Shown here: positions 1-64,000 of the stretch, in pieces | Layout: the number at the start of each line of letters is the position of its first letter | How positions within the stretch are numbered: position 1 is the stretch's first letter | NCBI RefSeq assembly: GCF_007018905.1 | Contig: NZ_CP041402.1 | Coordinates: forward strand, 1,042,001 to 1,106,000 | Reading direction: 5' to 3' | DNA length: 64,000 nucleotides | Source of the DNA: Tardiphaga sp. vice304 | GTDB lineage: Bacteria > Pseudomonadota > Alphaproteobacteria > Rhizobiales > Xanthobacteraceae | Notes under the pieces: model-generated | What the model was told of the DNA's origin: nothing | What the model saw: only the letters and a program-made list of their open reading frames with translations | The model's database searches: none | Made by a program: the position numbers and the translations under genes

Positions 1-334
1 TGCTTCGATACGTTATCGCTATCCGTGGCTGCGCCATATTTTTGCCGATGGTGGCTATGCCGGAGATAAGCTGCGTCAAGCTTTGAAGCGCATCGGCAAT
101 TGGACGATAGAAATCATAAAACGATCCGACAGGGAGCAGGGCTTCGAAATCCTACCGCGCCGATGGGTCGTCGAACGAACGTTCGGATGGCTCGGTCGCT
201 GCCGCAGATTGGCAAAGGACTTCGAGACCACAATCGCCAGCGCCGTTGCCTGGGCGTTCGTCGCTCACATTCGCGTCCTTATAAGACGGCTTGCAAAAGC
301 CTGAAATCAAACGAATTCATTATGAGTCAGACTC
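1..334 (+). mobile_element. IS5-family element (copy 1), 3' part
   Basis: This is the right-hand third of an IS5-family element cut by the window edge. Bases 1-334 match 19977-20310, the end of the complete copy at 19376-20310, with no difference that I can see. The right terminal repeat ends at 334 in ATGAGTCAGACTC. The identity suggests recent transposition or recombination between the copies. Confidence 0.93.
2..304 (+). CDS. IS5-family transposase, C-terminal part (5' end outside window)
   Basis: The frame is open from base 2 to the TGA at 302-304 and gives the last 100 residues of a DDE transposase. The full copy at 19456-20280 has 274 residues. The part present holds the FADGGYAGDK block, with one catalytic Asp, and the C-terminal RRWVVERTFGWL block with the catalytic Glu. 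Its sequence equals the C-terminus of the complete copy. The N-terminus lies upstream of the window, so whether this copy is intact cannot be told. Confidence 0.93.
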   Translation, partial: ASIRYRYPWLRHIFADGGYAGDKLRQALKRIGNWTIEIIKRSDREQGFEILPRRWVVERTFGWLGRCRRLAKDFETTIASAVAWAFVAHIRVLIRRLAKA

Positions 335-757
335 TTAGGCCGCTCTTGCAGGTTTGTTGGTGCCGCCGACCGTCGTCTGTCCATTGATCCGGTAGCGGCG
401 GGTGCCGCCGATAATTTCAGAAGCTAAATCGAGATTGAGCTTCTTTCGCACGACACCAGCGAAAAAGCCGCGCACTGAGTGTTGTTGCCAGCTGGTCGCT
501 CGCATGATGTCCTCGATTGTCGCGCCATTTATCATCCGAAGCATCGCAAGAACCCGCGACTGTTTACTGCCGGCGCTGGCGCTTGGCGCTGTTGCGGCGG
601 GTAGCTCAGACGCGGTTGGCTGCTTCGCATGCACCTTCTTTGGTGAGTTCGGCGCGACTTGCTTCACATTAACGGCTCCAGCCGTTGCGGCCCTTCGCGC
701 CGGCTTTTTCATCGTGGAGTTGCGCGTCGGCTTTGCTTTTGCCTTAGTCTTCGTCAT
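335..757 (-). CDS. DUF3489 domain protein
   Basis: A 140-residue protein. The first half is low-complexity and rich in Lys, Ala, Pro and Thr. The C-terminal half is the conserved DUF3489 block, with the motifs SKQSRVLAML, GATIEDIM and SVRGFFAGVVRKKL, which looks like a small winged-helix DNA-binding fold. The function is unknown; such proteins are common near mobile DNA in alphaproteobacteria. The start at 757 is chosen because GGAGA lies 5 bases upstream and the Lys-rich segment begins there; a longer frame to 1024 has no support. The stop codon (335-337) begins at the first base outside the IS5 end at 334, so the native C-terminus may have been trimmed. The DUF3489 core itself is intact. 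Confidence 0.8.
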   Translation of the reverse strand: MTKTKAKAKPTRNSTMKKPARRAATAGAVNVKQVAPNSPKKVHAKQPTASELPAATAPSASAGSKQSRVLAMLRMINGATIEDIMRATSWQQHSVRGFFAGVVRKKLNLDLASEIIGGTRRYRINGQTTVGGTNKPARAA

Positions 758-1202
758 AGGAATCTCCAAAGCTGCGGGGCATCCATCGCGCCCCACCGCC
801 GCGGCCCCGCAGTGGCCAAACGGCCAGCGGGGCAGGGTCTGAAGAACTTCAGTGCATACTTTTGCAGTGCAGTAGCGCTCCGTTTTCAGAACTAAGCCAG
901 TCCTTTCGCCAGGATTGTGGTCTTCTCTTACAGTCTTAAGGCGACTTCGCTTCTTTCGCCTGGTCGCGCGGTGTGGCAGTTCGGATTCTCCCGTCCCAAC
1001 CAAGCAGTCCGGGCATTCGACCACCGGCCGGTTAGCTCAGAAAGGCCCGTATTTGCTGGACCTTCTGTATCCGGGAGAAGTTTCAGAGTGGCAGACTGGC
1101 CGCAAAAAAAACCTCGATCTCCCGAAAGTCTCCGACCGAGAGTTTCGAAATTCTCGTTTTGGATAGGTTGCGGGCGGAGATCCGGCCTGATCGTCACTTC
1201 CG
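758..1202. other. Intergenic, no gene supported
   Basis: The segment lies between the DUF3489 start and the IS21 end. Open frames here have no recognisable domain and no good ribosome site. The minus-strand frame that continues upstream of the DUF3489 start is taken as non-coding or as a remnant. Confidence 0.5.
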
Positions 1203-1260
1203 TGTCAACGCCGGAGAGATTTTACAGCGGCTGGCCGGAGTAAAAGTGCAGCACGGACGC

Positions 1261-1296
1261 AAGCAAGAAGGCCCCCGATCGGGGGCCTTCTTGCTT
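1261..1296. repeat. Perfect 36-nt palindrome at the istB end of IS21-A
   Basis: Two 18-nt arms are perfectly complementary and meet at GATC, between the istB stop and the IS end. No T-tract follows. It may stop transcription leaving or entering the IS. Copies lie at 37375-37410 (one base pair changed in each arm) and 41217-41252 (identical). Confidence 0.85.
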
Positions 1297-1304
1297 GTCG
1301 CGTT

Positions 1305-2099
1305 TCATTCCTGAGGGGCTGCGTCCGACGGCGGTTCTGACCGCGCTCGGCGTGACCGGCGTCTGGAGTCGGCGAGCCTAAAGCTGTCGCCGTTCATCTC
1401 GAGAATATGGACGTGATGTGTGAGGCGGTCGAGGAGCGCGCCGGTGAGCCGCTCGGAGCCGAACACGGACGTCCACTCGTCGAACGGCAGATTGCTCGTG
1501 ACCAACGTGCTGCCTCGCTCGTAGCGCTGGCTGAAGACCTCGAACAGCAGCTCGGCCCCGGTCACAGAGAGTGGTACATAGCCGAGTTCGTCGATGATCA
1601 GCAGCTTGTAGCCGGCGAGCTGACGCTGAAGACGCAGTAGCCGTTTTTCGTCGCGCGCTTCGAGCAGTTCGTGGACCAGAGCCGACGCCGTGATGAAGCC
1701 AACCGATAGACCCTTCTGGCAGGCCGCCAAGCCAAGCCCGAGCGCGATGTGGCTCTTGCCTGTGCCGCTGTTGCCGACGGCAATGATGTTTTCGCGCCGC
1801 TCGACGTAGTCGGAGCGCGCCAGTTCCAGCACCAACATCTTGTTTAGCGATGGCAACGCCAGGAAGTCGAAGCTATCGAGGCTTTTAACGGTCGGGAACC
1901 GCGCCACCTTGATCCGGCGCTCCACCATACGTCGCTCGCGATCAATCATCTCCATCTCGGCCAGCCGCATCAGGTAACGCGGATGGTCGACGCCTTCAGC
2001 CGCACACAGCCGGGCGACCTTGTCGTACTCTCGCAGGAACGTCGGCAGCTTCAACGCCTTCAGATGGTGGGCGAGCAGGATCTGCGGCGCGTCGGTCAT
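1305..2099 (-). CDS. istB: IstB-like ATP-binding protein of IS21-A
   Basis: A 264-residue AAA+ ATPase that helps the IS21 transposase choose its target. Walker A is GNSGTGKS and Walker B is LLIIDELGY; the downstream SNLPFDEW sensor block is also present. The ATG at 2099 overlaps the istA stop as ATGA, the usual coupled arrangement; a longer frame to 2219 would run into istA. A near-identical copy without the first few codons lies at 40425-41208, differing by Val to Ala in the RRIKVARF segment. It appears intact. Confidence 0.95.
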   Translation of the reverse strand: MTDAPQILLAHHLKALKLPTFLREYDKVARLCAAEGVDHPRYLMRLAEMEMIDRERRMVERRIKVARFPTVKSLDSFDFLALPSLNKMLVLELARSDYVERRENIIAVGNSGTGKSHIALGLGLAACQKGLSVGFITASALVHELLEARDEKRLLRLQRQLAGYKLLIIDELGYVPLSVTGAELLFEVFSQRYERGSTLVTSNLPFDEWTSVFGSERLTGALLDRLTHHVHILEMNGDSFRLADSRRRSRRARSEPPSDAAPQE

Positions 2100-3595
2100 G
2101 TCGCCACTCCGGCCAACAGATCCATGTACGACCGCGCCGATGTTGTCGCGACCGTCGCTTTGGGCAGATACGGATAGATCGTCATGTCGAGGCGTGGCGG
2201 ACGCCGCTCGATACGGCACAGCACCAGATGCTTCACGGCATCGAAGCCGACCGCACCGCGCGCGATTGCGTCGCGCACAGCGGCGGCCACGTCGTCGACC
2301 TTGAACACCTCGATCAGCCGCAGCACCTGCACAAACTCGCGCTTGCCGGACCTGCCCATACGGGCCTCAAGCAGGCGGCGCAACGTCGCGAACTCCTCGG
2401 GCAACTTCCAATCGGCGAGCGGGGCTGCCTGGTCGTGCGCATTGGTTTTCTGCTCGATGAGCGCCAGGTAATGCAGTGGATTGAACACGAAGTCCTCGCG
2501 CGCGTAGGAGCGGGGATGGCGCGCAATCACCTCGGCTCCGCAGGCGATGATGACCTCGTGCACATAGCCACGGACCAGCACCTTCTGGTGCCCATAGGCC
2601 GTCGGCACCGAGTAGTCATTCAGCCGATAGCGCACCAGCGAGAGCGAGTTGACGCTGCCCGGCTTCTTGTCGCAAGCGTCGTAGGGCGCCGGCAGCGGCT
2701 TCTGGAACGCGGCGAGATCGTGCTGCAGCCGCTCGCCGATCGTGCCGTCATGGCCGCGCAGCCGGTCCGCAAGGCGCTTCCGGCACCCCTCCAGAAGATG
2801 CCCGTTCAAGGCCTCGAAGTCAGCGAACACGGGGATCGGCACCAGGAAGTTCCGCCGCGCATACCCCACAAGCCCCTCGACCTTGCCCTTGTCGTTACCC
2901 TTGCCAGGGCGGCCAAACCGATCCGTGAACAGGTAATGCGATTGCAGCTCGCTGAACACGCGCGTGCGCTGACGCTTGCCATCGCCGAGAATGCGGGCAA
3001 CCGCGATCCTGGTGTTGTCATAGAGAATCGACTGCGGCACGCCGTCGAAGAACGCGAACGCTCGCACGTGCCCGTCGCAGAACGCTTCCGTCGTCTCCGC
3101 CGGATAGCCCACCACGAAGATCGCGTCGGAGTGCGGCAAGTCCATCGCGAAGAAGTGAATCTTGCACTCGACGCCGCCGATGACGCCGATCGCTTCGCCG
3201 AAGTCGGCCTGGGCATGCCCTGGCGGATGTGCAAGCGGCACGAACATCTCCTGCGTCCGCTGGCGCCAGCCGGCAACGTAGTCCTTCACGATTGTGATTT
3301 TGCCCGTAAATCCGTGCTCGTCGCAGAGCCGCTCGAAAATCCGCTTGGACGTATGCCGCTGCTTCTTCGGCCGGTCCTTGTCGGCCGCCAGAATCGCATC
3401 AATAATACCGCTGAACTCGTCGAGCTTAGGCTGCAACGGTGGCTTCCTGCGCACGTATCCGGGCGGCACCGAGAACTTCAGCATCTTCGAGACCGTCCTG
3501 GCGTTGATGCCGAACCGGTCTGCCGCAGCGCGCTCGCTGATCCCCTCGATCAGAACGGCGTGCCGGACCCGCGCGTAAAGCTCCACTGTCTTCAT
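2096..3595 (-). CDS. istA: IS21-family transposase IstA of IS21-A
   Basis: A 499-residue DDE transposase. A helix-turn-helix at about residues 15-40 (ISERAAADRFGINARTV) is followed by the integrase core, with QADFGEA (first Asp), YDNTR (second Asp) and GNDKGKVE (Glu region), and then the C-terminal Mu-type domain. The start at 3595 has a G-rich ribosome site directly upstream and begins MKTVELYARVR as in the family; the extra 23 codons of the longer frame are not needed. It overlaps istB by 4 bases. Confidence 0.93.
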   Translation of the reverse strand: MKTVELYARVRHAVLIEGISERAAADRFGINARTVSKMLKFSVPPGYVRRKPPLQPKLDEFSGIIDAILAADKDRPKKQRHTSKRIFERLCDEHGFTGKITIVKDYVAGWRQRTQEMFVPLAHPPGHAQADFGEAIGVIGGVECKIHFFAMDLPHSDAIFVVGYPAETTEAFCDGHVRAFAFFDGVPQSILYDNTRIAVARILGDGKRQRTRVFSELQSHYLFTDRFGRPGKGNDKGKVEGLVGYARRNFLVPIPVFADFEALNGHLLEGCRKRLADRLRGHDGTIGERLQHDLAAFQKPLPAPYDACDKKPGSVNSLSLVRYRLNDYSVPTAYGHQKVLVRGYVHEVIIACGAEVIARHPRSYAREDFVFNPLHYLALIEQKTNAHDQAAPLADWKLPEEFATLRRLLEARMGRSGKREFVQVLRLIEVFKVDDVAAAVRDAIARGAVGFDAVKHLVLCRIERRPPRLDMTIYPYLPKATVATTSARSYMDLLAGVAT

Positions 3596-3705
3596 CCCCC
3601 GCCCCCTGCCGTTCCAGACAAAGGACTCTAACTGCCGCAGTTTTACTCCGGCGCAGCCAATCAAATCGGCCGCTTCAGTGAGGCAGTATTGCTCCGGCTT
3701 TTACA

Positions 3706-3972
3706 GTCCCTTTGGCGGGTCCAATGCCTGATGTGATTGCTATAAGTTTAAGAAAGCGGCTTGGCGATGACATCTTTAGGAGCTGGTTCGCCAAGGTTAC
3801 GGTCGCTGGTGTTGCGGATGGTACAGTCACTCTGGTGGCTCCTTCGCCTTTCCACGCGACCAAAATCATTATTGACTATGAGGTGCAGCTGCTCGTCGCG
3901 TGGCGCGCCATGGATGCCAGTATTGAGCGTGTTGAGGCCTTTGCATCAAAGCCCGGTATTGCCAGAACATAA
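3706..3972 (+). pseudogene. DnaA N-terminal-domain-like fragment cut by IS21-A
   Basis: The open frame continues straight out of the IS21-A end at 3705 and has no good start of its own; the first candidate is a TTG at 3712. The 86 residues resemble the DnaA N-terminal (domain I) fold: LGDDIFRSWFAKV, then VTLVAPSPFHATKII, then helix YEVQLLVAWRAM. In rhizobial accessory replication or regulatory proteins such a domain can lie at the C-terminus. I infer that this is the 3' end of a larger gene cut by the IS. Only the domain resemblance is seen; the parent gene is unknown. Confidence 0.5.
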
Positions 3973-3982
3973 GTTAGGAGAA

Positions 3983-4063
3983 GATGCAAAAGTCTGATGG
4001 GGAGCCGGACCGGTTAGGGTGCTTCACGCGGAAATAAAAAAGCTCAATACAGAAAGCCATCTG
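3983..4063 (+). repeat. Dispersed repeat, short form A (copy R1)
   Basis: It reads GATGCAAAAGTCTGATGGGG, then a GGACCGGTTAGGGTGCTTC core, then AGCTCAATACAGAAAGCC. It lacks the 5' G-run of other copies. It starts 10 bases after the DnaA-N-like fragment and is followed 113 bp later by form B copy R2. Confidence 0.8.
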
Positions 4064-4176
4064 TGCACGCTGCTAATGGAGCTAACGGCGGTCCGCACGG
4101 TGAGCTGACTGCCTGGGCTTTGCGTTAGAGACTTCCCGCCCGGCCGAAAGGCACGACCGCGAGCCTCTGGCCTAGC

Positions 4177-4326
4177 GGGGGGGGTGGTCAAAACTCTGAG
4201 GGGTAGGGACATCGGACCGGTTAGGGTGGTCCACATGCAAAAAGTTGTTTTTCAAAAACTAGAAACCCACTTTATAGGCGGAATTTGCGGACGCGCATTT
4301 AACGGAATTAATTTAAAAAGCCACTT
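4177..4326 (+). repeat. Dispersed repeat, long form B (copy R2)
   Basis: Eight G, then TGGTCAAAACTCTGAGGGG, the core CATCGGACCGGTTAGGGTGG, a T/A-rich stretch, CCCACTT, GAATTAAT and the closing AAAAAGCCACTT. It shares its order of blocks with R4, R6 and R7. Confidence 0.85.
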
Positions 4327-4945
4327 CCCCTATGTGGATGCTCCGGCGACCAACAAACTCTCCTGCCGCGAAGCTGCTGTTGATCAGGTGCCCGGCCCAT
4401 ATTGAGCGGACTGGGCACCTGAGTCTTTAGACAGCTCAACCCAGAGCGGAGGGTCAATGGGTGTAGCTGCGCTTATTGCATCCATAAACCGCACCCATGC
4501 ACGCCGGCATCGTCGAGCACGCAACTGGGCTAACTCTGGGTATCTGATTATGCTCGACCTACTCCTGCGGATGCGACTGGCATGCGCGGCAGCAAAATCT
4601 TGAAAGCATTGCTCGGTGAAAAGCGCGTGACTCAGGTCGTTGTACCAACGCGAAGGCCGCTGTCTCCGCAGCCAACTTGCCGATCCGATGGAAGAGGCGT
4701 CAATTTTAATAAAGAATTAACCCTAATTAGCGCTATATCGAACAGCGGTAGCGTCGAGTCAACACCCCAAGACCGCAGCTAATTTCAACATCACGTGGCT
4801 CAAAGCAGAGCTGCCAGTCATCTTCCGGCTGTCGTTCCAGCTGCAGGTTTTTCCGGGCTAACCGAAGACGAGCGGTTACCGACAGTAGTCGGATTGCGAG
4901 CCTTCGTTTCATCTTTTCTTTTCAATAGAAATTTTGGAGTCGACC
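4327..4945. other. Intergenic, no gene supported
   Basis: About 620 bases between repeat R2 and the adhesin gene. A 66-codon frame at 4582-4782 has no recognisable motif and no ribosome site. The stretch just before the adhesin is AT-richer than its surroundings (around 4700-4780) and may hold its promoter, but no clear -35/-10 pair is seen. Confidence 0.5.
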
Positions 4946-7303
4946 GTGGCAATATTTCCGTCGGCGCGCCGCCGCGCGCTGGCAACCAGCATCAGCATCA
5001 CGCTGATTGCGTCCTTGTCGCTTTCAATGGTGAGGCAGACCCTGGCGGCAGGAGGCAATGCCGGTATCCCCAATCCGGCTTCGCCGACGCCTGCGCCGGT
5101 CGTGACAAGCACGGAGATTGCAAATCCCGTTGTCGGTGGTGGAGGTTGCTCCCAGCAATATCTCCCTGGCCTCAGCCGCATTGCCAATCAGGCGCTCACT
5201 GCGAATGACGTAGGCCTTGCGTCTAATGGTGTCGGGGCCGCTGCCGTCGTTGTCAGTTTGACCGCTCAAAGCGCCGCCCAGACGGCCGCAGCCATATCTT
5301 TTGGTGCCATTTCCGGAGGGCTTGCGGAAGCAGCAATTGGCGTCGTTGTGCCGCTTGATGCTGGCGCAGCCGCACCCGGACTTGGAGTCGCCGCTGGTGG
5401 CGCCGCCGCACTTGCCGCGGATTCCACCGCCGCCGTAATTGTGACGGCAGCGTCGGCAGTTGGCGCTGCCGCATCTGTTTCAGGCGTTGCATCCCAGGTC
5501 GCATCCTCAGTGTTTGCGCATCAGGCGCAGGATCTAACGACCTACGTCAACACGCTCGATTCCTGTGATACGAAATTCACCGGCACGGTCACCGTCAAGG
5601 CCGGCGGCGTTAACGTTACCGGCGATTCTGTGTTCGGTGGTAAAGTTGGAGTCGCCGGCGCTCTGAATGTGGCGGGAAACATTGACGCAAGCACCTTTTC
5701 GGCCACGCAAGGCATCTCTGCATTCGGCGGTGCGATTACTATCGGTGATCCCGGTCTGACGACCTATTCGAGCGGTATAACATTGGGTGGCGGTGCGTTC
5801 TCCGGTGCCGGCACAGGTGGAGCCCAGGCTTTCACCGGCGACGTTACCGCCGTCGCGATTGGCAACAACGCGAGCGCGACGCGGATAGGCTCGGTCGCGT
5901 TCGGCACCGACGCTTCAGCGACAGGTCTTAACGCGACTGCAATCGGAACTGGATCGCGGGCGTTCGCAGATACATCGGTCGCCATCGGCTTTGGCGCACT
6001 CGTCTCTGCGGCGGCAGGTGCCGGCTCATTTGCCGGCGGCACGTCCACAGTGATTGACGGGACCGGCGCGATTTCAATCGGCAACCTCAATAATGCCTCA
6101 GGCACAGGTGCCGTCGCCACCGGCGATAATAATACTGCCACGGGCCGGGGCGCGGTCGCGACTGGAAGCAGCAATACAGCGTCAGGACAAGCGGCCATCG
6201 CGCTCGGTCAAGGTTCGCGTGCCACGGGTGCGGGCGCGATTGCCCAGGGCCAGACGGCGCTTGCACTGGCCGACAACGCCATCGCGGTCGGCGGTTCGTC
6301 ACAGGCACTTGCAGGGACATCGGTCGCCATCGGCTTCGGCGCGCTGGTCTCTGCGGCGGCGGGGGCAGGCTCGTTCGCAGGTGGAACGTCGAGCGTTCTT
6401 GAGGGCATCGGCGCAGTTTCGATCGGCAATCTGAACGTGGCCTCCGGCAGCGGCGCCGTCGCGATCGGTGACCCCAATATCGCGACCGGAACGGGCGCGG
6501 TGGGTGTCGGTGCCAACAATACGGCCTTGGGACAGGGTGCGTTCTCTGCCGGCAATCTCAATGTCGCCGCAGGGACGGGCGCACTCGCCATCGGTGACAG
6601 CAATATCGCAATCGGAAACGCGGCAATCGCCCAGGGGCAGGGATCAAGTGCGACGATGAACGGAGCGATTGCATTCGGCCAGACCGCGAATGCCAGCGCG
6701 ACCAATGCCGTCGCGGTCGGTACGCGATCGACCGCTTCGGGGTTTGCCTCATCGGCCGTCGGTCAGAACGCGACCAGCGCGGCGACCAATTCCACTGCGC
6801 TCGGGTCCGGCGCGACCGTTGCGGCCGCTTATGAAAATTCGACAGCGCTTGGGTCCGGTGCGTCGGCTTCGGCCAGCAACCAGGTAACCCTTGGTACATC
6901 CAACCAGACCACGACGGCGCCTGGGATGAATACCGATCTCAGCAGGTCCAGGCAGCAAGGTCTGCTTGGCGTCGTGACGTCGGACAATGCCGGTAACCTA
7001 GCCTCTGACAATGGCGCGCTTTACCGACAGGTGGCCAGCATCAAGGCCGGCGTCGTGATTGGCATGGCGCTTTCGGATCCCAATCTCACGGGCTCGGAAA
7101 GATTCGGCATCAAGATTAACGCCAGCGCATTCGGTGGCGCCTACGGTTACGGCTTCAGCGCCGCTGGCGTTCTCGGCACAGGGCTGCTGTCAAGAGGAGA
7201 CCGGCTGACCCTATCAGGAGCCGGAGGCTGGGCGGAGGCTGACGTATCCGGCTACGGCAAGAGCATGGTAGGCGGCCGCGTCAGCGCGCAATACAGTTGG
7301 TAG
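4946..7303 (+). CDS. Trimeric autotransporter adhesin (YadA-like)
   Basis: A secreted, trimeric outer-membrane adhesin of about 785 residues. A signal peptide (ARRRALATSIS... to QTLAAGG) is followed by an Ala/Gly-rich region, then a long YadA-head region of about 14-residue repeats with AIG, GAxAxG and GSxS motifs at residues 300-650. The C-terminal YadA anchor is about 80 residues and ends in aromatic Trp (VSAQYSW). Two blocks beginning TSVAIGFGALVSAAAGAGSF (around codons 345 and 460) are internal duplicates. No long coiled-coil stalk is evident. The GTG at 4946 is chosen because GGAG lies 6 bases upstream; the TTG at 4934 is the alternative. It likely mediates attachment to surfaces or hosts. 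Confidence 0.9.
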   Translation: MAIFPSARRRALATSISITLIASLSLSMVRQTLAAGGNAGIPNPASPTPAPVVTSTEIANPVVGGGGCSQQYLPGLSRIANQALTANDVGLASNGVGAAAVVVSLTAQSAAQTAAAISFGAISGGLAEAAIGVVVPLDAGAAAPGLGVAAGGAAALAADSTAAVIVTAASAVGAAASVSGVASQVASSVFAHQAQDLTTYVNTLDSCDTKFTGTVTVKAGGVNVTGDSVFGGKVGVAGALNVAGNIDASTFSATQGISAFGGAITIGDPGLTTYSSGITLGGGAFSGAGTGGAQAFTGDVTAVAIGNNASATRIGSVAFGTDASATGLNATAIGTGSRAFADTSVAIGFGALVSAAAGAGSFAGGTSTVIDGTGAISIGNLNNASGTGAVATGDNNTATGRGAVATGSSNTASGQAAIALGQGSRATGAGAIAQGQTALALADNAIAVGGSSQALAGTSVAIGFGALVSAAAGAGSFAGGTSSVLEGIGAVSIGNLNVASGSGAVAIGDPNIATGTGAVGVGANNTALGQGAFSAGNLNVAAGTGALAIGDSNIAIGNAAIAQGQGSSATMNGAIAFGQTANASATNAVAVGTRSTASGFASSAVGQNATSAATNSTALGSGATVAAAYENSTALGSGASASASNQVTLGTSNQTTTAPGMNTDLSRSRQQGLLGVVTSDNAGNLASDNGALYRQVASIKAGVVIGMALSDPNLTGSERFGIKINASAFGGAYGYGFSAAGVLGTGLLSRGDRLTLSGAGGWAEADVSGYGKSMVGGRVSAQYSW

Positions 7304-7863
7304 GTATTCTCCGTTTGCAGACCGGTGAGGAGCAGTGTCGCGCGCGCCCGGGAGGAATTTGCACACGATTGGTGCTCGCCATCGTGCTTGCAGCTAGCGT
7401 TTCGATGCCGAGCTGCACGGCCGCTGCAGAGACGAAAGAGCCTGTCGAGGCCATCGCTCGCACAGCGAAGGCGACAGAGCCGCCGCGGCTATTGGCGCCG
7501 GACAATGACGGACTGGCGATTTTGGCGCACAATTCCCTCATTGCGCTCAACCATGCCAATCTGACCGGCAACTACTCAGTGTTGCGCGATCTCGCCGCAC
7601 CGGGCTTTCAGAAACTCAACTCGACAAAACAGCTCGCCGCGACATTTGCCAACATGCGTACGAACGGCGTGAATCTCAGTCCGATTGTCCTCTACCAGCC
7701 GAAATTCATCGGCAGCCCGGAGTTCGACGGCAAAGGCTTCTTGCACATTCGTGGCTATTACGAAACGCAGCCCTTGCAAGTCCACTTCAGCCTGGTCTTT
7801 ACGCCCGTTGCTGCTGTCTGGCGTCTCTTTGAAATTTCGGTGTGGATGGCAGTACTGCCATGA
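7297..7863 (+). CDS. Secreted NTF2-like hypothetical protein
   Basis: An exported protein with the hydrophobic signal LVLAIVLAASVSMPSC and a mature part of about 140 residues. The region from SLIALNHANLTGNYSVLRDLA to WRLFEISVWM looks like the single-domain NTF2-like proteins seen in rhizobial genomes, whose role is unknown. The Cys after the hydrophobic stretch is a poor lipobox. The start is uncertain. The longest frame begins at a TTG (7297) and overlaps the adhesin stop. TTG 7369, with GGAGGA at 7351, would give a shorter signal peptide. The tight spacing suggests co-transcription with the adhesin. Confidence 0.65.
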   Translation: MVGILRLQTGEEQCRARPGGICTRLVLAIVLAASVSMPSCTAAAETKEPVEAIARTAKATEPPRLLAPDNDGLAILAHNSLIALNHANLTGNYSVLRDLAAPGFQKLNSTKQLAATFANMRTNGVNLSPIVLYQPKFIGSPEFDGKGFLHIRGYYETQPLQVHFSLVFTPVAAVWRLFEISVWMAVLP

Positions 7864-7957
7864 TTGGTCTGCAGTGATCCTTACATCAGCATTGCCGCGC
7901 TGACGCGAGCCCGTGGCCACCGGCAAGCGCGCGATTGTACCGACGCCAGTAAACCCG

Positions 7958-8638
7958 CTACGGACAGCTGGTCTTGAGAACGTCGATATCGAATACGGGT
8001 CGAGTTTGTAAATCCGTGTAGACGTATCGAAAGGAGCCGCCGATATCCAAGATCTTGCGCGTCTCGGCATTGCCGCAGACATTCCTGACGACGGACTGGC
8101 GCAACCTGTCTTTCGTCGCATCGTCAAATTTGCTGAAATCCGTAGTGACGATATTCTCAAAGATAAGTTGCGCGTTTAAATTGCGCACACCCGTCAGGAT
8201 GGTAGTGGCGTCTATTTTTCTCGGCAGACCGGATCGAATCTTATCCAGAGCGCCGGCGATTTCGCCCTCGATACCGGGCGTGGCCATGGTCGACGAAGCC
8301 GTGGATTGAACATTCCGCACGCGCTGGAAAAAGATCAGTCCGAACGCGCCAAACGCCATGGCGGCTGCTAAGACAATAATGCCAAGAATGATCCTGTGAG
8401 GCAGCGCACGTTTCGGCCTCGCCAGCGTCGGGGGAACCGTCGATACAATGGGCGGGGAAAATTCATAAAGAAGGCGAATTTCCCTGACGCTTCCGGCCGT
8501 TTGCCATTGGGTGAACCCTGCGCGCCAAACCATCAGCCCTTGCCAATTTGTCGCCCCGTCCAGCAATACTTTCAATTCCGTCAGTCCGAGCGGACCCATG
8601 GTCGTTTCGCCCGCTGCGTAGTACCATTTGTCAAGCAT
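7958..8638 (-). CDS. GYF_2-domain membrane protein
   Basis: A 226-residue protein. The N-terminal GYF_2 (DUF4339) domain has WYYAAGETTMGPLGLTEL, then GLMVWRAGFTQWQTA at residues 5-60. A transmembrane helix (IILGIIVLAAAMAFGAFGLI) lies at about residues 85-108, followed by an extracytoplasmic domain with a Cys near the end. GYF_2 domains bind Pro-rich or protein partners; the function here is unknown. The start at 8638 is chosen because the domain begins there; the 33 upstream codons of the longer frame are not conserved in type. It is convergent with the NTF2-like gene. Confidence 0.75.
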   Translation of the reverse strand: MLDKWYYAAGETTMGPLGLTELKVLLDGATNWQGLMVWRAGFTQWQTAGSVREIRLLYEFSPPIVSTVPPTLARPKRALPHRIILGIIVLAAAMAFGAFGLIFFQRVRNVQSTASSTMATPGIEGEIAGALDKIRSGLPRKIDATTILTGVRNLNAQLIFENIVTTDFSKFDDATKDRLRQSVVRNVCGNAETRKILDIGGSFRYVYTDLQTRPVFDIDVLKTSCP

Positions 8639-8914
8639 CGAGTCGCCAATTTGTAGAGCCGATCGGCTTGAGGAGCGGAGCGCACCCGCGCGGCAATGTT
8701 GAAAAGCAATTGTGCTGTCTAGTGCCGTCCATTGCAAGCCTGCAGACTTGTAACCACGCAGACGACGTGATGTTACCTCGTACCAGGCGACGGTGGTGCA
8801 GCGCGGTCAGTCTCATGGCGGTGGAGCGCCAGCTTTCCGACGGGATTTGCTGAGTCTTGCGGCCAGCTAATGACCGCTGCTGGCAAAGCCGACTTTCAAT
8901 GCAAGGCGGAGCCA

Positions 8915-9005
8915 GGGGGTATCAAAACTCTGATGGGATAGGCCACCGGACCGGTTACGGTGGTTCATGCATAAAGAAACGAAAGCTCAATAGAGAAAGC
9001 CATCA
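8915..9005 (+). repeat. Dispersed repeat, short form A (copy R3)
   Basis: Five G, then TATCAAAACTCTGATGGG, the core CCGGACCGGTTACGGTGGTTC and AAAGCTCAATAGAGAAAGCC. It matches R1 and R5. It is followed 118 bp later by form B copy R4. Confidence 0.85.
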
Positions 9006-9123
9006 GGGCGGATGCGGCCGGCGCGAAGTCGTGGCGGCGACGCATGAGGGCACGGCTCCGCGGTCCGCCAGATGCACAGGAGAAGCTGGTGCTCTTGCTC
9101 TTTGCCGCGCCGAAGGCGACGTT

Positions 9124-9284
9124 GGGGGGGGGGGGGCGAAAACTCTAGGGGGCAGGGGCATCGGACCGGTTAGGGTGTTTCGCGCGCAAAAAGTCGGTCT
9201 TTTTAAAACTGAAAGCCCACTTGAGACGGAAAGCGCGGCGCCGGTTATTTTGTTGAAATTCGCAGAATTAATACTAAAAGCCAC
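9124..9284 (+). repeat. Dispersed repeat, long form B (copy R4)
   Basis: A run of 13 G leads into CGAAAACTCTAGGGGG, the core CATCGGACCGGTTAGGGTG, AAAGCCCACTTGAG, GAATTAAT and AAAAGCCACTT. The middle is about 10 bp longer than in other B copies. The repeat ends beside the broken YCII gene. Confidence 0.87.
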
Positions 9285-9301
9285 TTCTGTCGGTGTAGGC
9301 A

Positions 9302-9524
9302 AATGATCCGTCGAAAATATGGCGCTTGCCGTTCTTCATCCGGATCGTCGTACCGACCTCAGGTGGGGGGATCCCATTCCCGATTGCCATCGCGCCGCTT
9401 TGGGGGATCGCACCCATATAGTCAGTCCACCCGCCCAATGGGTTTGCGTCTCTGCCGGGACGGTGCGTTTGCCCATTTGAGAGGCGGCTTCATTGAACAG
9501 CAGGATGTGGTGCATCAGTCGCAT
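9302..9524 (-). pseudogene. YCII-related (DGPF) protein remnant, frameshifted and truncated
   Basis: Read on the minus strand, MRLMHHILLFNEAA to ETQTHW is in one frame. After a shift the other frame continues with YMGAIPQSGAMAIGNGIPPP, then VGTTIRMKNGKRHIFDGSFA. That is the order of a YCII-domain (DGPF) protein. The usual continuation after DGPFA (ETKEQLGG) is missing because the sequence ends at the edge of repeat R4. The start at 9524 has AGGGAAGG just upstream. It is a clear pseudogene with a frameshift near 9440 and loss of the 3' third. Confidence 0.7.
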
Positions 9525-9827
9525 CCTTCCCTGTATTCGGATGCCGGACAGCATGCCGAACAATCAGCGACCCTAGTCGCTCAATCCCGTGTGCGGCGAA
9601 CCGAAGCGGTTTCGACCGCTTATTTCACGTCGCAGTCCAGGATCGTGCCCTTTTCCACGACAATTAACGCGGATCCACCACGCCGCCGTGGCTGAGGAAG
9701 ACCACGCGGTGACCGGTCAAGCTGCTGTGACCGATATCGATCTTAGCCCGTTTACCGGTTTTTCAGCTGTTCGCCACTACTCTAATTGCTGGTTCGCAAG
9801 TATCAGAAATCGGTGGGCGGAGGGGAT
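9525..9827. other. Intergenic with possible decayed coding DNA
   Basis: Short minus-strand stretches (such as VVFLSHGGVVDP and VEKGTILDCDVK) look protein-like but lie in different frames. No family was recognised. The end of the region holds the GGAGGGG ribosome site of the EAL gene at 9819-9825. Confidence 0.4.
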
Positions 9828-10601
9828 ATGGGCGGTAAGTGCGCAGGATGCGGTGAAGAAGTCCCGCTGCCTTTCGAATTCAAGATGGCTTTTCAGCCGA
9901 TCGTCGACCTCAAGGCCAAACGCGTGTGGGGCTATGAGGCGCTGGTGCGCGGCCCAAACGGTGAGTCTGCCTTTTCGGTGCTCGATCAGGTGACCGACGA
10001 GATTTGGTACCGCTTCGACCAGACGGCGCGCGTTCTGGCGATCGAGACCGCTGGTGTGTTGTTCAAGCAGCCGCATTTGCGGCTGTCTATCAACTTCATG
10101 CCGAACGCCGTCTACGAGCCTGCGGCGTGTATTCAGAAGTCGCTGGCCGCGGCCAGGCGGGTCGACTTTCCGCACCAGAACCTGATGTTCGAGTTCACCG
10201 AGAACGAGCGGATGAGCGACGTAGCGCATGTGCAGAGGATCGTTGAGGCGTATAGGAAATTCGGCTTCATGACTGCGCTGGACGATTTCGGCGCTGGCTA
10301 TGCCGGCCTTGGCCTGCTGGCGCGGCTGCAGACCGACCTGATCAAGATCGACATGGAACTGCTGCGCAACATTCATCTCAGCCGCGCCAAGCAGGCGATC
10401 GTCGCCGGCATTGTCGGGATTGCGCGCGAACTCGACATCATCGTGCTCGCCGAGGGTGTTGAGAGCGCCGCCGAGCTCACCGTGCTGCGCGCTGCCGGCA
10501 TTTCGCTGTTCCAGGGCTATCATTTCGCCAAGCCTGCGTTGATGGCGCTGCCCGATGTACCGTTGCTGGATCAGCCCATCCTGATCCGTAGCGTAAGTTA
10601 G
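9828..10601 (+). CDS. Stand-alone EAL-domain cyclic-di-GMP phosphodiesterase
   Basis: A 257-residue cytosolic EAL protein that should cleave c-di-GMP. The key motifs are present: YEALVRG, the Asn in LSINFMPN, FEFTENE, DDFGAGYAG, the Lys of LIKID, AEGVES and QGYHF. The protein starts with a short Cys-rich leader, KCAGCGEE, that could bind metal or sense redox. It has no membrane segment and no GGDEF partner in the same protein. The ATG at 9828 has GGAGGGG just upstream; the longer frame from a TTG at 9786 is less likely. An IS3 element lies about 45 bp downstream. Confidence 0.92.
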   Translation: MGGKCAGCGEEVPLPFEFKMAFQPIVDLKAKRVWGYEALVRGPNGESAFSVLDQVTDEIWYRFDQTARVLAIETAGVLFKQPHLRLSINFMPNAVYEPAACIQKSLAAARRVDFPHQNLMFEFTENERMSDVAHVQRIVEAYRKFGFMTALDDFGAGYAGLGLLARLQTDLIKIDMELLRNIHLSRAKQAIVAGIVGIARELDIIVLAEGVESAAELTVLRAAGISLFQGYHFAKPALMALPDVPLLDQPILIRSVS

Positions 10602-10710
10602 AGAGACTTTTCCTTTTGCGGAGCCTAGAGCCGGCCCCGGAAATCTGCACAGGACGATAAGTGGAGTTTCTGCCTGACAGCAGCGATAATCGCCGCGCAC
10701 AGGAGAGACC

Positions 10711-11019
10711 ATGACGAGACGACCGCGCCGGAACCACACACCGGGCTTCAAGGCCAAGGTGGCACTGGCCGCCATCAAGGGCGATCGCACGATCACCCAA
10801 CTGGCCGAGCATTTTGACGTTCACCCGAACCAGATCACGACCTGGAAGGCACAACTGGAGGGCGCCGCTTCCGGGGTGTTCGGGCCGGGAGGCACGGCGC
10901 CGACGGAGCCGGCCGTCGATGTCAAATCGCTGCACGCCAAGATCGGAGAGCTGACCCTGGAGAACGATTTTTTAGAAGGCGCGCTCACCAAGGCGGGATT
11001 GCTGAGCGCAAGACGATGA
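10711..11019 (+). CDS. IS3-A orfA, helix-turn-helix protein
   Basis: A 102-residue HTH_Tnp_1 protein: RNHTPGFKAKVALAAI, then TITQLAEHFDVHPNQITTWK, then a Leu-rich coiled coil ending LTLENDFLEGAL. It binds the IS ends. Its stop overlaps the orfB start as ATGA, so orfB is translated by coupling or as a frameshift fusion. Confidence 0.93.
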   Translation: MTRRPRRNHTPGFKAKVALAAIKGDRTITQLAEHFDVHPNQITTWKAQLEGAASGVFGPGGTAPTEPAVDVKSLHAKIGELTLENDFLEGALTKAGLLSARR

Positions 11020-11843
11020 TCGACCGTAATCACGATCTGTCGATCACAAAGCAGACGGAGGTTTTGAAGATCAGCCGCGGCAGTGTCTATTATCTGCCGC
11101 GTCCGGTGTCCGCCACCGATCTCGCGATCATGCAGCGCCTGGATCGGCTGCATCTGGAGTTTCCCTTCGCCGGGTCGCGGATGTTGCGCGGCCTGCTGGC
11201 TGCCGAGGGGTGCCAGATCGGCCGCCGGCATGTGAAGACGCTGATGAAGCGAATGGGGATAGAGGCAATCTATCGGCGTCCGCGCACCACCAAACCCGAG
11301 CCCGGCCACAAGATCTATCCGTATCTGCTGCGCGGCATGGAAATTACGCGGCCGAACCATGTCTGGGCGACGGACATCACCTACATTCCGATGGCACGTG
11401 GCTTCGTCTATCTCGCCGTAGTGCTCGACTGGGCGACCCGCCGGGTACTGTCATGGCGGCTATCGATCACCATGGAAGCCTCGTTCTGCATCGAGACGCT
11501 GCAGGATGCTTTGGCGCGTCACGGCAAGCCGGAGATATTCAACACTGACCAGGGTTCGCAGTTCACCGGCCAGGCCTTCACCGGCCTGCTTGCCGACAAC
11601 GGCATCGCCATCAGCATGGATGGCAAAGGCGCCTGCCGGGACAACGTGTTCGTCGAACGATTGTGGCGCAGCGTCAAATACGAGGAAGTCTATCTGCGGG
11701 CCTACGACAGCGTCGACGAGGCGCGACAATCGATCGGTCGGTATCTGGACTTTTACAATGGCCGAAGGCCGCATTCGAGTCTTGACGGGCGAACACCCGA
11801 TCAGGCCTACTTCAACCCGCTGCCCATCCGCATGGCAGCCTAA
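11016..11843 (+). CDS. IS3-A orfB, DDE transposase
   Basis: A 275-residue IS3-type transposase with an N-terminal HTH_21 segment (FPFAGSRMLRGLL) and an rve integrase core. The catalytic residues are visible: Asp in WATDITYIP, Asp in NTDQGSQFT and Glu in NVFVERLWRSVKYEE. The end, YNGRRPHSSLDGRTP, is typical. It is intact, so the element may be active. Confidence 0.94.
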   Translation: MIDRNHDLSITKQTEVLKISRGSVYYLPRPVSATDLAIMQRLDRLHLEFPFAGSRMLRGLLAAEGCQIGRRHVKTLMKRMGIEAIYRRPRTTKPEPGHKIYPYLLRGMEITRPNHVWATDITYIPMARGFVYLAVVLDWATRRVLSWRLSITMEASFCIETLQDALARHGKPEIFNTDQGSQFTGQAFTGLLADNGIAISMDGKGACRDNVFVERLWRSVKYEEVYLRAYDSVDEARQSIGRYLDFYNGRRPHSSLDGRTPDQAYFNPLPIRMAA

Positions 11844-12082
11844 CCCCGGCGGAAGCTCCACTTATCGACGCGGAAAATCTGTTCAGACGACCGGGACCAC
11901 CTCAATCGCCTTTGCGACCCGTCGCGCTCCCCCCGGGCTGTGATAGCACACATGTTCGGGAACCTGCTTGGGGTGCGGATCCTCACGGTGACTGACGGCG
12001 ACAATCAGAAATCCGGTGAAGTCAAAAACCCAGAAGCACTTGTCATTCCCCTCCTCAATCCTCCAGGGCGGTGATTTGGGGT

Positions 12083-12268
12083 ACGCCCGCGCGTGCTGTC
12101 GAGCAATTGCATGTCGAAGCGGCGCGGCGACTGCTCTCGGACACGACCTTGCCTGTGAAGCGCATCTCGCAACGTTGCGGCTTCGGCGCAGAGGAGACCA
12201 TGCGCCGCAGTTTCGTGCGTTTGCTGGCAGCGTCGCTGCAGGAATATCGCGGACGACTCGGTTCTTGA
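12083..12268 (+). pseudogene. AraC-family regulator, C-terminal HTH fragment
   Basis: About 60 residues equal the second half of an AraC HTH domain: AVEQLHVEAARRLLS, then LPVKRISQRCGFGAEETMRR and SFVRLLAASLQEYRGR. The fragment resembles GlxA-type regulators with a DJ-1/PfpI N-terminus. Nothing of the sensor domain or the first HTH precedes it. The opposite strand, 11886-12060, has an unrecognised open frame (WVFDFTGFLIVAVSHRED). Confidence 0.7.
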
Positions 12269-12403
12269 TGCTGACTCGTCCAGTAGCCTTCGCATGGCGC
12301 CAGCAGGCTCGTCAAATGAGCGGCGTGCAGCAGGGTCGATCAAAACGAATCAGCTCGAGTCTTTGCAGCGGCGCCGGCGCTGCCCCGACTTACATTGCGC
12401 AAC

Positions 12404-12496
12404 GGGGGGGACCAAAAGTCTGGGGTCTTGAGGGGGCGGACCGGTTAGGGTGCTTCGCACGGAAAGAAACAGAAGCTCAATACAGAAAGCCATCTG
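12404..12496 (+). repeat. Dispersed repeat, short form A (copy R5)
   Basis: Seven G, ACCAAAAGTCTGGGG, the core GGACCGGTTAGGGTGCTTCG, then GAAGCTCAATACAGAAAGCC and ATCTGTG. It is closest to R1. No form B copy follows it. Confidence 0.85.
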
Positions 12497-12520
12497 TGTG
12501 CCATGGCAAGCGACAGCAAT

Positions 12521-12545
12521 TAGCCCTACCTGGCAGGTAGGGCTA
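12521..12545. repeat. 25-nt near-perfect palindrome
   Basis: TAGCCCTACCTG and its exact complement are separated by one G. It lies 25 bases after repeat R5 and about 300 bases before the HWE kinase. No T-tract follows, so it could be an operator or a small hairpin. Confidence 0.6.
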
Positions 12546-12840
12546 GATTTAGCTAAGCCGAACGCCATCCCCTAGCTGTAGTCATTTAGCTATTCGACGC
12601 GGATGATCTGTGCGGATACGGACATGCCGCGCCGGCAGACTTTGGTCGCCATTTGACCCTAGTCGGACATCGACCTTGAGTGCACCGTGGCGCGAACGTT
12701 AACCCCTGAGCGGCGGAACGAAGAGACGTTGATAGCGTTGTAGGATGAGTCATTCAGGCAGTTGGTACGGTAAGCTCCTCAAAGCGATCGTGTATTGTCA
12801 ACATTCCGGTGCAATGACGCTATCCAGAATTGGAAGCATT

Positions 12841-14043
12841 ATGCCTTCCGAACCGACGCTGGTCTCTCCTACCGCCTCCGACGCCTTCCTAAATCGTCAG
12901 GACGAGCTTCCGTATCGTCGCCGCCAACAGGCTCTCCTTCGCGAATTTGGAACGGCGGCGTTACAGACGCGTGATTTCCGGCACATTCTTCAGCAAGCCT
13001 CCGAACTGAGTGCCCGCGGTCTGGGGTGCTCATATGCCAAAGTTCTGGAGTATCTCCCCGATGAAAAGCGTCTGATCGTGCGCGCGGGCATTGGCTGGCC
13101 CGCGGGCACGGTCGACCATGTATCGCTAGGCGCGGATATCGAATCTCCCGCCGGCTTTGCTTTTCAAACTGGGCAGTCGGTCATTTCAAATCATCTGAAT
13201 GAAGAGACGCGTTTTCGAACGCCAAAACTTTTGGCAGAGCATGGCATCAAACGCGCGATCAATGTGCTTATCAGGCGGGGTGGCGAAGGCGATACTCCCT
13301 TCGGTGTCCTCGAAGCGGACAGTCCCGATCCCGGACAGTTCGATGACGCCGATGCGGATTTTCTGGCAGGTTTTGCCGGCCTTCTCGGCATTGCGATTGA
13401 ACGTCAACACGCAGACGCCAAGCTTCAGCAAGCCCTCGATCATGAGGGGTTACTGACGCGTGAGATGAGTCATCGCGTCAAAAACAGCCTCTCCTCCGTC
13501 GTGGGCCTTCTGCGTGTCCAGGCACGCGGTTCCGAGTCCGTTGACGTGAAGAACGCTTTGGAAAATGCAGCCATGCGTGTCGCGTCCATCGCAGAAGTTC
13601 ATGATCATCTGTGGCGGGGCAGCAAGGTTGGATTTGTCGATCTATCAGACTTTGTCGGTCATCTTTGCCAAAATCTCCAGAGTTCCGCACCGGAGCATAC
13701 GGTTCAGTGCCACTCTGAACCTATTATCATATCCGCCGATAAGGCGATTCCGTTGGGGTTGCTCGTGAACGAGTTGGTCACGAACGCTGTCAAGTACGCC
13801 TATGTCGATTTACCAGGTGTGATCCGGGTCGAGGCCCGGGAAATCGACGGCCATCTGCTTGTTGAGATTTCCGACGAAGGCACGGGGCTACCCGAAGGGT
13901 TTGACGTCAACCAGCCGCGCAACAGTCTTGGCTTTCGTGTCATCAACGGCTTGGTCAAGCAGTTGATGGGCGAGTTGAAAATCTCTAAAAACATTCCAAG
14001 CGGAGCGTTATTCACAATCAAATTTCCCCTCGATCCGCCCTAA
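12841..14043 (+). CDS. GAF-containing HWE/HisKA_2 sensor histidine kinase
   Basis: About 400 residues, soluble. A GAF domain at about residues 40-195 (VLEYLPDEKRLIVRAGIGW to GIAIERQ) is followed by a HisKA_2 dimerisation domain, with the phosphorylated His in EMSHRVKNSLSSVVGLL, and an ATPase domain (ELVTNAVKYA N-box, DEGTGLP G-box, then GALFTIKFPL). No membrane segment is present. The start is uncertain: ATG 12841 has GGAAG 6 bases upstream and is preferred; ATG 12814 and 12745 are in frame. A single-domain response regulator follows after 77 bases, so the two form a two-component pair. Confidence 0.88.
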   Translation: MPSEPTLVSPTASDAFLNRQDELPYRRRQQALLREFGTAALQTRDFRHILQQASELSARGLGCSYAKVLEYLPDEKRLIVRAGIGWPAGTVDHVSLGADIESPAGFAFQTGQSVISNHLNEETRFRTPKLLAEHGIKRAINVLIRRGGEGDTPFGVLEADSPDPGQFDDADADFLAGFAGLLGIAIERQHADAKLQQALDHEGLLTREMSHRVKNSLSSVVGLLRVQARGSESVDVKNALENAAMRVASIAEVHDHLWRGSKVGFVDLSDFVGHLCQNLQSSAPEHTVQCHSEPIIISADKAIPLGLLVNELVTNAVKYAYVDLPGVIRVEAREIDGHLLVEISDEGTGLPEGFDVNQPRNSLGFRVINGLVKQLMGELKISKNIPSGALFTIKFPLDPP

Positions 14044-14120
14044 ACGAACGCTTGATGCGCGAGTTGAAGTCGACATACCAGGCGCCGGATAACAGCGCTA
14101 ATTCTATGAGTTAACTTTAT

Positions 14121-14498
14121 ATGTTTTCTAGCGCTTCACCGATCCGCATTCTTGTTGTCGAAGATGAAATGGTCATTCGTATGGACGTGGTCGAGATGCT
14201 CGACGCGGCCGGGTTCGACATTTTTGAGGCTACCAACGCGGACGAGGCCATTCAGATGCTCGAACGCAATTCCGATATTCGGCTGGTATTTACCGATATC
14301 GATATGCCGGGTTCAATGAATGGTTTAAAATTGGCGGCGACGGTCAGAGACCGATGGCCACCGATTAGGATCATCGCGACTTCGGGGCATTTCAAAGTAC
14401 GAGCCGGGGACCTTCCGGCCGACGCCCGGTTTATTGCCAAGCCTTACCAAGCCGCGCAAATTATCAGCGCTGTTCGTGAACTTACTAGCGTGACATAA
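14121..14498 (+). CDS. Single-domain response regulator (CheY-like)
   Basis: A 125-residue receiver domain with no output domain. The acidic pair is in VVEDEMV, the phospho-acceptor Asp in FTDIDMPG, the conserved Thr/Ser in IATSGH and the Lys in IAKPYQ. This subtype, with the FTDIDMPGSM loop, typically pairs with HWE kinases in Rhizobiales. It is likely phosphorylated by the kinase at 12841-14043 and passes the signal on by protein contact. Confidence 0.9.
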   Translation: MFSSASPIRILVVEDEMVIRMDVVEMLDAAGFDIFEATNADEAIQMLERNSDIRLVFTDIDMPGSMNGLKLAATVRDRWPPIRIIATSGHFKVRAGDLPADARFIAKPYQAAQIISAVRELTSVT

Positions 14499-15493
14499 CG
14501 GATGCATCGAATTGGCGCCACAAATAGTGGGATGAAGCCTACCCGTACTTTCTAGCTAGAAGAATGCCAGTCCGTTTCTGGCAAATAGCGTCGTTTCGTT
14601 GCTATGCAGCAATGCGTCGGCTATCGGGGGATAGCGGACTCGGGCGTTGCGTCAGTCTGGCAGATTTCCGTTTCACGGCCTAGGGCCTGTTGGGATTCAT
14701 CGGGAGTTTATCACGGCTGCTGCCAGATGGATCATGGAAGCGAAGCTCTGGTCGGTCTTGTCTGCGCGCATGGCGATCCGTTTAAATTCCTTCAGTTTGC
14801 CGAAGAAGTTCTCGATGAGATGCCGCCATTTGTACATCTCTTTATCAATGGCGAGAGGCGTTGCACGGCGCGGATGCTGGGAGATGACGGCTTTGGCGCC
14901 GCGCGCGTCGAGATCAGCGATGATGGCGTTGCTGTCGAACGCTTTGTCGGCGATGAGCGCGTCGAAGGCCAATCCGTCGATGAGCGTCGGCACGCCGACG
15001 GTGTCGAAGCGCTGTCCCGGTAGAAGCACAAAGCGCACGAGATTGCCGAGTGCATCGGTGAGGGCCAGGATTTTAGTGGTCATGCCGCCTTTCGAACGGC
15101 CGATCGCTTGATTTTGCGTCCCCCTTTTGCGCCCTGACCGTGGCGGTGGACCTTGACGATGGTGGCATCGACCATGGCGTACTCCATGTCGGGATCGCCG
15201 GAGACCGCGTCGAACAACCGCTTCCAGATATTCGCCTTCACCCAGTCGCGGAAGCGCGTGAACACGCTGTTCCAGTGACCGAACGAGGGCGGCAGATCCC
15301 GCCAAGGGCTGCCTGTTCGAGCGATCCACAGCACGGCCTGTAGCGCGACAATCAGGATGAGAATCCCGCGACAATCAGGATGAGAATGCGCCGCTGCTGG
15401 GGTGACGAAGGGAGGGCTTAGCCCGACCGGAGGCACCCCAGCAGCGGCGTGTCGGCCCGAAGGGGCCTCATTGGCGGTAACGGCGGCTGGTAA

Positions 15494-17841
<2,348 letters not shown>

Positions 17842-17980
17842 TTGTCGCTCCACGACAATCAACTCCACGACACGCAATTATCACTTGCGTTATCGTCAGG
17901 CCGCGACAATCATCCCCACGCCGCGACCGCTAAATTGCCATCCTGATTGTCGCGCTTCCCATCCAGATTGACGCGCTACA
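17842..17980. repeat. IS21-B right end with multiple terminal repeats
   Basis: The motif ATTGTCGCG or its complement CGCGACAAT occurs at least five times in about 140 bp after istB, in both orientations, like the multiple transposase-binding repeats known for IS21. The same motif forms the free palindrome at 23277-23316. Confidence 0.75.
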
Positions 17981-18248
17981 ACGGCCTCGATAAAAAGTCG
18001 GTTGTCCTTGCCGCTGCGGCCGGGATCGCTCGGCTTGCCGAGACAAAGCGGCTCCATCTTCGCCCATTGGGCGTCAGTCAAAACGAATCGGTCCATCCAC
18101 AGCTTGAATCACAACCAAGCCCGGGTGGGAATCCTGAATCCCAACAGGCCCTAGTTGACGGAATTAGTCGTCATAATGAATTAGCGTGCGGCCCGGCGAC
18201 TTGAGCTGCATCAGGAATGCTAGGCGCTCTTGGTGTCCGCTCGGGGAT

Positions 18249-18397
18249 GGGGGGGTGGTGAAAACTCACAGGGTTAGGGGCATCGGACCAGTTAGGGTAG
18301 TTCACACGCGAAAAGTTGGTTTTTTTAATCTCAAAAGCCCACTTGCTAAGCGGAATCTGCAACCGACCATTCACCGAAATTAATGCAAAAGCCACCT
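18249..18397 (+). repeat. Dispersed repeat, long form B (copy R6)
   Basis: Seven G, TGGTGAAAACTCACAGGG, the core CATCGGACCAGTTAGGGTAG, a T-run, AAAAGCCCACTTGC, CGGAATCTGC, GAAATTAAT and AAAAGCCACC. It sits in the roughly 260 bp between two IS5 elements. Confidence 0.87.
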
Positions 18398-18415
18398 GAG
18401 CGGGAAACGGCCCTA

Positions 18416-19260
18416 GAGCGCGTTGACATTTTTCATCGTGTCCAAATATGCGCGCTGACGATTGATATCATCGACATGAATGCTCTAGGTGTTTCTTCGT
18501 AGCGCGTTGCGATGCGCCTGAAGTGTTTGAGATTTAGGAAGAAGCTCTCGATGAGATTTCGCTCGCAATTTAACGCGTGGTGGCGTTGAACCTGTGGCGA
18601 CGTTTTTCTGGGCGGAATGACTGCGATAGCGTCTCGCTTGATGATGGCGTCCCGCAGCGCTTTCGAGACGACACCTTTGTCGCCGAGGACATGCCCGGCC
18701 GGTAGATCGGCGATGAGAGCCGCGGCCGCGGTGTAATCGCTCGCTTGCCCCGGCGAGAGAATGAAGCGCAGAGGATTGCCCACCGCATCGACCACCGCGT
18801 GTATCTTGGTGGTCAGCGCGCCGCGTGATCAGCCAATCGCACGAGCTTCAGGCCCCCCTTTCTGCCCGCCGCATGTTGGTGCGCCCGGACAATAGTCGAG
18901 TCGATCATGATGTATTCAAAGTCCGGAGCGTCGCTCATGGCGGCGAACAACCGGTCCCACACGCCGCTTTTGGACCATCGCGAGAAGCGCACGAACACGC
19001 TGTTAGCCTTGCCAAAAACGTCCGGCAGATCGCGCCATGGCGATCCGGTCCGGGCCAGCCAGAGAACCGCTTCAACGCAAAGACAGTTGTCAGTTCCGCT
19101 GCGACTCGGATCTCCCGCCTTACCCGGCAAGTGCAGAGCTATCCGTTCCCATTGATCGTCCCGTAGAGACAGGCGAACCACCGGCATTCAACGCTCCCAT
19201 CCGAAAAGGAGCTTGAATCAGATTTGCGAGTCCGTGAGAATGCTGAATGTCAACGCGCTC
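18416..19260 (-). mobile_element. IS5-family element IS5-C
   Basis: An 845-bp element with terminal repeats GAGCGCGTTGACATT at 18416 and, inverted, ending at 19260. Flanking CTA and TTA fit a TA target site. It holds one two-frame transposase gene. Confidence 0.87.
18433..19187 (-). pseudogene. IS5-C transposase, two frames with an extra nonsense codon
   Basis: The first frame (19187-18813) holds MPVVRLSLRDDQWERIALHL and TGSPWRDLPDVFG to IMIDSTIVRAHQHAAG. After AGAAAGGGGGG, the usual slippage site, the second frame carries ALTTKIHAVVDAVGNPLRF to NLIESFFLNLKHFRRIATRY. In that second frame a TGA at 18829-18831 replaces the codon between AIG and SRG, which is Arg in the sister element IS5-B. 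So even a correct frameshift would end early and the copy is probably dead. The first-frame start at 19187 has GGAG upstream. Confidence 0.8.
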
Positions 19261-19330
19261 TTAAGGCCAATGGCGACATTTTGAATGAGGCAACGAAACG
19301 GCCTTCGGCAACAATCTCGGATGCGGCAAT

Positions 19331-19363
19331 ACAGATTCTCATCTTGATTGTCGCGCCATAACA
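19331..19363. repeat. Solo IS21-B-like terminal motif
   Basis: Read on the minus strand it is TGTTATGGCGCGACAATCAA followed by GATGAGAATCT, close to the IS21-B left end. It stands alone between IS5-C and the IS5 copy at 19376. Confidence 0.6.
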
Positions 19364-19375
19364 GCATGCATCTCA

Positions 19376-20310
19376 GAGGCTGACTGAAAAAGAAGCTGAG
19401 TGATTTCAGCCAGTTGTGATTCCTTCGGATTTGCGAAGATTCGAGGGAGAGCACGATGGTCTGGACTGAAATCACCCGCCGACACTATAGGCGGGCGAGC
19501 TTGCGATATGAAAGCGATACGACGGATGCCGAGTGGTTTGTGATGGAGCCGCTTCTGCCGCCTGCTTCGGCGCTCGGTCGCCCGCGTGCGACAGATATGC
19601 GAACGGTGATGGATGCGATCCTGTATATTGCGTCGACCGGCTGCCAATGGCGGCAGTTGCCCAAGGATTTCCCGCCCTACTCGACGGTGCAGGGCTATTT
19701 CTACGCGTGGTCGCGCGGCGGACTGTTTGCGTCGCTGAACTACACGCTCGTGATGGCCTCGCGCGAGGCGGCTGGCCGAGAGGCGAGCCCAACGGCCGGA
19801 GTGATTGACAGCCAGTCGGTGAAAACCACGGAAAGCGGCGGCCCCCGGGGCTATGATGCAGGTAAGAAAATCAAGGGCCGCAAGCGCCACATCGTCACCG
19901 ACACGCAAGGAAACTTGGTCGGGCTGGTCGTGCACGAAGCCAGCATTCAGGACCGTGATGGTGCCCCGTGCGTTCTTGCTTCGATACGTTATCGCTATCC
20001 GTGGCTGCGCCATATTTTTGCCGATGGTGGCTATGCCGGAGATAAGCTGCGTCAAGCTTTGAAGCGCATCGGCAATTGGACGATAGAAATCATAAAACGA
20101 TCCGACAGGGAGCAGGGCTTCGAAATCCTACCGCGCCGATGGGTCGTCGAACGAACGTTCGGATGGCTCGGTCGCTGCCGCAGATTGGCAAAGGACTTCG
20201 AGACCACAATCGCCAGCGCCGTTGCCTGGGCGTTCGTCGCTCACATTCGCGTCCTTATAAGACGGCTTGCAAAAGCCTGAAATCAAACGAATTCATTATG
20301 AGTCAGACTC
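19376..20310 (+). mobile_element. IS5-family element (copy 2), complete
   Basis: A 935-bp element. The left end is GAGGCTGACTGAAAAAG and the right end ATGAGTCAGACTC. A 3-bp TCA lies just outside both ends. Its right 334 bases are identical to the copy at the window start, and the copy at 24164-25098 is a diverged relative of the same length. Confidence 0.92.
19456..20280 (+). CDS. IS5-family transposase (copy 2)
   Basis: 274 residues, full length. The DUF4096-type N-terminus (SDTTDAEWFVMEPLLPPAS) is followed by GCQWRQLPKDFPPYSTV and the DDE core: Asp in GVIDSQSVKTTESGG, Asp in IFADGGYAGDK and Glu in RRWVVERTFGWLGR. It is intact and, given the identity of two copies, probably recently active. 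Confidence 0.95.
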   Translation: MVWTEITRRHYRRASLRYESDTTDAEWFVMEPLLPPASALGRPRATDMRTVMDAILYIASTGCQWRQLPKDFPPYSTVQGYFYAWSRGGLFASLNYTLVMASREAAGREASPTAGVIDSQSVKTTESGGPRGYDAGKKIKGRKRHIVTDTQGNLVGLVVHEASIQDRDGAPCVLASIRYRYPWLRHIFADGGYAGDKLRQALKRIGNWTIEIIKRSDREQGFEILPRRWVVERTFGWLGRCRRLAKDFETTIASAVAWAFVAHIRVLIRRLAKA

Positions 20311-20582
20311 TCAGGCTTGGGCCGCTCTTTGTAGCCGAAAGATCGGCTCTGGGGAGTTGCGAGTTAGCGCGCGGTCTGGACCGGACTTTCGACAAGGACG
20401 TGTCGGGCGGCAGGCAGTTTTTAATTGACCGTGGTCCCAAAACGGTTCAGGCACGAAGAAGTTGCGGTATTTTGTTATATGCAGAGCCGTCTGAGCCGTC
20501 CGCACTGCGGAGATCACCCAGGGCCTGATTATGACGTTCGCCGTTTTCAAACACTGACTAAACGGATGGAACCCCCTGGCCC

Positions 20583-23237
20583 ATGGCTGAACTCGGCTTT
20601 ACGACAGCGTCAGTTGACGTGACCAACTGCGACCGGGAGCCGATACACATCCCGGGCGCGATCCTGCCGCACGGCGCCATGCTGGTGCTGGACGCGGACA
20701 CGCTGGAAATAATTCAGGCGGCCGGCGACACGTCCCGCCTACTGGGCGTTCCCCTTGGGGAGTTGCTCGGACAGTCGGCGGCTACGCTGTTCCGCCCCGA
20801 CCAGATCGAGAACCTGCGAGGGCTGGCGGCCGCACTCGATCTCGCAAAGCCACGCCACCTCCTTGATCCGCAGATGCGCGTGATTACCGGTCTACCGCTC
20901 GACGCGAGCCTGCATCGCAGCGCCGGGTCGCTTGTACTCGAGTTCGAGGCCGCCCATCCCAGCGACCGGTTCGCGGCAGACCCGCTCGCCGGCGTTGAGG
21001 AAATGGTTCGCGGGTTCGATGAGTCGTCCTCGCTCAAGGCGTTGTGCCAGCTTGCCGCCGACCGGGTGCGGGACGTCGCTCGCTACGACCGCGTTCTGGT
21101 CTACCGGTTCATGCACGATGACTCGGGATGGGTCATCGCCGAGAGTATGGAGCCGCATCTCGAACCATTCCTGGGCCTCCACTACCCGGCCGCCGACATC
21201 CCCCAGCAGGCCCGAGCCCTGTATGTGAAGAACTGGCTGCGGCTGATCACCCAGGTCGACTATGACTCGGCGCCCTTGATCCCCGTGGTCAATCCACGCA
21301 CGGGGGAGCCGCTGGACATGAGCCAGGCGATCCTGCGCGATGTGTCGCCTATCCATCGTCAATACCTCCGGAACATGGGCATCGACGCCTCAATGTCGAT
21401 ATCGATCATTCGCGGTGACAAGCTCTGGGGGCTCATTGCCTGCCACCACTACAGTCCGCGCATCCTGCCACGGCACTTGCGCGCCATATGCGAGCTGTTT
21501 GGCTCCATGTTTTCGCTCCAGCTCGAGGTTCGCGAGAAGGGAGAGCAGTTCGGTGAACGGTTGGCGAGCCGCATGATACTGCAGAACCTCATGCTCAACC
21601 TGGCCAGCGCAGACGATTACGCGGTCGGATTAACGAGGGAATCACCCAACCTGCTCGACTACATTCATTGCGGCCTGCTCTCCGCCGACGGAACGCGCCA
21701 GGGGGGCGTCGCGGTAAGCGTCAAAGGACAATTAACGTTTCTGGGAACGACACCCAGTCAGGCTCAAATCCTGTCCCTTGTGGACTGGTTGAATCCCTAT
21801 GTCTCGAAGAATGACGGCGTGTTCTCGACCGATTGCCTGAGCGAGCTCTGGCCGCCTGCGAGTGCCTTCGCGGATGTCGCCTCTGGCGTGCTGGTTATCT
21901 CGGTGACAGAGGAACTGTCCGACTTCATCATCTGGTTCCGACCGGAACTCGTTGGCACATCCGAATGGGCCGGCGAGCCGACGAAGCTGGTCGAGAGTGG
22001 CCCCAACGGCGACCAGCTTCGTCCGCGCAAGTCCTTCGAGGTCTGGAAGGAAACGGTTTGCGGACATTGCCTTCCATGGACGCCCGCCGATCTCGATGCG
22101 GCGTTCGATCTGCGGGTCTCCTTGCTCCACGTGGTCTTGCGCCGGATCAACACGGCTGCGCTGGTACGCAAGCGGGCGGCTGAACGCGACAAAGTCCTAA
22201 TGGCCGAACTAGACCATCGCGTGAAGAACACTATCGCCAACATCCAGGCCCTCGTTATCCAATCGAGTCGCAACGCAGAATCGTTGACAGGCTTCGTCAA
22301 AGGATTAGAGGGCCGCATCCTGGCGATGGCCAAGGCCCACAGCCTGCTTTCCGAGAGTCGCTGGGAGGGCGTGTCGATCGCCAGGCTGCTTCGCGAGGAG
22401 CTTAATCACTATGCCACTAGACATCGGGCGGTGAGCTTTGACGGGGTCGACATCGTACTGACGCCGAAGTCGGCGCTGTCGCTGTCGCTGGCGGTTCATG
22501 AGCTGGCGACCAACGCGGCCAAATACGGCGCGTTCACCGAAACCTACGGACATGTGGCGGTGGACTGGCGGCGGGCCAACGACGGTAGTGTCGAATTGTC
22601 CTGGACCGAGACGGGAGGACCGCTCGTCGAGCAGCCCAAGCGTCGCGGCTTCGGCACGACGCTCATCGAACGTGCGCTGGCGATGGAAACCGGCGGCCAT
22701 TCGATTGTGCAGTACCTGCGCGGCGGCGTCGTCTGCAATATCTTGCTGCCTGCATCGTCAGTTTCTGAATCCGATGCGAACGTAGTAGATGGCGCGAGTG
22801 TACAAGCGCAACGCGTCCAGATGGCGGAAGTGCCGGCTGCGTCACCTCCGGAAATCTTCCGGATCCTTGTGGTCGAGGATTCGTTTCTTCTGATCATGAC
22901 GATCCAAGCCATGCTCGACGACCTTGGCTGGGTGGCGGTCGGACCGGCGACACGGAAGGCCGAGGCGATCGCGCTGGCGCAGTTGGAGACGTTCGACGCA
23001 GCCCTCCTTGACGTTAATCTTGACGGTGAGACATCTTGGGACGTTGCAGCGATCCTGATGAGCCGCGGCATTCCGTTCGTGTTCGGCACCGCATATGACG
23101 TGTCCAGCGTGCTGCCCGACCACCTCGCGGGAAGTGCTGTCATAGCCAAGCCTTACGTCATTAGGGATGTCGAACAACGACTTAGGGAAGTGATAGCTAT
23201 CAAAAGACGCCTGACAACCGCAGTTTGTTTGGCTTAA
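20583..23237 (+). CDS. bphP: Bacteriophytochrome hybrid kinase (PAS-GAF-PHY-HWE-REC)
   Basis: An 884-residue red/far-red photoreceptor kinase. Cys16 in VTNCDREPIHIPG is in place to bind biliverdin. The GAF domain has YPAADIPQQAR (a PASDIP variant) and the chromophore His region in CHHYSPR. The PHY tongue carries PRKSFEVW. The kinase is HWE/HisKA_2 type (ELDHRVKNTIANIQALV; N-box HELATNAAKYGAF). A C-terminal receiver has VVEDSF, phospho-Asp in ALLDVNLDGE and Lys in IAKPY. No heme oxygenase gene (bphO) lies nearby, so biliverdin must be made elsewhere. The start ATG 20583 lacks a strong ribosome site. The gene is flanked by an IS5 copy 272 bp upstream and a palindrome 40 bp downstream. Confidence 0.93.
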   Translation: MAELGFTTASVDVTNCDREPIHIPGAILPHGAMLVLDADTLEIIQAAGDTSRLLGVPLGELLGQSAATLFRPDQIENLRGLAAALDLAKPRHLLDPQMRVITGLPLDASLHRSAGSLVLEFEAAHPSDRFAADPLAGVEEMVRGFDESSSLKALCQLAADRVRDVARYDRVLVYRFMHDDSGWVIAESMEPHLEPFLGLHYPAADIPQQARALYVKNWLRLITQVDYDSAPLIPVVNPRTGEPLDMSQAILRDVSPIHRQYLRNMGIDASMSISIIRGDKLWGLIACHHYSPRILPRHLRAICELFGSMFSLQLEVREKGEQFGERLASRMILQNLMLNLASADDYAVGLTRESPNLLDYIHCGLLSADGTRQGGVAVSVKGQLTFLGTTPSQAQILSLVDWLNPYVSKNDGVFSTDCLSELWPPASAFADVASGVLVISVTEELSDFIIWFRPELVGTSEWAGEPTKLVESGPNGDQLRPRKSFEVWKETVCGHCLPWTPADLDAAFDLRVSLLHVVLRRINTAALVRKRAAERDKVLMAELDHRVKNTIANIQALVIQSSRNAESLTGFVKGLEGRILAMAKAHSLLSESRWEGVSIARLLREELNHYATRHRAVSFDGVDIVLTPKSALSLSLAVHELATNAAKYGAFTETYGHVAVDWRRANDGSVELSWTETGGPLVEQPKRRGFGTTLIERALAMETGGHSIVQYLRGGVVCNILLPASSVSESDANVVDGASVQAQRVQMAEVPAASPPEIFRILVVEDSFLLIMTIQAMLDDLGWVAVGPATRKAEAIALAQLETFDAALLDVNLDGETSWDVAAILMSRGIPFVFGTAYDVSSVLPDHLAGSAVIAKPYVIRDVEQRLREVIAIKRRLTTAVCLA

Positions 23238-23276
23238 CCCGCAGACCGCACCAAGTCGATGCTGCCCTAATTATAA

Positions 23277-23316
23277 CGCGACAACCAAGATGAGAATCCT
23301 CATCTTGGTTGTCGCG
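23277..23316. repeat. 18-bp perfect inverted repeat after bphP, made of the IS21-B end motif
   Basis: CGCGACAACCAAGATGAG and its exact complement flank a 4-nt loop (AATC). The arm equals the IS21-B terminal repeat with two changes. It begins 40 bases after the bphP stop and could end its transcript although no T-tract follows. Confidence 0.85.
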
Positions 23317-23387
23317 CGGCACCATTCACGAGATTTTCAGTCTGCTGAAAACTGAATTTTGCAACCCTTCGATTCCTCCGTAACCCT

Positions 23388-23618
23388 CGATGATAATGGC
23401 ACTCGATGCTCGCGTCCCGCTTTCATTCGCACTCCCGGCACAATCCAAATCCTCTGGTTCAAATCTATTTCAGACCATTTGGCGCCGATGACCTCGCCAG
23501 TTCGGGCGGCGGTCAAGATCGCAAATTCAAGCGCCTGAGCTGAAGCTCCGTCTTGCAAGCGAAGTGCATTCATGAATGATGCTAGCTCCGCAAATGGTAG
23601 AGCTGCATGATGCTTAAC
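23388..23618 (-). pseudogene. Tyrosine-recombinase (phage/island integrase) fragment
   Basis: About 77 residues of a P4-type integrase catalytic domain: HHAALPFAELASFMNAL, ALEFAILTAARTGEVIGAKW (with the first catalytic Arg) and IDLNQRIWIVPG to KAGREHRVPLSS. The N-terminal domains and the HxxR...Tyr half are absent. It is a relic of an integrated element and joins directly to the FdhF-like fragment. Confidence 0.8.
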
Positions 23619-23619
23619 G

Positions 23620-24068
23620 CGCTGACCGCTGCTCCTGCACGTTCGAGTGGCCGCGCACCGGCGAAATCCCGGCGCCTTCGCGTCCGATGTTGCCTCGGAG
23701 CAGCAGCAGGTTGCCGAACATCGTGATGTTCTGGAAGCCACGGACGTGCTGGGTCAGACCCATGCCGTAGATCCCAATGACCCGCTCGGCTTTGACATAG
23801 ACTAGGCGGCGCGTTCAATGTCCTGACGAGACAGCCCCGACGCCACTTCGATCTCTTCCCAGGACGTGTCTCGCACTTTGGCCTCGAATTCAGCGAGGCC
23901 GTCGGTGTGCTGCGCGATGAACGCAACATCCAGCACGCATTTGCCAAGCTGTTGGGCCGCGTCGTTGGCGGCGAACACGTGCTTGCACCTGCCGAGCAGC
24001 ACGGCGATATCGCCGCCGACCTTGACCTGACGGTAAAGTCCGCACGCTTTTGGTGCTGGTCTGACCAA
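23620..24068 (-). pseudogene. FdhF/YdeP-type molybdopterin oxidoreductase fragment
   Basis: The piece VKVGGDIAVLLGRCKHVF to [21 protein letters not shown] ends at a stop at 23802. In the next frame the match goes on with [20 protein letters not shown], then [20 protein letters not shown] and [10 protein letters not shown]. This is the middle of an oxidoreductase alpha (molybdopterin) subunit. Both ends are missing and there is one frameshift. Confidence 0.7.
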
Positions 24069-24163
24069 TCCGTAGTAGCTTAGATTAAAATGACTCGCTT
24101 TTCTGGATGTGAGTCCTACGATGAGTAATCATCGACCGGAACCCGGCATTTATCGGTGACTGA

Positions 24164-25098
24164 GAGCCGGACTGAAAAAGAAGCTGAGTGATTTCAGCCA
24201 GTTGTGATTCCTTCGGATTTGCGAAGATTCGAGGGAGAGCACGATGGTCTGGACTGAAATCACTCGTCGACATTATAGACGCGAGGGCTTGCGGTATGAA
24301 AGCGATACGACGGATGCAGAGTGGTTTGTGATGGAGCCGCTTCTGCCGCCCGCTTCAGCGCTCGGGCGTCCACGTGCAACAGACATGCGAACGGTGATAG
24401 ATGCGATCCTCTACATTGCGTCCACCGGTTGCCAATGGCGGCAGTTGCCCAAGGACTTCCCACCCTACTCGACGGTGCAGGGCTATTTCTACGCGTGGTC
24501 GCGTGGTGGAATTTTTGCCTCGCTGAACTACACGCTTGTCATGGCGGCACGCGAGGCTGCTGGCAGAGAGGCGAGCCCGACGGCCGGAGTGATTGACAGC
24601 CAGTCGGTGAAAACCACGGAAAGCGGCGGCCCACGGGGCTTTGACGCAGGCAAGAAGATCAAGGGCCGCAAGCGCCACATCGTCACCGACACCCAAGGCA
24701 ATCTGGTCGGGCTCGTCGTGCACGAAGCCAGCATTCAAGATCGCGATGGCGCCCCGTGTGTCCTTGCTTCGATCCGCTCGCGCTATCCTTGGCTGCGCCA
24801 TATCTTTGCCGATGGTGGCTATGCCGGAGATAAATTGCGCAAGGCGTTGAAGCGCATCGGCGAATGGACGGTAGAAATCATCAAACGTTCCGACACCGCG
24901 CAGGGCTTCGAAGTTCTTCCCCGCAGATGGGTCGTCGAACGTACTTTCTCGTGGCTCGGTCGCTGTCGCAGACTGGCAAAGGATTTCGAAGCGACAATCG
25001 CCAGCGCCGTTGCCTGGGCGCTCGTAGCTCACATTCGCATCCTTACAAGACGACTCGTAAGAGCTTGACATCAAACATAATCATTATGAGTCGGACTC
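24164..25098 (+). mobile_element. IS5-family element (copy 3, diverged)
   Basis: 935 bp with ends GAGCCGGACTGAAAAAG and ATGAGTCGGACTC. It is clearly related to the copy at 19376 but differs at many positions. Flanking bases (CTGA and TTAG) do not form an exact duplication. Confidence 0.9.
24244..25068 (+). CDS. IS5-family transposase (copy 3)
   Basis: 274 residues, with the same domain order and catalytic residues as copy 2 (GVIDSQSVKTTESGG, IFADGGYAGDK, RRWVVERTFSWLG). About 20-25 residues differ, mainly in the C-terminal third (EWTVEIIKRSDTAQGFEV). Full length and probably functional. Confidence 0.95.
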   Translation: MVWTEITRRHYRREGLRYESDTTDAEWFVMEPLLPPASALGRPRATDMRTVIDAILYIASTGCQWRQLPKDFPPYSTVQGYFYAWSRGGIFASLNYTLVMAAREAAGREASPTAGVIDSQSVKTTESGGPRGFDAGKKIKGRKRHIVTDTQGNLVGLVVHEASIQDRDGAPCVLASIRSRYPWLRHIFADGGYAGDKLRKALKRIGEWTVEIIKRSDTAQGFEVLPRRWVVERTFSWLGRCRRLAKDFEATIASAVAWALVAHIRILTRRLVRA

Positions 25099-25120
25099 TT
25101 AGAGAAAATGGCATCATTGA

Positions 25121-25270
25121 CTATCGACGTGGCCGCGTCCGAACTTTGAAGTTGAAGTAGGTCGCCGCGCTGATCCCTGCCTTCCGGCAGATGTCCGCCA
25201 TCGGCATGCCATCAGCGCCCTGTTTCAAAATGAACGCCTTCTGGGCCTCCGAAAACTTCGATGCCTTCAT
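25121..25270 (-). pseudogene. IS3-family orfA fragment
   Basis: 49 codons starting MKASKFSEAQKAFILKQ, then GMPMADICRKAGISAATYFN, the helix-turn-helix of an IS3 orfA. A GGAGCGGAG ribosome site precedes it. The frame leaves the family after KVRTRP at the edge of the IS5 copy, and no orfB follows. Confidence 0.75.
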
Positions 25271-25435
25271 CGTTCTCCGCTCCTTGAGCGGACAAGTCTT
25301 GCATCACATGGATATTAAAAGTGCCCATCTAGACGACACTCGCCTTGCCTCCGGTTAGTCCTTTCATAACATCTGATGGGCGAACGACGGCGTTCGGCGA
25401 CGGCTGTATTTCGATTGCAGGTTGCTGACAGTTCA

Positions 25436-25580
25436 GGGGGGTATCAAAATTTGCGCCGGGAGGGGCTCGGACCAGTTAGGGTGATCCGCACGTAAAAATT
25501 GCTTTTTAATTAGAAAAGCCTATTTGCCGGGTGGAATCCGTGACTGACCATTCAGCGTAACTAATACAAAAAAAGCCACC
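25436..25580 (+). repeat. Dispersed repeat, long form B (copy R7)
   Basis: Six G, TATCAAAATTTGCGCCGGG, the core CTCGGACCAGTTAGGGTGAT, AGAAAAGCCTATTTGCC, GGAATCCG, ACTAATAC and AAAAAGCCACC. It is the most diverged B copy and the last in the window. Confidence 0.82.
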
Positions 25581-25737
25581 TAGCCTTTTGGCATGCCGTC
25601 GATCGCACTCTCCTTTTAGCGAAAGGCAGCCACCGGGCAAGTTGCAATTGGATTACGATCCTAACATCGACGGCATCGGTCCCTACATTTTTTTGGATGG
25701 CATCCAAGAGGTCGGCATCGCGTGGATGCTAGGCGGC

Positions 25738-27291
25738 TCAGCCCGCCGCCGCCGTGATACGGTCGCCGGCCGACCTCGCGCTCAGGCCGGCAGATCCCTG
25801 ACCCGGGGCTGGTGTGAGCGGGCGGGCTGACCGGCACTGGTTGCGACCTGCATCCTTGGCATTGTAAAGCGCTGCATCAGTTGCTGCGATCAACTCCGCC
25901 GGCTGCCAATTGGAAGCCGGCACGACCGCAGCAATGCCGATACTGACGGTGATATGGGCTCCGTCGAGGGAGATGGCCTGGACCGCGCTTCTGATCCGTT
26001 CCGCCACCATCTGCGCACTTTCGATAGTCGCCTCGGGCAGGATGACTGCAAACTCCTCACCGCCATATCGCGCCGCGCAATCAGCCGCGCGCTGCACCTC
26101 GTGACGGATCGTCGTGGCAATTTGCTTGAGCGCCCTGTCGCCACCCTGATGACCGTAGGTGTCGTTGAAAATCTTGAAATAATCAACGTCGATGAGCAGT
26201 AGTGCCAGCGACGTCTTGTTGCGCTGGTTGCGCAGCCACTCGCTTTGCAAGATATCGTCGAACTGTCGGCGGTTGGCGAGGCCGGTGAGGCCATCCGTGA
26301 TTGAGAGCAATGCAAAGCGGTGTTCGTCGGCGCTGCGCTTCCTCATCTCGCGGGCGAGCAGGATGGATGCACCTGCCGCAACAATGGCAAGCACCGCCAT
26401 GGCGCTGAGGATCCAAGCCGCGTCGGACTGCCAAGGGTCATAGATGCTGGCTAGAGACTTGCCGAGCAGCGTCACCAGCGGCCCGCCACCGTCGCGCCAC
26501 ACGAACTGCCGGGGAACTCCGTCGACCGCACCGGGAGCTTCCAGCCAGCCTGTTTGCTCGCTGCGGATGCGCTCGACGCCGACGACGCCGCGCAAGTCCC
26601 GGCCAACCATGGCGATGTCGAACGGGCTGCGCATCACCACGAACCCATCCCTATGGATGAGCGTCAACGAGTCTTCCGGGCCTAGTTTTACGCGGCGGAA
26701 CAGGTCGTGAAAGTAGCTGAGCCGGATCGACCCGACGACGACGCCGCCGAATGCTCCATCGGTTCCGGATATACGACGGCTGAGATAGACCGCCATTTCC
26801 CCTTTGGCATCGGCGGCCGGGTGGCTGACGAAAAGTCCTCCATTCTCGTCTGTACGATGAACCTGGAAATATTCGCGATTGACCGCTCTGTCAGGCGCGG
26901 GCTCCAGTGCGGATGAATCGATCATAAGATGCCCCGCGGCGTTGAACACTTTGAGCGGACCGAAATGTTTCGCGGTGGCTGCCTGGTCGAACAGGATCAG
27001 GTGCCGGATCGCCGGGCTGAGCTCGCCAATTTCCGGTATCATGATGTTGGTCACTACGGCGCGCAACGAGATATCGTAGACGTCGATATTCCGCCTGATA
27101 TCTGCATCTAGGGTGGAGGCGAGATTCTCGCTGCTCTGGCGCGCCAGCTCCCATGCGGCCTTCCGCATATGCAGCAGTACATTCACGGAGATGGCAGAAA
27201 AGCCGACGACGACGGCGAGCATCGCTGTGACGATGAGGGTGGTTGTCCCGCGCCGGGGCGCGGACTTTTGGGTTTTGGCTAAAGGAAACAT
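25738..27291 (-). CDS. Membrane diguanylate cyclase with extracytoplasmic sensor
   Basis: 517 residues. TM1 lies at about 20-42 (LIVTAMLAVVVGFSAISVNV), then a periplasmic Cache-type domain of about 240 residues, TM2 at about 292-315 (AWILSAMAVLAIVAAGASIL), and a GGDEF domain at about 330-490. The active site is GGEEF, and an RxxD inhibitory site (RAAD) lies five residues before it, so product inhibition by c-di-GMP is expected. It likely makes c-di-GMP in response to an outside ligand. The last 30 residues are low complexity. Confidence 0.92.
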   Translation of the reverse strand: MFPLAKTQKSAPRRGTTTLIVTAMLAVVVGFSAISVNVLLHMRKAAWELARQSSENLASTLDADIRRNIDVYDISLRAVVTNIMIPEIGELSPAIRHLILFDQAATAKHFGPLKVFNAAGHLMIDSSALEPAPDRAVNREYFQVHRTDENGGLFVSHPAADAKGEMAVYLSRRISGTDGAFGGVVVGSIRLSYFHDLFRRVKLGPEDSLTLIHRDGFVVMRSPFDIAMVGRDLRGVVGVERIRSEQTGWLEAPGAVDGVPRQFVWRDGGGPLVTLLGKSLASIYDPWQSDAAWILSAMAVLAIVAAGASILLAREMRKRSADEHRFALLSITDGLTGLANRRQFDDILQSEWLRNQRNKTSLALLLIDVDYFKIFNDTYGHQGGDRALKQIATTIRHEVQRAADCAARYGGEEFAVILPEATIESAQMVAERIRSAVQAISLDGAHITVSIGIAAVVPASNWQPAELIAATDAALYNAKDAGRNQCRSARPLTPAPGQGSAGLSARSAGDRITAAAG

Positions 27292-27408
27292 TGCCGAGGG
27301 AACTTTTCTTTAATGCAGAGCGATCAAATAAGGATCTGATCCGCAGAGTGCCGGATTGAATAAAATATTGCCTGCCTTTTCGTTTACGTACAATTACGGA
27401 TCGACACC

Positions 27409-27434
27409 TGTGCTGTCATAAACAAGACAGCACA
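27409..27434. repeat. 9-bp perfect inverted repeat upstream of the GGDEF gene
   Basis: TGTGCTGTC and GACAGCACA are separated by 8 nt, about 118 bp upstream of the cyclase start. It could be an operator or a hairpin. No T-tract is seen. Confidence 0.4.
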
Positions 27435-27481
27435 ATCGGGCTCCGACAGGAAAAGGCCAATGGAGGCCGTTGCGGTGCTCT

Positions 27482-27787
27482 ATAAGCGTCGTCCTGGCCC
27501 CACCTTCCGGTTGACGTGCTGATCTGCGATGTTGTGATTCGTTCGAACCGAAAGGCTTAGAATGGACACAGTAGATAGTGCTATCACCAAGCCGGTTCGG
27601 CGGCTGGAGGTGTTCACCGGTGCGGGACGCCAGCAGACACGGAGCGGCGAGGACAAGGTGCGGGTCGTCGCGGAGATCGAAGCCAGTGGCGACTCTGTTT
27701 CTGGAGTGGCACGGCGGCACGGATTGTCGCCGCAGCAATTATTTGGCTGGCGCCGGCGAGTCAGGGAAGAACGTCAAGCCGAAAAAG
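27482..27787 (+). pseudogene. IS66-family left end with truncated tnpA
   Basis: The start ATAAGCGTCGTCCTGGCCCC resembles an IS66 terminal repeat. The ATG at 27562 begins a tnpA whose helix-turn-helix (VVAEIEASGDSVSGVARRHG, LSPQQLFGWRR) is typical. The frame is cut after about 75 codons, next to the end of the response regulator gene. tnpB and tnpC are missing. Confidence 0.8.
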
Positions 27788-27790
27788 ATA

Positions 27791-28165
27791 TCATGCCTCG
27801 ACCTTGAGCAGCTTGTCGACCGCGGCAAGCAATTCGGAATTGTCGAACGGTTTTGCCAGTGTCGCGTCGGCCTTTTTACGTGCCAGCATGAAAGCATCAT
27901 CGGAGGAGACTTGGCTTCCGCCGCCGGAGATCGCCAGCACCCTCGGCCGTTTCGGCTGCTGTTCCAGGAACAGGATCACTTCCATGCCATCATGGTTCGG
28001 CATCAGCATGTCGGTTATCACGAGATCAAATTGATCGCTCTTGAGCAGCTGCAGACCGATGCCACCGTCATCGGCTTCGGTGACTTTATGCCCGGCGCGC
28101 TTCAATACGGCTGAGACCGTGCGGCGCACGCCCGCCATGTCGTCGATCAAAAGAATTTTAGCCAT
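27791..28165 (-). CDS. Single-domain response regulator (CheY-like)
   Basis: A 124-residue receiver. The acidic pair is in LLIDDMAG, phospho-Asp in VITDMLMPN, Ser in LAISGGG and Lys in LAKPFD. It starts 12 bases after the stop of the histidine kinase and has AAGGAAA upstream, so it is the third gene of a chemoreceptor-kinase-receiver operon. It probably receives the phosphate from that kinase. Confidence 0.92.
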   Translation of the reverse strand: MAKILLIDDMAGVRRTVSAVLKRAGHKVTEADDGGIGLQLLKSDQFDLVITDMLMPNHDGMEVILFLEQQPKRPRVLAISGGGSQVSSDDAFMLARKKADATLAKPFDNSELLAAVDKLLKVEA

Positions 28166-28177
28166 GGCTTTTCCTTT

Positions 28178-29851
28178 TCAGTGGGTACCGGTGATGGGGA
28201 TGTAAAGCGTAAAGGTACTGCCGACATCGACAATGCTATCGACCGACAGCGCGCCATTCCAGTCGCGCAGCACCCCGTAAACCAGCGACAGCCCGAGGCC
28301 GGTGCCTTGGCCTATCGGCTTGGTGGTGAAGAATGGTTCCAGAATTCTTGCTTTGGTAATCGCGTCCATGCCACGGCCGGTATCGGAGACTGCGACTCTG
28401 AAATAAGCGCCTGCCTGGACTCCCAACGGCATCACCGAGCCTTCGGCCAGTTCCAGACGATCCGCCGCGATCGCGAGCGTCCCGTTGCCTTCCATGGCAT
28501 GGGCGGCGTTGATTGCGAGATTGGTGAAGACTTCGACCAGCTCGGCTTCGTTGATCGTCGCAAGGCCGCAGACGTCGCTTTGGATAACCATATCCACCCG
28601 AATTCCCGGCGGAAGCAGCTTGCCGACGAACCTGCACGCGCGTTCCAGAACCGCACGAAAATCCAGTTGCAGTCGCTCTGGATTGGACTTGCGGGAAAAC
28701 ATCAAAATCTTGCGTACGATGCTTCGCATCTGTGCGCCACAGTCCAGAATTGTAGTCAGGTTTTCTCGGGTCTCCAACTGCTCGGTCGAACCCTCGACCG
28801 GTTGCGAATCCAGTTCCAGCTGAGCAAGGCCGATGACCGGCTGCAGGAGATTGTTCAGCTCGTGCGCCACCCCGCCGGAAACACGGCCCACCGCCGCGAG
28901 CTTCTCCTGCGCCTGGTCGGCCGCGTCGCGGCTGCGCAATTCCGATTCGGCGCGCCGGCGCTCGGTGCAATCCCGCACAATGGCGCCGGATGCGTTGCGG
29001 CCGTGCATGTCGATCCAATCGGCATGGGAAACTTCGATCGGAAAGCTCGTCCCATCCTTGCGCCACCCGATTCCGGCGTCAGGGCTTGTCGGAATGTCCA
29101 AGTCGATATCCAGGTTCTGCGACATGAGGGTTTTCAGGTTCCGGCCGACGGATTCACCGGGCTCGAACCCGAACATAGCCTCGGCGGCGCGGTTCAGGCT
29201 TGCGATACAGCCATCCGGATCCGCGGTGACCACCGCATTGCCGGTTGCATTCAGCAGGGCTTCCAGCCGCGCACCCTCACCCTGGAGGGTGCGCGTGGCG
29301 CGGCGTCCTTCGGACACTTCCTTGTACATCTCGCCCAGCGCCGCGCGAACTTCCAGCTCATGGATCACCTGTTCGGCGAGCGCCGTTAGAACCGCGGCAT
29401 CGCGCGCAGTCAATTGCCTTGGCGCACGGTCGATCGCGCAGATGGTGCCGAGCGCAAAACCATCGGGCGTCACCAGCGGCGCGCCTGCATAGAACCGAAT
29501 ATGCGGATCACCGGTGACGAGCGCATTGCTGCGAAACCGCGGGTCTTGCGCGGCGTCAGGAACAACCATCACGTTGCTGCCACGAATGGCATGGTCGCAA
29601 AAGGCCAGCGTACGTGGCGTTTCCGGCAGGTTCAATCCATACCTGGATTTGAACCATTGCCGATCCGCGTCGATCAACGAAATGAGCGCGATGGGAACAT
29701 CGAGCAGGAGCGCGGCGAGCTGGACGATACGATCGAAGGCATGCTCCTGTGGCGTATCTAGGATCTGATAACGATCGAGCACAGTACGCCGCTCAATTTC
29801 GGCAGACGCCGCGACCTCGTACTGCGGCTTCGTTTGCGATGCCGCGCTCAT
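28178..29851 (-). CDS. GAF-PAS sensor histidine kinase
   Basis: 557 residues, soluble. A GAF domain at about 25-170 ([33 protein letters not shown]) is followed by PAS at about 200-305 ([16 protein letters not shown]), HisKA with the His in [17 protein letters not shown], and HATPase_c ([13 protein letters not shown]-box, [15 protein letters not shown] and [11 protein letters not shown]). The operon order is chemoreceptor, kinase, receiver. The kinase start overlaps the chemoreceptor stop by 4 bases (ATGA), so translation is coupled. Confidence 0.92.
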
Positions 29852-31836
29852 GCAGCGGCCGCGAGGCGAGCCATGGCGCTTTCCATGAAGCTTAGGTGCG
29901 CGTGATTGAGCAGCAGCTGGATCTGGCAGCCGGCAGCAACGCGATCGACGAAGCGGCCCTCCAGCGAACGTCCAAGCGAATCGATGCGCACTTCCAGCAG
30001 GGTTCCCGCGGCGACCTGCAACGGCCCGTCGAACAGAACCATGCCGGGCGAAACCCTCAGCACCCGGCCTGCGACGCTTTTCCCGCCCGCCAGGGCCGTG
30101 GCGGAAAGATTTACATCGAGCTGAGTCAACTGCCGGTCCTCACCGAGATCGCGAAGCGACTCCAGGAAATCCGTCACCTCCGCGCTCAGCGTTGCGGCAT
30201 CCGCCGACAGCGCTGACGACGTATGCTTCACCTCGGCGGCATTGCCGCTGGTGTCGTCGACCGCGCCGCGCACCTGCCCCATGCTGCGGGTCACGCTGGC
30301 GGCGTTGGCCGTCACGTATTCGATGCTCCGCGCGATTTCCTGGGTCGCCGCGCTCTGCTGTTCGACCGCCGTGGCGATCGCCACCGCCGTTTCGTTGACG
30401 CCGCGGACTGTTCCAGAAATCCCCTGGATTGCCTCGGCGGCACCGGTGGTGGCGGCTTGAATCGAAGCGACCTGGCTTGCAATGTCGCTGGTCGCCTGCG
30501 CGGTCTGTTGGGCCAGCGCCTTAACCTCGCCGGCAACGACAGCGAAGCCTCGGCCGGCTTCGCCGGCCCGGGCAGCCTCGATCGTCGCGTTGAGCGCCAG
30601 CAGGTTGGTCTGGGCGGCGATGCTGTTAATCAGTTTCACGACATTGCCGATCTCATCAGCCGCCTGTCGCAATTGATCAACCTTCGCTACGACATCCTCG
30701 GCCTGCTGCATCGCAATACCGGAGCCGCGGGCGGACTCGGTGGACTGTCGGCCGATCTCCCCAATCGATGCCGACAGCTGCTGCGATGCCGCCGCTACCG
30801 TCTGGATCGCAAGCGAGGTTTGCTCGACCTCGCTCAGTACCTGTGTAGCCTGGCTACCCGTCGTCTGCGCGGCGCTTTCCAGAGACGTTGCCGTGCGTGA
30901 CATATCGGCGGAGGCGCCGGACAGGGAATTAAAGGAGCCGCTCATGCTGCGTCCGAAGAAGCCGATCAGCTGGCTGATCTCCTCTTGCCTAACCTTCGAC
31001 GCAGCCCGATCTGCGGCCTGCAGTTTTTCCAGCCGCTGTTTCTCGATTGCGTTGTGCTTGAAGACTACCAGCGCCGCCATGATCTCGCCGATCTCATCAG
31101 CGCGTCGCGGCACCGGCGTCTCGGCACCAAGGTCGCCCTGCGCCAGGCGATTCATGGTGACAATGCTCACCTTTAACGGACCCACCACGCTTCTGCGCGC
31201 GACGAGATAGCTGACGATGACCACGATCGAGATTACCGCCGCGATCGAATAGATGATCGTCCAGAACGTCTCATCGGCGGCCTTCAGGAATTCGGCCTTT
31301 TTTATTCCGACGTAGAGAATGCCCAGCAACTCGCCATTTTGGCCGAAGATCGGGTCATAGGCTGTCATGTAAGGTTCATCGAGAATTCGGACCTCGCCGC
31401 GATACGATACCTTTTGATCGAAGATCGCGCTGTAGGCATCGCTGCGCGCAAGTTGTGTCCCCACCGCGCGCATGCCATCCGGCTTCAGCACATTGGTCGC
31501 TATTCTCTGATCATTCATGAAGACAGTACAGCTGCCGCCGACTAAGTCCTTGACCTTGTCGACCATGGAAATATCGCCGTTCAGTACGTGGCCGTCAGCC
31601 ATTAGCTTGCCGTCGACGAGGCTGAAATTCTTGCCGTTGGACCGGAGTACCTCCCATGCAACGCGCATGTTGGCGTCGACCCGCTCCCTAGCTGTAGCGA
31701 TAGCGCCGCGTTTGAGAAAATATCCGGAAAGGCTTATTACGCAGACACCCAGCAAAAGGATGCCGGACACCGACAGAATTACGATCCGCGGGACCAAGCC
31801 TAATGTCGGGTTAAAACGACTTCTATCCGCCAACAT
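29848..31836 (-). CDS. Methyl-accepting chemotaxis protein with C-terminal PilZ-like domain
   Basis: 662 residues. TM1 lies at about 16-40, followed by a periplasmic Cache domain ([40 protein letters not shown]), TM2 at about 192-214, HAMP, then a methyl-accepting signalling domain with the hairpin tip region [20 protein letters not shown] and [20 protein letters not shown]. The last about 90 residues ([20 protein letters not shown] to ESAMARL) resemble PilZ, which can bind c-di-GMP. The RxxxR signature is not obvious, so ligand binding is uncertain. It may link a chemical signal, c-di-GMP and the downstream kinase. Confidence 0.9.
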
Positions 31837-31981
31837 ATTCGAGTCCTTGAATGGTGGCTGCGCCGAAGCGAAACGTAGATAATCGCATTACGGACGCTGC
31901 GGCTCTGCGAGGCCGATAGTAGACGAATTTCGTTAAGAATCTTTGCTCTCCCATAATCTTACTGAATTTTGAATGCCTCCT

Positions 31982-32065
31982 AAGCACTCGACCGAGGTTT
32001 GTGAAAGCTGATTCGACAAGCCAAGGTTCGAGCGCCATGCGCGCTGTGGTACAATACGGATCGAG
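31982..32065 (-). pseudogene. C-terminal remnant of a DUF5681 protein
   Basis: Twenty-eight codons, LDPYCTTARMALEPWLVE then SAFTNLGRVL, match the C-terminal part of the DUF5681 gene at 45366-45935 (LDPFRETGRMAIEPWLVE, SALGNLVRVL) at about three quarters of positions. The rest of the gene is not found nearby. It lies 145 bp upstream of the chemoreceptor start. Confidence 0.65.
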
Positions 32066-32113
32066 TTGGCTCCAATTATTTTCGTAGGACAAATCTAATT
32101 TCCAAAATCGCAA

Positions 32114-33132
32114 TGCGTTATAAACGTGGGTCGAACCAAACCATTCTTGCTATTGATTGTAACTGTAACGTGCTCAGGTGCGCGCGTTCCGAATGCCGTC
32201 ATGAGATTGAAATGTCACACTGAGGCTTCGCTGTCATGGCAGATATAATTGCATTATTTACGCTGGCATATTGCGTTGCATACTTTGTCTTATACACGAT
32301 GCTGTTGCAAATATCTGGGCACCCTAGGGCTTCGTCGTACGCGGGACGAGTACAAGATGCGAACGTCCCTTGATGCAATAGAGGCGATTAGTATCAAGGG
32401 ATCGCGCACTCAGCCGACACCAAAAAGTTTTGCGCGTGTCGCGAGCGGAAATATGTCGCCAGGAGAAAATGCTGTCGTATTCGTGAAAGCCAAAAGTAGA
32501 TAATCCACGAAAACGCGCGTCCAAGTACGCGTCGGTGAGTAATAAGAACCGCCGCGCCAACGGTCGCCAGACCCGCGAAGCGGCTGCCTTGTACGGTCAC
32601 GGTACTGTCCTTTTTACGAGTCGGCCGGCTGCGGGCATTGTGATCCCGATCAATAAAAAATCGGTGCCCGGTCGCGGGGCAACGACCGGGTACAATGCAG
32701 CCATCAGTAGCGGGGCACTGCCAGATGGCCGTAATGATAATCTTACGGCTGGCGCGCGAATTTGGATTTCGCGGCGGCAAAATTCTTTCGGCTAAGATGA
32801 GGCAAAATCTGCCCTGGTTGCTTGGAAGGATCAATGGGGCCGACGGCGCCCGAACTCCGACCGAGCTCACGGAGCCGTGATCGGAGGGGGCGATCCAACG
32901 AAGATTGAACCCCATACAATCTTCATGACGCAGCAAATCGAAACCGTCGCCGGCTCAGAATCAGCGGCGCTGAACGTTCATACTGGCGGTAGGCACCGCC
33001 TCGTCAGTTTGGCGGGGGCGGAAGCAACAGGCAACAGGCAGCGGGAGCGCTCCTAGGGCGTTTGCCGGGCTCGGCACCCAGATCGGACAGGCCTCGCGCC
33101 CAGCCCGCCGTTTTATCGGGCGGCTGCTTTAG
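32114..33132. other. Gene-poor 1-kb stretch
   Basis: AT-richer than its neighbours in the first 400 bases. Open frames at 32249-32503 and 32535-32795 (GTG start) show no known motif and weak or no ribosome sites, so they are not called as genes. The last four bases, TTAG, are the target duplicate of the IS5 element that follows. Confidence 0.5.
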
Positions 33133-34400
33133 CAGTCTGCTGAAAAACTCCTCGCGGCGGCGTTCATTTCCTGATTCAATTTGATCGAGAATCGGTGGAG
33201 GTCGGATGCGCGGGGTATTCGAGGATCAGGGCGGGCTGTTTTCATACATCTCGCCGGATGCGCGGGTGCCGCAGGACCACCCGCTGAGGAAGATCCGGGC
33301 GCTGGTCCGTAATGTGCTGGGCGAGATGAGCCGCAGCTTTTCCAGCCTCTACGCGAAGGAAGGGCGTCCCTCGATCCCGCCGGAGCAATTGCTCAGCGCG
33401 CTTCTGCTGCAGGTGTTCTATGGCATCCGCTCGGAACGCCAGCTGATGGAGCAACTGGACTACAACCTGTTGTACCGCTGGTTCGTGGGGTTGTCGCCGG
33501 ACGACCGGGTCTGGAACCCGACCACCTTCACGAAGAACCGTGAGCGATTGCAGAACGGCGACGTGTTCACCAAATTCATGACCAGGTTGCTGAACCTCGC
33601 CGAGGTCAAGGCGCTGTTGTCGGACGAGCATTTTTCGGTGGACGGCACGCTGATCGAAGCCTGGGCCTCCCACAAGAGCTTCCGTCCCAAGGACGGCAGC
33701 GACGGCGATGACGGCACCAACTTCCACGGCCAGACCCGCAAGAACGATACCCATGCCTCCACCAGCGATCCCGACAGCCGGCTCTACCGCAAGGCCGCCG
33801 GCCGCGAGGCCAGGCTCTGCTACATGGGCCACGCCACCATGCAGAACCGTAATGGTCTGGCGGTCGCCGGCATGGTGACGCATGCCAGCGGCACCGCCGA
33901 GCGTCGCGCCGCGCAGGTGATGCTCAAGGCAAAGGCCAGACAGGCCGGCCGCCGCATCACCGCTGGCGCTGACAAGGCCTATGACACCGCCGATCACGTC
34001 GCCAATCTGCGCGCCATCGACGTGACGCCGCATGTGACGCAGAACAATGCAATCGGCAAGATCGGCCGGAGCCGTCGCAGCGCCATCGATGAGCGAACCA
34101 CCCGCCACGAGGGCTACGGCATGTCGCAGACCCGCCGCGCGATGATCGAATGCATCTTCGGATGGGGCAAGCAACACGGCACGATGCGCAAGACCAAACA
34201 TCGCGGCATCGGCGCCGTCGCCGCCGACTTCATGCTCAACCTGATCGCCTACAACCTGATCCGCATTCCAAAACTGCTCGTTGCATAGCCACGTCGCCGT
34301 CCAGGCGACCACGCACAACGCCGATCAGCCAACTACACCACTATCACGCCTGTCGATCGGACAGGAAAATAGACCAGTTTCTGGTTTTTTCAGCGGACTG
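33133..34400 (+). mobile_element. IS5-superfamily element IS5-D, complete
   Basis: 1,268 bp with terminal repeats CAGTCTGCTGAAAAA and, inverted at the right end, TTTTTTCAGCGGACTG. A 4-bp duplicate TTAG is present at 33129-33132 and 34401-34404, as expected for IS5. Confidence 0.92.
33206..34288 (+). CDS. IS5-superfamily transposase (DUF772 type)
   Basis: 360 residues. The N-terminal DUF772 domain (DHPLRKIRALVRNVL to QLLSALLLQVFYGIRSERQL) is followed by the DDE core, with FSVDGTLIEAWASHKSF (first Asp), TAGADKAYDTADHV (second Asp) and MIECIFGWGKQHG (Glu). Full length, with intact ends and target duplication, so probably mobile. The ribosome site GGTGGAGG precedes the ATG. Confidence 0.95.
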   Translation: MRGVFEDQGGLFSYISPDARVPQDHPLRKIRALVRNVLGEMSRSFSSLYAKEGRPSIPPEQLLSALLLQVFYGIRSERQLMEQLDYNLLYRWFVGLSPDDRVWNPTTFTKNRERLQNGDVFTKFMTRLLNLAEVKALLSDEHFSVDGTLIEAWASHKSFRPKDGSDGDDGTNFHGQTRKNDTHASTSDPDSRLYRKAAGREARLCYMGHATMQNRNGLAVAGMVTHASGTAERRAAQVMLKAKARQAGRRITAGADKAYDTADHVANLRAIDVTPHVTQNNAIGKIGRSRRSAIDERTTRHEGYGMSQTRRAMIECIFGWGKQHGTMRKTKHRGIGAVAADFMLNLIAYNLIRIPKLLVA

Positions 34401-34404
34401 TTAG

Positions 34405-34888
34405 AGCCGTACTACCGAAGAAGAGGACAAAAAAGGGCATCGGCGCCAGCTCATATAGCAATGACCCCTTGGTGCCCCCCGTTCTACTGCCAGCCGCGCT
34501 GATTTACGCGGAGAAGGTTCGATCCCAGTTCCTCTCCCTCCGCCACCGCCGCTGCTCTCCCAACGCTACCCGTAGCTAAAGGCGCCGAAAAGCCCAATAA
34601 AAACAGGCCCCTTAGAATTTGTGCCGTACGAGAGAATTGCCTATTTTCCGAGATGTGAGGCTGGAGACGGCGTTTTTCTCCAAAGCTTCGTAGTGCGGCG
34701 GTTTGGTACGGTTTTCGGAGGCAGCCATTTAAGGTGTTTTCAGCTGCGGTCTCGCTGACGGTTCGAATCCCTGTCGGACAAGCGAGAGCACCCGAATTGC
34801 AATTTGCTAATTCGAAATCGGATCCTCCCGCCTCAGCTGACAAGTGCAGGCATTCGGCCAGGCCGATCAATGAGCCGAGAAAGGCCCC
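34405..34888. other. Unassigned segment between IS5-D and IS3-B
   Basis: No gene supported. A minus-strand frame runs through it as a tail of the truncated IS3 orfB, but it has no recognisable content. Two short T-loop-like motifs occur (GGTTCGATCC near 34513 and GGTTCGAATCC near 34760) without a cloverleaf around them. Confidence 0.4.
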
Positions 34889-35119
34889 CATTTGATCGAT
34901 GATCTGCCCGCGGACTTCGTCTGGGATACGATTCCAGACGCGATCCGGTCGTGAGCGATGGTCCGTCAACGCCGCCAGCCCGCCCTCACGGTAACGGCCA
35001 TACCAGCGATAGAAAGTGGCGCGCGGAATGCCGAGCTTGTCCAGCGTGCGCTTGGCGGGCAGATGCGACTGCTCGACCAACTCAATGATCTCGGCCTTCT
35101 CGGACGCGGGATACCTCAT
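34889..35119 (-). pseudogene. IS3-B orfB, truncated after about 77 codons
   Basis: The N-terminal HTH part of an IS3-type transposase is present: MRYPASEKAEIIELVEQSHL, RTLDKLGIPRATFYRWYGRY and DHRSRPDRVWNRIPDEVR. The frame then continues into unrelated sequence and the DDE core is absent. Its ATG overlaps the orfA stop. Confidence 0.85.
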
Positions 35120-35490
35120 GCCTCGTCCTCCCCATCCCCGATCATATTTTTTTTAAGCAGACGGTTCTCGAGAGTGAGATCGGCCACCACCTCCTTCAAT
35201 GCGGTGGCCTCACGACGAAGATCCTTCACCTCGCCGGGTGTTGCGGCGCGCGCAGTGTCACCGGCCAATCGACGTTTGCCGGCCTCCAGGAACTCCCTGG
35301 ACCAGCCGTAATACATCGAGGCGGCGATGCCTTCCCGGCGGCAGAGCTCCGAGATGTTCTCCTCACCACGCAGCCCCTCCAGGACTATGCGGATTTTCTC
35401 CTCGGCCGAATAATGCCGACGCGTCTGGCGCCGGATGTCCTTCAGAACTTGTTCTGCGGGCGCTTTGCCCGGTCCGGATTTCTGTTTCAT
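35116..35490 (-). CDS. IS3-B orfA, helix-turn-helix protein
   Basis: A 124-residue HTH_Tnp_1 protein: RRHYSAEEKIRIVLEGLRGE, ISELCRREGIAASMYYGWSR and a C-terminal coiled coil ending LTLENRLLKKNM. It is complete, but without its orfB it cannot transpose. GGAGCGAAG precedes the start. Confidence 0.92.
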   Translation of the reverse strand: MKQKSGPGKAPAEQVLKDIRRQTRRHYSAEEKIRIVLEGLRGEENISELCRREGIAASMYYGWSREFLEAGKRRLAGDTARAATPGEVKDLRREATALKEVVADLTLENRLLKKNMIGDGEDEA

Positions 35491-35631
35491 CTTCGCTCCT
35501 TACGGCTACGATGAACCAGAAATCCTCCCTTCGTGAAGTCCTTCAATTTGTCTCAAGGGTGCTGACGGGGAACAAGGCCGACAGGCGAAATCTTCGTGCT
35601 CCAAGGACACGGAAAAGGCGAGACGCGGGTG

Positions 35632-36077
35632 CTGAAGTTCGGTACGGGGAACGTTGGGGCATCCCCGATCCCGATGGTGATTTTGGCTCCCCGCCCATCG
35701 ATGTCCGCAAGGCGCGGCTCTGCGATATCGTTCAAGAGACCGGCGCCAAGATGATCCATTATCTCTATGACTTCAGCGACAGTTGGGACCATGTGATCAA
35801 GCTTGAAAAATGGCTCGACAACACGACAACAGAGGGACTTCCCCTCTTGCTCGAGGCCGCCGGTCGTTGTCCTCCGAAAGACGTCGGCGGTGCGCCAGGC
35901 TATGCCGAATACCTCGATGCCATCAGCGACCCCGCACATCCGGAGCACGAACATATGCGCATCTGGGGCCCGGAGCGGTTCGATCCCAACGTCATCGACC
36001 GGGAGACGCTCAAGGCCGCCGTCAACGCATTGTCTGGAATTTGGAAGCCGCGCCGGCATAAGCTGCGATCAAAATAG
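35632..36077 (+). pseudogene. Plasmid pRiA4b ORF-3-family protein, 5'-truncated
   Basis: It starts just after the IS3-B end and holds the second half of the family: VRYGERWGIPDPDG, then DVRKARLCDIVQETGAKMIH, YLYDFSDSWDHVIKLEKWL, RCPPKDVGGAPGYAEYLDAI and FDPNVIDRETLKAAVN. The N-terminal half with the usual WRR motif is missing. The family is widespread in mobile DNA; its function is unknown. Confidence 0.8.
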
Positions 36078-36154
36078 GCGTCAACCGCGCGAATGAGTCC
36101 CACGCGTCGTTCTGCTCGAATGGGCCGCGTCCGATGTGAAGGTGCGGAGATCGG

Positions 36155-36469
36155 CTGGATAACATCCCGGAACTTGCGGGCTGGCGGTTTGATCCAGGGA
36201 ATCAACTCCCTGAAATCTTGCGCAACGGGGCGCGTACCCTGCTCGTCCAGGCGGTAGAGGCCGAGGTCGCAGACTTTCTCGGCAAGCATACCGATTTGAA
36301 GACCGCGGACGGCCACCAGCGGATCGTGCGCTACGGTCACCTGCCGGAGCGCGAGGTAATGACCGGTATCGGTCCGGTCGTCGTCCGCCAGCCGCGTGTG
36401 CGTGATCGCGAGGCAGGCGCTACCGACCCCGCCCGCATCAGGGTCTCGCCGTCGATCCTGCCGCCCTAC
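36155..36469 (+). pseudogene. IS256-family transposase N-terminal fragment
   Basis: About 105 codons: LRNGARTLLVQAVEAEVADF, HLPEREVMTGIGPVVVRQPR, VRDRE and SPSILPPY match the N-terminal third of IS256/Mutator-type transposases. The catalytic domain is missing. The fragment stops about 75 bp before the next IS21 end. Confidence 0.85.
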
Positions 36470-36578
36470 AAAGTCCGTATCGCTTTACACCCCAGCCCAC
36501 AACCGATTTTCAACGCAGTTTCAGGCAAATCGAGCGGCAAGTGTGATGTCAATGCTGATTCCTGTCCAAGCCGCCCAT

Positions 36579-36670
36579 CATAACGAGATGATGTTGCCCG
36601 CCGTAACGGAATGATGCCGCCCAACATAACGAGATGATGCCGCCCACCGGAACGGAATAAAGCCGCCCGG
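36579..36670 (+). repeat. Four tandem 23-bp repeats at the IS21-C end
   Basis: Units start at 36579, 36602, 36625 and 36648. Each has the form NRTAACGRRATGATGCCGCCC, with small changes. They match the multiple transposase-binding repeats of IS21 ends. Confidence 0.85.
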
Positions 36671-36739
36671 GGTCTGGAATGGCGACGAGTGCCTCCGCTG
36701 GCCTGTTTAGGGTCCCTCCTTTGGCAATCCAAGGGAGCG

Positions 36740-37366
36740 ATGATGCCAGCGGAAAGAGTTGCGATGCGCCAAGTGCGCGAGATCATTCGTTTGAAGTTTT
36801 CCGCCGGTGTTTCGACGCGGGAAATCGCGCGTCGGCTGGGCATAGCGGCCTCGACGGTGCGCGAGACGTTGAGGCGTTTCGAGGGCGCCGAGCTGGGTTG
36901 GCCCTTGCCGGACGGCATGAGCGACGGCGACCTGGAGGCGGCGCTTTACGCTAATTACGGGACCAAACGGGGCCATCGCCGCCACGCCGAGCCGGATTGG
37001 CTGACGGTTCATCGAGAGCTGAAGCGCAAGCACGTCACCCTGGTGATCGTCTGGGATGAATATATCGCCGCCAATCCCGGCGGCTACAGCTATTCGCAAT
37101 TTTGCGAGCTCTATCGCGGCTTTGAATCGAATTTGTCGCCGACGATGCGGCAGACGCACGCGGCCGGCGAGCGGCTGTTCGTCGATTACGCCGGCGATGG
37201 GGTTCCGGTCGTCATCGACCGGCTCACCGGCGCGCTCCTCGACCGCCTCACGCATCACGTCCATATCCTCGAAATGAACGGTGATAGCTTCAGGCCCGCT
37301 GACTCCAGGCGCCGGACACGCCGAGCCCGGCCTGAACCGCCGGCGGACGCAACCCCTCAGGAGTGA
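36740..37366 (+). pseudogene. In-frame istA-istB chimera
   Basis: Residues 1 to about 160 are an IstA N-terminus: VAMRQVREIIRLKFSAGVST, GIAASTVRETLRRFEG and ERLFVDYAGDGVPVV, including the first catalytic Asp. The last about 48 residues are the IstB C-terminus of IS21-A (RLTGALLDRLTHHVHILEMN to QE). The junction is in frame, so one 208-residue protein could be made, with a DNA-binding part but no complete catalytic core. Start ATG 36740 or 36743 with AAGGGAG upstream. Confidence 0.85.
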
Positions 37367-37462
37367 GACGCGACAAGCAGGAAGGCCCCCGATCGGGGGC
37401 CTTCCTGCTTGCGTCCATGCTGCACTTTTAATCCGGCCAGCCGCAGTAAAATCTCTCCGGCG

Positions 37463-37491
37463 TTGACACAGCGAAATGCTACATGAATATG
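37463..37491 (+). promoter_or_regulatory. Possible outward promoter from the IS21 end toward lpxD
   Basis: A perfect -35 hexamer TTGACA forms the last bases of the IS (37463-37468). At 17 bp spacing lies AATATG, which matches the -10 consensus at only three of six positions. It points at lpxD, which starts 139 bp downstream. Only the -35 is convincing. Confidence 0.3.
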
Positions 37492-37606
37492 CAGCCACTC
37501 TATCAACAGCAGCAATCGGAAATCGAAGCCGTCGCATGATGAATGTGCGAAAGATTCTGGACACTACCAGTCGAAACGCTTCAGTCTCATATTTGTGGGG
37601 AACCGG

Positions 37607-38626
37607 ATGACAAAAGAAACTTTAGGCGATTCAAGGTTCTTTCGTCGAAGCGGTCCCCACACACTTGCAGATATTGTGAGTATGGCACGCGGTATTGCAG
37701 ATGATCGTGAACTATTTTTCGAGGGTGTGGCGCCTCTGCAATCGGCCGGCCCGAGTGAAGTGAGTTTTCTCGAAAATCGACGTTACTCTTCGGCCCTTGA
37801 TGATACGTTGGCGGGTGCGGTGATTGTACATCCGGATATGGCGGCCCGAGTACCAAAGGCAACGGTCGCAATCTTAACGACCGAACCTTATGCTGCCTGG
37901 GGGCGCGTTACGTCACTGTTCTATCCCGAGCCACCGCTGTTTCCAGGCATTCATCCTTCCGCAATCGTGGCAGAGGGAGCTCTCGTCGATCCATCGTCGG
38001 AAATAGGACCGCTGTCTGTGATTGAGACCGGGGCAGAAATAGGACCTGGCTGCCGGATAGGACCTTGTTCTGTCATTGGAGCCGGCGTAATTGTCGGTCG
38101 AGATTGCCGGATTGGCGCACATGTGAGCCTAAGTTACGCGCTTTTGGGAGCACGCGTTTGCGTCTATCCGGGCGCAAGGATTGGACAGGAAGGTTTCGGC
38201 TTCGCCTCTACGAAGGATGGATTTATTTCTGTCCGTCAACTCGGTCGCGTGATCATTGAAGACGATGTCGAAATCGGTGCTAATACGACGATTGATCGAG
38301 GATCGTCGCGAGATACGGTGATTGGTGCCGGCTCTCGTCTCGATAACCTTGTACAGATTGGCCACAATGTTGTTCTCGGCCGATGTTGTGTAATTGTCGC
38401 ACAAGTGGGTATTTCGGGTTCAACCCACCTTGAAGATTTCGTCCGCGTTGGGGGGCAATCAGGTATGGCCGGGCATCTTAGGATCGGTCACGGCGCGGAG
38501 ATCGGTGCGCAGTCAGGAGTTATTTCGAATTTGTCTCCTGGCGCTAAAGTTCTTGGAAGTCCTGCACAACCGATAAAGGACTTCTTTCGACAAATCGCTG
38601 CGATGAAGAAATTGGCAAAGCGATAA
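37607..38626 (+). CDS. lpxD: UDP-3-O-acylglucosamine N-acyltransferase (LpxD-type)
   Basis: 339 residues. It adds the second acyl chain to UDP-3-O-acyl-glucosamine in lipid A synthesis, in the cytosol. The N-terminal uridine-binding domain (FFEGVAPLQSAGPSEVSFLE, RRYSSAL) is followed by a left-handed beta-helix of hexapeptide repeats (IGPLSVIETGAEIGPGCRIG and onward). The catalytic His lies in DNLVQIGHNVVLG, and GGQSGMAGHL is also present. The C-terminal helix, PIKDFFRQIAAMKKL, is normal. The start ATG 37607 has GTGGGGA upstream. The lpx/bam/fab genes that normally surround lpxD are absent and GC is visibly lower than in the core genes, so this looks like an acquired second lpxD. Confidence 0.92.
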   Translation: MTKETLGDSRFFRRSGPHTLADIVSMARGIADDRELFFEGVAPLQSAGPSEVSFLENRRYSSALDDTLAGAVIVHPDMAARVPKATVAILTTEPYAAWGRVTSLFYPEPPLFPGIHPSAIVAEGALVDPSSEIGPLSVIETGAEIGPGCRIGPCSVIGAGVIVGRDCRIGAHVSLSYALLGARVCVYPGARIGQEGFGFASTKDGFISVRQLGRVIIEDDVEIGANTTIDRGSSRDTVIGAGSRLDNLVQIGHNVVLGRCCVIVAQVGISGSTHLEDFVRVGGQSGMAGHLRIGHGAEIGAQSGVISNLSPGAKVLGSPAQPIKDFFRQIAAMKKLAKR

Positions 38627-39089
38627 GATGAGGCTGCAGATGGGCAACACAATTGACTCCCTGTGTTTCGGCGTGGAGTCTGGACGCCGATCGGCGCCGG
38701 GGTCACCGTTCCCACATCAACAACATCAAGACTTTAGATCCGCGCGGGCGACAACTACGGGGTCAAAGTTCGATCAGCATTCACAGTGGGCGTCTGAGAT
38801 CACCAGCTGTACGCCGCGCAAACCGCGTCGGGCCTTCGATTTGCCTTTCGAACCGATCGATTTTGCGTCGGCTCGCCTTCGGCGCTCGTCGGCTGGGCCA
38901 TCAGGCCCGCGGGCCAGTCCCGCCTCGTCTCCGGAACATTCCTAGCGCCGTCGCCGATGATGGCCCAAGCCCTAGCGGCTGTTCTGCAGTCCGGTCCTTC
39001 CGTAGTTTACCTCACGATTTTGTGACTGAACTTCGGTTTGGGAACGTGAAGCTCGCGCGTGAATTGGTCTGTCAACCAAGGAGATGAAT
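38627..39089. other. Intergenic, possibly decayed coding DNA
   Basis: In one plus frame, GVWTPIGAGVTVPTSTTSRL then IRAGDNYGVKVRSAFTVGV is interrupted by two stops and looks protein-like, but no family was recognised. The end holds the AAGGAG ribosome site of the next gene. Confidence 0.4.
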
Positions 39090-39446
39090 ATGCGCATATC
39101 GCTATTCGCAGGAACTGCTGTTCTTGGATTAGTGGCCCTCACCGCGCCCGCGTCCGCTATGCCGGTCGCAAAGATGGCTCCCGTTGTAAGCAGCAAAGCA
39201 GGTGTCGTCCCGGTGTATCACCGCCGCTACTATGGTGCCCGCCGCCACTACCGTCCCCGCTACGTATACCGTAGCTACGATTATGACGATAGTTATCCGG
39301 TCGTCCGCTCCTATCGATATGGCGGCTACGGCGGGAGTCCGTATTACGGAGGATATGGCTCCGGCTACGGATACGGTGGTGGATATGGCGGTGGCTACGG
39401 ATACGGCGGTGGGCCGAGCATCGGATTCAGCTTCGGTGGCTTTTAA
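39090..39446 (+). CDS. Small secreted Gly/Tyr-rich protein
   Basis: 118 residues. A clear signal peptide (MRISLFAGTAVLGLVALTAP, cleavage after ASA) is followed by a short linker, a Tyr/Arg-rich segment (YHRRYYGARRHYRPRYVYRS) and a Gly/Tyr repeat tail ending GFSFGGF. Such proteins are common in Rhizobiales and may act in the envelope; the function is unknown. The ATG at 39090 is preferred because AAGGAG ends 6 bases upstream; the ATG at 39084 would touch it. A terminator follows. Confidence 0.82.
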   Translation: MRISLFAGTAVLGLVALTAPASAMPVAKMAPVVSSKAGVVPVYHRRYYGARRHYRPRYVYRSYDYDDSYPVVRSYRYGGYGGSPYYGGYGSGYGYGGGYGGGYGYGGGPSIGFSFGGF

Positions 39447-39477
39447 ATCAAATCATTGATAGACCCGCAATCAGCAG

Positions 39478-39508
39478 AACCCGTCGATTTGACGGGGTTT
39501 GTTTTTTT
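39478..39508 (+). terminator. Rho-independent terminator
   Basis: The stem AACCCGTC / GACGGGGTT has a 5-nt loop and is followed by seven T. It begins 31 bases after the stop of the Gly/Tyr-rich gene. Confidence 0.85.
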
Positions 39509-39737
39509 GACTGCCAACACGCCGATTGCGGTGCTTTTAGTAGTTGAGGTCGGTCGGCCGTTAAAATCTCTGTACGACCTCCTACTGAAGCTCCGGTTTT
39601 CGGGAGGCTGTTTAGTTTAAGTCATGCCGCCATGTCCGACGCCAAGGGCGCTGATTTTGTGAGTGGATCTCGCCAGATCTGAAAGGAGCGAGACCAACTC
39701 CTGGCTATCATTGGCAATGATTCGCGGAGGCGCCTCA

Positions 39738-40424
39738 ATGAGCCTAACCCAGTCAAAATCCTCGCCGACGGATGAGCATGCGAGACGGATTGCGCAGGCG
39801 ATCGCCAAGGGTCGACCGCCCCCCGTTCAATGATGCCTTCGATCGGTACTGCGAAAGCTTCCCACGCGAAATCTTTGCCGCCTTCACGGGCTCGCCACAT
39901 GCCTCCAGTTGGCCAGGATGAGCCGCTTGCGATCGGTTATCTGGGCCTCGCGCTTGCCGGCATCCCCGAAGCGCGCGGAGCCGCGGTTCTTTTCCTGCTC
40001 GATCCAAATTCGACTATGCGCCGCGCGGTTGCCGGAGCGCTCGGGCAGGTCGCCGCTTCGCTGACGCCGACCGAGGTTCGGCGGCTGATCGCGATGCGCA
40101 ATTGGCGGCCCGAGAACGAGCGGGCCGAAGTCGATGCGGTCATCCGCAAGGCGCGGGCGGCCGGGATCGATTGCGCGACATGGGATGGTGGCAGCATCAA
40201 GGCAATTGTCGTCACCGGCGTCGACGGCGCCACTGCGCAGGGATTACTGTTGATATCCCCGGCCGGACGGAAAGAGCGGATCTCGGCGGTCCTGACCAAA
40301 GGCGGGATTGCGGATGCCTGGAGTGGCGAACCGGAATCGCGGCGCCAGATCGAGATGAGTCTCCCGCTGCCGGGATGGATGCCCCTACGCTTGCCGTGTC
40401 CCGATCTTATCTCGATCGCATCGC
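39738..40424 (+). pseudogene. Unrecognised conserved protein, two frameshifts, 3' end cut by IS21-A
   Basis: The start MSLTQSKSSPTDEHARRIAQ to GRPPP is in one frame. FNDAFDRYCESFPREIFAAF continues in the next, and DEPLAIGYLGLALAGIPEAR to GMDAPTLAVSRSYLDRIA in a third. Together they make a smooth protein, so two small indels (near 39828 and 39920) broke it. The middle (TMRRAVAGALGQVAASLTP, EVRRLIAMRNW) is helical and HEAT-like. The frame runs directly into istB at 40425. I do not know its function. Confidence 0.6.
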
Positions 40425-41208
40425 GCCGCAGATCCTGCTCGCCCATCATCTGAAGGCGTTGAAGCTGCCGACGTTCCTGCGGGAGTACGACAAGGTCGCC
40501 CGGCTGTGTGCGGCTGAAGGCGTCGACCATCCGCGTTACCTGATGCGGCTGGCCGAGATGGAGATGATTGATCGCGAGCGACGTATGGTGGAGCGCCGGA
40601 TCAAGGCGGCGCGGTTCCCGACCGTTAAAAGCCTCGACAGCTTCGACTTCCTGGCGTTGCCATCGCTGAACAAGATGTTGGTGCTGGAACTGGCGCGCTC
40701 GGACTACGTCGAGCGGCGCGAAAACATCATTGCTGTCGGCAACAGCGGCACAGGCAAGAGCCACATCGCGCTCGGGCTTGGCTTGGCGGCCTGCCAGAAG
40801 GGTCTATCGGTTGGCTTCATCACGGCGTCGGCTCTGGTCCACGAACTGCTCGAAGCGCGCGACGAAAAACGGCTACTGCGTCTTCAGCGTCAGCTCGCCG
40901 GCTACAAGCTGCTGATCATCGACGAACTCGGCTATGTACCACTCTCTGTGACCGGGGCCGAGCTGCTGTTCGAGGTCTTCAGCCAGCGCTACGAGCGAGG
41001 CAGCACGTTGGTCACGAGCAATCTGCCGTTCGACGAGTGGACGTCCGTGTTCGGCTCCGAGCGGCTCACCGGCGCGCTCCTCGACCGCCTCACACATCAC
41101 GTCCATATTCTCGAGATGAACGGCGACAGCTTTAGGCTCGCCGACTCCAGACGCCGGTCACGCCGAGCGCGGTCAGAACCGCCGTCGGACGCAGCCCCTC
41201 AGGAATGA
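40425..41208 (+). pseudogene. istB: istB lacking its first codons, fused to the upstream gene
   Basis: The sequence from PQILLAHHLKALKLPTFLRE to the normal C-terminus is intact, including Walker A (GNSGTGKS) and Walker B. The native ATG and the next few codons are replaced by the upstream pseudogene in frame. One residue differs from the copy at 1305-2099 (RRIKAARF). It may still be translated as a fusion from upstream. Confidence 0.85.
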
Positions 41209-41310
41209 AACGCGACAAGCAAGAAGGCCCCCGATCGGGGGCCTTCTTGCTTGCGTCCGTGCTGCACTTTTACTCCGGCCAGCCGCTGTAAAATCTCTCC
41301 GGCGTTGACA
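40425..41310 (+). mobile_element. IS21-A fragment (istB end)
   Basis: It holds istB from about codon 5, the 36-nt palindrome (41217-41252) and the terminal repeat ending GTTGACA at 41310, nearly identical to IS21-A at 1203. istA and the other end are missing, so the piece was left by a deletion or recombination. Confidence 0.9.
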
Positions 41311-41975
41311 CAAGGTGCTGTCTGGTGGATTCCCGTTACCGGCTGGAGCAAGTCCAACAGACGACATCGCTCTGAGATGCATCGATCCTTTGGGACTTTT
41401 GCGGTGGAGCTTGGACCATACCGGAACCTGGTCATCGACGCCGTCGCGAATGAGCTCGATCGCGCCCATGCGCGGGAGTATCTCGACGACTTTCGGGACG
41501 AACTGGTCTGGCTGGCGATTGGGAAGCCGACAGGGGCTCTGGGCGAGGTAGAGTCCGACTATATCCCAAAGTCGGATTGGGTCGAACATGTTGTGATGTT
41601 CTCCACTCAAGCGACTGCACCCAGAGCCACAGGTTTCACCGTCAGATTCACACGTCAGCGTCCCAGTATGACGGCCCAACTGGTTGTTGAACCCGTGTTA
41701 GCCAACGGAAAGCGGCCGGATTTTCGGCTGCGTTTCAAGGTCTCCGCCTCTACAGCTGCAGAGGAGCTCGAAGACAATCATGATATGGCATGGGGATATC
41801 GCCCATCAATCTTCGGAAACCCGCCCGGGCAGCACTCCGGCCTCGTAATGGATGCGAAGTTCCGCACGCGCTGGAATCGTGGGGAACTTGCCGACATGCT
41901 GAGGTTGCTGGTCGACACCAAGGACTATGGTCAGGACGGCGACCGCGTCTTCATCCTCCATCCTGCCAAGGGGGC
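41311..41975 (+). pseudogene. PD-(D/E)XK nuclease-like fragment of a probable restriction/defence gene
   Basis: An open frame of about 220 codons lies between an IS21 end and an IS3 end. RPDFRLRF, then GLVMDAKFRTRW, has the Asp...Asp-x-Lys spacing of the PD-(D/E)XK fold in DUF2357 and McrC-like proteins. The following ELADMLRLLVDTKDYGQDGD, then VFILHPAKG, also fits that group. The N-terminal part (YLDDFRDELVWLAIGK) is unassigned. Both ends are lost to IS. An internal ATG lies at 41377. The function is inferred from motifs only. Confidence 0.5.
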
Positions 41976-42094
41976 GGCGGGCGCTTTGCCCGGTACGGAT
42001 TTCCGTTCCATCTTCGCTCCTTGCTGCTACGATGAACCAGAAATCCTCCCTTCGTGAAGTCCCTCAATTTGTCTCAAGGGTGCTGACGGGGAAC
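41976..42094 (-). mobile_element. IS3-B end fragment
   Basis: It corresponds to the outer about 119 bp of IS3-B at 35456-35574, including the first codons of orfA (minus strand), with about 8 differences. It ends TGTCTCAAGGGTGCTGACGG, like the other copy. Both copies have the same orientation. Confidence 0.85.
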
Positions 42095-42133
42095 AGACTG
42101 AGACGACCAAAAGAGTTGCGCCTCGTTCAGTAG

Positions 42134-43057
42134 TTATTGACCAATCCCCGGCTGCATCGTGCCGAGAATACTGACTGTTAGAAGAACTATGACACCAAGC
42201 GCTTGCTCGGCTAAAACATGTCGTCGCAACTGCTGCAGCATCTCACGGCCCCCGCCGTAGCAAGCGCGAGCCGACACACCGGGGACGATCCAAAAGCGGT
42301 TGGCTGCAGCCAGCAGGAGCATGCCAGCGAACAAGAAAATCTTCGCCAACAGTAGCCGCCCATAACTTGTATCAAACAAGTGGTCGATGGAGCCGACTAA
42401 AAACCAAGAATTTATAACTCCCGAACCAATGAGCGCCGCTACTGCTGCGTAGCCGACGTCCGAAAAATGTATGGCGGCGTCCTCAGCCTCTTTGGCTGCC
42501 GATGTCGAATGTAACAGAACTGATCTTGATACTATGTACCCGAGCGGGATCAATCCACCAAGCCACGCACCTGCAGCGAGAAGATGAATGCCGTCCGCGA
42601 TAACGTGCACAGCGTATGAAAACCCGTCCTCGACTTGCGTGTGTCCCACGCCAGCCAAGGTCGCCAGGAACAGAGCAGACAACCAAATACACGTCCAATT
42701 CGGAGTCTTCGCCGTCGTCGTCGCGACGATCACGATTACACACATGAGCGCAATGCGAAACAGCGATATACGCCCGAAGGTTGTATCGACCAATACCGTC
42801 CATAATGAGGACGAATCCACCAAGCTGCTAAACGTCCCTGTTATATTGGTAGTGACGAATGCAAATATTAGTAAAGCGCTGACAAGTGCAGTTCAGGCTA
42901 TCCATTTGATCGACTGCCGCAACCATTCAGACGAGCTATCCGGCGGGCGCGCACCGAAAGCGGAATATGTATAGACGGGAAAAAGTGTGAGACCAAAAAG
43001 CAGTAGGGCAGCGCTGTAGTGAAGGAAACGCCCAGCCACGACTGCGAATTCAATCAT
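42134..43057 (-). pseudogene. copD: CopD-family copper membrane protein with an in-frame TGA
   Basis: It would encode 307 residues with about eight membrane helices. The start overlaps the copC stop by one base. The N-terminus MIEFAVVAGRFLHYSAALLL, then FGLTLFPVY, and the C-terminal CopD domain (IHLLAAGAWLGGLIPLGYIV, SYGRLLLAKIFLFAGMLLLA, EQALGVIVLLTVSILG) are as expected. Codon 55 (42893-42895) is TGA between IKWIA and TALVSALL; both sides stay in frame. A restart at 42823 would give a shortened protein. It should help import copper with CopC if functional. Confidence 0.8.
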
Positions 43058-43428
43058 CAGCGGTTCACCTTGAACGAATAGTTGCCCTCAACGCGGTGTG
43101 TATCCTCAGACACCACCCGCCAATTCACGGTGTAATTTCCAACAGGAAGTTTTGTCGGAAGCGGAACAACCAGCTGTTTTTTGGAAGCACCTGAGGCTAC
43201 GGCTCCGATAGCTACAGCTTTCCCACCTGCATCTTTGAGATCTACCTGAGAGAACTTTGGCGTAACACCCTCGTTGAAGCTGAGCTGCAACTCTGTCGGT
43301 GATACATCGACGGACCCACCTTGAGGTGGGACACTCACTTGCAGTTTTGGATGAGCCGCGGCCGATCCGATGAAGGCTGGCCCAGCCGCGAGAAGCACGA
43401 GCGTAACAATTAGTTGGGAATGTTTCAT
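43057..43428 (-). CDS. copC: CopC-family periplasmic copper-binding protein
   Basis: 123 residues: a signal peptide (to SAAA), then the mature CopC beta-barrel beginning HPKLQVSVPPQGG, with the N-terminal His as a Cu(II) ligand. SFNEGVTPKFSQVDL and EDTHRVEGNYSFKV, which holds a second ligand His, follow. It lacks the Met-rich Cu(I) loop, so it is the Cu(II)-only type. It is translationally coupled to copD and lies downstream of a second copC-like gene on the same strand. Confidence 0.92.
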   Translation of the reverse strand: MKHSQLIVTLVLLAAGPAFIGSAAAHPKLQVSVPPQGGSVDVSPTELQLSFNEGVTPKFSQVDLKDAGGKAVAIGAVASGASKKQLVVPLPTKLPVGNYTVNWRVVSEDTHRVEGNYSFKVNR

Positions 43429-43507
43429 TTATTTTTTCCGAGAGGAATTCAAACGCGAGAACGCGGCCGACGGCTTGGCCGGGCGCGTTCCTGTGCTGGC
43501 ATTGACC

Positions 43508-44191
43508 TTATCGAACGCGACAGTATTTCACGCCCTCATCGTCGACGACGCATTCCGGTCGCAAGCGAGAACTGTCTCGATAACGTGATTCACGATCGCG
43601 GCCGCGATATCCATCATCCCGTTCCATCTCACGATCATCGCGTCGGTTGCGGCTACGGTCTACTCGATCTTCTCGATCAGATCCGCGACCAACATTTTTG
43701 TCTTCGGAGCTCGGGCATTTACACATGTCCCCGCGACCGTCTTTATCAGCGGCCTTCAATTCGCTATCGGGCCGATATTCGGTACCACGCGGTTTTTCCG
43801 ATGCACCGGGCGCCGAATCTTGCGCAAGTTGAAACGAATATTGGCCTTCGACCCGGTGTGTGTCGTCTGAAACCGCGTGCCAACTGACCGTATATCGACC
43901 AGGGATTAGGCCGCCTGAAATCGGGACGATGAGTTGCTTTTGATCTTTTGGATCCGTAGCCGGCACTCCTGTTGCGACCGCCTTGCCTGCTTCATCCTTT
44001 AATTCAATTCCGGAAAACTTTGCAAGCACGCCCTCGTTGAAATTCAGTTTGATCTCTTTTGGGGCGGGGTTTGTCGATACGTCTGGCGCGGGAGAAGACG
44101 ATTCCAACTTCGGATGGGCGATTGCAGCGTTTGCCGTCGTCAATATGGCGAGCGTTGCAAACAGGCCGACCGTTTTCGCGAGGTACCGCAT
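43508..44191 (-). CDS. CopC-like protein with a long charged C-terminal tail
   Basis: 227 residues. A signal peptide (to NAAIA) and a CopC domain (HPKLESSSPAPDV, NFNEGVLAKFSGIELKDEAG, DTHRVEGQYSFQL) fill residues 20-120. A tail of about 105 residues follows, rich in Arg and Asp (DREDRVDRSRNRRDDREMER) and with four Cys (MCKCPS, PECVV, YCRVR). The tail is unusual for CopC and may bind metal or another protein. The start ATG 44191 has AAAGGA upstream; the TTG at 44209 is less likely. It lies 79 bp upstream of copC. Confidence 0.85.
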   Translation of the reverse strand: MRYLAKTVGLFATLAILTTANAAIAHPKLESSSPAPDVSTNPAPKEIKLNFNEGVLAKFSGIELKDEAGKAVATGVPATDPKDQKQLIVPISGGLIPGRYTVSWHAVSDDTHRVEGQYSFQLAQDSAPGASEKPRGTEYRPDSELKAADKDGRGDMCKCPSSEDKNVGRGSDREDRVDRSRNRRDDREMERDDGYRGRDRESRYRDSSRLRPECVVDDEGVKYCRVR

Positions 44192-44210
44192 TTCGTGAAG
44201 TCCTTTCAAT

Positions 44211-44240
44211 AAAAAAATGGGCGTCTCTTTAAGACGCCCA
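44211..44240 (-). terminator. Rho-independent terminator after the His-rich gene
   Basis: On the minus strand, TGGGCGTCT and AGACGCCCA form a 9-bp stem with a 5-nt loop, followed by seven T. It separates the small His-rich gene from the copC-like gene. Confidence 0.85.
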
Positions 44241-44257
44241 TAAAGGAATATCTAATC

Positions 44258-44554
44258 TCAGTATTCGCGGTAGAAGCGATATGACCGGTAGCGCGGCCGC
44301 TCATAGTAACTGCGTGTTTCGGCACGATCGTGTGAATCGTCATGATAGTCGCGCAGAGCGCGGTGATAGGCGCGATGCTCGCCGCGGCTTTCAAAACCCT
44401 CGTCATGGGCTCGTTCATGTGAATTCGATAGCTGATCATGAAGCTGTCCATGACCCCCGCCGCCGCGGTCTTCATCATCATGCGCCAGCGCCGGGACGGC
44501 AGGAATGCTGAGCATTAACACGACTGATGCGATCAGTGATTTTGATATGGTCAT
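44258..44554 (-). CDS. Small secreted His/Asp/Arg-rich protein
   Basis: 98 residues. The signal peptide (MTISKSLIASVVLMLSIPAV, cleavage after ALA) is followed by a hydrophilic mature part with many His and acidic residues (HDDEDRGGGGHGQLHDQ, EHRAYHRALRDYHDD) and a Tyr/Arg-rich end (RPRYRSYRFYREY). Placed before the CopC genes, it may bind copper in the periplasm, but this is inferred. The ATG at 44554 has GGAG 6 bases upstream; the ATG at 44560 sits too close. Confidence 0.75.
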   Translation of the reverse strand: MTISKSLIASVVLMLSIPAVPALAHDDEDRGGGGHGQLHDQLSNSHERAHDEGFESRGEHRAYHRALRDYHDDSHDRAETRSYYERPRYRSYRFYREY

Positions 44555-44708
44555 TGTCATCTCCCGTTTAAGTGCTTTGGCATAACGCAGCGACGTCTGC
44601 AAAGTTCACTTCATTGATCGTAACTGTTTGTTCTGAACATTTTGGGAACACCCTATTCACCCTGCATTCATGACCATAGGTCCACTGTAGGCTTTTGTAT
44701 GACCTAGC

Positions 44709-44799
44709 CTATTCTGCCTTCTGCATTTTGGTGATGGCAATGCCATCGCTGCCGCGCTCTGCCGTGAATTTGACTTTGTCGCCGACCTTCGCGTGTCTC
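44709..44799 (-). pseudogene. CusF-like copper-binding protein, 3' fragment
   Basis: About 29 codons, AKVGDKVKFTAERGSDGIAI then TKMQKAE and a stop, match the C-terminal end of CusF/CopK-type periplasmic metal chaperones. The metal-binding part is missing. It joins an IS5 fragment, so the IS event probably removed the rest. It extends the copper theme of the cluster. Confidence 0.6.
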
Positions 44800-45062
44800 T
44801 ACATAGAGCGCGTCGTGAATACGATCGAACGTGCTGTCTTAGTCCTATAACTTGAAATAAAGATGCGCTGTGCTCTTGGGAGGCAGATCTTTCAGCATTG
44901 CCCTCCATTGGCAGCCGGTAGACAGCACATAGAAGATCGCGTTCAACACCTCGCGTATATCGACCGAACGGCGGCGTCCGCCTCGTCGCGCGGCGGGATC
45001 ATCGGAGCAACAAGCGCCAAATCCGCGTCACTCAAATCACTGGGATAGCGCAGGCTGCGCCG
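44800..45062 (-). pseudogene. IS5-family transposase N-terminal fragment, decayed
   Basis: In shifting frames it reads YPSDLSDADLALVAPMIPP, REVLNAIFYVLSTGCQWRA then KDLPPKSTAHLYFKL and FDRIHDALYVETR, with two stops and at least one frameshift. This is the first third of an IS5 transposase of a group not otherwise seen here. Confidence 0.75.
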
Positions 45063-45365
45063 GTCGGCCGTCAGACGGTGTTCAGGCTTCCCCGCTGGCT
45101 GAATGGGATTTGTGAGAAATTCGGCTTTGAAGACTTTAGCCTGGCGAAGTGATATTGCGGTATTCGCGGTGCGCTAAATGGGTATGAAGGTCGTGAAAAT
45201 CGATGGCGTATATCTCACGCCCTACGACCCAGGGGCTCAATTCGATAAGCGCAAGATGGTATCGCTGCGTCTATCTGCCCCGATGGGTTTCCGGCCTGGG
45301 TGAACGAGAGAATAGGCCATTGAGGTCGGAAACCTGCCGGTCGAGCATAGAGAGCTAGCGCAACG
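45063..45365. other. Intergenic
   Basis: A small plus-strand frame (MKVVKIDGVYLTPYDPGAQF to MGFRPG, about 40 codons near 45183) has no clear ribosome site or known family. Nothing else is supported. Confidence 0.4.
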
Positions 45366-45935
45366 TCAAGGAAATGCGCTCCACCACTCCGGCCACTTGA
45401 CCCTGTGGGGAGTACGCGTCGCCTTCATGATGGTTCGCTGCTCGGCGGGACTAAGTACCCGAACGAGGTTGCCCAACGCACTTTCTACGAGCCAGGGCTC
45501 AATGGCCATCCTTCCAGTCTCCCGAAATGGATCTAGTTGTTTCGCCATTCGCAAATACTGCAGTGCGAGAGTGACACTTCCGGGTGTCAAAGAAACACGG
45601 ATAATAAACCCGAGATCTTGGGCGGTCCCTGCGCGATACTTATTCTTCTCGATTGCTGCCAGGAATTTGCGAGCGATGGTTCCGCCTTTTTCGAGGCTTT
45701 TCTTCATCATGACCAGCAACAAGGCTTCAGTCGCCGTAACTCGCCTGCTAAGGCCGTCTTCGCGGATGTCTACCATCTGGCCAAGAACGGCCTCGTAAGG
45801 TGCTTCGCTGGCACGACCGCGCGGACGGCCGGCGCAGTTGCCGCTCCTGCCTTTCTTAAAACGGGACGCCGCGGGTGGGCGCTTATACCCAGCATCATTG
45901 CTTTTATCGTCTGGCGGAATGCTTTGCGAACTCAT
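45366..45935 (-). CDS. DUF5681 domain protein (third gene of operon)
   Basis: 189 residues. The N-terminal DUF5681 signature SRFKKGRSGNCAGRPRGR is a basic, Gly-rich segment common in phage and island genes. An alpha-helical body (TEALLLVMMKKSLEKGG) and a C-terminal block LDPFRETGRMAIEPWLVESA follow. The function is unknown; such proteins often sit near methyltransferase or terminase genes. Its start overlaps the stop of the preceding gene by 4 bases. A remnant of a second homologue lies at 31982-32065. Confidence 0.85.
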   Translation of the reverse strand: MSSQSIPPDDKSNDAGYKRPPAASRFKKGRSGNCAGRPRGRASEAPYEAVLGQMVDIREDGLSRRVTATEALLLVMMKKSLEKGGTIARKFLAAIEKNKYRAGTAQDLGFIIRVSLTPGSVTLALQYLRMAKQLDPFRETGRMAIEPWLVESALGNLVRVLSPAEQRTIMKATRTPHRVKWPEWWSAFP

Positions 45936-46498
45936 TCGTCGGTTCCACGGGGCCAGCGCAAAGAGTCAGCATCTCTAGTGCAGCGCTTAATTTCGTTGCG
46001 CTCATTGACGGTTAGGCGTTGACCGCCGCGTCTGTGCCGGAAGGCCGCGTCGACCATCGAAGGCTCGAGAAGCAAATAAGCGCGATCTCGCGCAGGGTAT
46101 TCTGCTTTCGACTGGTCAACCTTTGCGACTCCGAGGATCTGCAGAGCTGCGTCCGCATTTTCCGAATCTGGCGAGCGACGACGAATTGCCGGTTTGATTG
46201 TCTTCTTACTGTTTTTAGCGAACCACGCCTCGCGCTCGATTATCCAGGTGAGTATTTTTTCGAAAGCCTTCATGTCGCCTGCCAAGGCATCGTTATACAA
46301 CCGCTGTTGAAGTGCTTCCTCCGCTGAAAGTTGGCGCGTCACGCCGTTACGGGTCTCGGTGATGACCTTCTCGACAATGACAGCGAACGCAGAAGATTTT
46401 GCAGCACCAGACCCTTTGCGGCGGCCTCCAGGGTTGGCGCTCTGGCCTTTCCGGAACTGCCCGGAGTTTGGTGTTTTATCGGATCCCGACCCGCTCAT
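45932..46498 (-). CDS. DUF5681 domain protein (second gene of operon)
   Basis: 188 residues. SGQFRKGQSANPGGRRKGSG is the DUF5681 start. The body (AFAVIVEKVITETRNGVTRQ, LSAEEALQQRLYNDALAGD, AFEKILTWIIEREAWF) is the usual helical core. It is distinct from its neighbour at 45366 beyond the N-terminal motif. It overlaps both neighbours by 4 bases, so the three genes are translationally coupled. Confidence 0.87.
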   Translation of the reverse strand: MSGSGSDKTPNSGQFRKGQSANPGGRRKGSGAAKSSAFAVIVEKVITETRNGVTRQLSAEEALQQRLYNDALAGDMKAFEKILTWIIEREAWFAKNSKKTIKPAIRRRSPDSENADAALQILGVAKVDQSKAEYPARDRAYLLLEPSMVDAAFRHRRGGQRLTVNERNEIKRCTRDADSLRWPRGTDE

Positions 46499-47808
46499 GA
46501 CGCCGGCCGTTCGAGCAGCGGTTCGAGGCCCGTTATTGCTGACCAGCGTTCGATCGCCACATCCACATATACAGGGTCGATGTCGAGGCCGCGAAAGCGC
46601 CGCCCAGTGCGCTCAGCTGCCAAAAGCGTCGTGCCCGAGCCCAAAAACATATCAAGGACGAGATCGCCACGGCGGGTGACATCCTTGATGGCGTCGGCCA
46701 CCATCCCGGTCGGCTTAACCGTGGGATGCAGCGCCAGGTCCTGCGATCTGCTGCCACGCAAGGAGTTCACGGAGGCATAGTCCCAGACGTTGGTGCGATT
46801 GCGGCCGTGCTTGCCGAGCTCAACCATATTGAGGTGGGGCGCTGTGCCGACCCGGAACACGAAAACCAGTTCGTGCTTGGAACGGTAGAGCGATCCCATA
46901 CCCGCGTTGGACTTGTTCCAGACACACAGATTCAGGCGATCGCCATAAACTGCCCGACCGACCGCTGACACGTCATCCATATGGCGCCAGTCCATGCAGA
47001 TGAAGTGGACGGCGCCATCGCGGGAGACGCGTGCCGCGGCACCTAACGTGTCGGTGAGGAACAACCGGAACTCTTGCTCGCTCATCTCGCCAGAGGCCAT
47101 TGCGAATTCCCGGTGACGGCCGACGGACACTGCGTGACCTCCGATTGCGACGTTATAGGGCGGGTCGAGAAATGCCGCGTCGACGCGCGCTCCATGGCCG
47201 ATGACGCTCTGCAGGAACGTGCTATCCCGGCCGTCGCCACAACCCACCCGGTGATTTCCGAGAAGCCAGATGTCGTTGAGCTTTGTGTGGGGTGTGGCCG
47301 GAACTGGGGGGATGACTTCATCATCCGGATCGACCGCCGAAGCCAGAATCACATCGATTTCGCCCGTCGAAAAGCCAGTCAGGTTAAGATCGATATCGAC
47401 GTCAATCGACCCAAGCTGAGCAAGTTCCTGCTGCAGAATTTCAACGTCCCAACTGGCGTTGAGCGCAATTTTGTTGTCCGCGATCCGCAGCATACGCTTC
47501 TGCGTCTCTGACAGGCCCGGCAAGGTAATGACCGGGACCTCGGCAAGGCCCGCGAGGCGAGCCGCCAGGAGCCGGCCATGACCCGCAATGAGACGACCTT
47601 CGGGATCAGCCAAAACCGGGTTCGTAAAACCGAAGGCCTTGATCGATGCGCAAATCTGATCAATTTGCCGCTTCGGATGGGTGCGCGCATTGCGGGGATC
47701 GGGCATGAGGTCGCCCACCGGCCGATAGACGATCGCCAGGCGCAACAAAAAGTCGGCCGCAGTAGTTTTCTGATCCAATTTAGAGATCCTGCCAATGACC
47801 AGCGGCAC
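46495..47808 (-). CDS. ParB-domain DNA methyltransferase
   Basis: 437 residues. An N-terminal ParB/Srx-like domain (GDLMPDPRNARTHPKRQIDQ, GFTNPVLADPEGRLIAGHGR, VPVITLPGLSETQKRMLRIA) is joined to an N6-adenine/N4-cytosine methylase domain. Motif IV is DPPYN in AAFLDPPYNVAIGG. The AdoMet motif FLGSGTTLLAAE follows it near the C-terminus, so it is beta-class. HPTVKPTGMVADAI is also present. No restriction gene is adjacent. The start is uncertain (GTG 47808). It is the first gene of the operon with two DUF5681 genes. It probably methylates DNA as an orphan, phage-like enzyme. Confidence 0.9.
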   Translation of the reverse strand: MPLVIGRISKLDQKTTAADFLLRLAIVYRPVGDLMPDPRNARTHPKRQIDQICASIKAFGFTNPVLADPEGRLIAGHGRLLAARLAGLAEVPVITLPGLSETQKRMLRIADNKIALNASWDVEILQQELAQLGSIDVDIDLNLTGFSTGEIDVILASAVDPDDEVIPPVPATPHTKLNDIWLLGNHRVGCGDGRDSTFLQSVIGHGARVDAAFLDPPYNVAIGGHAVSVGRHREFAMASGEMSEQEFRLFLTDTLGAAARVSRDGAVHFICMDWRHMDDVSAVGRAVYGDRLNLCVWNKSNAGMGSLYRSKHELVFVFRVGTAPHLNMVELGKHGRNRTNVWDYASVNSLRGSRSQDLALHPTVKPTGMVADAIKDVTRRGDLVLDMFLGSGTTLLAAERTGRRFRGLDIDPVYVDVAIERWSAITGLEPLLERPAS

Positions 47809-48430
47809 GGGGTCGCGCCGCTTCAGCTTAGAAGCGATGAAACGCGGGGCGAGTCGGGTCGACGCAGGGCGGGCCAGGGCAGGGCGGGTCAGGTCAAGAC
47901 CGGTCAGCTAAGTCAGATCTGAGCGGCCCTGAAATCTCGCATGATTCTTAGTTTAATGTCGCCTGTTGTTCGGTTTCGATTATCGACTAATTGGCAACCG
48001 ACGCCTGTTATTTCACATAAAATGCCTGTTCTGCGGAATAACAGGAAAGTGCCTGAGCACCTGCCTAACTCAAGGAGATCGCTGAAGAATTTGCGGCTGC
48101 CGCCGGCGATAGGTCAGGCCGAAAGCCTGTTATCTACTCGAATTTGTCAAAAATTCCCTGTTATCAGGCTTGCTGACGCAATAACTGGTCGGAGACTGGT
48201 TCGCAGCTGACTGCGAGCACCACCATTATGTCACCCTCCTTGAACAGACATTTCGCATCGCAAAACCCGGTCGATCGATCGCGGGCCAGGGGCCGGATGT
48301 CGGCCATTTCCGCAACTTTGCCCGTCCGTTGGGCAAATCAGCCCAGGCGCGTCGAAATGCTCGCCAACGCAGCATCGACATTCTATTGTCATGCACAAGC
48401 ATGGAATAATTGACCGAAAGTGATTCTGGC
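47809..48430. repeat. Intergenic with repeated CCTGTTAT motifs
   Basis: No gene is supported in these 620 bases. From about 47958 to 48172 the motif CCTGTTAT or a one-base variant occurs at least five times, with inverted partners (AATAACAGG), mixed with AT-rich spacers. Before that, GGGCAGGGCGGGTCAGG repeats are found. Similar CCTGTTAT clusters occur between genes in Bradyrhizobium-type genomes as I recall them. The region separates the IS-rich island from the core genes. Confidence 0.5.
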
Positions 48431-49201
48431 ATGACCCGGCCGGTAATTGGCGTGATCGGCAACGCCTATCGCGTGGAAGATCGCTTCGCGGTGCAGAACG
48501 TCGGCGAAGCGAATTTGCGCGCCATCGCCCAGGTCGCGGACGCGCTGCCGCTGATGTTCGCCGGCGCGCCCGACATCACCGACATCGATGCGCTGCTGAG
48601 TGTGGTCGATGGCATCGTGTTGACCGGGGCACGGGCAAATGTGCATCCGTCGCATTTCGGCGTCGAGCCGGACATCCGCCATGAGCCCTATGACAATGCC
48701 CGCGATGCCGTGGCCCTGGCGCTGGCGTCGGAATGCGTGTCGCGCGGCGTGCCGATCTTCGGCATCTGCCGCGGGTTGCAAGAAATGAACGTTGCTTTCG
48801 GCGGATCGCTGCATCCCGAGATCCGCGACATTCCCGGCCGAATCAATCACCGCATGCCGCGCCTTGAGACCGGCGAAATCCATCCCGACCCGGCGATCGT
48901 GTTCGCCGACCGCCACGCGGTGCACCTGACGCCGGACGGCACCTTCGCCCATCTGCTCGGGCGCGATACCATCACGGTGAATTCGCTGCACGGCCAGGGC
49001 ATCGACACGCCCGGCCAGCGCGTCGTCATCGAAGGCGTCGCCGAGGACGGCACCATCGAGGCGATCCGCATCCAGGACGCGCCGGGCTTTGCGCTCGGCG
49101 TGCAGTGGCACGCGGAATACGACCCGCAGCTCAACCCGATCAATCGCGCGCTATTCGAGAATTTCGGCGCCGCCGTGCTGGCGCACCGCAAGCGCCGTTA
49201 G
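48431..49201 (+). CDS. puuD: Gamma-glutamyl-GABA hydrolase family protein (class I glutamine amidotransferase-like)
   Basis: 256 residues. The triad is visible: Cys in FGICRGLQEMNVAFGG, and His and Glu in GVQWHAEYDPQ. Other family blocks are VDGIVLTGARANVHPSHFG and TVNSLHGQGI. It would hydrolyse gamma-glutamyl-GABA in polyamine breakdown, but no other puu genes are near, so the substrate is inferred from the family. The start at 48431 is chosen because the conserved part begins TRPVIGVIGNAYR; TTG 48410 is the alternative. Its stop overlaps the convergent MFS stop. Confidence 0.87.
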   Translation: MTRPVIGVIGNAYRVEDRFAVQNVGEANLRAIAQVADALPLMFAGAPDITDIDALLSVVDGIVLTGARANVHPSHFGVEPDIRHEPYDNARDAVALALASECVSRGVPIFGICRGLQEMNVAFGGSLHPEIRDIPGRINHRMPRLETGEIHPDPAIVFADRHAVHLTPDGTFAHLLGRDTITVNSLHGQGIDTPGQRVVIEGVAEDGTIEAIRIQDAPGFALGVQWHAEYDPQLNPINRALFENFGAAVLAHRKRR

Positions 49202-50610
49202 GTCCTCGCCGGGATCAGGCACCACGCGCTGAGCGCCGAGGCGAGGCAGAGCGCCGCGCCGACCATAGCGGCGCCGCCAAAAGCCGAGATCAGGGCGGGA
49301 CCGGTGGCGACGAGCACGGCGCCGATCAGCGCGGTGGCGACCAGGCCGCCGGTCCGGGCCACCGCACTGTTGAAGCCCGAGGCCGAGCCGACATGGCGGG
49401 CGTCGACCGACATCAGCACCGCCGTGGTCAGCGGCGCCACAGCGCCCGCCATGCCGAGCGCGATCACCAGCATCGCCGGCAGCACGTCGGTGAAATAGTT
49501 GGCGCCGTCCCCGATGCGCAACGCCAGCAGGAATCCCAGAGCGACGATGACCGGCCCGATCGTCAGCGGCAGCCGCGGCCCGGTCCGTGCCGCAAATGCG
49601 CCGGCCAGCGGAGAAGTCAGCGAGATCACCAGCGGCAGCGGCAGCAGGGCCGCGCCGGCCTGCGTCGCGCTGTAGCCTCCGGCTTCGATCAGCAGATAGG
49701 GCACCAGCACGAACAGGCCGCCGAGCGCGCCATAGAGAAGAAAGGTCAGCAGCGACAGCCCGACGAAACTGGCCGAACCGAACAGTGCCAGCGGCATCAT
49801 CGCGCGCTCGCCCTGCCGCCTCTCGGCCGCGACGAACAGCACCAGCAGCGCCGCGCCGGCCGCGAGCGCGGCCAGCACCCAGCCCGACCAGCCGCGGCTG
49901 GAGCCTTCGGTCAGCGCCCAGGTGGTGAGAAACAGCCCGGCGGTGGCCAGCGTCGCGCCGAGGCCGTCGAGCCGGTCGCCGCTAACGGCGCGGTCCGCGG
50001 GAACCGAAATCCGCGCCATCACCAGGGCGCCGAGCGCCAGTGGCACATTGATCAGGAACACGTATCGCCAGCTGCCGATGTCGATCAGCCAGCCGCCCAG
50101 CACCGGGCCGAGCGCGCCGCCGGCTGCGCCCGATGCCGCCCAGATGCCGATCGCGCGGCCTTTGGCCTCGCCGGAAAAGGTCTGGCCGAGGATCGCCAGG
50201 CTGTTCGGCATCAGCATCGCCGCAGCAACGCCCTGAGCGAAGCGCGCCACCAGCAGCCAGATCAGGCTGGGCGCAGCGGCACAGGCGAGGGACGCGAGTG
50301 CGAACAGGCCCACGCCGAAAATCAGCAACCGGCGTCGGCCGAAGCGGTCGCCTGCTGCGCCGCCGAGCAACAGCAGCGCGCTGAGCGGCAGCAAGTAAGC
50401 ATTGATCACCCATTGTAGCTGGCCGGCATCCGCCTTGAAACTCGCTGCAATCGCCGGCAGGCCGACATTGACCACCGACCCGTCGATGAAAGCGAGGCTG
50501 GATGCGAGAATGGTGGTGACGATCACCAGATTAGGTCGCGTGCACGGGCCGGCGTGCAGCGCCGTCTGCGCGGCTGCAGCGTCGCAGGGGGCGGGGAGGG
50601 CATTGCTCAT
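49198..50610 (-). CDS. MFS drug exporter (DHA2, EmrB/QacA type, 14 TM)
   Basis: 470 residues with about 14 membrane helices. Motifs are FIDGSVVNVGLPAI in TM1, GDRFGRRRLLIFGVG in the TM2-3 loop, and GPVLGGWLIDIGSWRYVFLI (motif C) in TM5. It should pump small molecules out with protons; the substrate is not predictable. The start ATG 50610 precedes a 26-residue soluble leader. The gene is divergent from gltI, with about 150 bp between their starts. Confidence 0.92.
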   Translation of the reverse strand: MSNALPAPCDAAAAQTALHAGPCTRPNLVIVTTILASSLAFIDGSVVNVGLPAIAASFKADAGQLQWVINAYLLPLSALLLLGGAAGDRFGRRRLLIFGVGLFALASLACAAAPSLIWLLVARFAQGVAAAMLMPNSLAILGQTFSGEAKGRAIGIWAASGAAGGALGPVLGGWLIDIGSWRYVFLINVPLALGALVMARISVPADRAVSGDRLDGLGATLATAGLFLTTWALTEGSSRGWSGWVLAALAAGAALLVLFVAAERRQGERAMMPLALFGSASFVGLSLLTFLLYGALGGLFVLVPYLLIEAGGYSATQAGAALLPLPLVISLTSPLAGAFAARTGPRLPLTIGPVIVALGFLLALRIGDGANYFTDVLPAMLVIALGMAGAVAPLTTAVLMSVDARHVGSASGFNSAVARTGGLVATALIGAVLVATGPALISAFGGAAMVGAALCLASALSAWCLIPART

Positions 50611-50763
50611 GACCGACTTGTACGGGATGCTGTGCACCCCGACAAACGGTGCAGATACAACCAATTCCGTTTTTGCCCGGGTTGTGCAAGCATCGCAATA
50701 GTCCGGCGCGGGGCATCGCGACGAGCCCCACGCTCATATCCACCGAACCAGGAGACAGCCCAT

Positions 50764-51690
50764 ATGAATTCAACGATGAATTCGATCCGTCTTGCCGGCG
50801 CCGCGCTCGCGGTCGCCTTCTGCGCCACCCAGGCCCAGGCGCAGGAACTGACCGGCACGCTGAAAAAGATCAAGGACAGCGGTGCCATCACCATCGGCTT
50901 CCGCGATTCCTCGGTGCCGTTCTCCTATCTCGACGACAACCAGAAGCCGATCGGCTTCGCCATGGACATCTGCTACAAGATCGTCGATGCGCTGAAGGCC
51001 GATCTCAAGCTCCCGAAACTCGAGGTCAAGCTCAACCCGGTCACCTCGGCGACGCGCATTCCGCTGATTGCCAACGGCACCGTGGATCTGGAATGCGGTT
51101 CCACCACCAATAATGTCGACCGCCAGAAACAGGTCGCTTTCACCAACACCCACTTCCTGACCGCCAGCCGCTTCGTCTCCAAGAAAACCAGCAAGCTCAA
51201 TTCGATCGACGATCTGAAGGGCAAGTCGGTGGTCTCGACCTCCGGCACCACCAACATCAAGCAGCTCACCGAGGCCAACGCCGCGCGCAACCTCGGCATC
51301 AACGTGATCGCCGCCAAGGACCATGCCGAAGCGTTCCTGATGGTCGAGACCGACCGCGCCGTCGCCTTCGTGATGGACGACATCCTGCTGGCCAGCCTCG
51401 CCGCCGGCTCCAAGGATCCGACCGGCTACGTGATCTCCAAGGATGCGTTCTCCAAGCCCGAGCCCTACGGCATCATGCTGCGCAAGGACGACGCGCCGTT
51501 CAAGACGGCCGTCGATGCCGCCACCGCAGCGCTCTACAAGAGCCCCGAAGGCGCCAAGCTCTATGACAAGTGGTTCATGGCCAAGATCCCGCCGAAGGGC
51601 CTGACGCTCAACGTGCCGATGGGCCCGGAGCAGAAGAAGTCGTTCGAGAAGCCCAGCGATTCGGCCGATCCCGACGCCTACGCAATGTAA
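50764..51690 (+). CDS. gltI: Glutamate/aspartate ABC transporter, substrate-binding protein
   Basis: 308 residues. The signal peptide (IRLAGAALAVAFCATQAQA) is followed by a periplasmic binding fold of the GltI group: LKKIKDSGAITIGFRDSSVP, FSYLDDNQKPIGFAMDICY, ATRIPLIANGTVDLECGSTT and SVVSTSGTTNIKQL. It captures acidic amino acids and delivers them to GltJK. The start ATG 50764 has AGGAG about 10 bases upstream. It is the first gene of gltIJKL, with a 221-bp gap holding hairpin repeats before gltJ. Confidence 0.93.
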   Translation: MNSTMNSIRLAGAALAVAFCATQAQAQELTGTLKKIKDSGAITIGFRDSSVPFSYLDDNQKPIGFAMDICYKIVDALKADLKLPKLEVKLNPVTSATRIPLIANGTVDLECGSTTNNVDRQKQVAFTNTHFLTASRFVSKKTSKLNSIDDLKGKSVVSTSGTTNIKQLTEANAARNLGINVIAAKDHAEAFLMVETDRAVAFVMDDILLASLAAGSKDPTGYVISKDAFSKPEPYGIMLRKDDAPFKTAVDAATAALYKSPEGAKLYDKWFMAKIPPKGLTLNVPMGPEQKKSFEKPSDSADPDAYAM

Positions 51691-51911
51691 CCCTTCTGAC
51701 CTCTCCCGTTGGGGAGAGGTCACCCGGCGAAGCGCAGCGAAGCTGTTCGGGTGAGGGGAGTCGGTGTTTCACTCGCAACCCCCTCACCCGTCTCGAATGA
51801 CCTGCGGTCCTTCGAGCCACCTCTCCCCGCGAGTGCGGGGCCAGGGAAGAGAGCAATGGCCCGGCCATTGCATGAAGTTTCGATCGGGATATTCGCGGCA
51901 GGGGGCGGGGC
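51691..51911. repeat. CCTCTCCCC-type palindromic intergenic repeats
   Basis: After the gltI stop, GACCTCTCCCGTTGGGGAGAGGTC forms a hairpin. GGCGAAGCGCAGCGAAGC and a second set (CCCCCTCACCC, CCACCTCTCCCCGCGAG) follow. A related unit is found at 60493-60541. Such hairpins between binding-protein and permease genes often protect the upstream mRNA, which would raise gltI over gltJKL. Confidence 0.7.
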
Positions 51912-52646
51912 GTGAACTACAACTGGAACTGGGCTATCTTCTGGGAGCAGACGCCCGAGGCGACCGGCACCTACTTTGCTTCGCTGATGAGCGGGCTCGG
52001 CGTGACGATCGCCCTGGCGCTGTGCGCTTGGACCATCGCCTTTGTCGTCGGCTCGCTGATCGGCATCATCCGCACGCTGCCGGGGCGGGTGCCGGTGTTT
52101 ATCGGCAATGTCTATATCGAGATGTTCCGCAACGTGCCGCTCCTGGTGCAATTGTTCATCTGGTTCTTCGTGGTGCCGGAGATCCTGCCGCAGGAACTCG
52201 GCACCTGGGTCAAGCAGCTGCGCAACGGCCCGTTCGTCACTGCGATGATTGGCCTTGGCCTTTATATGGCGTCGCGCGTCGCCACCCAGGTGTCGGCCGG
52301 CATCAATTCGCTGCCCAAGGGCCAGCGCATGGCCGGCACTGCGATCGGCCTGACCACGGTGCAGACCTATCGCTACATCCTGCTGCCGCTCGCCTACCGC
52401 GTCATCTTCCCGCCGCTGACCTCCGAATTTCTCAACACCATCAAGAACACCGCGGTGGCGCTGACCATCGGCGTGCTGGAGCTGACGGCGCGGGCGCGCT
52501 CGATGCAGGAATTTTCCTTCCAGGTGTTCGAGGCCTTCACCGCGGCGACCGTGATCTATCTGCTGCTCAGCGCGGTGGTGACGATCGGCATGCGCTATGC
52601 CGAGAAGCGCCTGGTCATCCCCGGCTTCAACGGGGGCAAGGCGTGA
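51912..52646 (+). CDS. gltJ: Glutamate/aspartate ABC transporter, permease 1
   Basis: 244 residues and about five membrane helices. NYNWNWAIFWEQT at the start and the EAA loop region MAGTAIGLTTVQTYRYILLP mark a HisMQ/GltJ-type permease. It pairs with GltK to form the channel. Its stop overlaps the gltK start by one base. Confidence 0.93.
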   Translation: MNYNWNWAIFWEQTPEATGTYFASLMSGLGVTIALALCAWTIAFVVGSLIGIIRTLPGRVPVFIGNVYIEMFRNVPLLVQLFIWFFVVPEILPQELGTWVKQLRNGPFVTAMIGLGLYMASRVATQVSAGINSLPKGQRMAGTAIGLTTVQTYRYILLPLAYRVIFPPLTSEFLNTIKNTAVALTIGVLELTARARSMQEFSFQVFEAFTAATVIYLLLSAVVTIGMRYAEKRLVIPGFNGGKA

Positions 52647-53338
52647 TGTTCGCAGATTTCGATTTCAACGTCATCTGGCGCAGCCTGCCCTATCTGTTCC
52701 GCGAGGGCATGACCTTCACGCTGACGCTGACGGCGATCGCCACCGTCGGCGGCCTGATCCTCGGCACTTTCGTCGCCCTGATGCGGCTGTCGTCGAACAT
52801 GCTGCTCTCGACCATCGCGGCGAGCTACGTCAATCTGATGCGATCGCTGCCGCTCGTGCTGGTGATCTTCCTGTTTTATTTCCTGATGCCCTATATCGGG
52901 CAATGGATCCTGCGCGCCGACGCGCCGGTCCAGGTCGGCGCCTATGCCTCGACCATCGTCACCTTCACGCTGTTCGAGGCGGCGTATTTCTCCGAGATCA
53001 TGCGTGCCGGCATCCAGTCGATCCCGCGCGGCCAGGTGATGGCCGGCTACGCCATCGGGCTGAACTACCGCGAGGTGACGCGCTATGTCGTGCTGCCGCA
53101 AGCATTCCGCAACATGCTGCCGGTGATCTTCACCCAGACCATCGTGCTGTTCCAGGACACCTCGCTGGTCTACGTGCTGTCGATCACCGACTTCCTGGGT
53201 GCTGCCTCGAAGGTTGCGCAGCGCGACGGCCGCCTCACTGAAATGTATCTGTTCGCGGCAGTGGTCTACTTCGTGATCTGCTTCACCGCGTCGTTCTTCG
53301 TCAAGCGACTGCAGAAGCGCATCAGCATCATCCGCTAA
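52646..53338 (+). CDS. gltK: Glutamate/aspartate ABC transporter, permease 2
   Basis: 230 residues. Helices such as [20 protein letters not shown] and a typical EAA loop ([20 protein letters not shown]) mark the second permease half. The start ATG 52646 is set by the overlap with gltJ and by the start [17 protein letters not shown]; a longer overlapping frame from 51764 is not real. Confidence 0.93.
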
Positions 53339-53372
53339 TCATGTCCGCATCTCCAACCTTCGGTCGATCCCC

Positions 53373-54110
53373 ATGCCCATGATCACACTCGACAATGTCA
53401 GCAAGTGGTACAGCCCGACGTTCCAGGTGCTGAAGAATTGCACCACCAGCGTCGACAAGGGCGAGGTCGTGGTGGTCTGCGGCCCGTCGGGATCGGGCAA
53501 ATCCACCCTGATCAAGACGGTGAACGCGCTGGAGCCGGTGCAGGCCGGCACCATCATGGTCGACGGGCTCAACGTCACCACGATGAAGAAGGACCTGCCG
53601 AAGCTGCGCTCGCGCGTCGGCATGGTGTTCCAGCATTTCGAGCTGTTTCCGCACCTCAAGATCGTCGAGAACCTGATGCTCGGCCAGACCATCGTGCTCG
53701 GCCGTCCCGAGGAAGCGGCCAAGGCCAAGGCGATGAAGATGCTGGAGCGCGTCGGCCTCACGGCGCATGCGGAAAAATATCCGGGCCAGCTGTCCGGCGG
53801 GCAGCAACAGCGCGTCGCGATAGCGCGTGCGCTGGTGATGGACCCGATCTGCATGCTGTTCGACGAGCCGACCTCGGCGCTCGATCCGGAAATGATCAAC
53901 GAGGTGCTCGACGTCATGGTCGAACTGGCCAGGGAGGGCATGACCATGATGGTGGTGACCCACGAAATGGGCTTTGCCCGGAAGGTCGCCAACCGCGTGA
54001 TCTTCATGGACCAGGGCGAGATCGTCGAGGACGCCAACAAGGAAGACTTCTTCGGCAGCCCGCGCAGCGAACGCGCGCAGCATTTTCTGTCGAAGATCCT
54101 GGCGCATTGA
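53373..54110 (+). CDS. gltL: Glutamate/aspartate ABC transporter, ATP-binding protein
   Basis: 245 residues. Walker A is [12 protein letters not shown], the signature [16 protein letters not shown] and Walker [14 protein letters not shown], followed by the switch His in VVTHEMGFA. It powers uptake by GltJK. It is the last gene of the operon, starting 34 bp after gltK. Confidence 0.95.
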
Positions 54111-54482
54111 AGCGCAGGTGGCGGCTGTTTGTCGGAAGCGGTGAACGAGGCGCCGCGATGCGGATGTCCCGGCCGCGGTTTACCGCCTAAAATTTCATCT
54201 CTTTTTCCGATTTCTGCACTGCGGCACATTAACGATTGCGTCAGAGTCCATAGGTATCTTTGAACCGTGAGGACGAAGGTCACCGCGCCGCTGATTGAAC
54301 TCCACCGGTGCGGTCAGGCTTTCGTCCTCGCGGACTATCGCTGACCCCGGCTGCCTCGCCCGCTGCCCCATCCTGTCCGAGGGACTGAACGTCCACTAAC
54401 GGCCAACCCGGCGCGATTCATCGCGACTGGCCGGTTCATCTATTCGCCTGTGCCTCATGCCCATTCCCGAAAGAATTTCGAA
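54111..54482. other. Intergenic leader of the chemoreceptor cluster
   Basis: No gene supported. GAGGACGAAG near 54271 and CTTTCGTCCTC near 54320 can pair across about 40 nt, so the leader may fold. AT-rich sequence near 54190-54260 may hold the promoter. Confidence 0.4.
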
Positions 54483-56513
54483 ATGATCAAGATCAACAGC
54501 GTCGGCAACAAGCTGGGTCTGGCCGGGTTGCTCGGCATCGTGCTCTCGGTGGGCGTGGTCGCCAACCAGATCCGCACCGAAGCCGCCATCACCCAGGCCA
54601 ACCGCCACGCCGACGTGCAGCAGACGATCGCCGACTATGCGCGGAAGGTGGAATCCGAGCTCGGCAACATGCGGCTGGCCAACCGCGCGGTGCGAATGGC
54701 GATCACCACCAAGGAAATCGAAAAGAGCGAAATCGATCGCGGGGCTGCCAAAGCGGCGCAGGACAAGAGCGTGGATGCGGCGCTCGTGCTCGCCGTGAAG
54801 CCTGAGACCCGGGAACGCTTTTCCAGCATCAAGGCGCTGGTGGCCGAGTATGCTGCCGGCTCCGGCGAAACCATCGCCCTGCAGAAAAAGCTGCTCGATA
54901 TCTACCGGACGCGCAACGTCGCTTCGCTGGACTGGGATCGCCACCTCGAACAGTTACGCGGCACCACGGCCGTGACCGAAGCGGCGACCTGGCCGGAGCT
55001 CGATGCGCAGCTTCAGAAGGCGGACATCGCCATCAACGCGGTGCGTGCCGCGGCCTGGCGCTATGCGACCATGAACGAGGCGCCACAAAAGGCGCTGATC
55101 ACCAAATACAGCTCGGCTTTGACCAATGCCCTGGCACGCGCCAGCGTGATGGATGATACCCCGCTTGTCGAAGCCGGTCTGGTCCAGCTCGGCAACGACG
55201 TGAAGAAATTTCTCGCCGGCACCAGTGAAGCCATCAACAACAACGACCAGAAGAGCGAAATCACGCGGACGAAAATGGTGCCTGCGGCTGCCAAGGCGTC
55301 GGAACAGGTGACGGCGGCGGTGGCGGAGGCGCAGGACGCCGTGATGGCGGCGCGGTCGGAAGCGGTTGAGCAGTTGGTCCGATCGGGGCATGTCAATGCC
55401 GCACTCGGCATCGCCGTCGTGCTGGTGCTGGTCGGCAGCATGCTGTTCTCCGTCGTCGGTGTCGCCCGTCCAATGACCAGGCTGAACCGAGCGATGGCCA
55501 GGATGGCGGCGGGCGAGCTCGACGTCGTGATCCCCGGCGCCAAGCGCGGCGACGAAATCGGCGACATCGCCAAGACGGTAACGGTGATCCGGGCCAACGC
55601 CGAGCAGCAGGCGCGCGACGAGTCGGACGCGCGGATCGAACTCGACACCGCCGCGGCCGCCGGTCGCAAGCGCGAGATGGTGCAGTTGGCCGATGATTTC
55701 GAACAGGCCGTCGGCAACATCGTCGAGACGGTGTCGGCCGCCTCGACGCAGTTGGAAGCCTCGGCCGGTTCGCTGACCTCCACCGCCGCGCGGTCGCAGG
55801 AACTCACCGTTGCCGTGGCCGTGGCCTCGGAGGAGGCGTCGAACAATGTGCAGTCGGTGGCCACGGCGACCGAACAGATGGCCTCGTCGGTCAACGAGAT
55901 CAGCCGTCAGGTGCAGGAATCCGCGACGATCGCCAGCCAGGCGGTCGAGCAGGCGCGCAAGACCAATGACCGCGTCGGCGAACTGGCCAAGGCCGCAGCG
56001 CGGATCGGCGACGTTGTCGAACTGATCAACACCATCGCCGGACAGACCAATCTGCTGGCGCTGAACGCGACCATCGAGGCTGCGCGCGCCGGCGATGCCG
56101 GACGCGGCTTCGCCGTGGTGGCTTCCGAAGTGAAGGCGCTGGCCGAGCAGACCGCGAAGGCGACCGGCGAGATCAGCATGCAGATCACCGGTATTCAGGC
56201 CGCGACACAGGAATCGGTGGGCGCCATCCGCGAGATCGGCGACACCATCGGCCGGATGTCGGAGATTTCCTCAACCATCGCGTCCGCGGTCGAGGAACAG
56301 GGCGCGGCGACGCAGAAGATATCGCGCAACGTGCAGCAGGCCGCCCACGGCACCAAGCAGGTGTCGGACAACATCACCGACGTGCAGCGCGGCGCGTCCG
56401 AGACCGGCTCTGCGTCGTCGCAGGTGCTGTCGGCCGCGCAGTCGCTGTCCTCCGACAGCAACCGGCTGAAGATGGAAGTCGGCAAATTCCTGAGTGCGGT
56501 GCGCGCGGCCTAG
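54483..56513 (+). CDS. Methyl-accepting chemotaxis protein 1
   Basis: 676 residues. TM1 lies at about 10-25, then a mostly helical periplasmic sensor of about 290 residues, TM2 at about 305-328 ([20 protein letters not shown]), HAMP ([20 protein letters not shown]) and the MA domain with the hairpin tip [18 protein letters not shown] region ([20 protein letters not shown]). The signalling part is almost identical to those of the next two receptors, while the sensor is unrelated to theirs. The start ATG 54483 is followed by the membrane helix; the 11 extra upstream codons are not needed. The ligand is unknown. Confidence 0.92.
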
Positions 56514-56533
56514 GTACCAGCACCATCGCGACC

Positions 56534-56560
56534 AAAGCCGGCGCATGCGCCGGCTTTTTC
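56534..56560 (+). terminator. Rho-independent terminator after chemoreceptor 1
   Basis: AAAGCCGGCGCATGCGCCGGCTTT is a perfect palindrome followed by TTC. It starts 21 bases after the stop. Confidence 0.85.
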
Positions 56561-56766
56561 GTATGCAAACGATTATTTGTTCCGGTCGGTCTCCACATGC
56601 CTTTTTAAAGTATCCGCGTATATGTGCTGCACCGCTTATTTACCGTTGAGAGGCAAGGTGCGTTCAATAATACTGATCGGTTCCGTTTTCAGGCGAGCGT
56701 CTCCAGTTAGAAAAACCAGATTGATCGCAACCAGCCAACGGTCGAAAACCGAGGGACTATTGAATC

Positions 56767-58458
56767 ATGCTCTCCCAACTCTCCATCCGAAACAAGATCA
56801 CGATCGTCATTGCGCTTCTCCTTCTCGGCATGACAGGCATGGGTCTGCTCGCCGTCAGCCGGATGCAGAGCATCAATGCCAGAGCGGTTGAGATCCAGAG
56901 CATCTGGCTGCCGAGCGTGCAGGCGCTGGGCGAATTGCGCACCGGCGTGACGAACTATCGCAGCGTGCTGCGCGGCCACCTGCTGTCGGAGACCGCCGAA
57001 GGCAAGGCCGCTGCAGAGCAGCGGCTCGAGGCGCAGGTACAGCGCAACAACAAGACCAGGCAGGCCTATGAAAAGTTGATCGGATCGGCCGAAGAGCGCG
57101 AGACCTACGCCAATTGGGCCAAGGAGTGGGATGCCTACAAGGCGATTGCTCAGCAGATCATGGCGTTGTCGCGCAGTGCCGGCAGTGGATTTCCGCGCGA
57201 GGCCATCAAGCTGAACGAGGAGCAGGCAATCCCGCAGGGGGAGGCGGCGGACAAACTTCTGGAGACCAACGTCGAGCTGAACAACAAGGGCGCCAAGAAA
57301 GCCGGCGACGCCGCCACCAACGAATACAATTCAGCCTTCATGTTGCTCGCCGTTATTCTCGGCATCTCTGCAGTGCTCGGCATCGGCATCGGCATCTATC
57401 TGGTGCGCGACGTCTCCTCGGGCATCGCCTCGATCGTCAAGCCGATGCAGGCGCTCGGTGCCGGTGATCTTTCGGCAGAGGTGCCGCATCAGGGCATCAA
57501 GACCGAGATTGGTTCGATGGGCGACGCGCTTCAGGTGTTCAAGCAGGCCCTGATCGACAAGAAGGCGGCGGACGCGGCCGCGATGGTGGAAGCCGAGGCC
57601 AAGATCGAACGCGGACGTCGCGTCGATGGCATCACCAGCAATTTCGAGGCGATGATCGGTGAGATCGTCGATACCGTGTCGTCGGCCTCGACCGAACTCG
57701 AAGCCTCGGCCGGCACGCTCACGGCCAACGCGGAGCGTTCGCAGCAATTGACCACCGCGGTGGCTGCGGCCTCGGAAGAAGCTTCCACCAACGTGCAGTC
57801 GGTGGCCTCCGCCACCGAGGAGATGGCCTCGTCGGTCAACGAGATCAGCCGTCAGGTGCAGGAATCCGCGACGATCGCCAGCCAGGCGGTCGAGCAGGCG
57901 CGCAAGACCAACGACCGCGTCGGCGAACTCGCCAAGGCCGCAGCGCGGATCGGCGACGTCGTCGAACTGATCAACACCATCGCCGGACAGACCAATCTGC
58001 TGGCGCTGAACGCGACCATCGAGGCCGCGCGCGCCGGCGAAGCGGGCCGTGGCTTTGCCGTCGTGGCATCGGAGGTAAAGGCGCTGGCCGAGCAGACGGC
58101 GAAAGCCACCGGCGAGATCAGCACCCAGATCTCAGGTATCCAGGCCGCGACTCAGGAATCGGTCAGTGCGATTCAGGAGATCGGCACCACCATCGGCCGG
58201 ATGTCGGAGATTTCCTCAACCATTGCCTCGGCTGTGGAAGAGCAGGGGGCTGCGACGCAGGAAATTTCCCGCAACGTGCAGCAGGCCGCGCAGGGCACGA
58301 TGCAGGTCTCTGCCAACATCACCGACGTGCAGCGTGGCGCGTCCGAGACCGGCTCGGCGTCGTCGCAGGTGCTGTCCGCGGCGCAGTCGCTGTCCTCCGA
58401 CAGCAACCGGCTGAAGATGGAAGTCAGCAAGTTCCTGAGCGCGGTGCGCGCGGCGTAA
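56767..58458 (+). CDS. Methyl-accepting chemotaxis protein 2 (four-helix-bundle sensor)
   Basis: 563 residues. TM1 is at about 12-32 ([20 protein letters not shown]), followed by a 4HB_MCP-type periplasmic domain of about 150 residues ([20 protein letters not shown]), TM2 at about 190-212 ([20 protein letters not shown]), HAMP and the MA domain. GAGGGACT lies upstream of the ATG. It is the intact relative of the broken receptor that follows; both share TM2, HAMP and the MA domain almost base for base. Confidence 0.93.
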
Positions 58459-58487
58459 CTTCACGCACTCGCCGCTCTTGATCTCGA

Positions 58488-58517
58488 CATGCCCGGCGTT
58501 GTCCGGGCATGTTTCTT
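58488..58517 (+). terminator. Rho-independent terminator after chemoreceptor 2
   Basis: CATGCCCGG and CCGGGCATG form a 9-bp stem with a 6-nt loop, followed by TTTCTT. It starts 30 bases after the stop. Confidence 0.75.
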
Positions 58518-58799
58518 TGCGGAAGACATTCATCGGTTTGCGCGTGCTCGCCGGAAACTTCAAAAACCGCGACGTTGCGCAGTCAACGGCCTGGCCGTGT
58601 GGTTGGGTTCTCACGTACCACCTGTTAGTCCAATTCATTACATCAGCGTTACGTTAAGTAACGCTTCTTAATGCTCTCCACGCATATTCATACGTCGAAC
58701 GGCGAAACGCGACCGTCGGTTCTGCCACACAGGATTTCAAGAAAATTAGTTCACGCGCCGCGAATGTGCGCCAACGGTCGAAGACCGAAGGATTCCAGC
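58518..58799. other. Intergenic leader of chemoreceptor 3
   Basis: No gene supported. The last bases, GGTCGAAGACCGAAGGATTCC, resemble the leader of chemoreceptor 2 (GGTCGAAAACCGAGGGACTA), so the duplication includes the ribosome site. Confidence 0.55.
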
Positions 58800-60491
58800 A
58801 TGCTTTCGAACCTTTCCATTCGTGCCAAGATCACTGTCGTGATCGCCTTTTTGCTGGTCACCATGACTGGATTGGGGCTTCTGGCGGTCAGCAAGATGCT
58901 GGCGATCAACGCCAGCACCGAGGATATCCAGAACAACTGGCTGCCCAGTGTTCGCTCGCTGGGATCGGTCCAGGCCGGCACGATGACGTATCGCACGACG
59001 GTCCGCGCGCACATGCTGGGTGAAACGGCTGCCGATAAGGAAGCGCAGGACAAACGGCTGGCGACGACCGTGACGGAAATCGCCGATGCTCGCAAGAAAT
59101 ACGAAAGATACATTTCCTCGGCCGAGAAGCGTGCTCTGTATGATGCCTGGAGCAGGAAGTGGGACGAGTAAATGGCGGGTGCTGCGGAGGTCATCGCGAT
59201 CTCGCGTGCCAGCGTCGGCAAGGGCGTTCACGATGCGCAGACCCTGAATAAGACCAAGGTCAATGAGATCGGGAAGGCTGCCGACACCATTCTGGAGCAG
59301 AACATTGAATTCAATGATAGAGGGGCCGCTGCGGCAGGCAAAACCGCCGCGGAAAACTTCCGCTCGGCCGTGCTGCTGATGTCCGCCATTCTGGTTGCAG
59401 CGGCGGTGATCGGCATCGGCGTCGGCATCTATCTGGTTCGCGACGTCTCCTCGGGCATCGCCTCGATCGTCAAGCCGATGCAGGCGCTCGGCGCCGGTGA
59501 TCTTTCGGCAGAGGTGCCGCACCAGGGCATGAAGACCGAGATCGGCTCGATGGGCGACGCGCTGCAGCTGTTCAAGCAGGCTTTGATCGACAAGCGCGCC
59601 GCCGACCAGGCCGCAATGGTCGATGCCGAAGTCAAGATCGAACGCGGCCGTCGCGTCGATGGCATCACCGCCAATTTCGAGGCGATGATCGGCGAGATCG
59701 TCGATACCGTGTCGTCGGCCTCGACCGAACTCGAAGCCTCGGCCGGCACGCTCACGGCCACCGCGGAGCGTTCGCAGCAATTGACCACCGCGGTGGCTGC
59801 GGCCTCGGAAGAAGCTTCCACCAACGTGCAGTCGGTGGCCTCCGCCACCGTGGAGATGGCCTCGTCGGTCAACGAGATCAGCCGTCAGGTGCAGGAATCC
59901 GCGACGATCGCCAGCCGGGCGGTCGAGCAGGCGCGCAAGACCAACGACCGCGTCGGCGAACTCGCCAAGGCCGCAGCGCGGATCGGCGACGTCGTCGAAC
60001 TGATCAACACCATCGCCGGACAGACCAATCTGCTGGCGCTGAACGCGACCATCGAGGCCGCGCGCGCCGGCGAAGCGGGCCGTGGCTTTGCTGTCGTGGC
60101 ATCGGAGGTAAAGGCGCTGGCCGAGCAGACGGCGAAAGCCACCGGCGAGATCGGCATGCAGATCACCGACATCCAGGCTGCGACGCAGGAGTCAGTGGGC
60201 GCGATCCGCGAGATCGGCGACACCATCGGCCGGATGTCGGAGATTTCATCGACCATCGCGTCGGCTGTGGAAGAGCAGGGGGCCGCGACGCAGGAGATCT
60301 CGCGCAACGTGCAGCAGGCCGCCCACGGTACCATGCAGGTCAGCGTGAACATCACCGACGTACAGCGCGGCGCGTCCGAGACCGGCTCTGCGTCGTCGCA
60401 GGTGCTGTCCGCGGCGCAGTCGCTGTCCTCCGACAGCAACCGGCTGAAGATGGAAGTCGGCAAGTTCCTGAGCGCGGTGCGCGCGGCGTAG
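58800..60491 (+). pseudogene. Methyl-accepting chemotaxis protein 3, broken by an in-frame TAA
   Basis: The two parts, 58800-59171 (123 codons) and 59172-60491 (439 codons), are in the same frame. TAA at 59169-59171 is directly followed by ATG. At the same place receptor 2 has Tyr ([11 protein letters not shown]; here KWDE stop MAGAAEV), so a Tyr codon became TAA. Part 1 holds TM1 and half of the four-helix sensor. Part 2 holds the other half, TM2, HAMP and the complete MA domain. Reinitiation at the ATG could still give a membrane protein with a signalling domain. A Glu to Val change ([12 protein letters not shown]) is also seen in the MA domain. Confidence 0.85.
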
Positions 60492-60492
60492 T

Positions 60493-60541
60493 TTTTTCCC
60501 TCTCCCCCAAGCAGCGAAGCTGCGCAGGTGGGAGAGGGGAA
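60493..60541. repeat. CCTCTCCC-type palindromic intergenic repeat
   Basis: TCCCTCTCCCCCAAGCAGCG and its loose complement CGCAGGTGGGAGAGGGGA form a hairpin between convergent genes. It is similar to the units after gltI and may end both transcripts. Confidence 0.7.
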
Positions 60542-60559
60542 GAAAAAGCGGTCGCGTAG

Positions 60560-62359
60560 CTACTTCACATTCGACAGCACCAGCGTCGCGACGTCCATAT
60601 ACGTCTTTACCAAGGGCGCCACGACGCGGTGCGCCGGGGTCTTCGATACCAGCGTGTCGTGCAGCACCAGATGGTCGATGCCGGTGGTCAGGAAACAGGC
60701 CATCGCGTCGCGCGGGGTCTCGACGATCGGCTCGCCCTTGACGTTGAACGAGGTGTTGAGCAGCACCGGCACGCCGGTCAGCGCCTCGAACTCCTTCAGC
60801 AGCCGATAGAGTTTCGGGTTGGTATCTTCCGTCACCGTCTGCACCCGCGCGCTGCCGTCGACATGCACGATCGCCGGAATCCGGTTGCGCCACTCCGCGC
60901 GTACCGGCTTGGCGATCAGCATGAAGGGGGAGTCTTCTTCGCCCTCGAAGATTTCATGCGCGCGCTCGGCGAGAACGATCGGTGCGAACGGGCGAAACGG
61001 CTGGCGGTGTTTGACGCGAGAGTTCAGCGTGTCCTTCATCTCCGGCCGGCACGGGTCGGCGAGCAGGCTGCGGTTGCCGAGCGCGCGCGGGCCGAATTCC
61101 GAGCCGCCCTGAAACCAGCCGATCACCTGCTGGTCGGCGAGCAATTTCGCGGTATCGCGGCAGATGTCGTCGCTGCGCACCGCCCGGGTCTGGGCCTTCA
61201 CCAGCGTGCGCTGCGTTGCTGTCTCGACGTCGGCATCGGGATAGGTACGGCCTGTGTAGGAGTGTTTCATCACATAGCCGCGCGGCTGCTTCAGTATTTC
61301 GAGCCAGCCGTAATAGGCGCAGCCGATCGCGATGCCGTTGTCGCCGGCGGCGGGCTGGATCCAGACCTGGTCGAAGCCGGCCTCGCGCGCGATGCGGCCA
61401 TTGGCGACGCAGTTCAGCGCCACGCCGCCGGCGATGCAGAGATTGCGGGCGCCGGTGCTCTCGCGCAGCCAGCGCGAGCGCGCCAGCAGCACCTTTTCGG
61501 TGTCGTCCTGCACGCGCCAGGCGAGGTCTTCCCAGTGCCGCATCGACGGATGCGTCTCCCATTTGATGTCGCTGTCGGCCACGTAGGGCTGGTTGTAGGC
61601 CGGCGACCAGCGCGGCACGGTGAGCCGGTTGTCGGCAATTTCCATCAGCGACGGCACGACGTCGCGGCGGCCATAGGGCGCCAGCCCCATCAACTCGCCG
61701 CATTTGTTCCAGTCGCCGAACACATAGGTCGAGGCACGGCTGTACAGCGCGCCGAGGCCCGGCATGTTGTAGAACTCGTCGCTGAGGAAGCCGCGGTCGG
61801 GCTCCATCCAGACCTTCTTGAGGCAGTCGAGCCGGCTGCCGTTGAAAGTGTAGTAGCTCTCGGATTCGCGTGCCAGCTGCGAGCCGTCGTCGTCGTCGGG
61901 GCAGGTCTCCATGGCGTCGGCGCGGTAGCTGCCGACGCCGTCGACGATCATGATGGCGCCCTCGTCGAACGGGCACACCGCAAACGCGCTATAGGCATGC
62001 GCGAGATGATGCGAGATCGTCACGACCCTGTCGCGCGCGCGATACAGCGGATGCTTGACCGCGTCGGACCGCTCGTATTCCGGCAGGAAGCCCGACATGT
62101 CCTGGTAGACTAGCCGGTCCTCCATCTCCGGCACCGGCAGGATGTAGCAATTGCTCACCACCAGCTCGACGTCTTTCAGCGTGATGCCCTCGGCGTCCAG
62201 GCAATAGTCGATCACCTCCTTGTAGAAGCCGGTGGCGTGCTTCTCGCGGGTGATGCGCTCCTTCTCGATCGCATAGACGATGACGCCGTCGCGCAGCAGG
62301 CAGGCGCTGACGTCGTGATCGTAGGTATTGAGGCCGAGGACGTATCTGGGTGTGGACAT
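60560..62359 (-). CDS. NodU/CmcH-family carbamoyltransferase
   Basis: 599 residues. It would transfer a carbamoyl group from carbamoyl phosphate to a hydroxyl of a sugar or natural product. The N-terminal ASKHA-like domain has MSTPRYVLGLNTYDHDVSAC, ISHHLAHAYSAFAVCPF and MIVDGVGS. NLCIAGGVALNCVANGRI, then QGGSEFGPRALGNRSLLADP, and VLLNTSFNVKGEPIV mark the C-terminal part. The start at 62359 is the conserved N-terminus; a longer frame is not supported. No nod or antibiotic genes lie nearby, so the acceptor is unknown. It may modify a surface glycan. Confidence 0.92.
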   Translation of the reverse strand: MSTPRYVLGLNTYDHDVSACLLRDGVIVYAIEKERITREKHATGFYKEVIDYCLDAEGITLKDVELVVSNCYILPVPEMEDRLVYQDMSGFLPEYERSDAVKHPLYRARDRVVTISHHLAHAYSAFAVCPFDEGAIMIVDGVGSYRADAMETCPDDDDGSQLARESESYYTFNGSRLDCLKKVWMEPDRGFLSDEFYNMPGLGALYSRASTYVFGDWNKCGELMGLAPYGRRDVVPSLMEIADNRLTVPRWSPAYNQPYVADSDIKWETHPSMRHWEDLAWRVQDDTEKVLLARSRWLRESTGARNLCIAGGVALNCVANGRIAREAGFDQVWIQPAAGDNGIAIGCAYYGWLEILKQPRGYVMKHSYTGRTYPDADVETATQRTLVKAQTRAVRSDDICRDTAKLLADQQVIGWFQGGSEFGPRALGNRSLLADPCRPEMKDTLNSRVKHRQPFRPFAPIVLAERAHEIFEGEEDSPFMLIAKPVRAEWRNRIPAIVHVDGSARVQTVTEDTNPKLYRLLKEFEALTGVPVLLNTSFNVKGEPIVETPRDAMACFLTTGIDHLVLHDTLVSKTPAHRVVAPLVKTYMDVATLVLSNVK

Positions 62360-62698
62360 GGGTGAACTTCTGCGAGGGCGCGGGGTGACGAGTATCGGAA
62401 ATGATCGGCTGCGCACGCAAGGGCGATGCCGTTCATGTTGATGAACAGATTCAACGATAAAATGTGCAGGGCAACATGAAGCTCCGATGAACGGCACGCC
62501 GGTTCTACGCTGATGTCTGCGCTGCAAGCGCCTTGACCGCTGTGCAGGCTTGATCTTATTCTCAAAAGATCGATGCGACGCCACGCGACGGCCGTATTGC
62601 TGTTTCGATTTGAACGCGGCTGAAGATCACTTTGGCTACTGATCATTGATACTGGAAGCTCGCAAAGATCGCTTCCCACACACTGGGAGATCCCAAGA
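62360..62698. other. Divergent intergenic region
   Basis: It lies between the carbamoyltransferase and the Gly/Arg-rich gene, which point away from each other, so it should hold both promoters. No clear consensus elements were identified. GGGAGATCCC just before 62699 is the ribosome site of the small gene. Confidence 0.5.
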
Positions 62699-63043
62699 AT
62701 GGCTCACACAACATCGACCAAGCGCCCTAATATGGTGACCCGCTGCCTGGCGGCGATGGCGCTGATATCGGTCTATTGCGTCGGCATCATCGGCGCCTCC
62801 ACCGTGATGTTGACGGCGACCAGCACCTCGGCCAATGCCCAGCGCGGTCGTGGTGGTGGTGGCGGCGGACGCGGCGGTGGTCGTGGCTTCGGTCGCGGCG
62901 GCGGCTTCCGGGGTGGTGGCTACGGCTATCGGGGCGGTGGCTATGGACGCGGTCGCGGCTATGGCTTCTACGGCGGTCCGCGCATCGTCGCGCCTGGCTG
63001 CTATTTCAGCCGCCGCTGGGGCCGGGTGGTCTGCCCGTATTAA
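62699..63043 (+). CDS. Small secreted Gly/Arg-rich protein
   Basis: 114 residues. The hydrophobic export segment (CLAAMALISVYCVGIIGAST) and a cleavage region (ATSTSANAQ) are followed by a Gly/Arg-rich tail of FGRGGGFRGGGYGYRGGG type, ending GCYFSRRWGRVVCPY with two Cys. The function is unknown. It is similar in style to the Gly/Tyr-rich gene at 39090. A terminator lies 50 bases downstream. Confidence 0.78.
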   Translation: MAHTTSTKRPNMVTRCLAAMALISVYCVGIIGASTVMLTATSTSANAQRGRGGGGGGRGGGRGFGRGGGFRGGGYGYRGGGYGRGRGYGFYGGPRIVAPGCYFSRRWGRVVCPY

Positions 63044-63092
63044 ACCCGGCTTTGCGACGGCACGCGACCTGAGAAGACAAGCCATGTGAGAA

Positions 63093-63125
63093 AGAGTGCG
63101 CCGGGCAACCGGCGCACTCTTTCTT
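63093..63125 (+). terminator. Rho-independent terminator
   Basis: AGAGTGCGCCGG and CCGGCGCACTCT form a 12-bp perfect stem with loop GCAA, followed by TTCTT. Confidence 0.88.
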
Positions 63126-63265
63126 GCGATCATGAAAAAATCGCGGCGTGTCACGGCGGTGACGGTTTGACGCCAGCTTGGCAATCGGGGATCATGCGCC
63201 TGCATCATCGCGCCTGCTGTCGCCGGGCAGTCGAGCGCCGTTCCCCCGCCATGTCTGGAAAATCC

Positions 63266-64000
63266 ATGAGTTCCCTGTTTTCGCCGTTCACGCTGGGCGG
63301 CCTCACGCTGCCCAATCGCATCGTCGTGTCGCCGATGTGCCAGTATTCCGCGGTCGATGGCTGCGCCAACGACTGGCACATGATCCATCTGGGAACGCTG
63401 GCGCTGTCGGGCGCCAGCCTGCTGTGCCTCGAGGCCACCGCGGTGGAGTCGATCGGCCGCATCACGCCGGGCGATCTCGGGCTGTATGACGACGCGACCG
63501 AAGCCGCGCTGAAGCCGGTGCTCGCGGCGATCCGCAAACATTCGAAAATCGCGGTGGCGATGCAGATCGGCCATGCCGGCCGCAAGGCCTCGAGCCATGC
63601 CCCATGGGATGGCGGCCAGCAGATCCCGCTCGGCGAAGGCGGCTGGGTCGCGCAGGCGCCGTCACCGATTCCGCAAAAGCCCGGCGAACTGGCGCCGCAG
63701 GAGATCGACGCCGCGGGTCTGGTCCGCATCCGCGACGCCTTCGTCGCCACCGCGAAGCGCGCCGAGCGACTCGGCATCGACGCGCTCGAACTGCACGGCG
63801 CGCACGGCTACCTGCTGCACCAGTTCCTGTCGCCGATCTCCAACCAGCGTACCGATCAATATGGCGGTTCGCTGGAAAACCGCATGCGCTTCCCGCTCGA
63901 AGTGTTCGACGCGGTGCGGGCCGCCTTCCCGGCGCACAAGCCGGTCGGCTTCCGCGTCTCGGCGTCGGACTGGGTCGAGGGCGGCTGGGATCTCGCACAG
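63266..64000 (+). CDS. Old Yellow Enzyme-family NADH:flavin oxidoreductase (3' end outside window)
   Basis: The first 245 codons of an FMN-dependent ene-reductase of the YqjM/NamA type, which reduces activated C=C bonds with NAD(P)H. LFSPFTLGGLTLPNRIVVSP starts the TIM barrel. PMCQYSA holds the Cys near FMN, QIGHAGRKAS the second block, ELHGAHGYLLHQFLSPISNQ the substrate His/His region, and RTDQYGGSLENRMRFPLEV the arginine block. The family has about 365 residues, so the last third is missing. The start ATG 63266 has GGAAA upstream; ATG 63251 is in frame. Confidence 0.92.
   Translation, partial: MSSLFSPFTLGGLTLPNRIVVSPMCQYSAVDGCANDWHMIHLGTLALSGASLLCLEATAVESIGRITPGDLGLYDDATEAALKPVLAAIRKHSKIAVAMQIGHAGRKASSHAPWDGGQQIPLGEGGWVAQAPSPIPQKPGELAPQEIDAAGLVRIRDAFVATAKRAERLGIDALELHGAHGYLLHQFLSPISNQRTDQYGGSLENRMRFPLEVFDAVRAAFPAHKPVGFRVSASDWVEGGWDLAQ

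Follow-up and report, generated by a model that had tools for sequence, protein, structure and literature searches.

What a G-rich intergenic repeat, present several times on one strand, represents is the question raised by this locus. We analysed a window of 64,000 nt from Tardiphaga sp. vice304 (NZ_CP041402.1, forward strand, 1,042,001-1,106,000), where a first-pass annotation had described seven such copies and offered two origins: a relic of a phage packaging region, or a small non-autonomous element.

A plus-strand repeat family

Searching for the 14-mer core GGACCGGTTAGGGT with at most two mismatches gave seven matches in the window, every one on the plus strand, starting at 4007, 4214, 8948, 9163, 12438, 18285 and 25469. 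The number expected was 0.15, and seven were reached in none of 100 dinucleotide shuffles. A 97-position profile, R1, whose training set included six of the seven window copies plus others, recovered all seven at E values of 1.5e-14 to 2.1e-25, and its tail gave an extra partial match at 9255-9286 (E 0.22). From the core counts and the profile scores the family is real, and the order of blocks described for it also holds, including the missing G-run in the first copy. The copies are as follows.

3986..4064, +, cos-like copy 1, without G-run; core 4007-4020; R1 E 1.5e-14
4177..4272, +, cos-like copy 2, G8 from 4177; core 4214-4227; R1 E 3.9e-23 from 4180
8915..9006, +, cos-like copy 3, G5; core 8948-8961, one mismatch; R1 E 6e-20
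9124..9224, +, cos-like copy 4, G13 from 9124; core 9163-9176; R1 E 2.1e-25 from 9129
12404..12497, +, cos-like copy 5, G7; core 12438-12451; R1 E 1.7e-20
18249..18346, +, cos-like copy 6, G7; core 18285-18298, GGACCAG; R1 E 4.8e-23 from 18251
25436..25527, +, cos-like copy 7, G6; core 25469-25482, GGACCAG; R1 E 4.6e-18

By coordinate arithmetic, in the six copies with a G-run the 14-mer core ends 47-53 nt after the G-run begins. The core as first described needs correction: the one at 8915 reads TTACGGT and those at 18285 and 25469 have GGACCAG. All seven copies lie outside crude gene models, as had been claimed, but copy 1 directly abuts a gene remnant at 3712-3972.

Genome-wide, R1 matched at least 38 times at E<=0.01, in two single-orientation clusters. 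One contains the window copies (7 matches, 1045986-1067527, all +) and the other, cluster B, holds 31 (5590791-5715647, all -). This count may be a lower bound because scoring covered 150 of the 556 first-look candidates.

Leader or small-RNA sequence tied to adjacent genes would suit this placement, as none of the seven window copies and none of the 23 listed cluster-B cores falls within a crude gene model. However, the flanking genes vary from copy to copy, just 6 of 18 same-genus genomes (host included) have an R1 match, and Rfam at gathering thresholds matched nothing in window positions 1-30000. We regard this explanation as highly improbable.

Resemblance to phage cohesive-end sites

Judged by sequence, the blocks of the repeat follow one another as in an HK97-type cos (cohesive-end packaging) site. 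The right end of the Variovorax phage VarioGold consists of G8, TGGTCAAAACCCT and a terminal ..CGATCGGTTC, and its left end is CCCAAATTTTTACGCACGC; the HK97 end carries G9, ATCAAATCT and ..GACCGCCGCCAAA. Passages of the VarioGold literature give 10-nt 3' ends CGATCGGTTC, predicted by PhageTerm, and one cos site in the prophage. The physical ends of both phages fall in the G-run/TCAAA motif, an observation on these relatives and not on the copies of this genome. From G-run start to physical genome end we counted 51 nt in HK97, 50 in VarioGold and 53 in Polly, whose G-run comes without an AAA box. The VIT_AJPSC record terminates 37 nt past the G-run start, and the genome ends of PY2, an HNH/TerS phage, do not have the G-run/TCAAA layout.

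The repeats share with the HK97 and VarioGold cos sites a G-run, a TCAAA-type box, ~16-20 nt, ACCG and then a 3' part, as well as ~50 nt from G-run to end, and prophage versions of the repeat adjoin HNH and terminase genes. Unlike those sites, they mostly occur without terminase genes and in dozens of copies, and TTAGGGT follows GGACC(G/A)G in 25 of 30 full-core copies. Two cut alignments fit, one after GGACCGGTTA (like CGATCGGTTC) and one after GGACCGGTTAGGGT. The HK97/VarioGold spacings, namely ACCG+8 and the G-run distance, favour the predicted cut after GGACCGGTTAGGGT.

The first-pass annotation had placed similar blocks upstream of phage terminase small-subunit genes, and viral contigs bear this out. 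Among five viral contigs obtained with a loose form of the pattern, G-run/AAAACTCT/GGACCGG lies between HNH and terminase genes in four and immediately after TerS in the fifth. Pfam searches of three of those four gave HNH in 3/3, TerL in 3/3 and Terminase_4 in 2/3; the fourth is 91-99% alike to one of the contigs searched. Strict-core scans of viral contigs gave zero matches, and a phage with the exact core plus terminase was not found. Within the genus, a strict expression placed a related sense motif 5' of terminase genes at 4 of 18 distinct TerS/TerL loci, three of the four having an HNH match; one of the 18 is itself a TerS remnant of cluster B. By the same expression, the host's own prophage (3518331-3519267) has no sense motif 5' of its terminase. 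Neither the viral contigs nor the same-genus TerS/TerL loci yielded a candidate helper phage with a matching core. In the window, neither TerS nor TerL gave a match in the vicinity of any of the seven copies. A phage DNA search with copy 2 returned 10 records (best E 0.6), which we rejected as chance, and a plasmid search with it matched nothing.

Related elements and remnants in this genome

We took 20 regions around family matches from related genomes. In six, a recombinase-like ORF, a serine recombinase and DUF2924 stand beside the motif, which is oriented away from a replication initiator of phage type; none of these six gave a TerL match. Three regions have the initiator without the recombinase module, two are prophages with HNH and TerL, and in nine the surroundings of the motif lack any marker of a phage or satellite, as is also the case for window copies 3-7. 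The recombinase was assigned to the serine type in L006, L009 and L080 (Pfam or PHROGs). Some related elements contain two or three dissimilar cos motifs.

An att core adjoins the recombinase and recurs at far element ends. In 4 of 11 elements (L006, L008, L025, L080) it lies no more than 80 bp from the recombinase-like ORF and has at most one mismatch. L080, which has the recombinase module, carries one att-like site at 14772, matching the 12-mer exactly, and another at 6112 that differs by one mismatch. In L069 the core is 1.2 kb off the recombinase-like ORF, and L072, L079 and L132 have diverged forms, recognised by eye. The right flank of L079 was considered as a boundary and rejected; it is a widespread two-gene cassette, so it does not fix the element edge. 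One tRNA-Ser occurs in L008, away from any att site, and no tRNA was found in the window.

Cos regions left by decayed whole prophages, with no satellite stage, would account for the two prophages L084 and L086, where the motif lies between HNH and TerL, and for one cluster-B copy that precedes a TerS remnant interrupted by stop codons. Against this, compact elements combining recombinase, initiator and cos recur (L069, L072, L079, L080, L085). The fetched regions of L069, L072, L079, L080 and L085 gave no TerL or portal match across 15-20 kb, and the seven main ORFs of L080 gave no capsid, tail or TerL match to PHROGs. The capsid and tail search was made with PHROGs on selected proteins (10 of L080 and L085, 7 of L069, L072 and L079), and the TerS of L085 gave the one match to a structural family among them. 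As several of the viral contigs stop shortly past TerS, loss of TerL is unproven for them. We consider the prophage explanation rather unlikely. The copies are better read as putative cos sites of satellite-like islands, with a serine recombinase, an initiator, an occasional TerS and no TerL found, than as whole-prophage relics; the earlier guess of a packaging-region relic was right as to cos. We infer that the recombinase-bearing related elements are phage satellites, with putative transfer.

An initiator remnant of such an element, insertions foreign to it and a weak att-like site occur in the window.

1..340, +, right-hand portion of an IS copy that spans genome 1041396-1042340 and has 99.8% copies at other sites of the genome
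1305..3595, -, IS21-type istB/istA insertion (PF01695, PF22483), inside the decayed element and foreign to it
3712..3972, +, C-terminal (DnaA_N) remnant of a replication initiator of satellite type, adjoining copy 1 on its 5' side
25362..25373, -, weak att-like site GATGTTATGAAA, ~60 bp 5' of copy 7

The initiator remnant matched PF11638 (E 6e-8, 32.7 bits against a cut-off of 24.6) and was hit by tblastn at E 3.8e-5 and 0.003 when initiators from related elements served as queries, with no match in PHROGs. GATGTTATGAAA differs from the att core of the related elements by one mismatch. The first IS copy, also foreign to the element, separates the initiator remnant from an off-window recombinase module, whose recombinase is diverged (49%) and has no att core adjoining. 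Among the cluster-B copies there are three recombinase modules, together with remnants of initiator and TerS genes.

Uncorrelated halves, probable island decay and known satellites

A small non-autonomous mobile element inserted as a unit, the other origin first proposed, is consistent with the many dispersed copies and with the recurrence of repeat units of ~200-300 bp. However, the 5' and 3' halves of this genome's copies are uncorrelated across the core (r -0.08 to 0.07), whereas parts of the 3' half correlate at 0.43-0.48 and those of the 5' half weakly (0.19). The single orientation of all matches within each cluster and a motif arranged like a phage cos region also argue against it. As the two halves fail to travel together, we disfavour such a transposon and hold it to be very unlikely. 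Alignment ends fall inside the core in 29 of 253 cases against ~16 expected if evenly spread, and this excess, being modest, was excluded from the main evidence.

The copies are probably cos sites of phage-satellite-like islands, most of them apparently decayed in this genome, for which a helper phage would supply the rest. Sequence shows the layout of the cos sites, the anatomy of the elements, the remnants of genes, the att-like sites and the uncorrelated halves; helper dependence, cutting, transfer and cohesive-end joining are what we infer from them. An HK97-type machine (TerS, TerL and HNH nuclease) would recognise the putative cos copies and cut either within the GGACCGGTTAGGGT core or where it ends, leaving 10-nt cohesive ends. 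The integrated islands would combine a serine recombinase module with a replication initiator of phage type and a single cos site or several, some adding their own ParB/methylase and TerS, with TerL undetected; the helper would presumably provide the remaining functions. In this genome most of the islands have apparently decayed and been broken up by IS elements, the cos sites outlasting other parts, and copy number may have grown via tandem duplication and joining of halves at the core.

PICIs in the narrow sense have a tyrosine integrase, alpA/stl regulation, pri-rep and rpp. Like the cos-type PICIs EcCICFT073, SaPIbov4 and SaPIbov5, the family described here would comprise small integrated islands with a cos site and without a packaging motor of their own, and its relatives sometimes carry TerS. 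Unlike them, it pairs its serine recombinase with DUF2924 and a small ORF resembling a recombinase, its initiator is of HTH_36/DnaA_N type, some elements have two or three cos motifs unlike one another, and one genome contains dozens of cos copies. In phage WO, DUF2924 is paired with a serine recombinase; that integration module shares DUF2924 with the present one and differs, by description, in host, size and cargo. Three papers on Wolbachia mention DUF2924.

Satellites with two cos sites are already known. The relevant passages report two functional sites in EcCICFT073, of which cos1 is essential and cos2 is not, and two putative sites in SaPIbov4 (PMC6092414, PMC6739421). In the literature on phage satellites, cos and Rhizobiales we found no report of this cos family or of arrays so large. 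It is a tentative possibility that the stacking of cos sites is functional, dissimilar sites serving several helpers and cut ends being rejoined with shuffled halves. If so, the region of ~125 kb in this strain where ~30 cos sites share one orientation could allow packaging of chromosomal segments by a helper from many starts. Stacked sites may also bear on why some satellite islands retain more than one, and the multi-cos question becomes testable with elements that bear two or three unlike sites and with a 38-copy genome in which the halves of the copies are uncorrelated. The cos motif could serve as a DNA signature for satellites in this soil-bacterial family that gene-based searches may miss.

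Searches of relatives with the window flanks gave short repeats and domain-level matches only, and a syntenic locus was not found. Two relatives, 78-81% identical at opgGH, lack synteny around the copies, and no empty sites were seen in them. In comparison with the same two relatives, a copy-free block at 5596755-5611343 is conserved.

Copies of the repeat and cohesive ends of phages

The window has seven copies of the repeat, all of them plus-strand and within 3983-25580; 0.15 chance occurrences of their 14-base core (GGACC(G/A)G with TTAGGGT in most copies) are expected there. We scanned the whole genome, one contig of 5,788,709 bases, for the core with up to one mismatch and observed 29 places, versus 7 for a reversed control. 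The only one of these outside two clusters, at 270460, is probably a chance match. A 97-position profile was built on 28 aligned copies (24 from this genome, three from genomes of the same genus and one from a viral contig), which match it by construction. At E<=0.01 it gave 38 matches in this genome, all within the two clusters:

Cluster A, the window, all plus strand: 7 profile matches
Cluster B, 5590791-5715647, all minus strand: 31 profile matches

Profile matches were found in 6 of 18 Tardiphaga genomes, the present one counted, in 22 of 391 genomes (6 of 47 genera) of the family sample and in 5 of 297 genomes of the order sample. G358, a genome from another genus of the family, has seven copies in two clusters at 5.77-6.02 Mb (L074-L077); marker genes were absent from all four regions fetched there, which resemble much of the window in this respect.

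A looser pattern of the motif found five viral contigs. The motif stands between an HNH gene and the terminase genes in four of them and 3' of TerS in the fifth (L025). Pfam, applied to three of those four, gave HNH and TerL in 3/3 and Terminase_4 in 2/3. The small-subunit candidate of the third contig matches a PHROG of unknown function and, weakly, a TerS PHROG; in the proteins of the HNH/terminase region, the fourth contig resembles the third at 91-99%.

In the VarioGold annotation, HNH is near the right end and TerS near the left, and the right cohesive end is CGATCGGTTC, preceded by G8 and TGGTCAAAACCCT. The VarioGold paper reports 10-nt 3' cohesive ends predicted by PhageTerm, and a prophage with one cos (cohesive-end packaging) site. 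The HK97 genome end reads G9, ATCAAATCT, ..GACCGCCGCCAAA; a 10-nt 3' overhang and cleavage stimulated by HNH are described for this phage in PMC11331095. The physical end comes 51 nt after the start of the G-run in HK97, 50 nt after it in VarioGold and 53 nt after it in Gordonia phage Polly; by arithmetic, 47-53 nt separate the G-run start from the end of the 14-mer in the six window copies that have a G-run. Polly, however, lacks the AAA box of the VarioGold and HK97 ends. The VIT_AJPSC record ends 37 nt past the G-run start, with GGAC just inside the record start, and PY2 has no such cos layout at its ends. The repeat copies are very probably cos sites.

Elements that carry the motif

The family search outside the present genome gave 35 places in 21 genomes, and 20 regions of 7-20 kb were fetched at length, covering 25 of the places in 16 genomes. 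Six regions have a recombinase module, made up of a serine recombinase, DUF2924 and a recombinase-like ORF of ~150 aa and oriented divergently from the motif-side genes. An HTH_36 initiator-like gene was the only marker in three, two are prophages (HNH, TerL and portal), and no marker gene was found in nine, four of these being from G358. Among the ten remaining places, short loci of genomes G169, G116 and G329 gave ParB/methylase or HNH matches; the other short loci examined had neither.

The initiator of the elements is HTH_36, with DnaA_N in addition in L025, and matches PHROGs for phage replication initiation. A search from the L025 TerS gave eight viral loci (L129, on L025's own contig, among them), with the recombinase module in six and TerL in one; several of the contigs stop soon after TerS. 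Locus L085 contains the recombinase, initiator, motifs, ParB/methylase and TerS, with no TerL match within 7 kb past TerS. Defence-type genes were present in or beside all four elements tested for neighbours (L080, L072, L079 and L069):

McrBC: inside L080
Type III restriction: beside L072 and L079
SIR2-like gene and SMC-like ATPase gene: beside L069

At L079 and L069 these genes are on the far side of the att-like site and so may be part of neighbouring islands. We consider it likely that the motif-bearing elements are phage satellites.

TerS and TerL searches in Tardiphaga gave 18 distinct terminase loci. A related sense motif lies 5' of the terminase genes at four (L145/L155, L147/L152, L159 and L161), three of them with an HNH match and none with the TTAGGGT core. 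At L146/L154 a related motif is on the opposite strand, the terminase locus of the host's own prophage has no related motif, and one locus is a cluster-B TerS remnant amid copies. A helper phage with a TTAGGGT-type core was not found among the viral contigs and these loci.

Multiple motifs and mosaic copies

With a strict general expression we obtained 15 matches in sense orientation and none in antisense in 22 regions (71,228 bases), with 0.24 expected from letter shuffles; the regions were chosen around known matches, so part of the 15 is due to selection. Twelve regions had no match, though some contain profile matches. L085 has three dissimilar motifs (starts 10132, 10234 and 10462), and in L129 ParB/methylase is preceded by one motif and TerS followed by another. 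Two motifs were found in L135 (one by profile only), and second motifs in L069 (degenerate) and L079 (by eye). Two cos sites each have been reported for EcCICFT073 and SaPIbov4; PMC6092414 and PMC6739421 describe cos1 of EcCICFT073 as essential and cos2 as not, and the two of SaPIbov4 as putative. That arrays of cos sites are a working feature appears rather unlikely.

We compared the halves of 25 of the 30 full-core copies; five without a clear 5' half were omitted and eight partial matches left out. Similarity matrices of the segments 3' of the core correlate (r 0.43, 0.45 and 0.48; p 0.0005), and those of the two 5' segments do so weakly (0.19; p 0.0065). All six comparisons across the core were near zero (-0.08 to 0.07; p 0.15-0.92), with limited power because the 5' signal is weak. 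A clear example is the copy at 5688127, which shares its 5' half with 5687824 and its 3' half with 5688430 (100% each); the three copies are spaced by 303 bp, and judged from sequence such a hybrid would be expected from unequal exchange at the core. The mosaicism of the halves is compatible with both cohesive-end joining and homologous exchange. Alignment ends were only mildly enriched within the core (29/253).

Element ends and anatomy of the clusters

Among 11 elements inspected, the att core TGTTATGGAA is 42-77 bp past the recombinase-like ORF in four (L006, L008, L025 and L080) and 1.2 kb from it in L069; L072, L079 and L132 have a diverged core (by eye), and it is absent from L003, L085 and L088. 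Att-like sites at 6112 (one mismatch) and 14772 (exact) delimit L080, giving an element of ~8.7 kb. The present genome has the following:

5724907, 5708829, 5693789, 5655946 and 5620071: att-like sites, exact or one mismatch
Window 25362-25373: att-like site, one mismatch

Two more one-mismatch matches, both GATGTTCTGGAA, appear to be due to chance (window 23725 and genome position 5690824). No att core stands next to the diverged recombinase that precedes the window (about -2.7 to -0.6 kb); as the core is short and this recombinase lacks such a site, cluster A is less certain. In L079, a unit at 12901-17739 flanked by two att-like sites encodes a BrxHI/SngC-like helicase, gave no recombinase match and is possibly a stacked island. 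L033 has an exact att 12-mer (1624-1635, minus strand) shortly after a weak motif; a ParB-like ORF (named by eye) ends nearby, and the site is a possible natural insertion target.

An 86-aa ORF (3712-3972) 5' of copy 1 scores above the DnaA_N cut-off (E 6e-8) and aligns to the C-terminal part of the initiators of related elements. The block of this remnant and the motif is repeated in cluster B (1045707-1046058 versus 5626301-5626654, 74%). An IS copy and an IS21-type element lie between the remnant and the off-window recombinase module. Copies 3-7 have no marker matches nearby, their neighbours being IS elements and signalling genes. In cluster B there are three recombinase modules, several copies 3' of an HTH_36 gene, and the TerS remnant immediately 3' of one copy, a gene content that fits the anatomy of the elements above.

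Other features of the window were also observed:

5027-7303, plus strand: protein of 758 aa, encoded between copies 2 and 3, that has YadA head repeats
36083-36202, minus strand: 40 aa, 77.5% identical to part of the off-window diverged serine recombinase
45369-47808, minus strand: two DUF5681 genes and a gene for a ParB/N6-N4 methylase that is 35% like its counterpart in the satellite-like elements; perhaps another phage-derived remnant
48001-52000: AT skew is marked here (up to 0.237) and G+C high relative to most of the window
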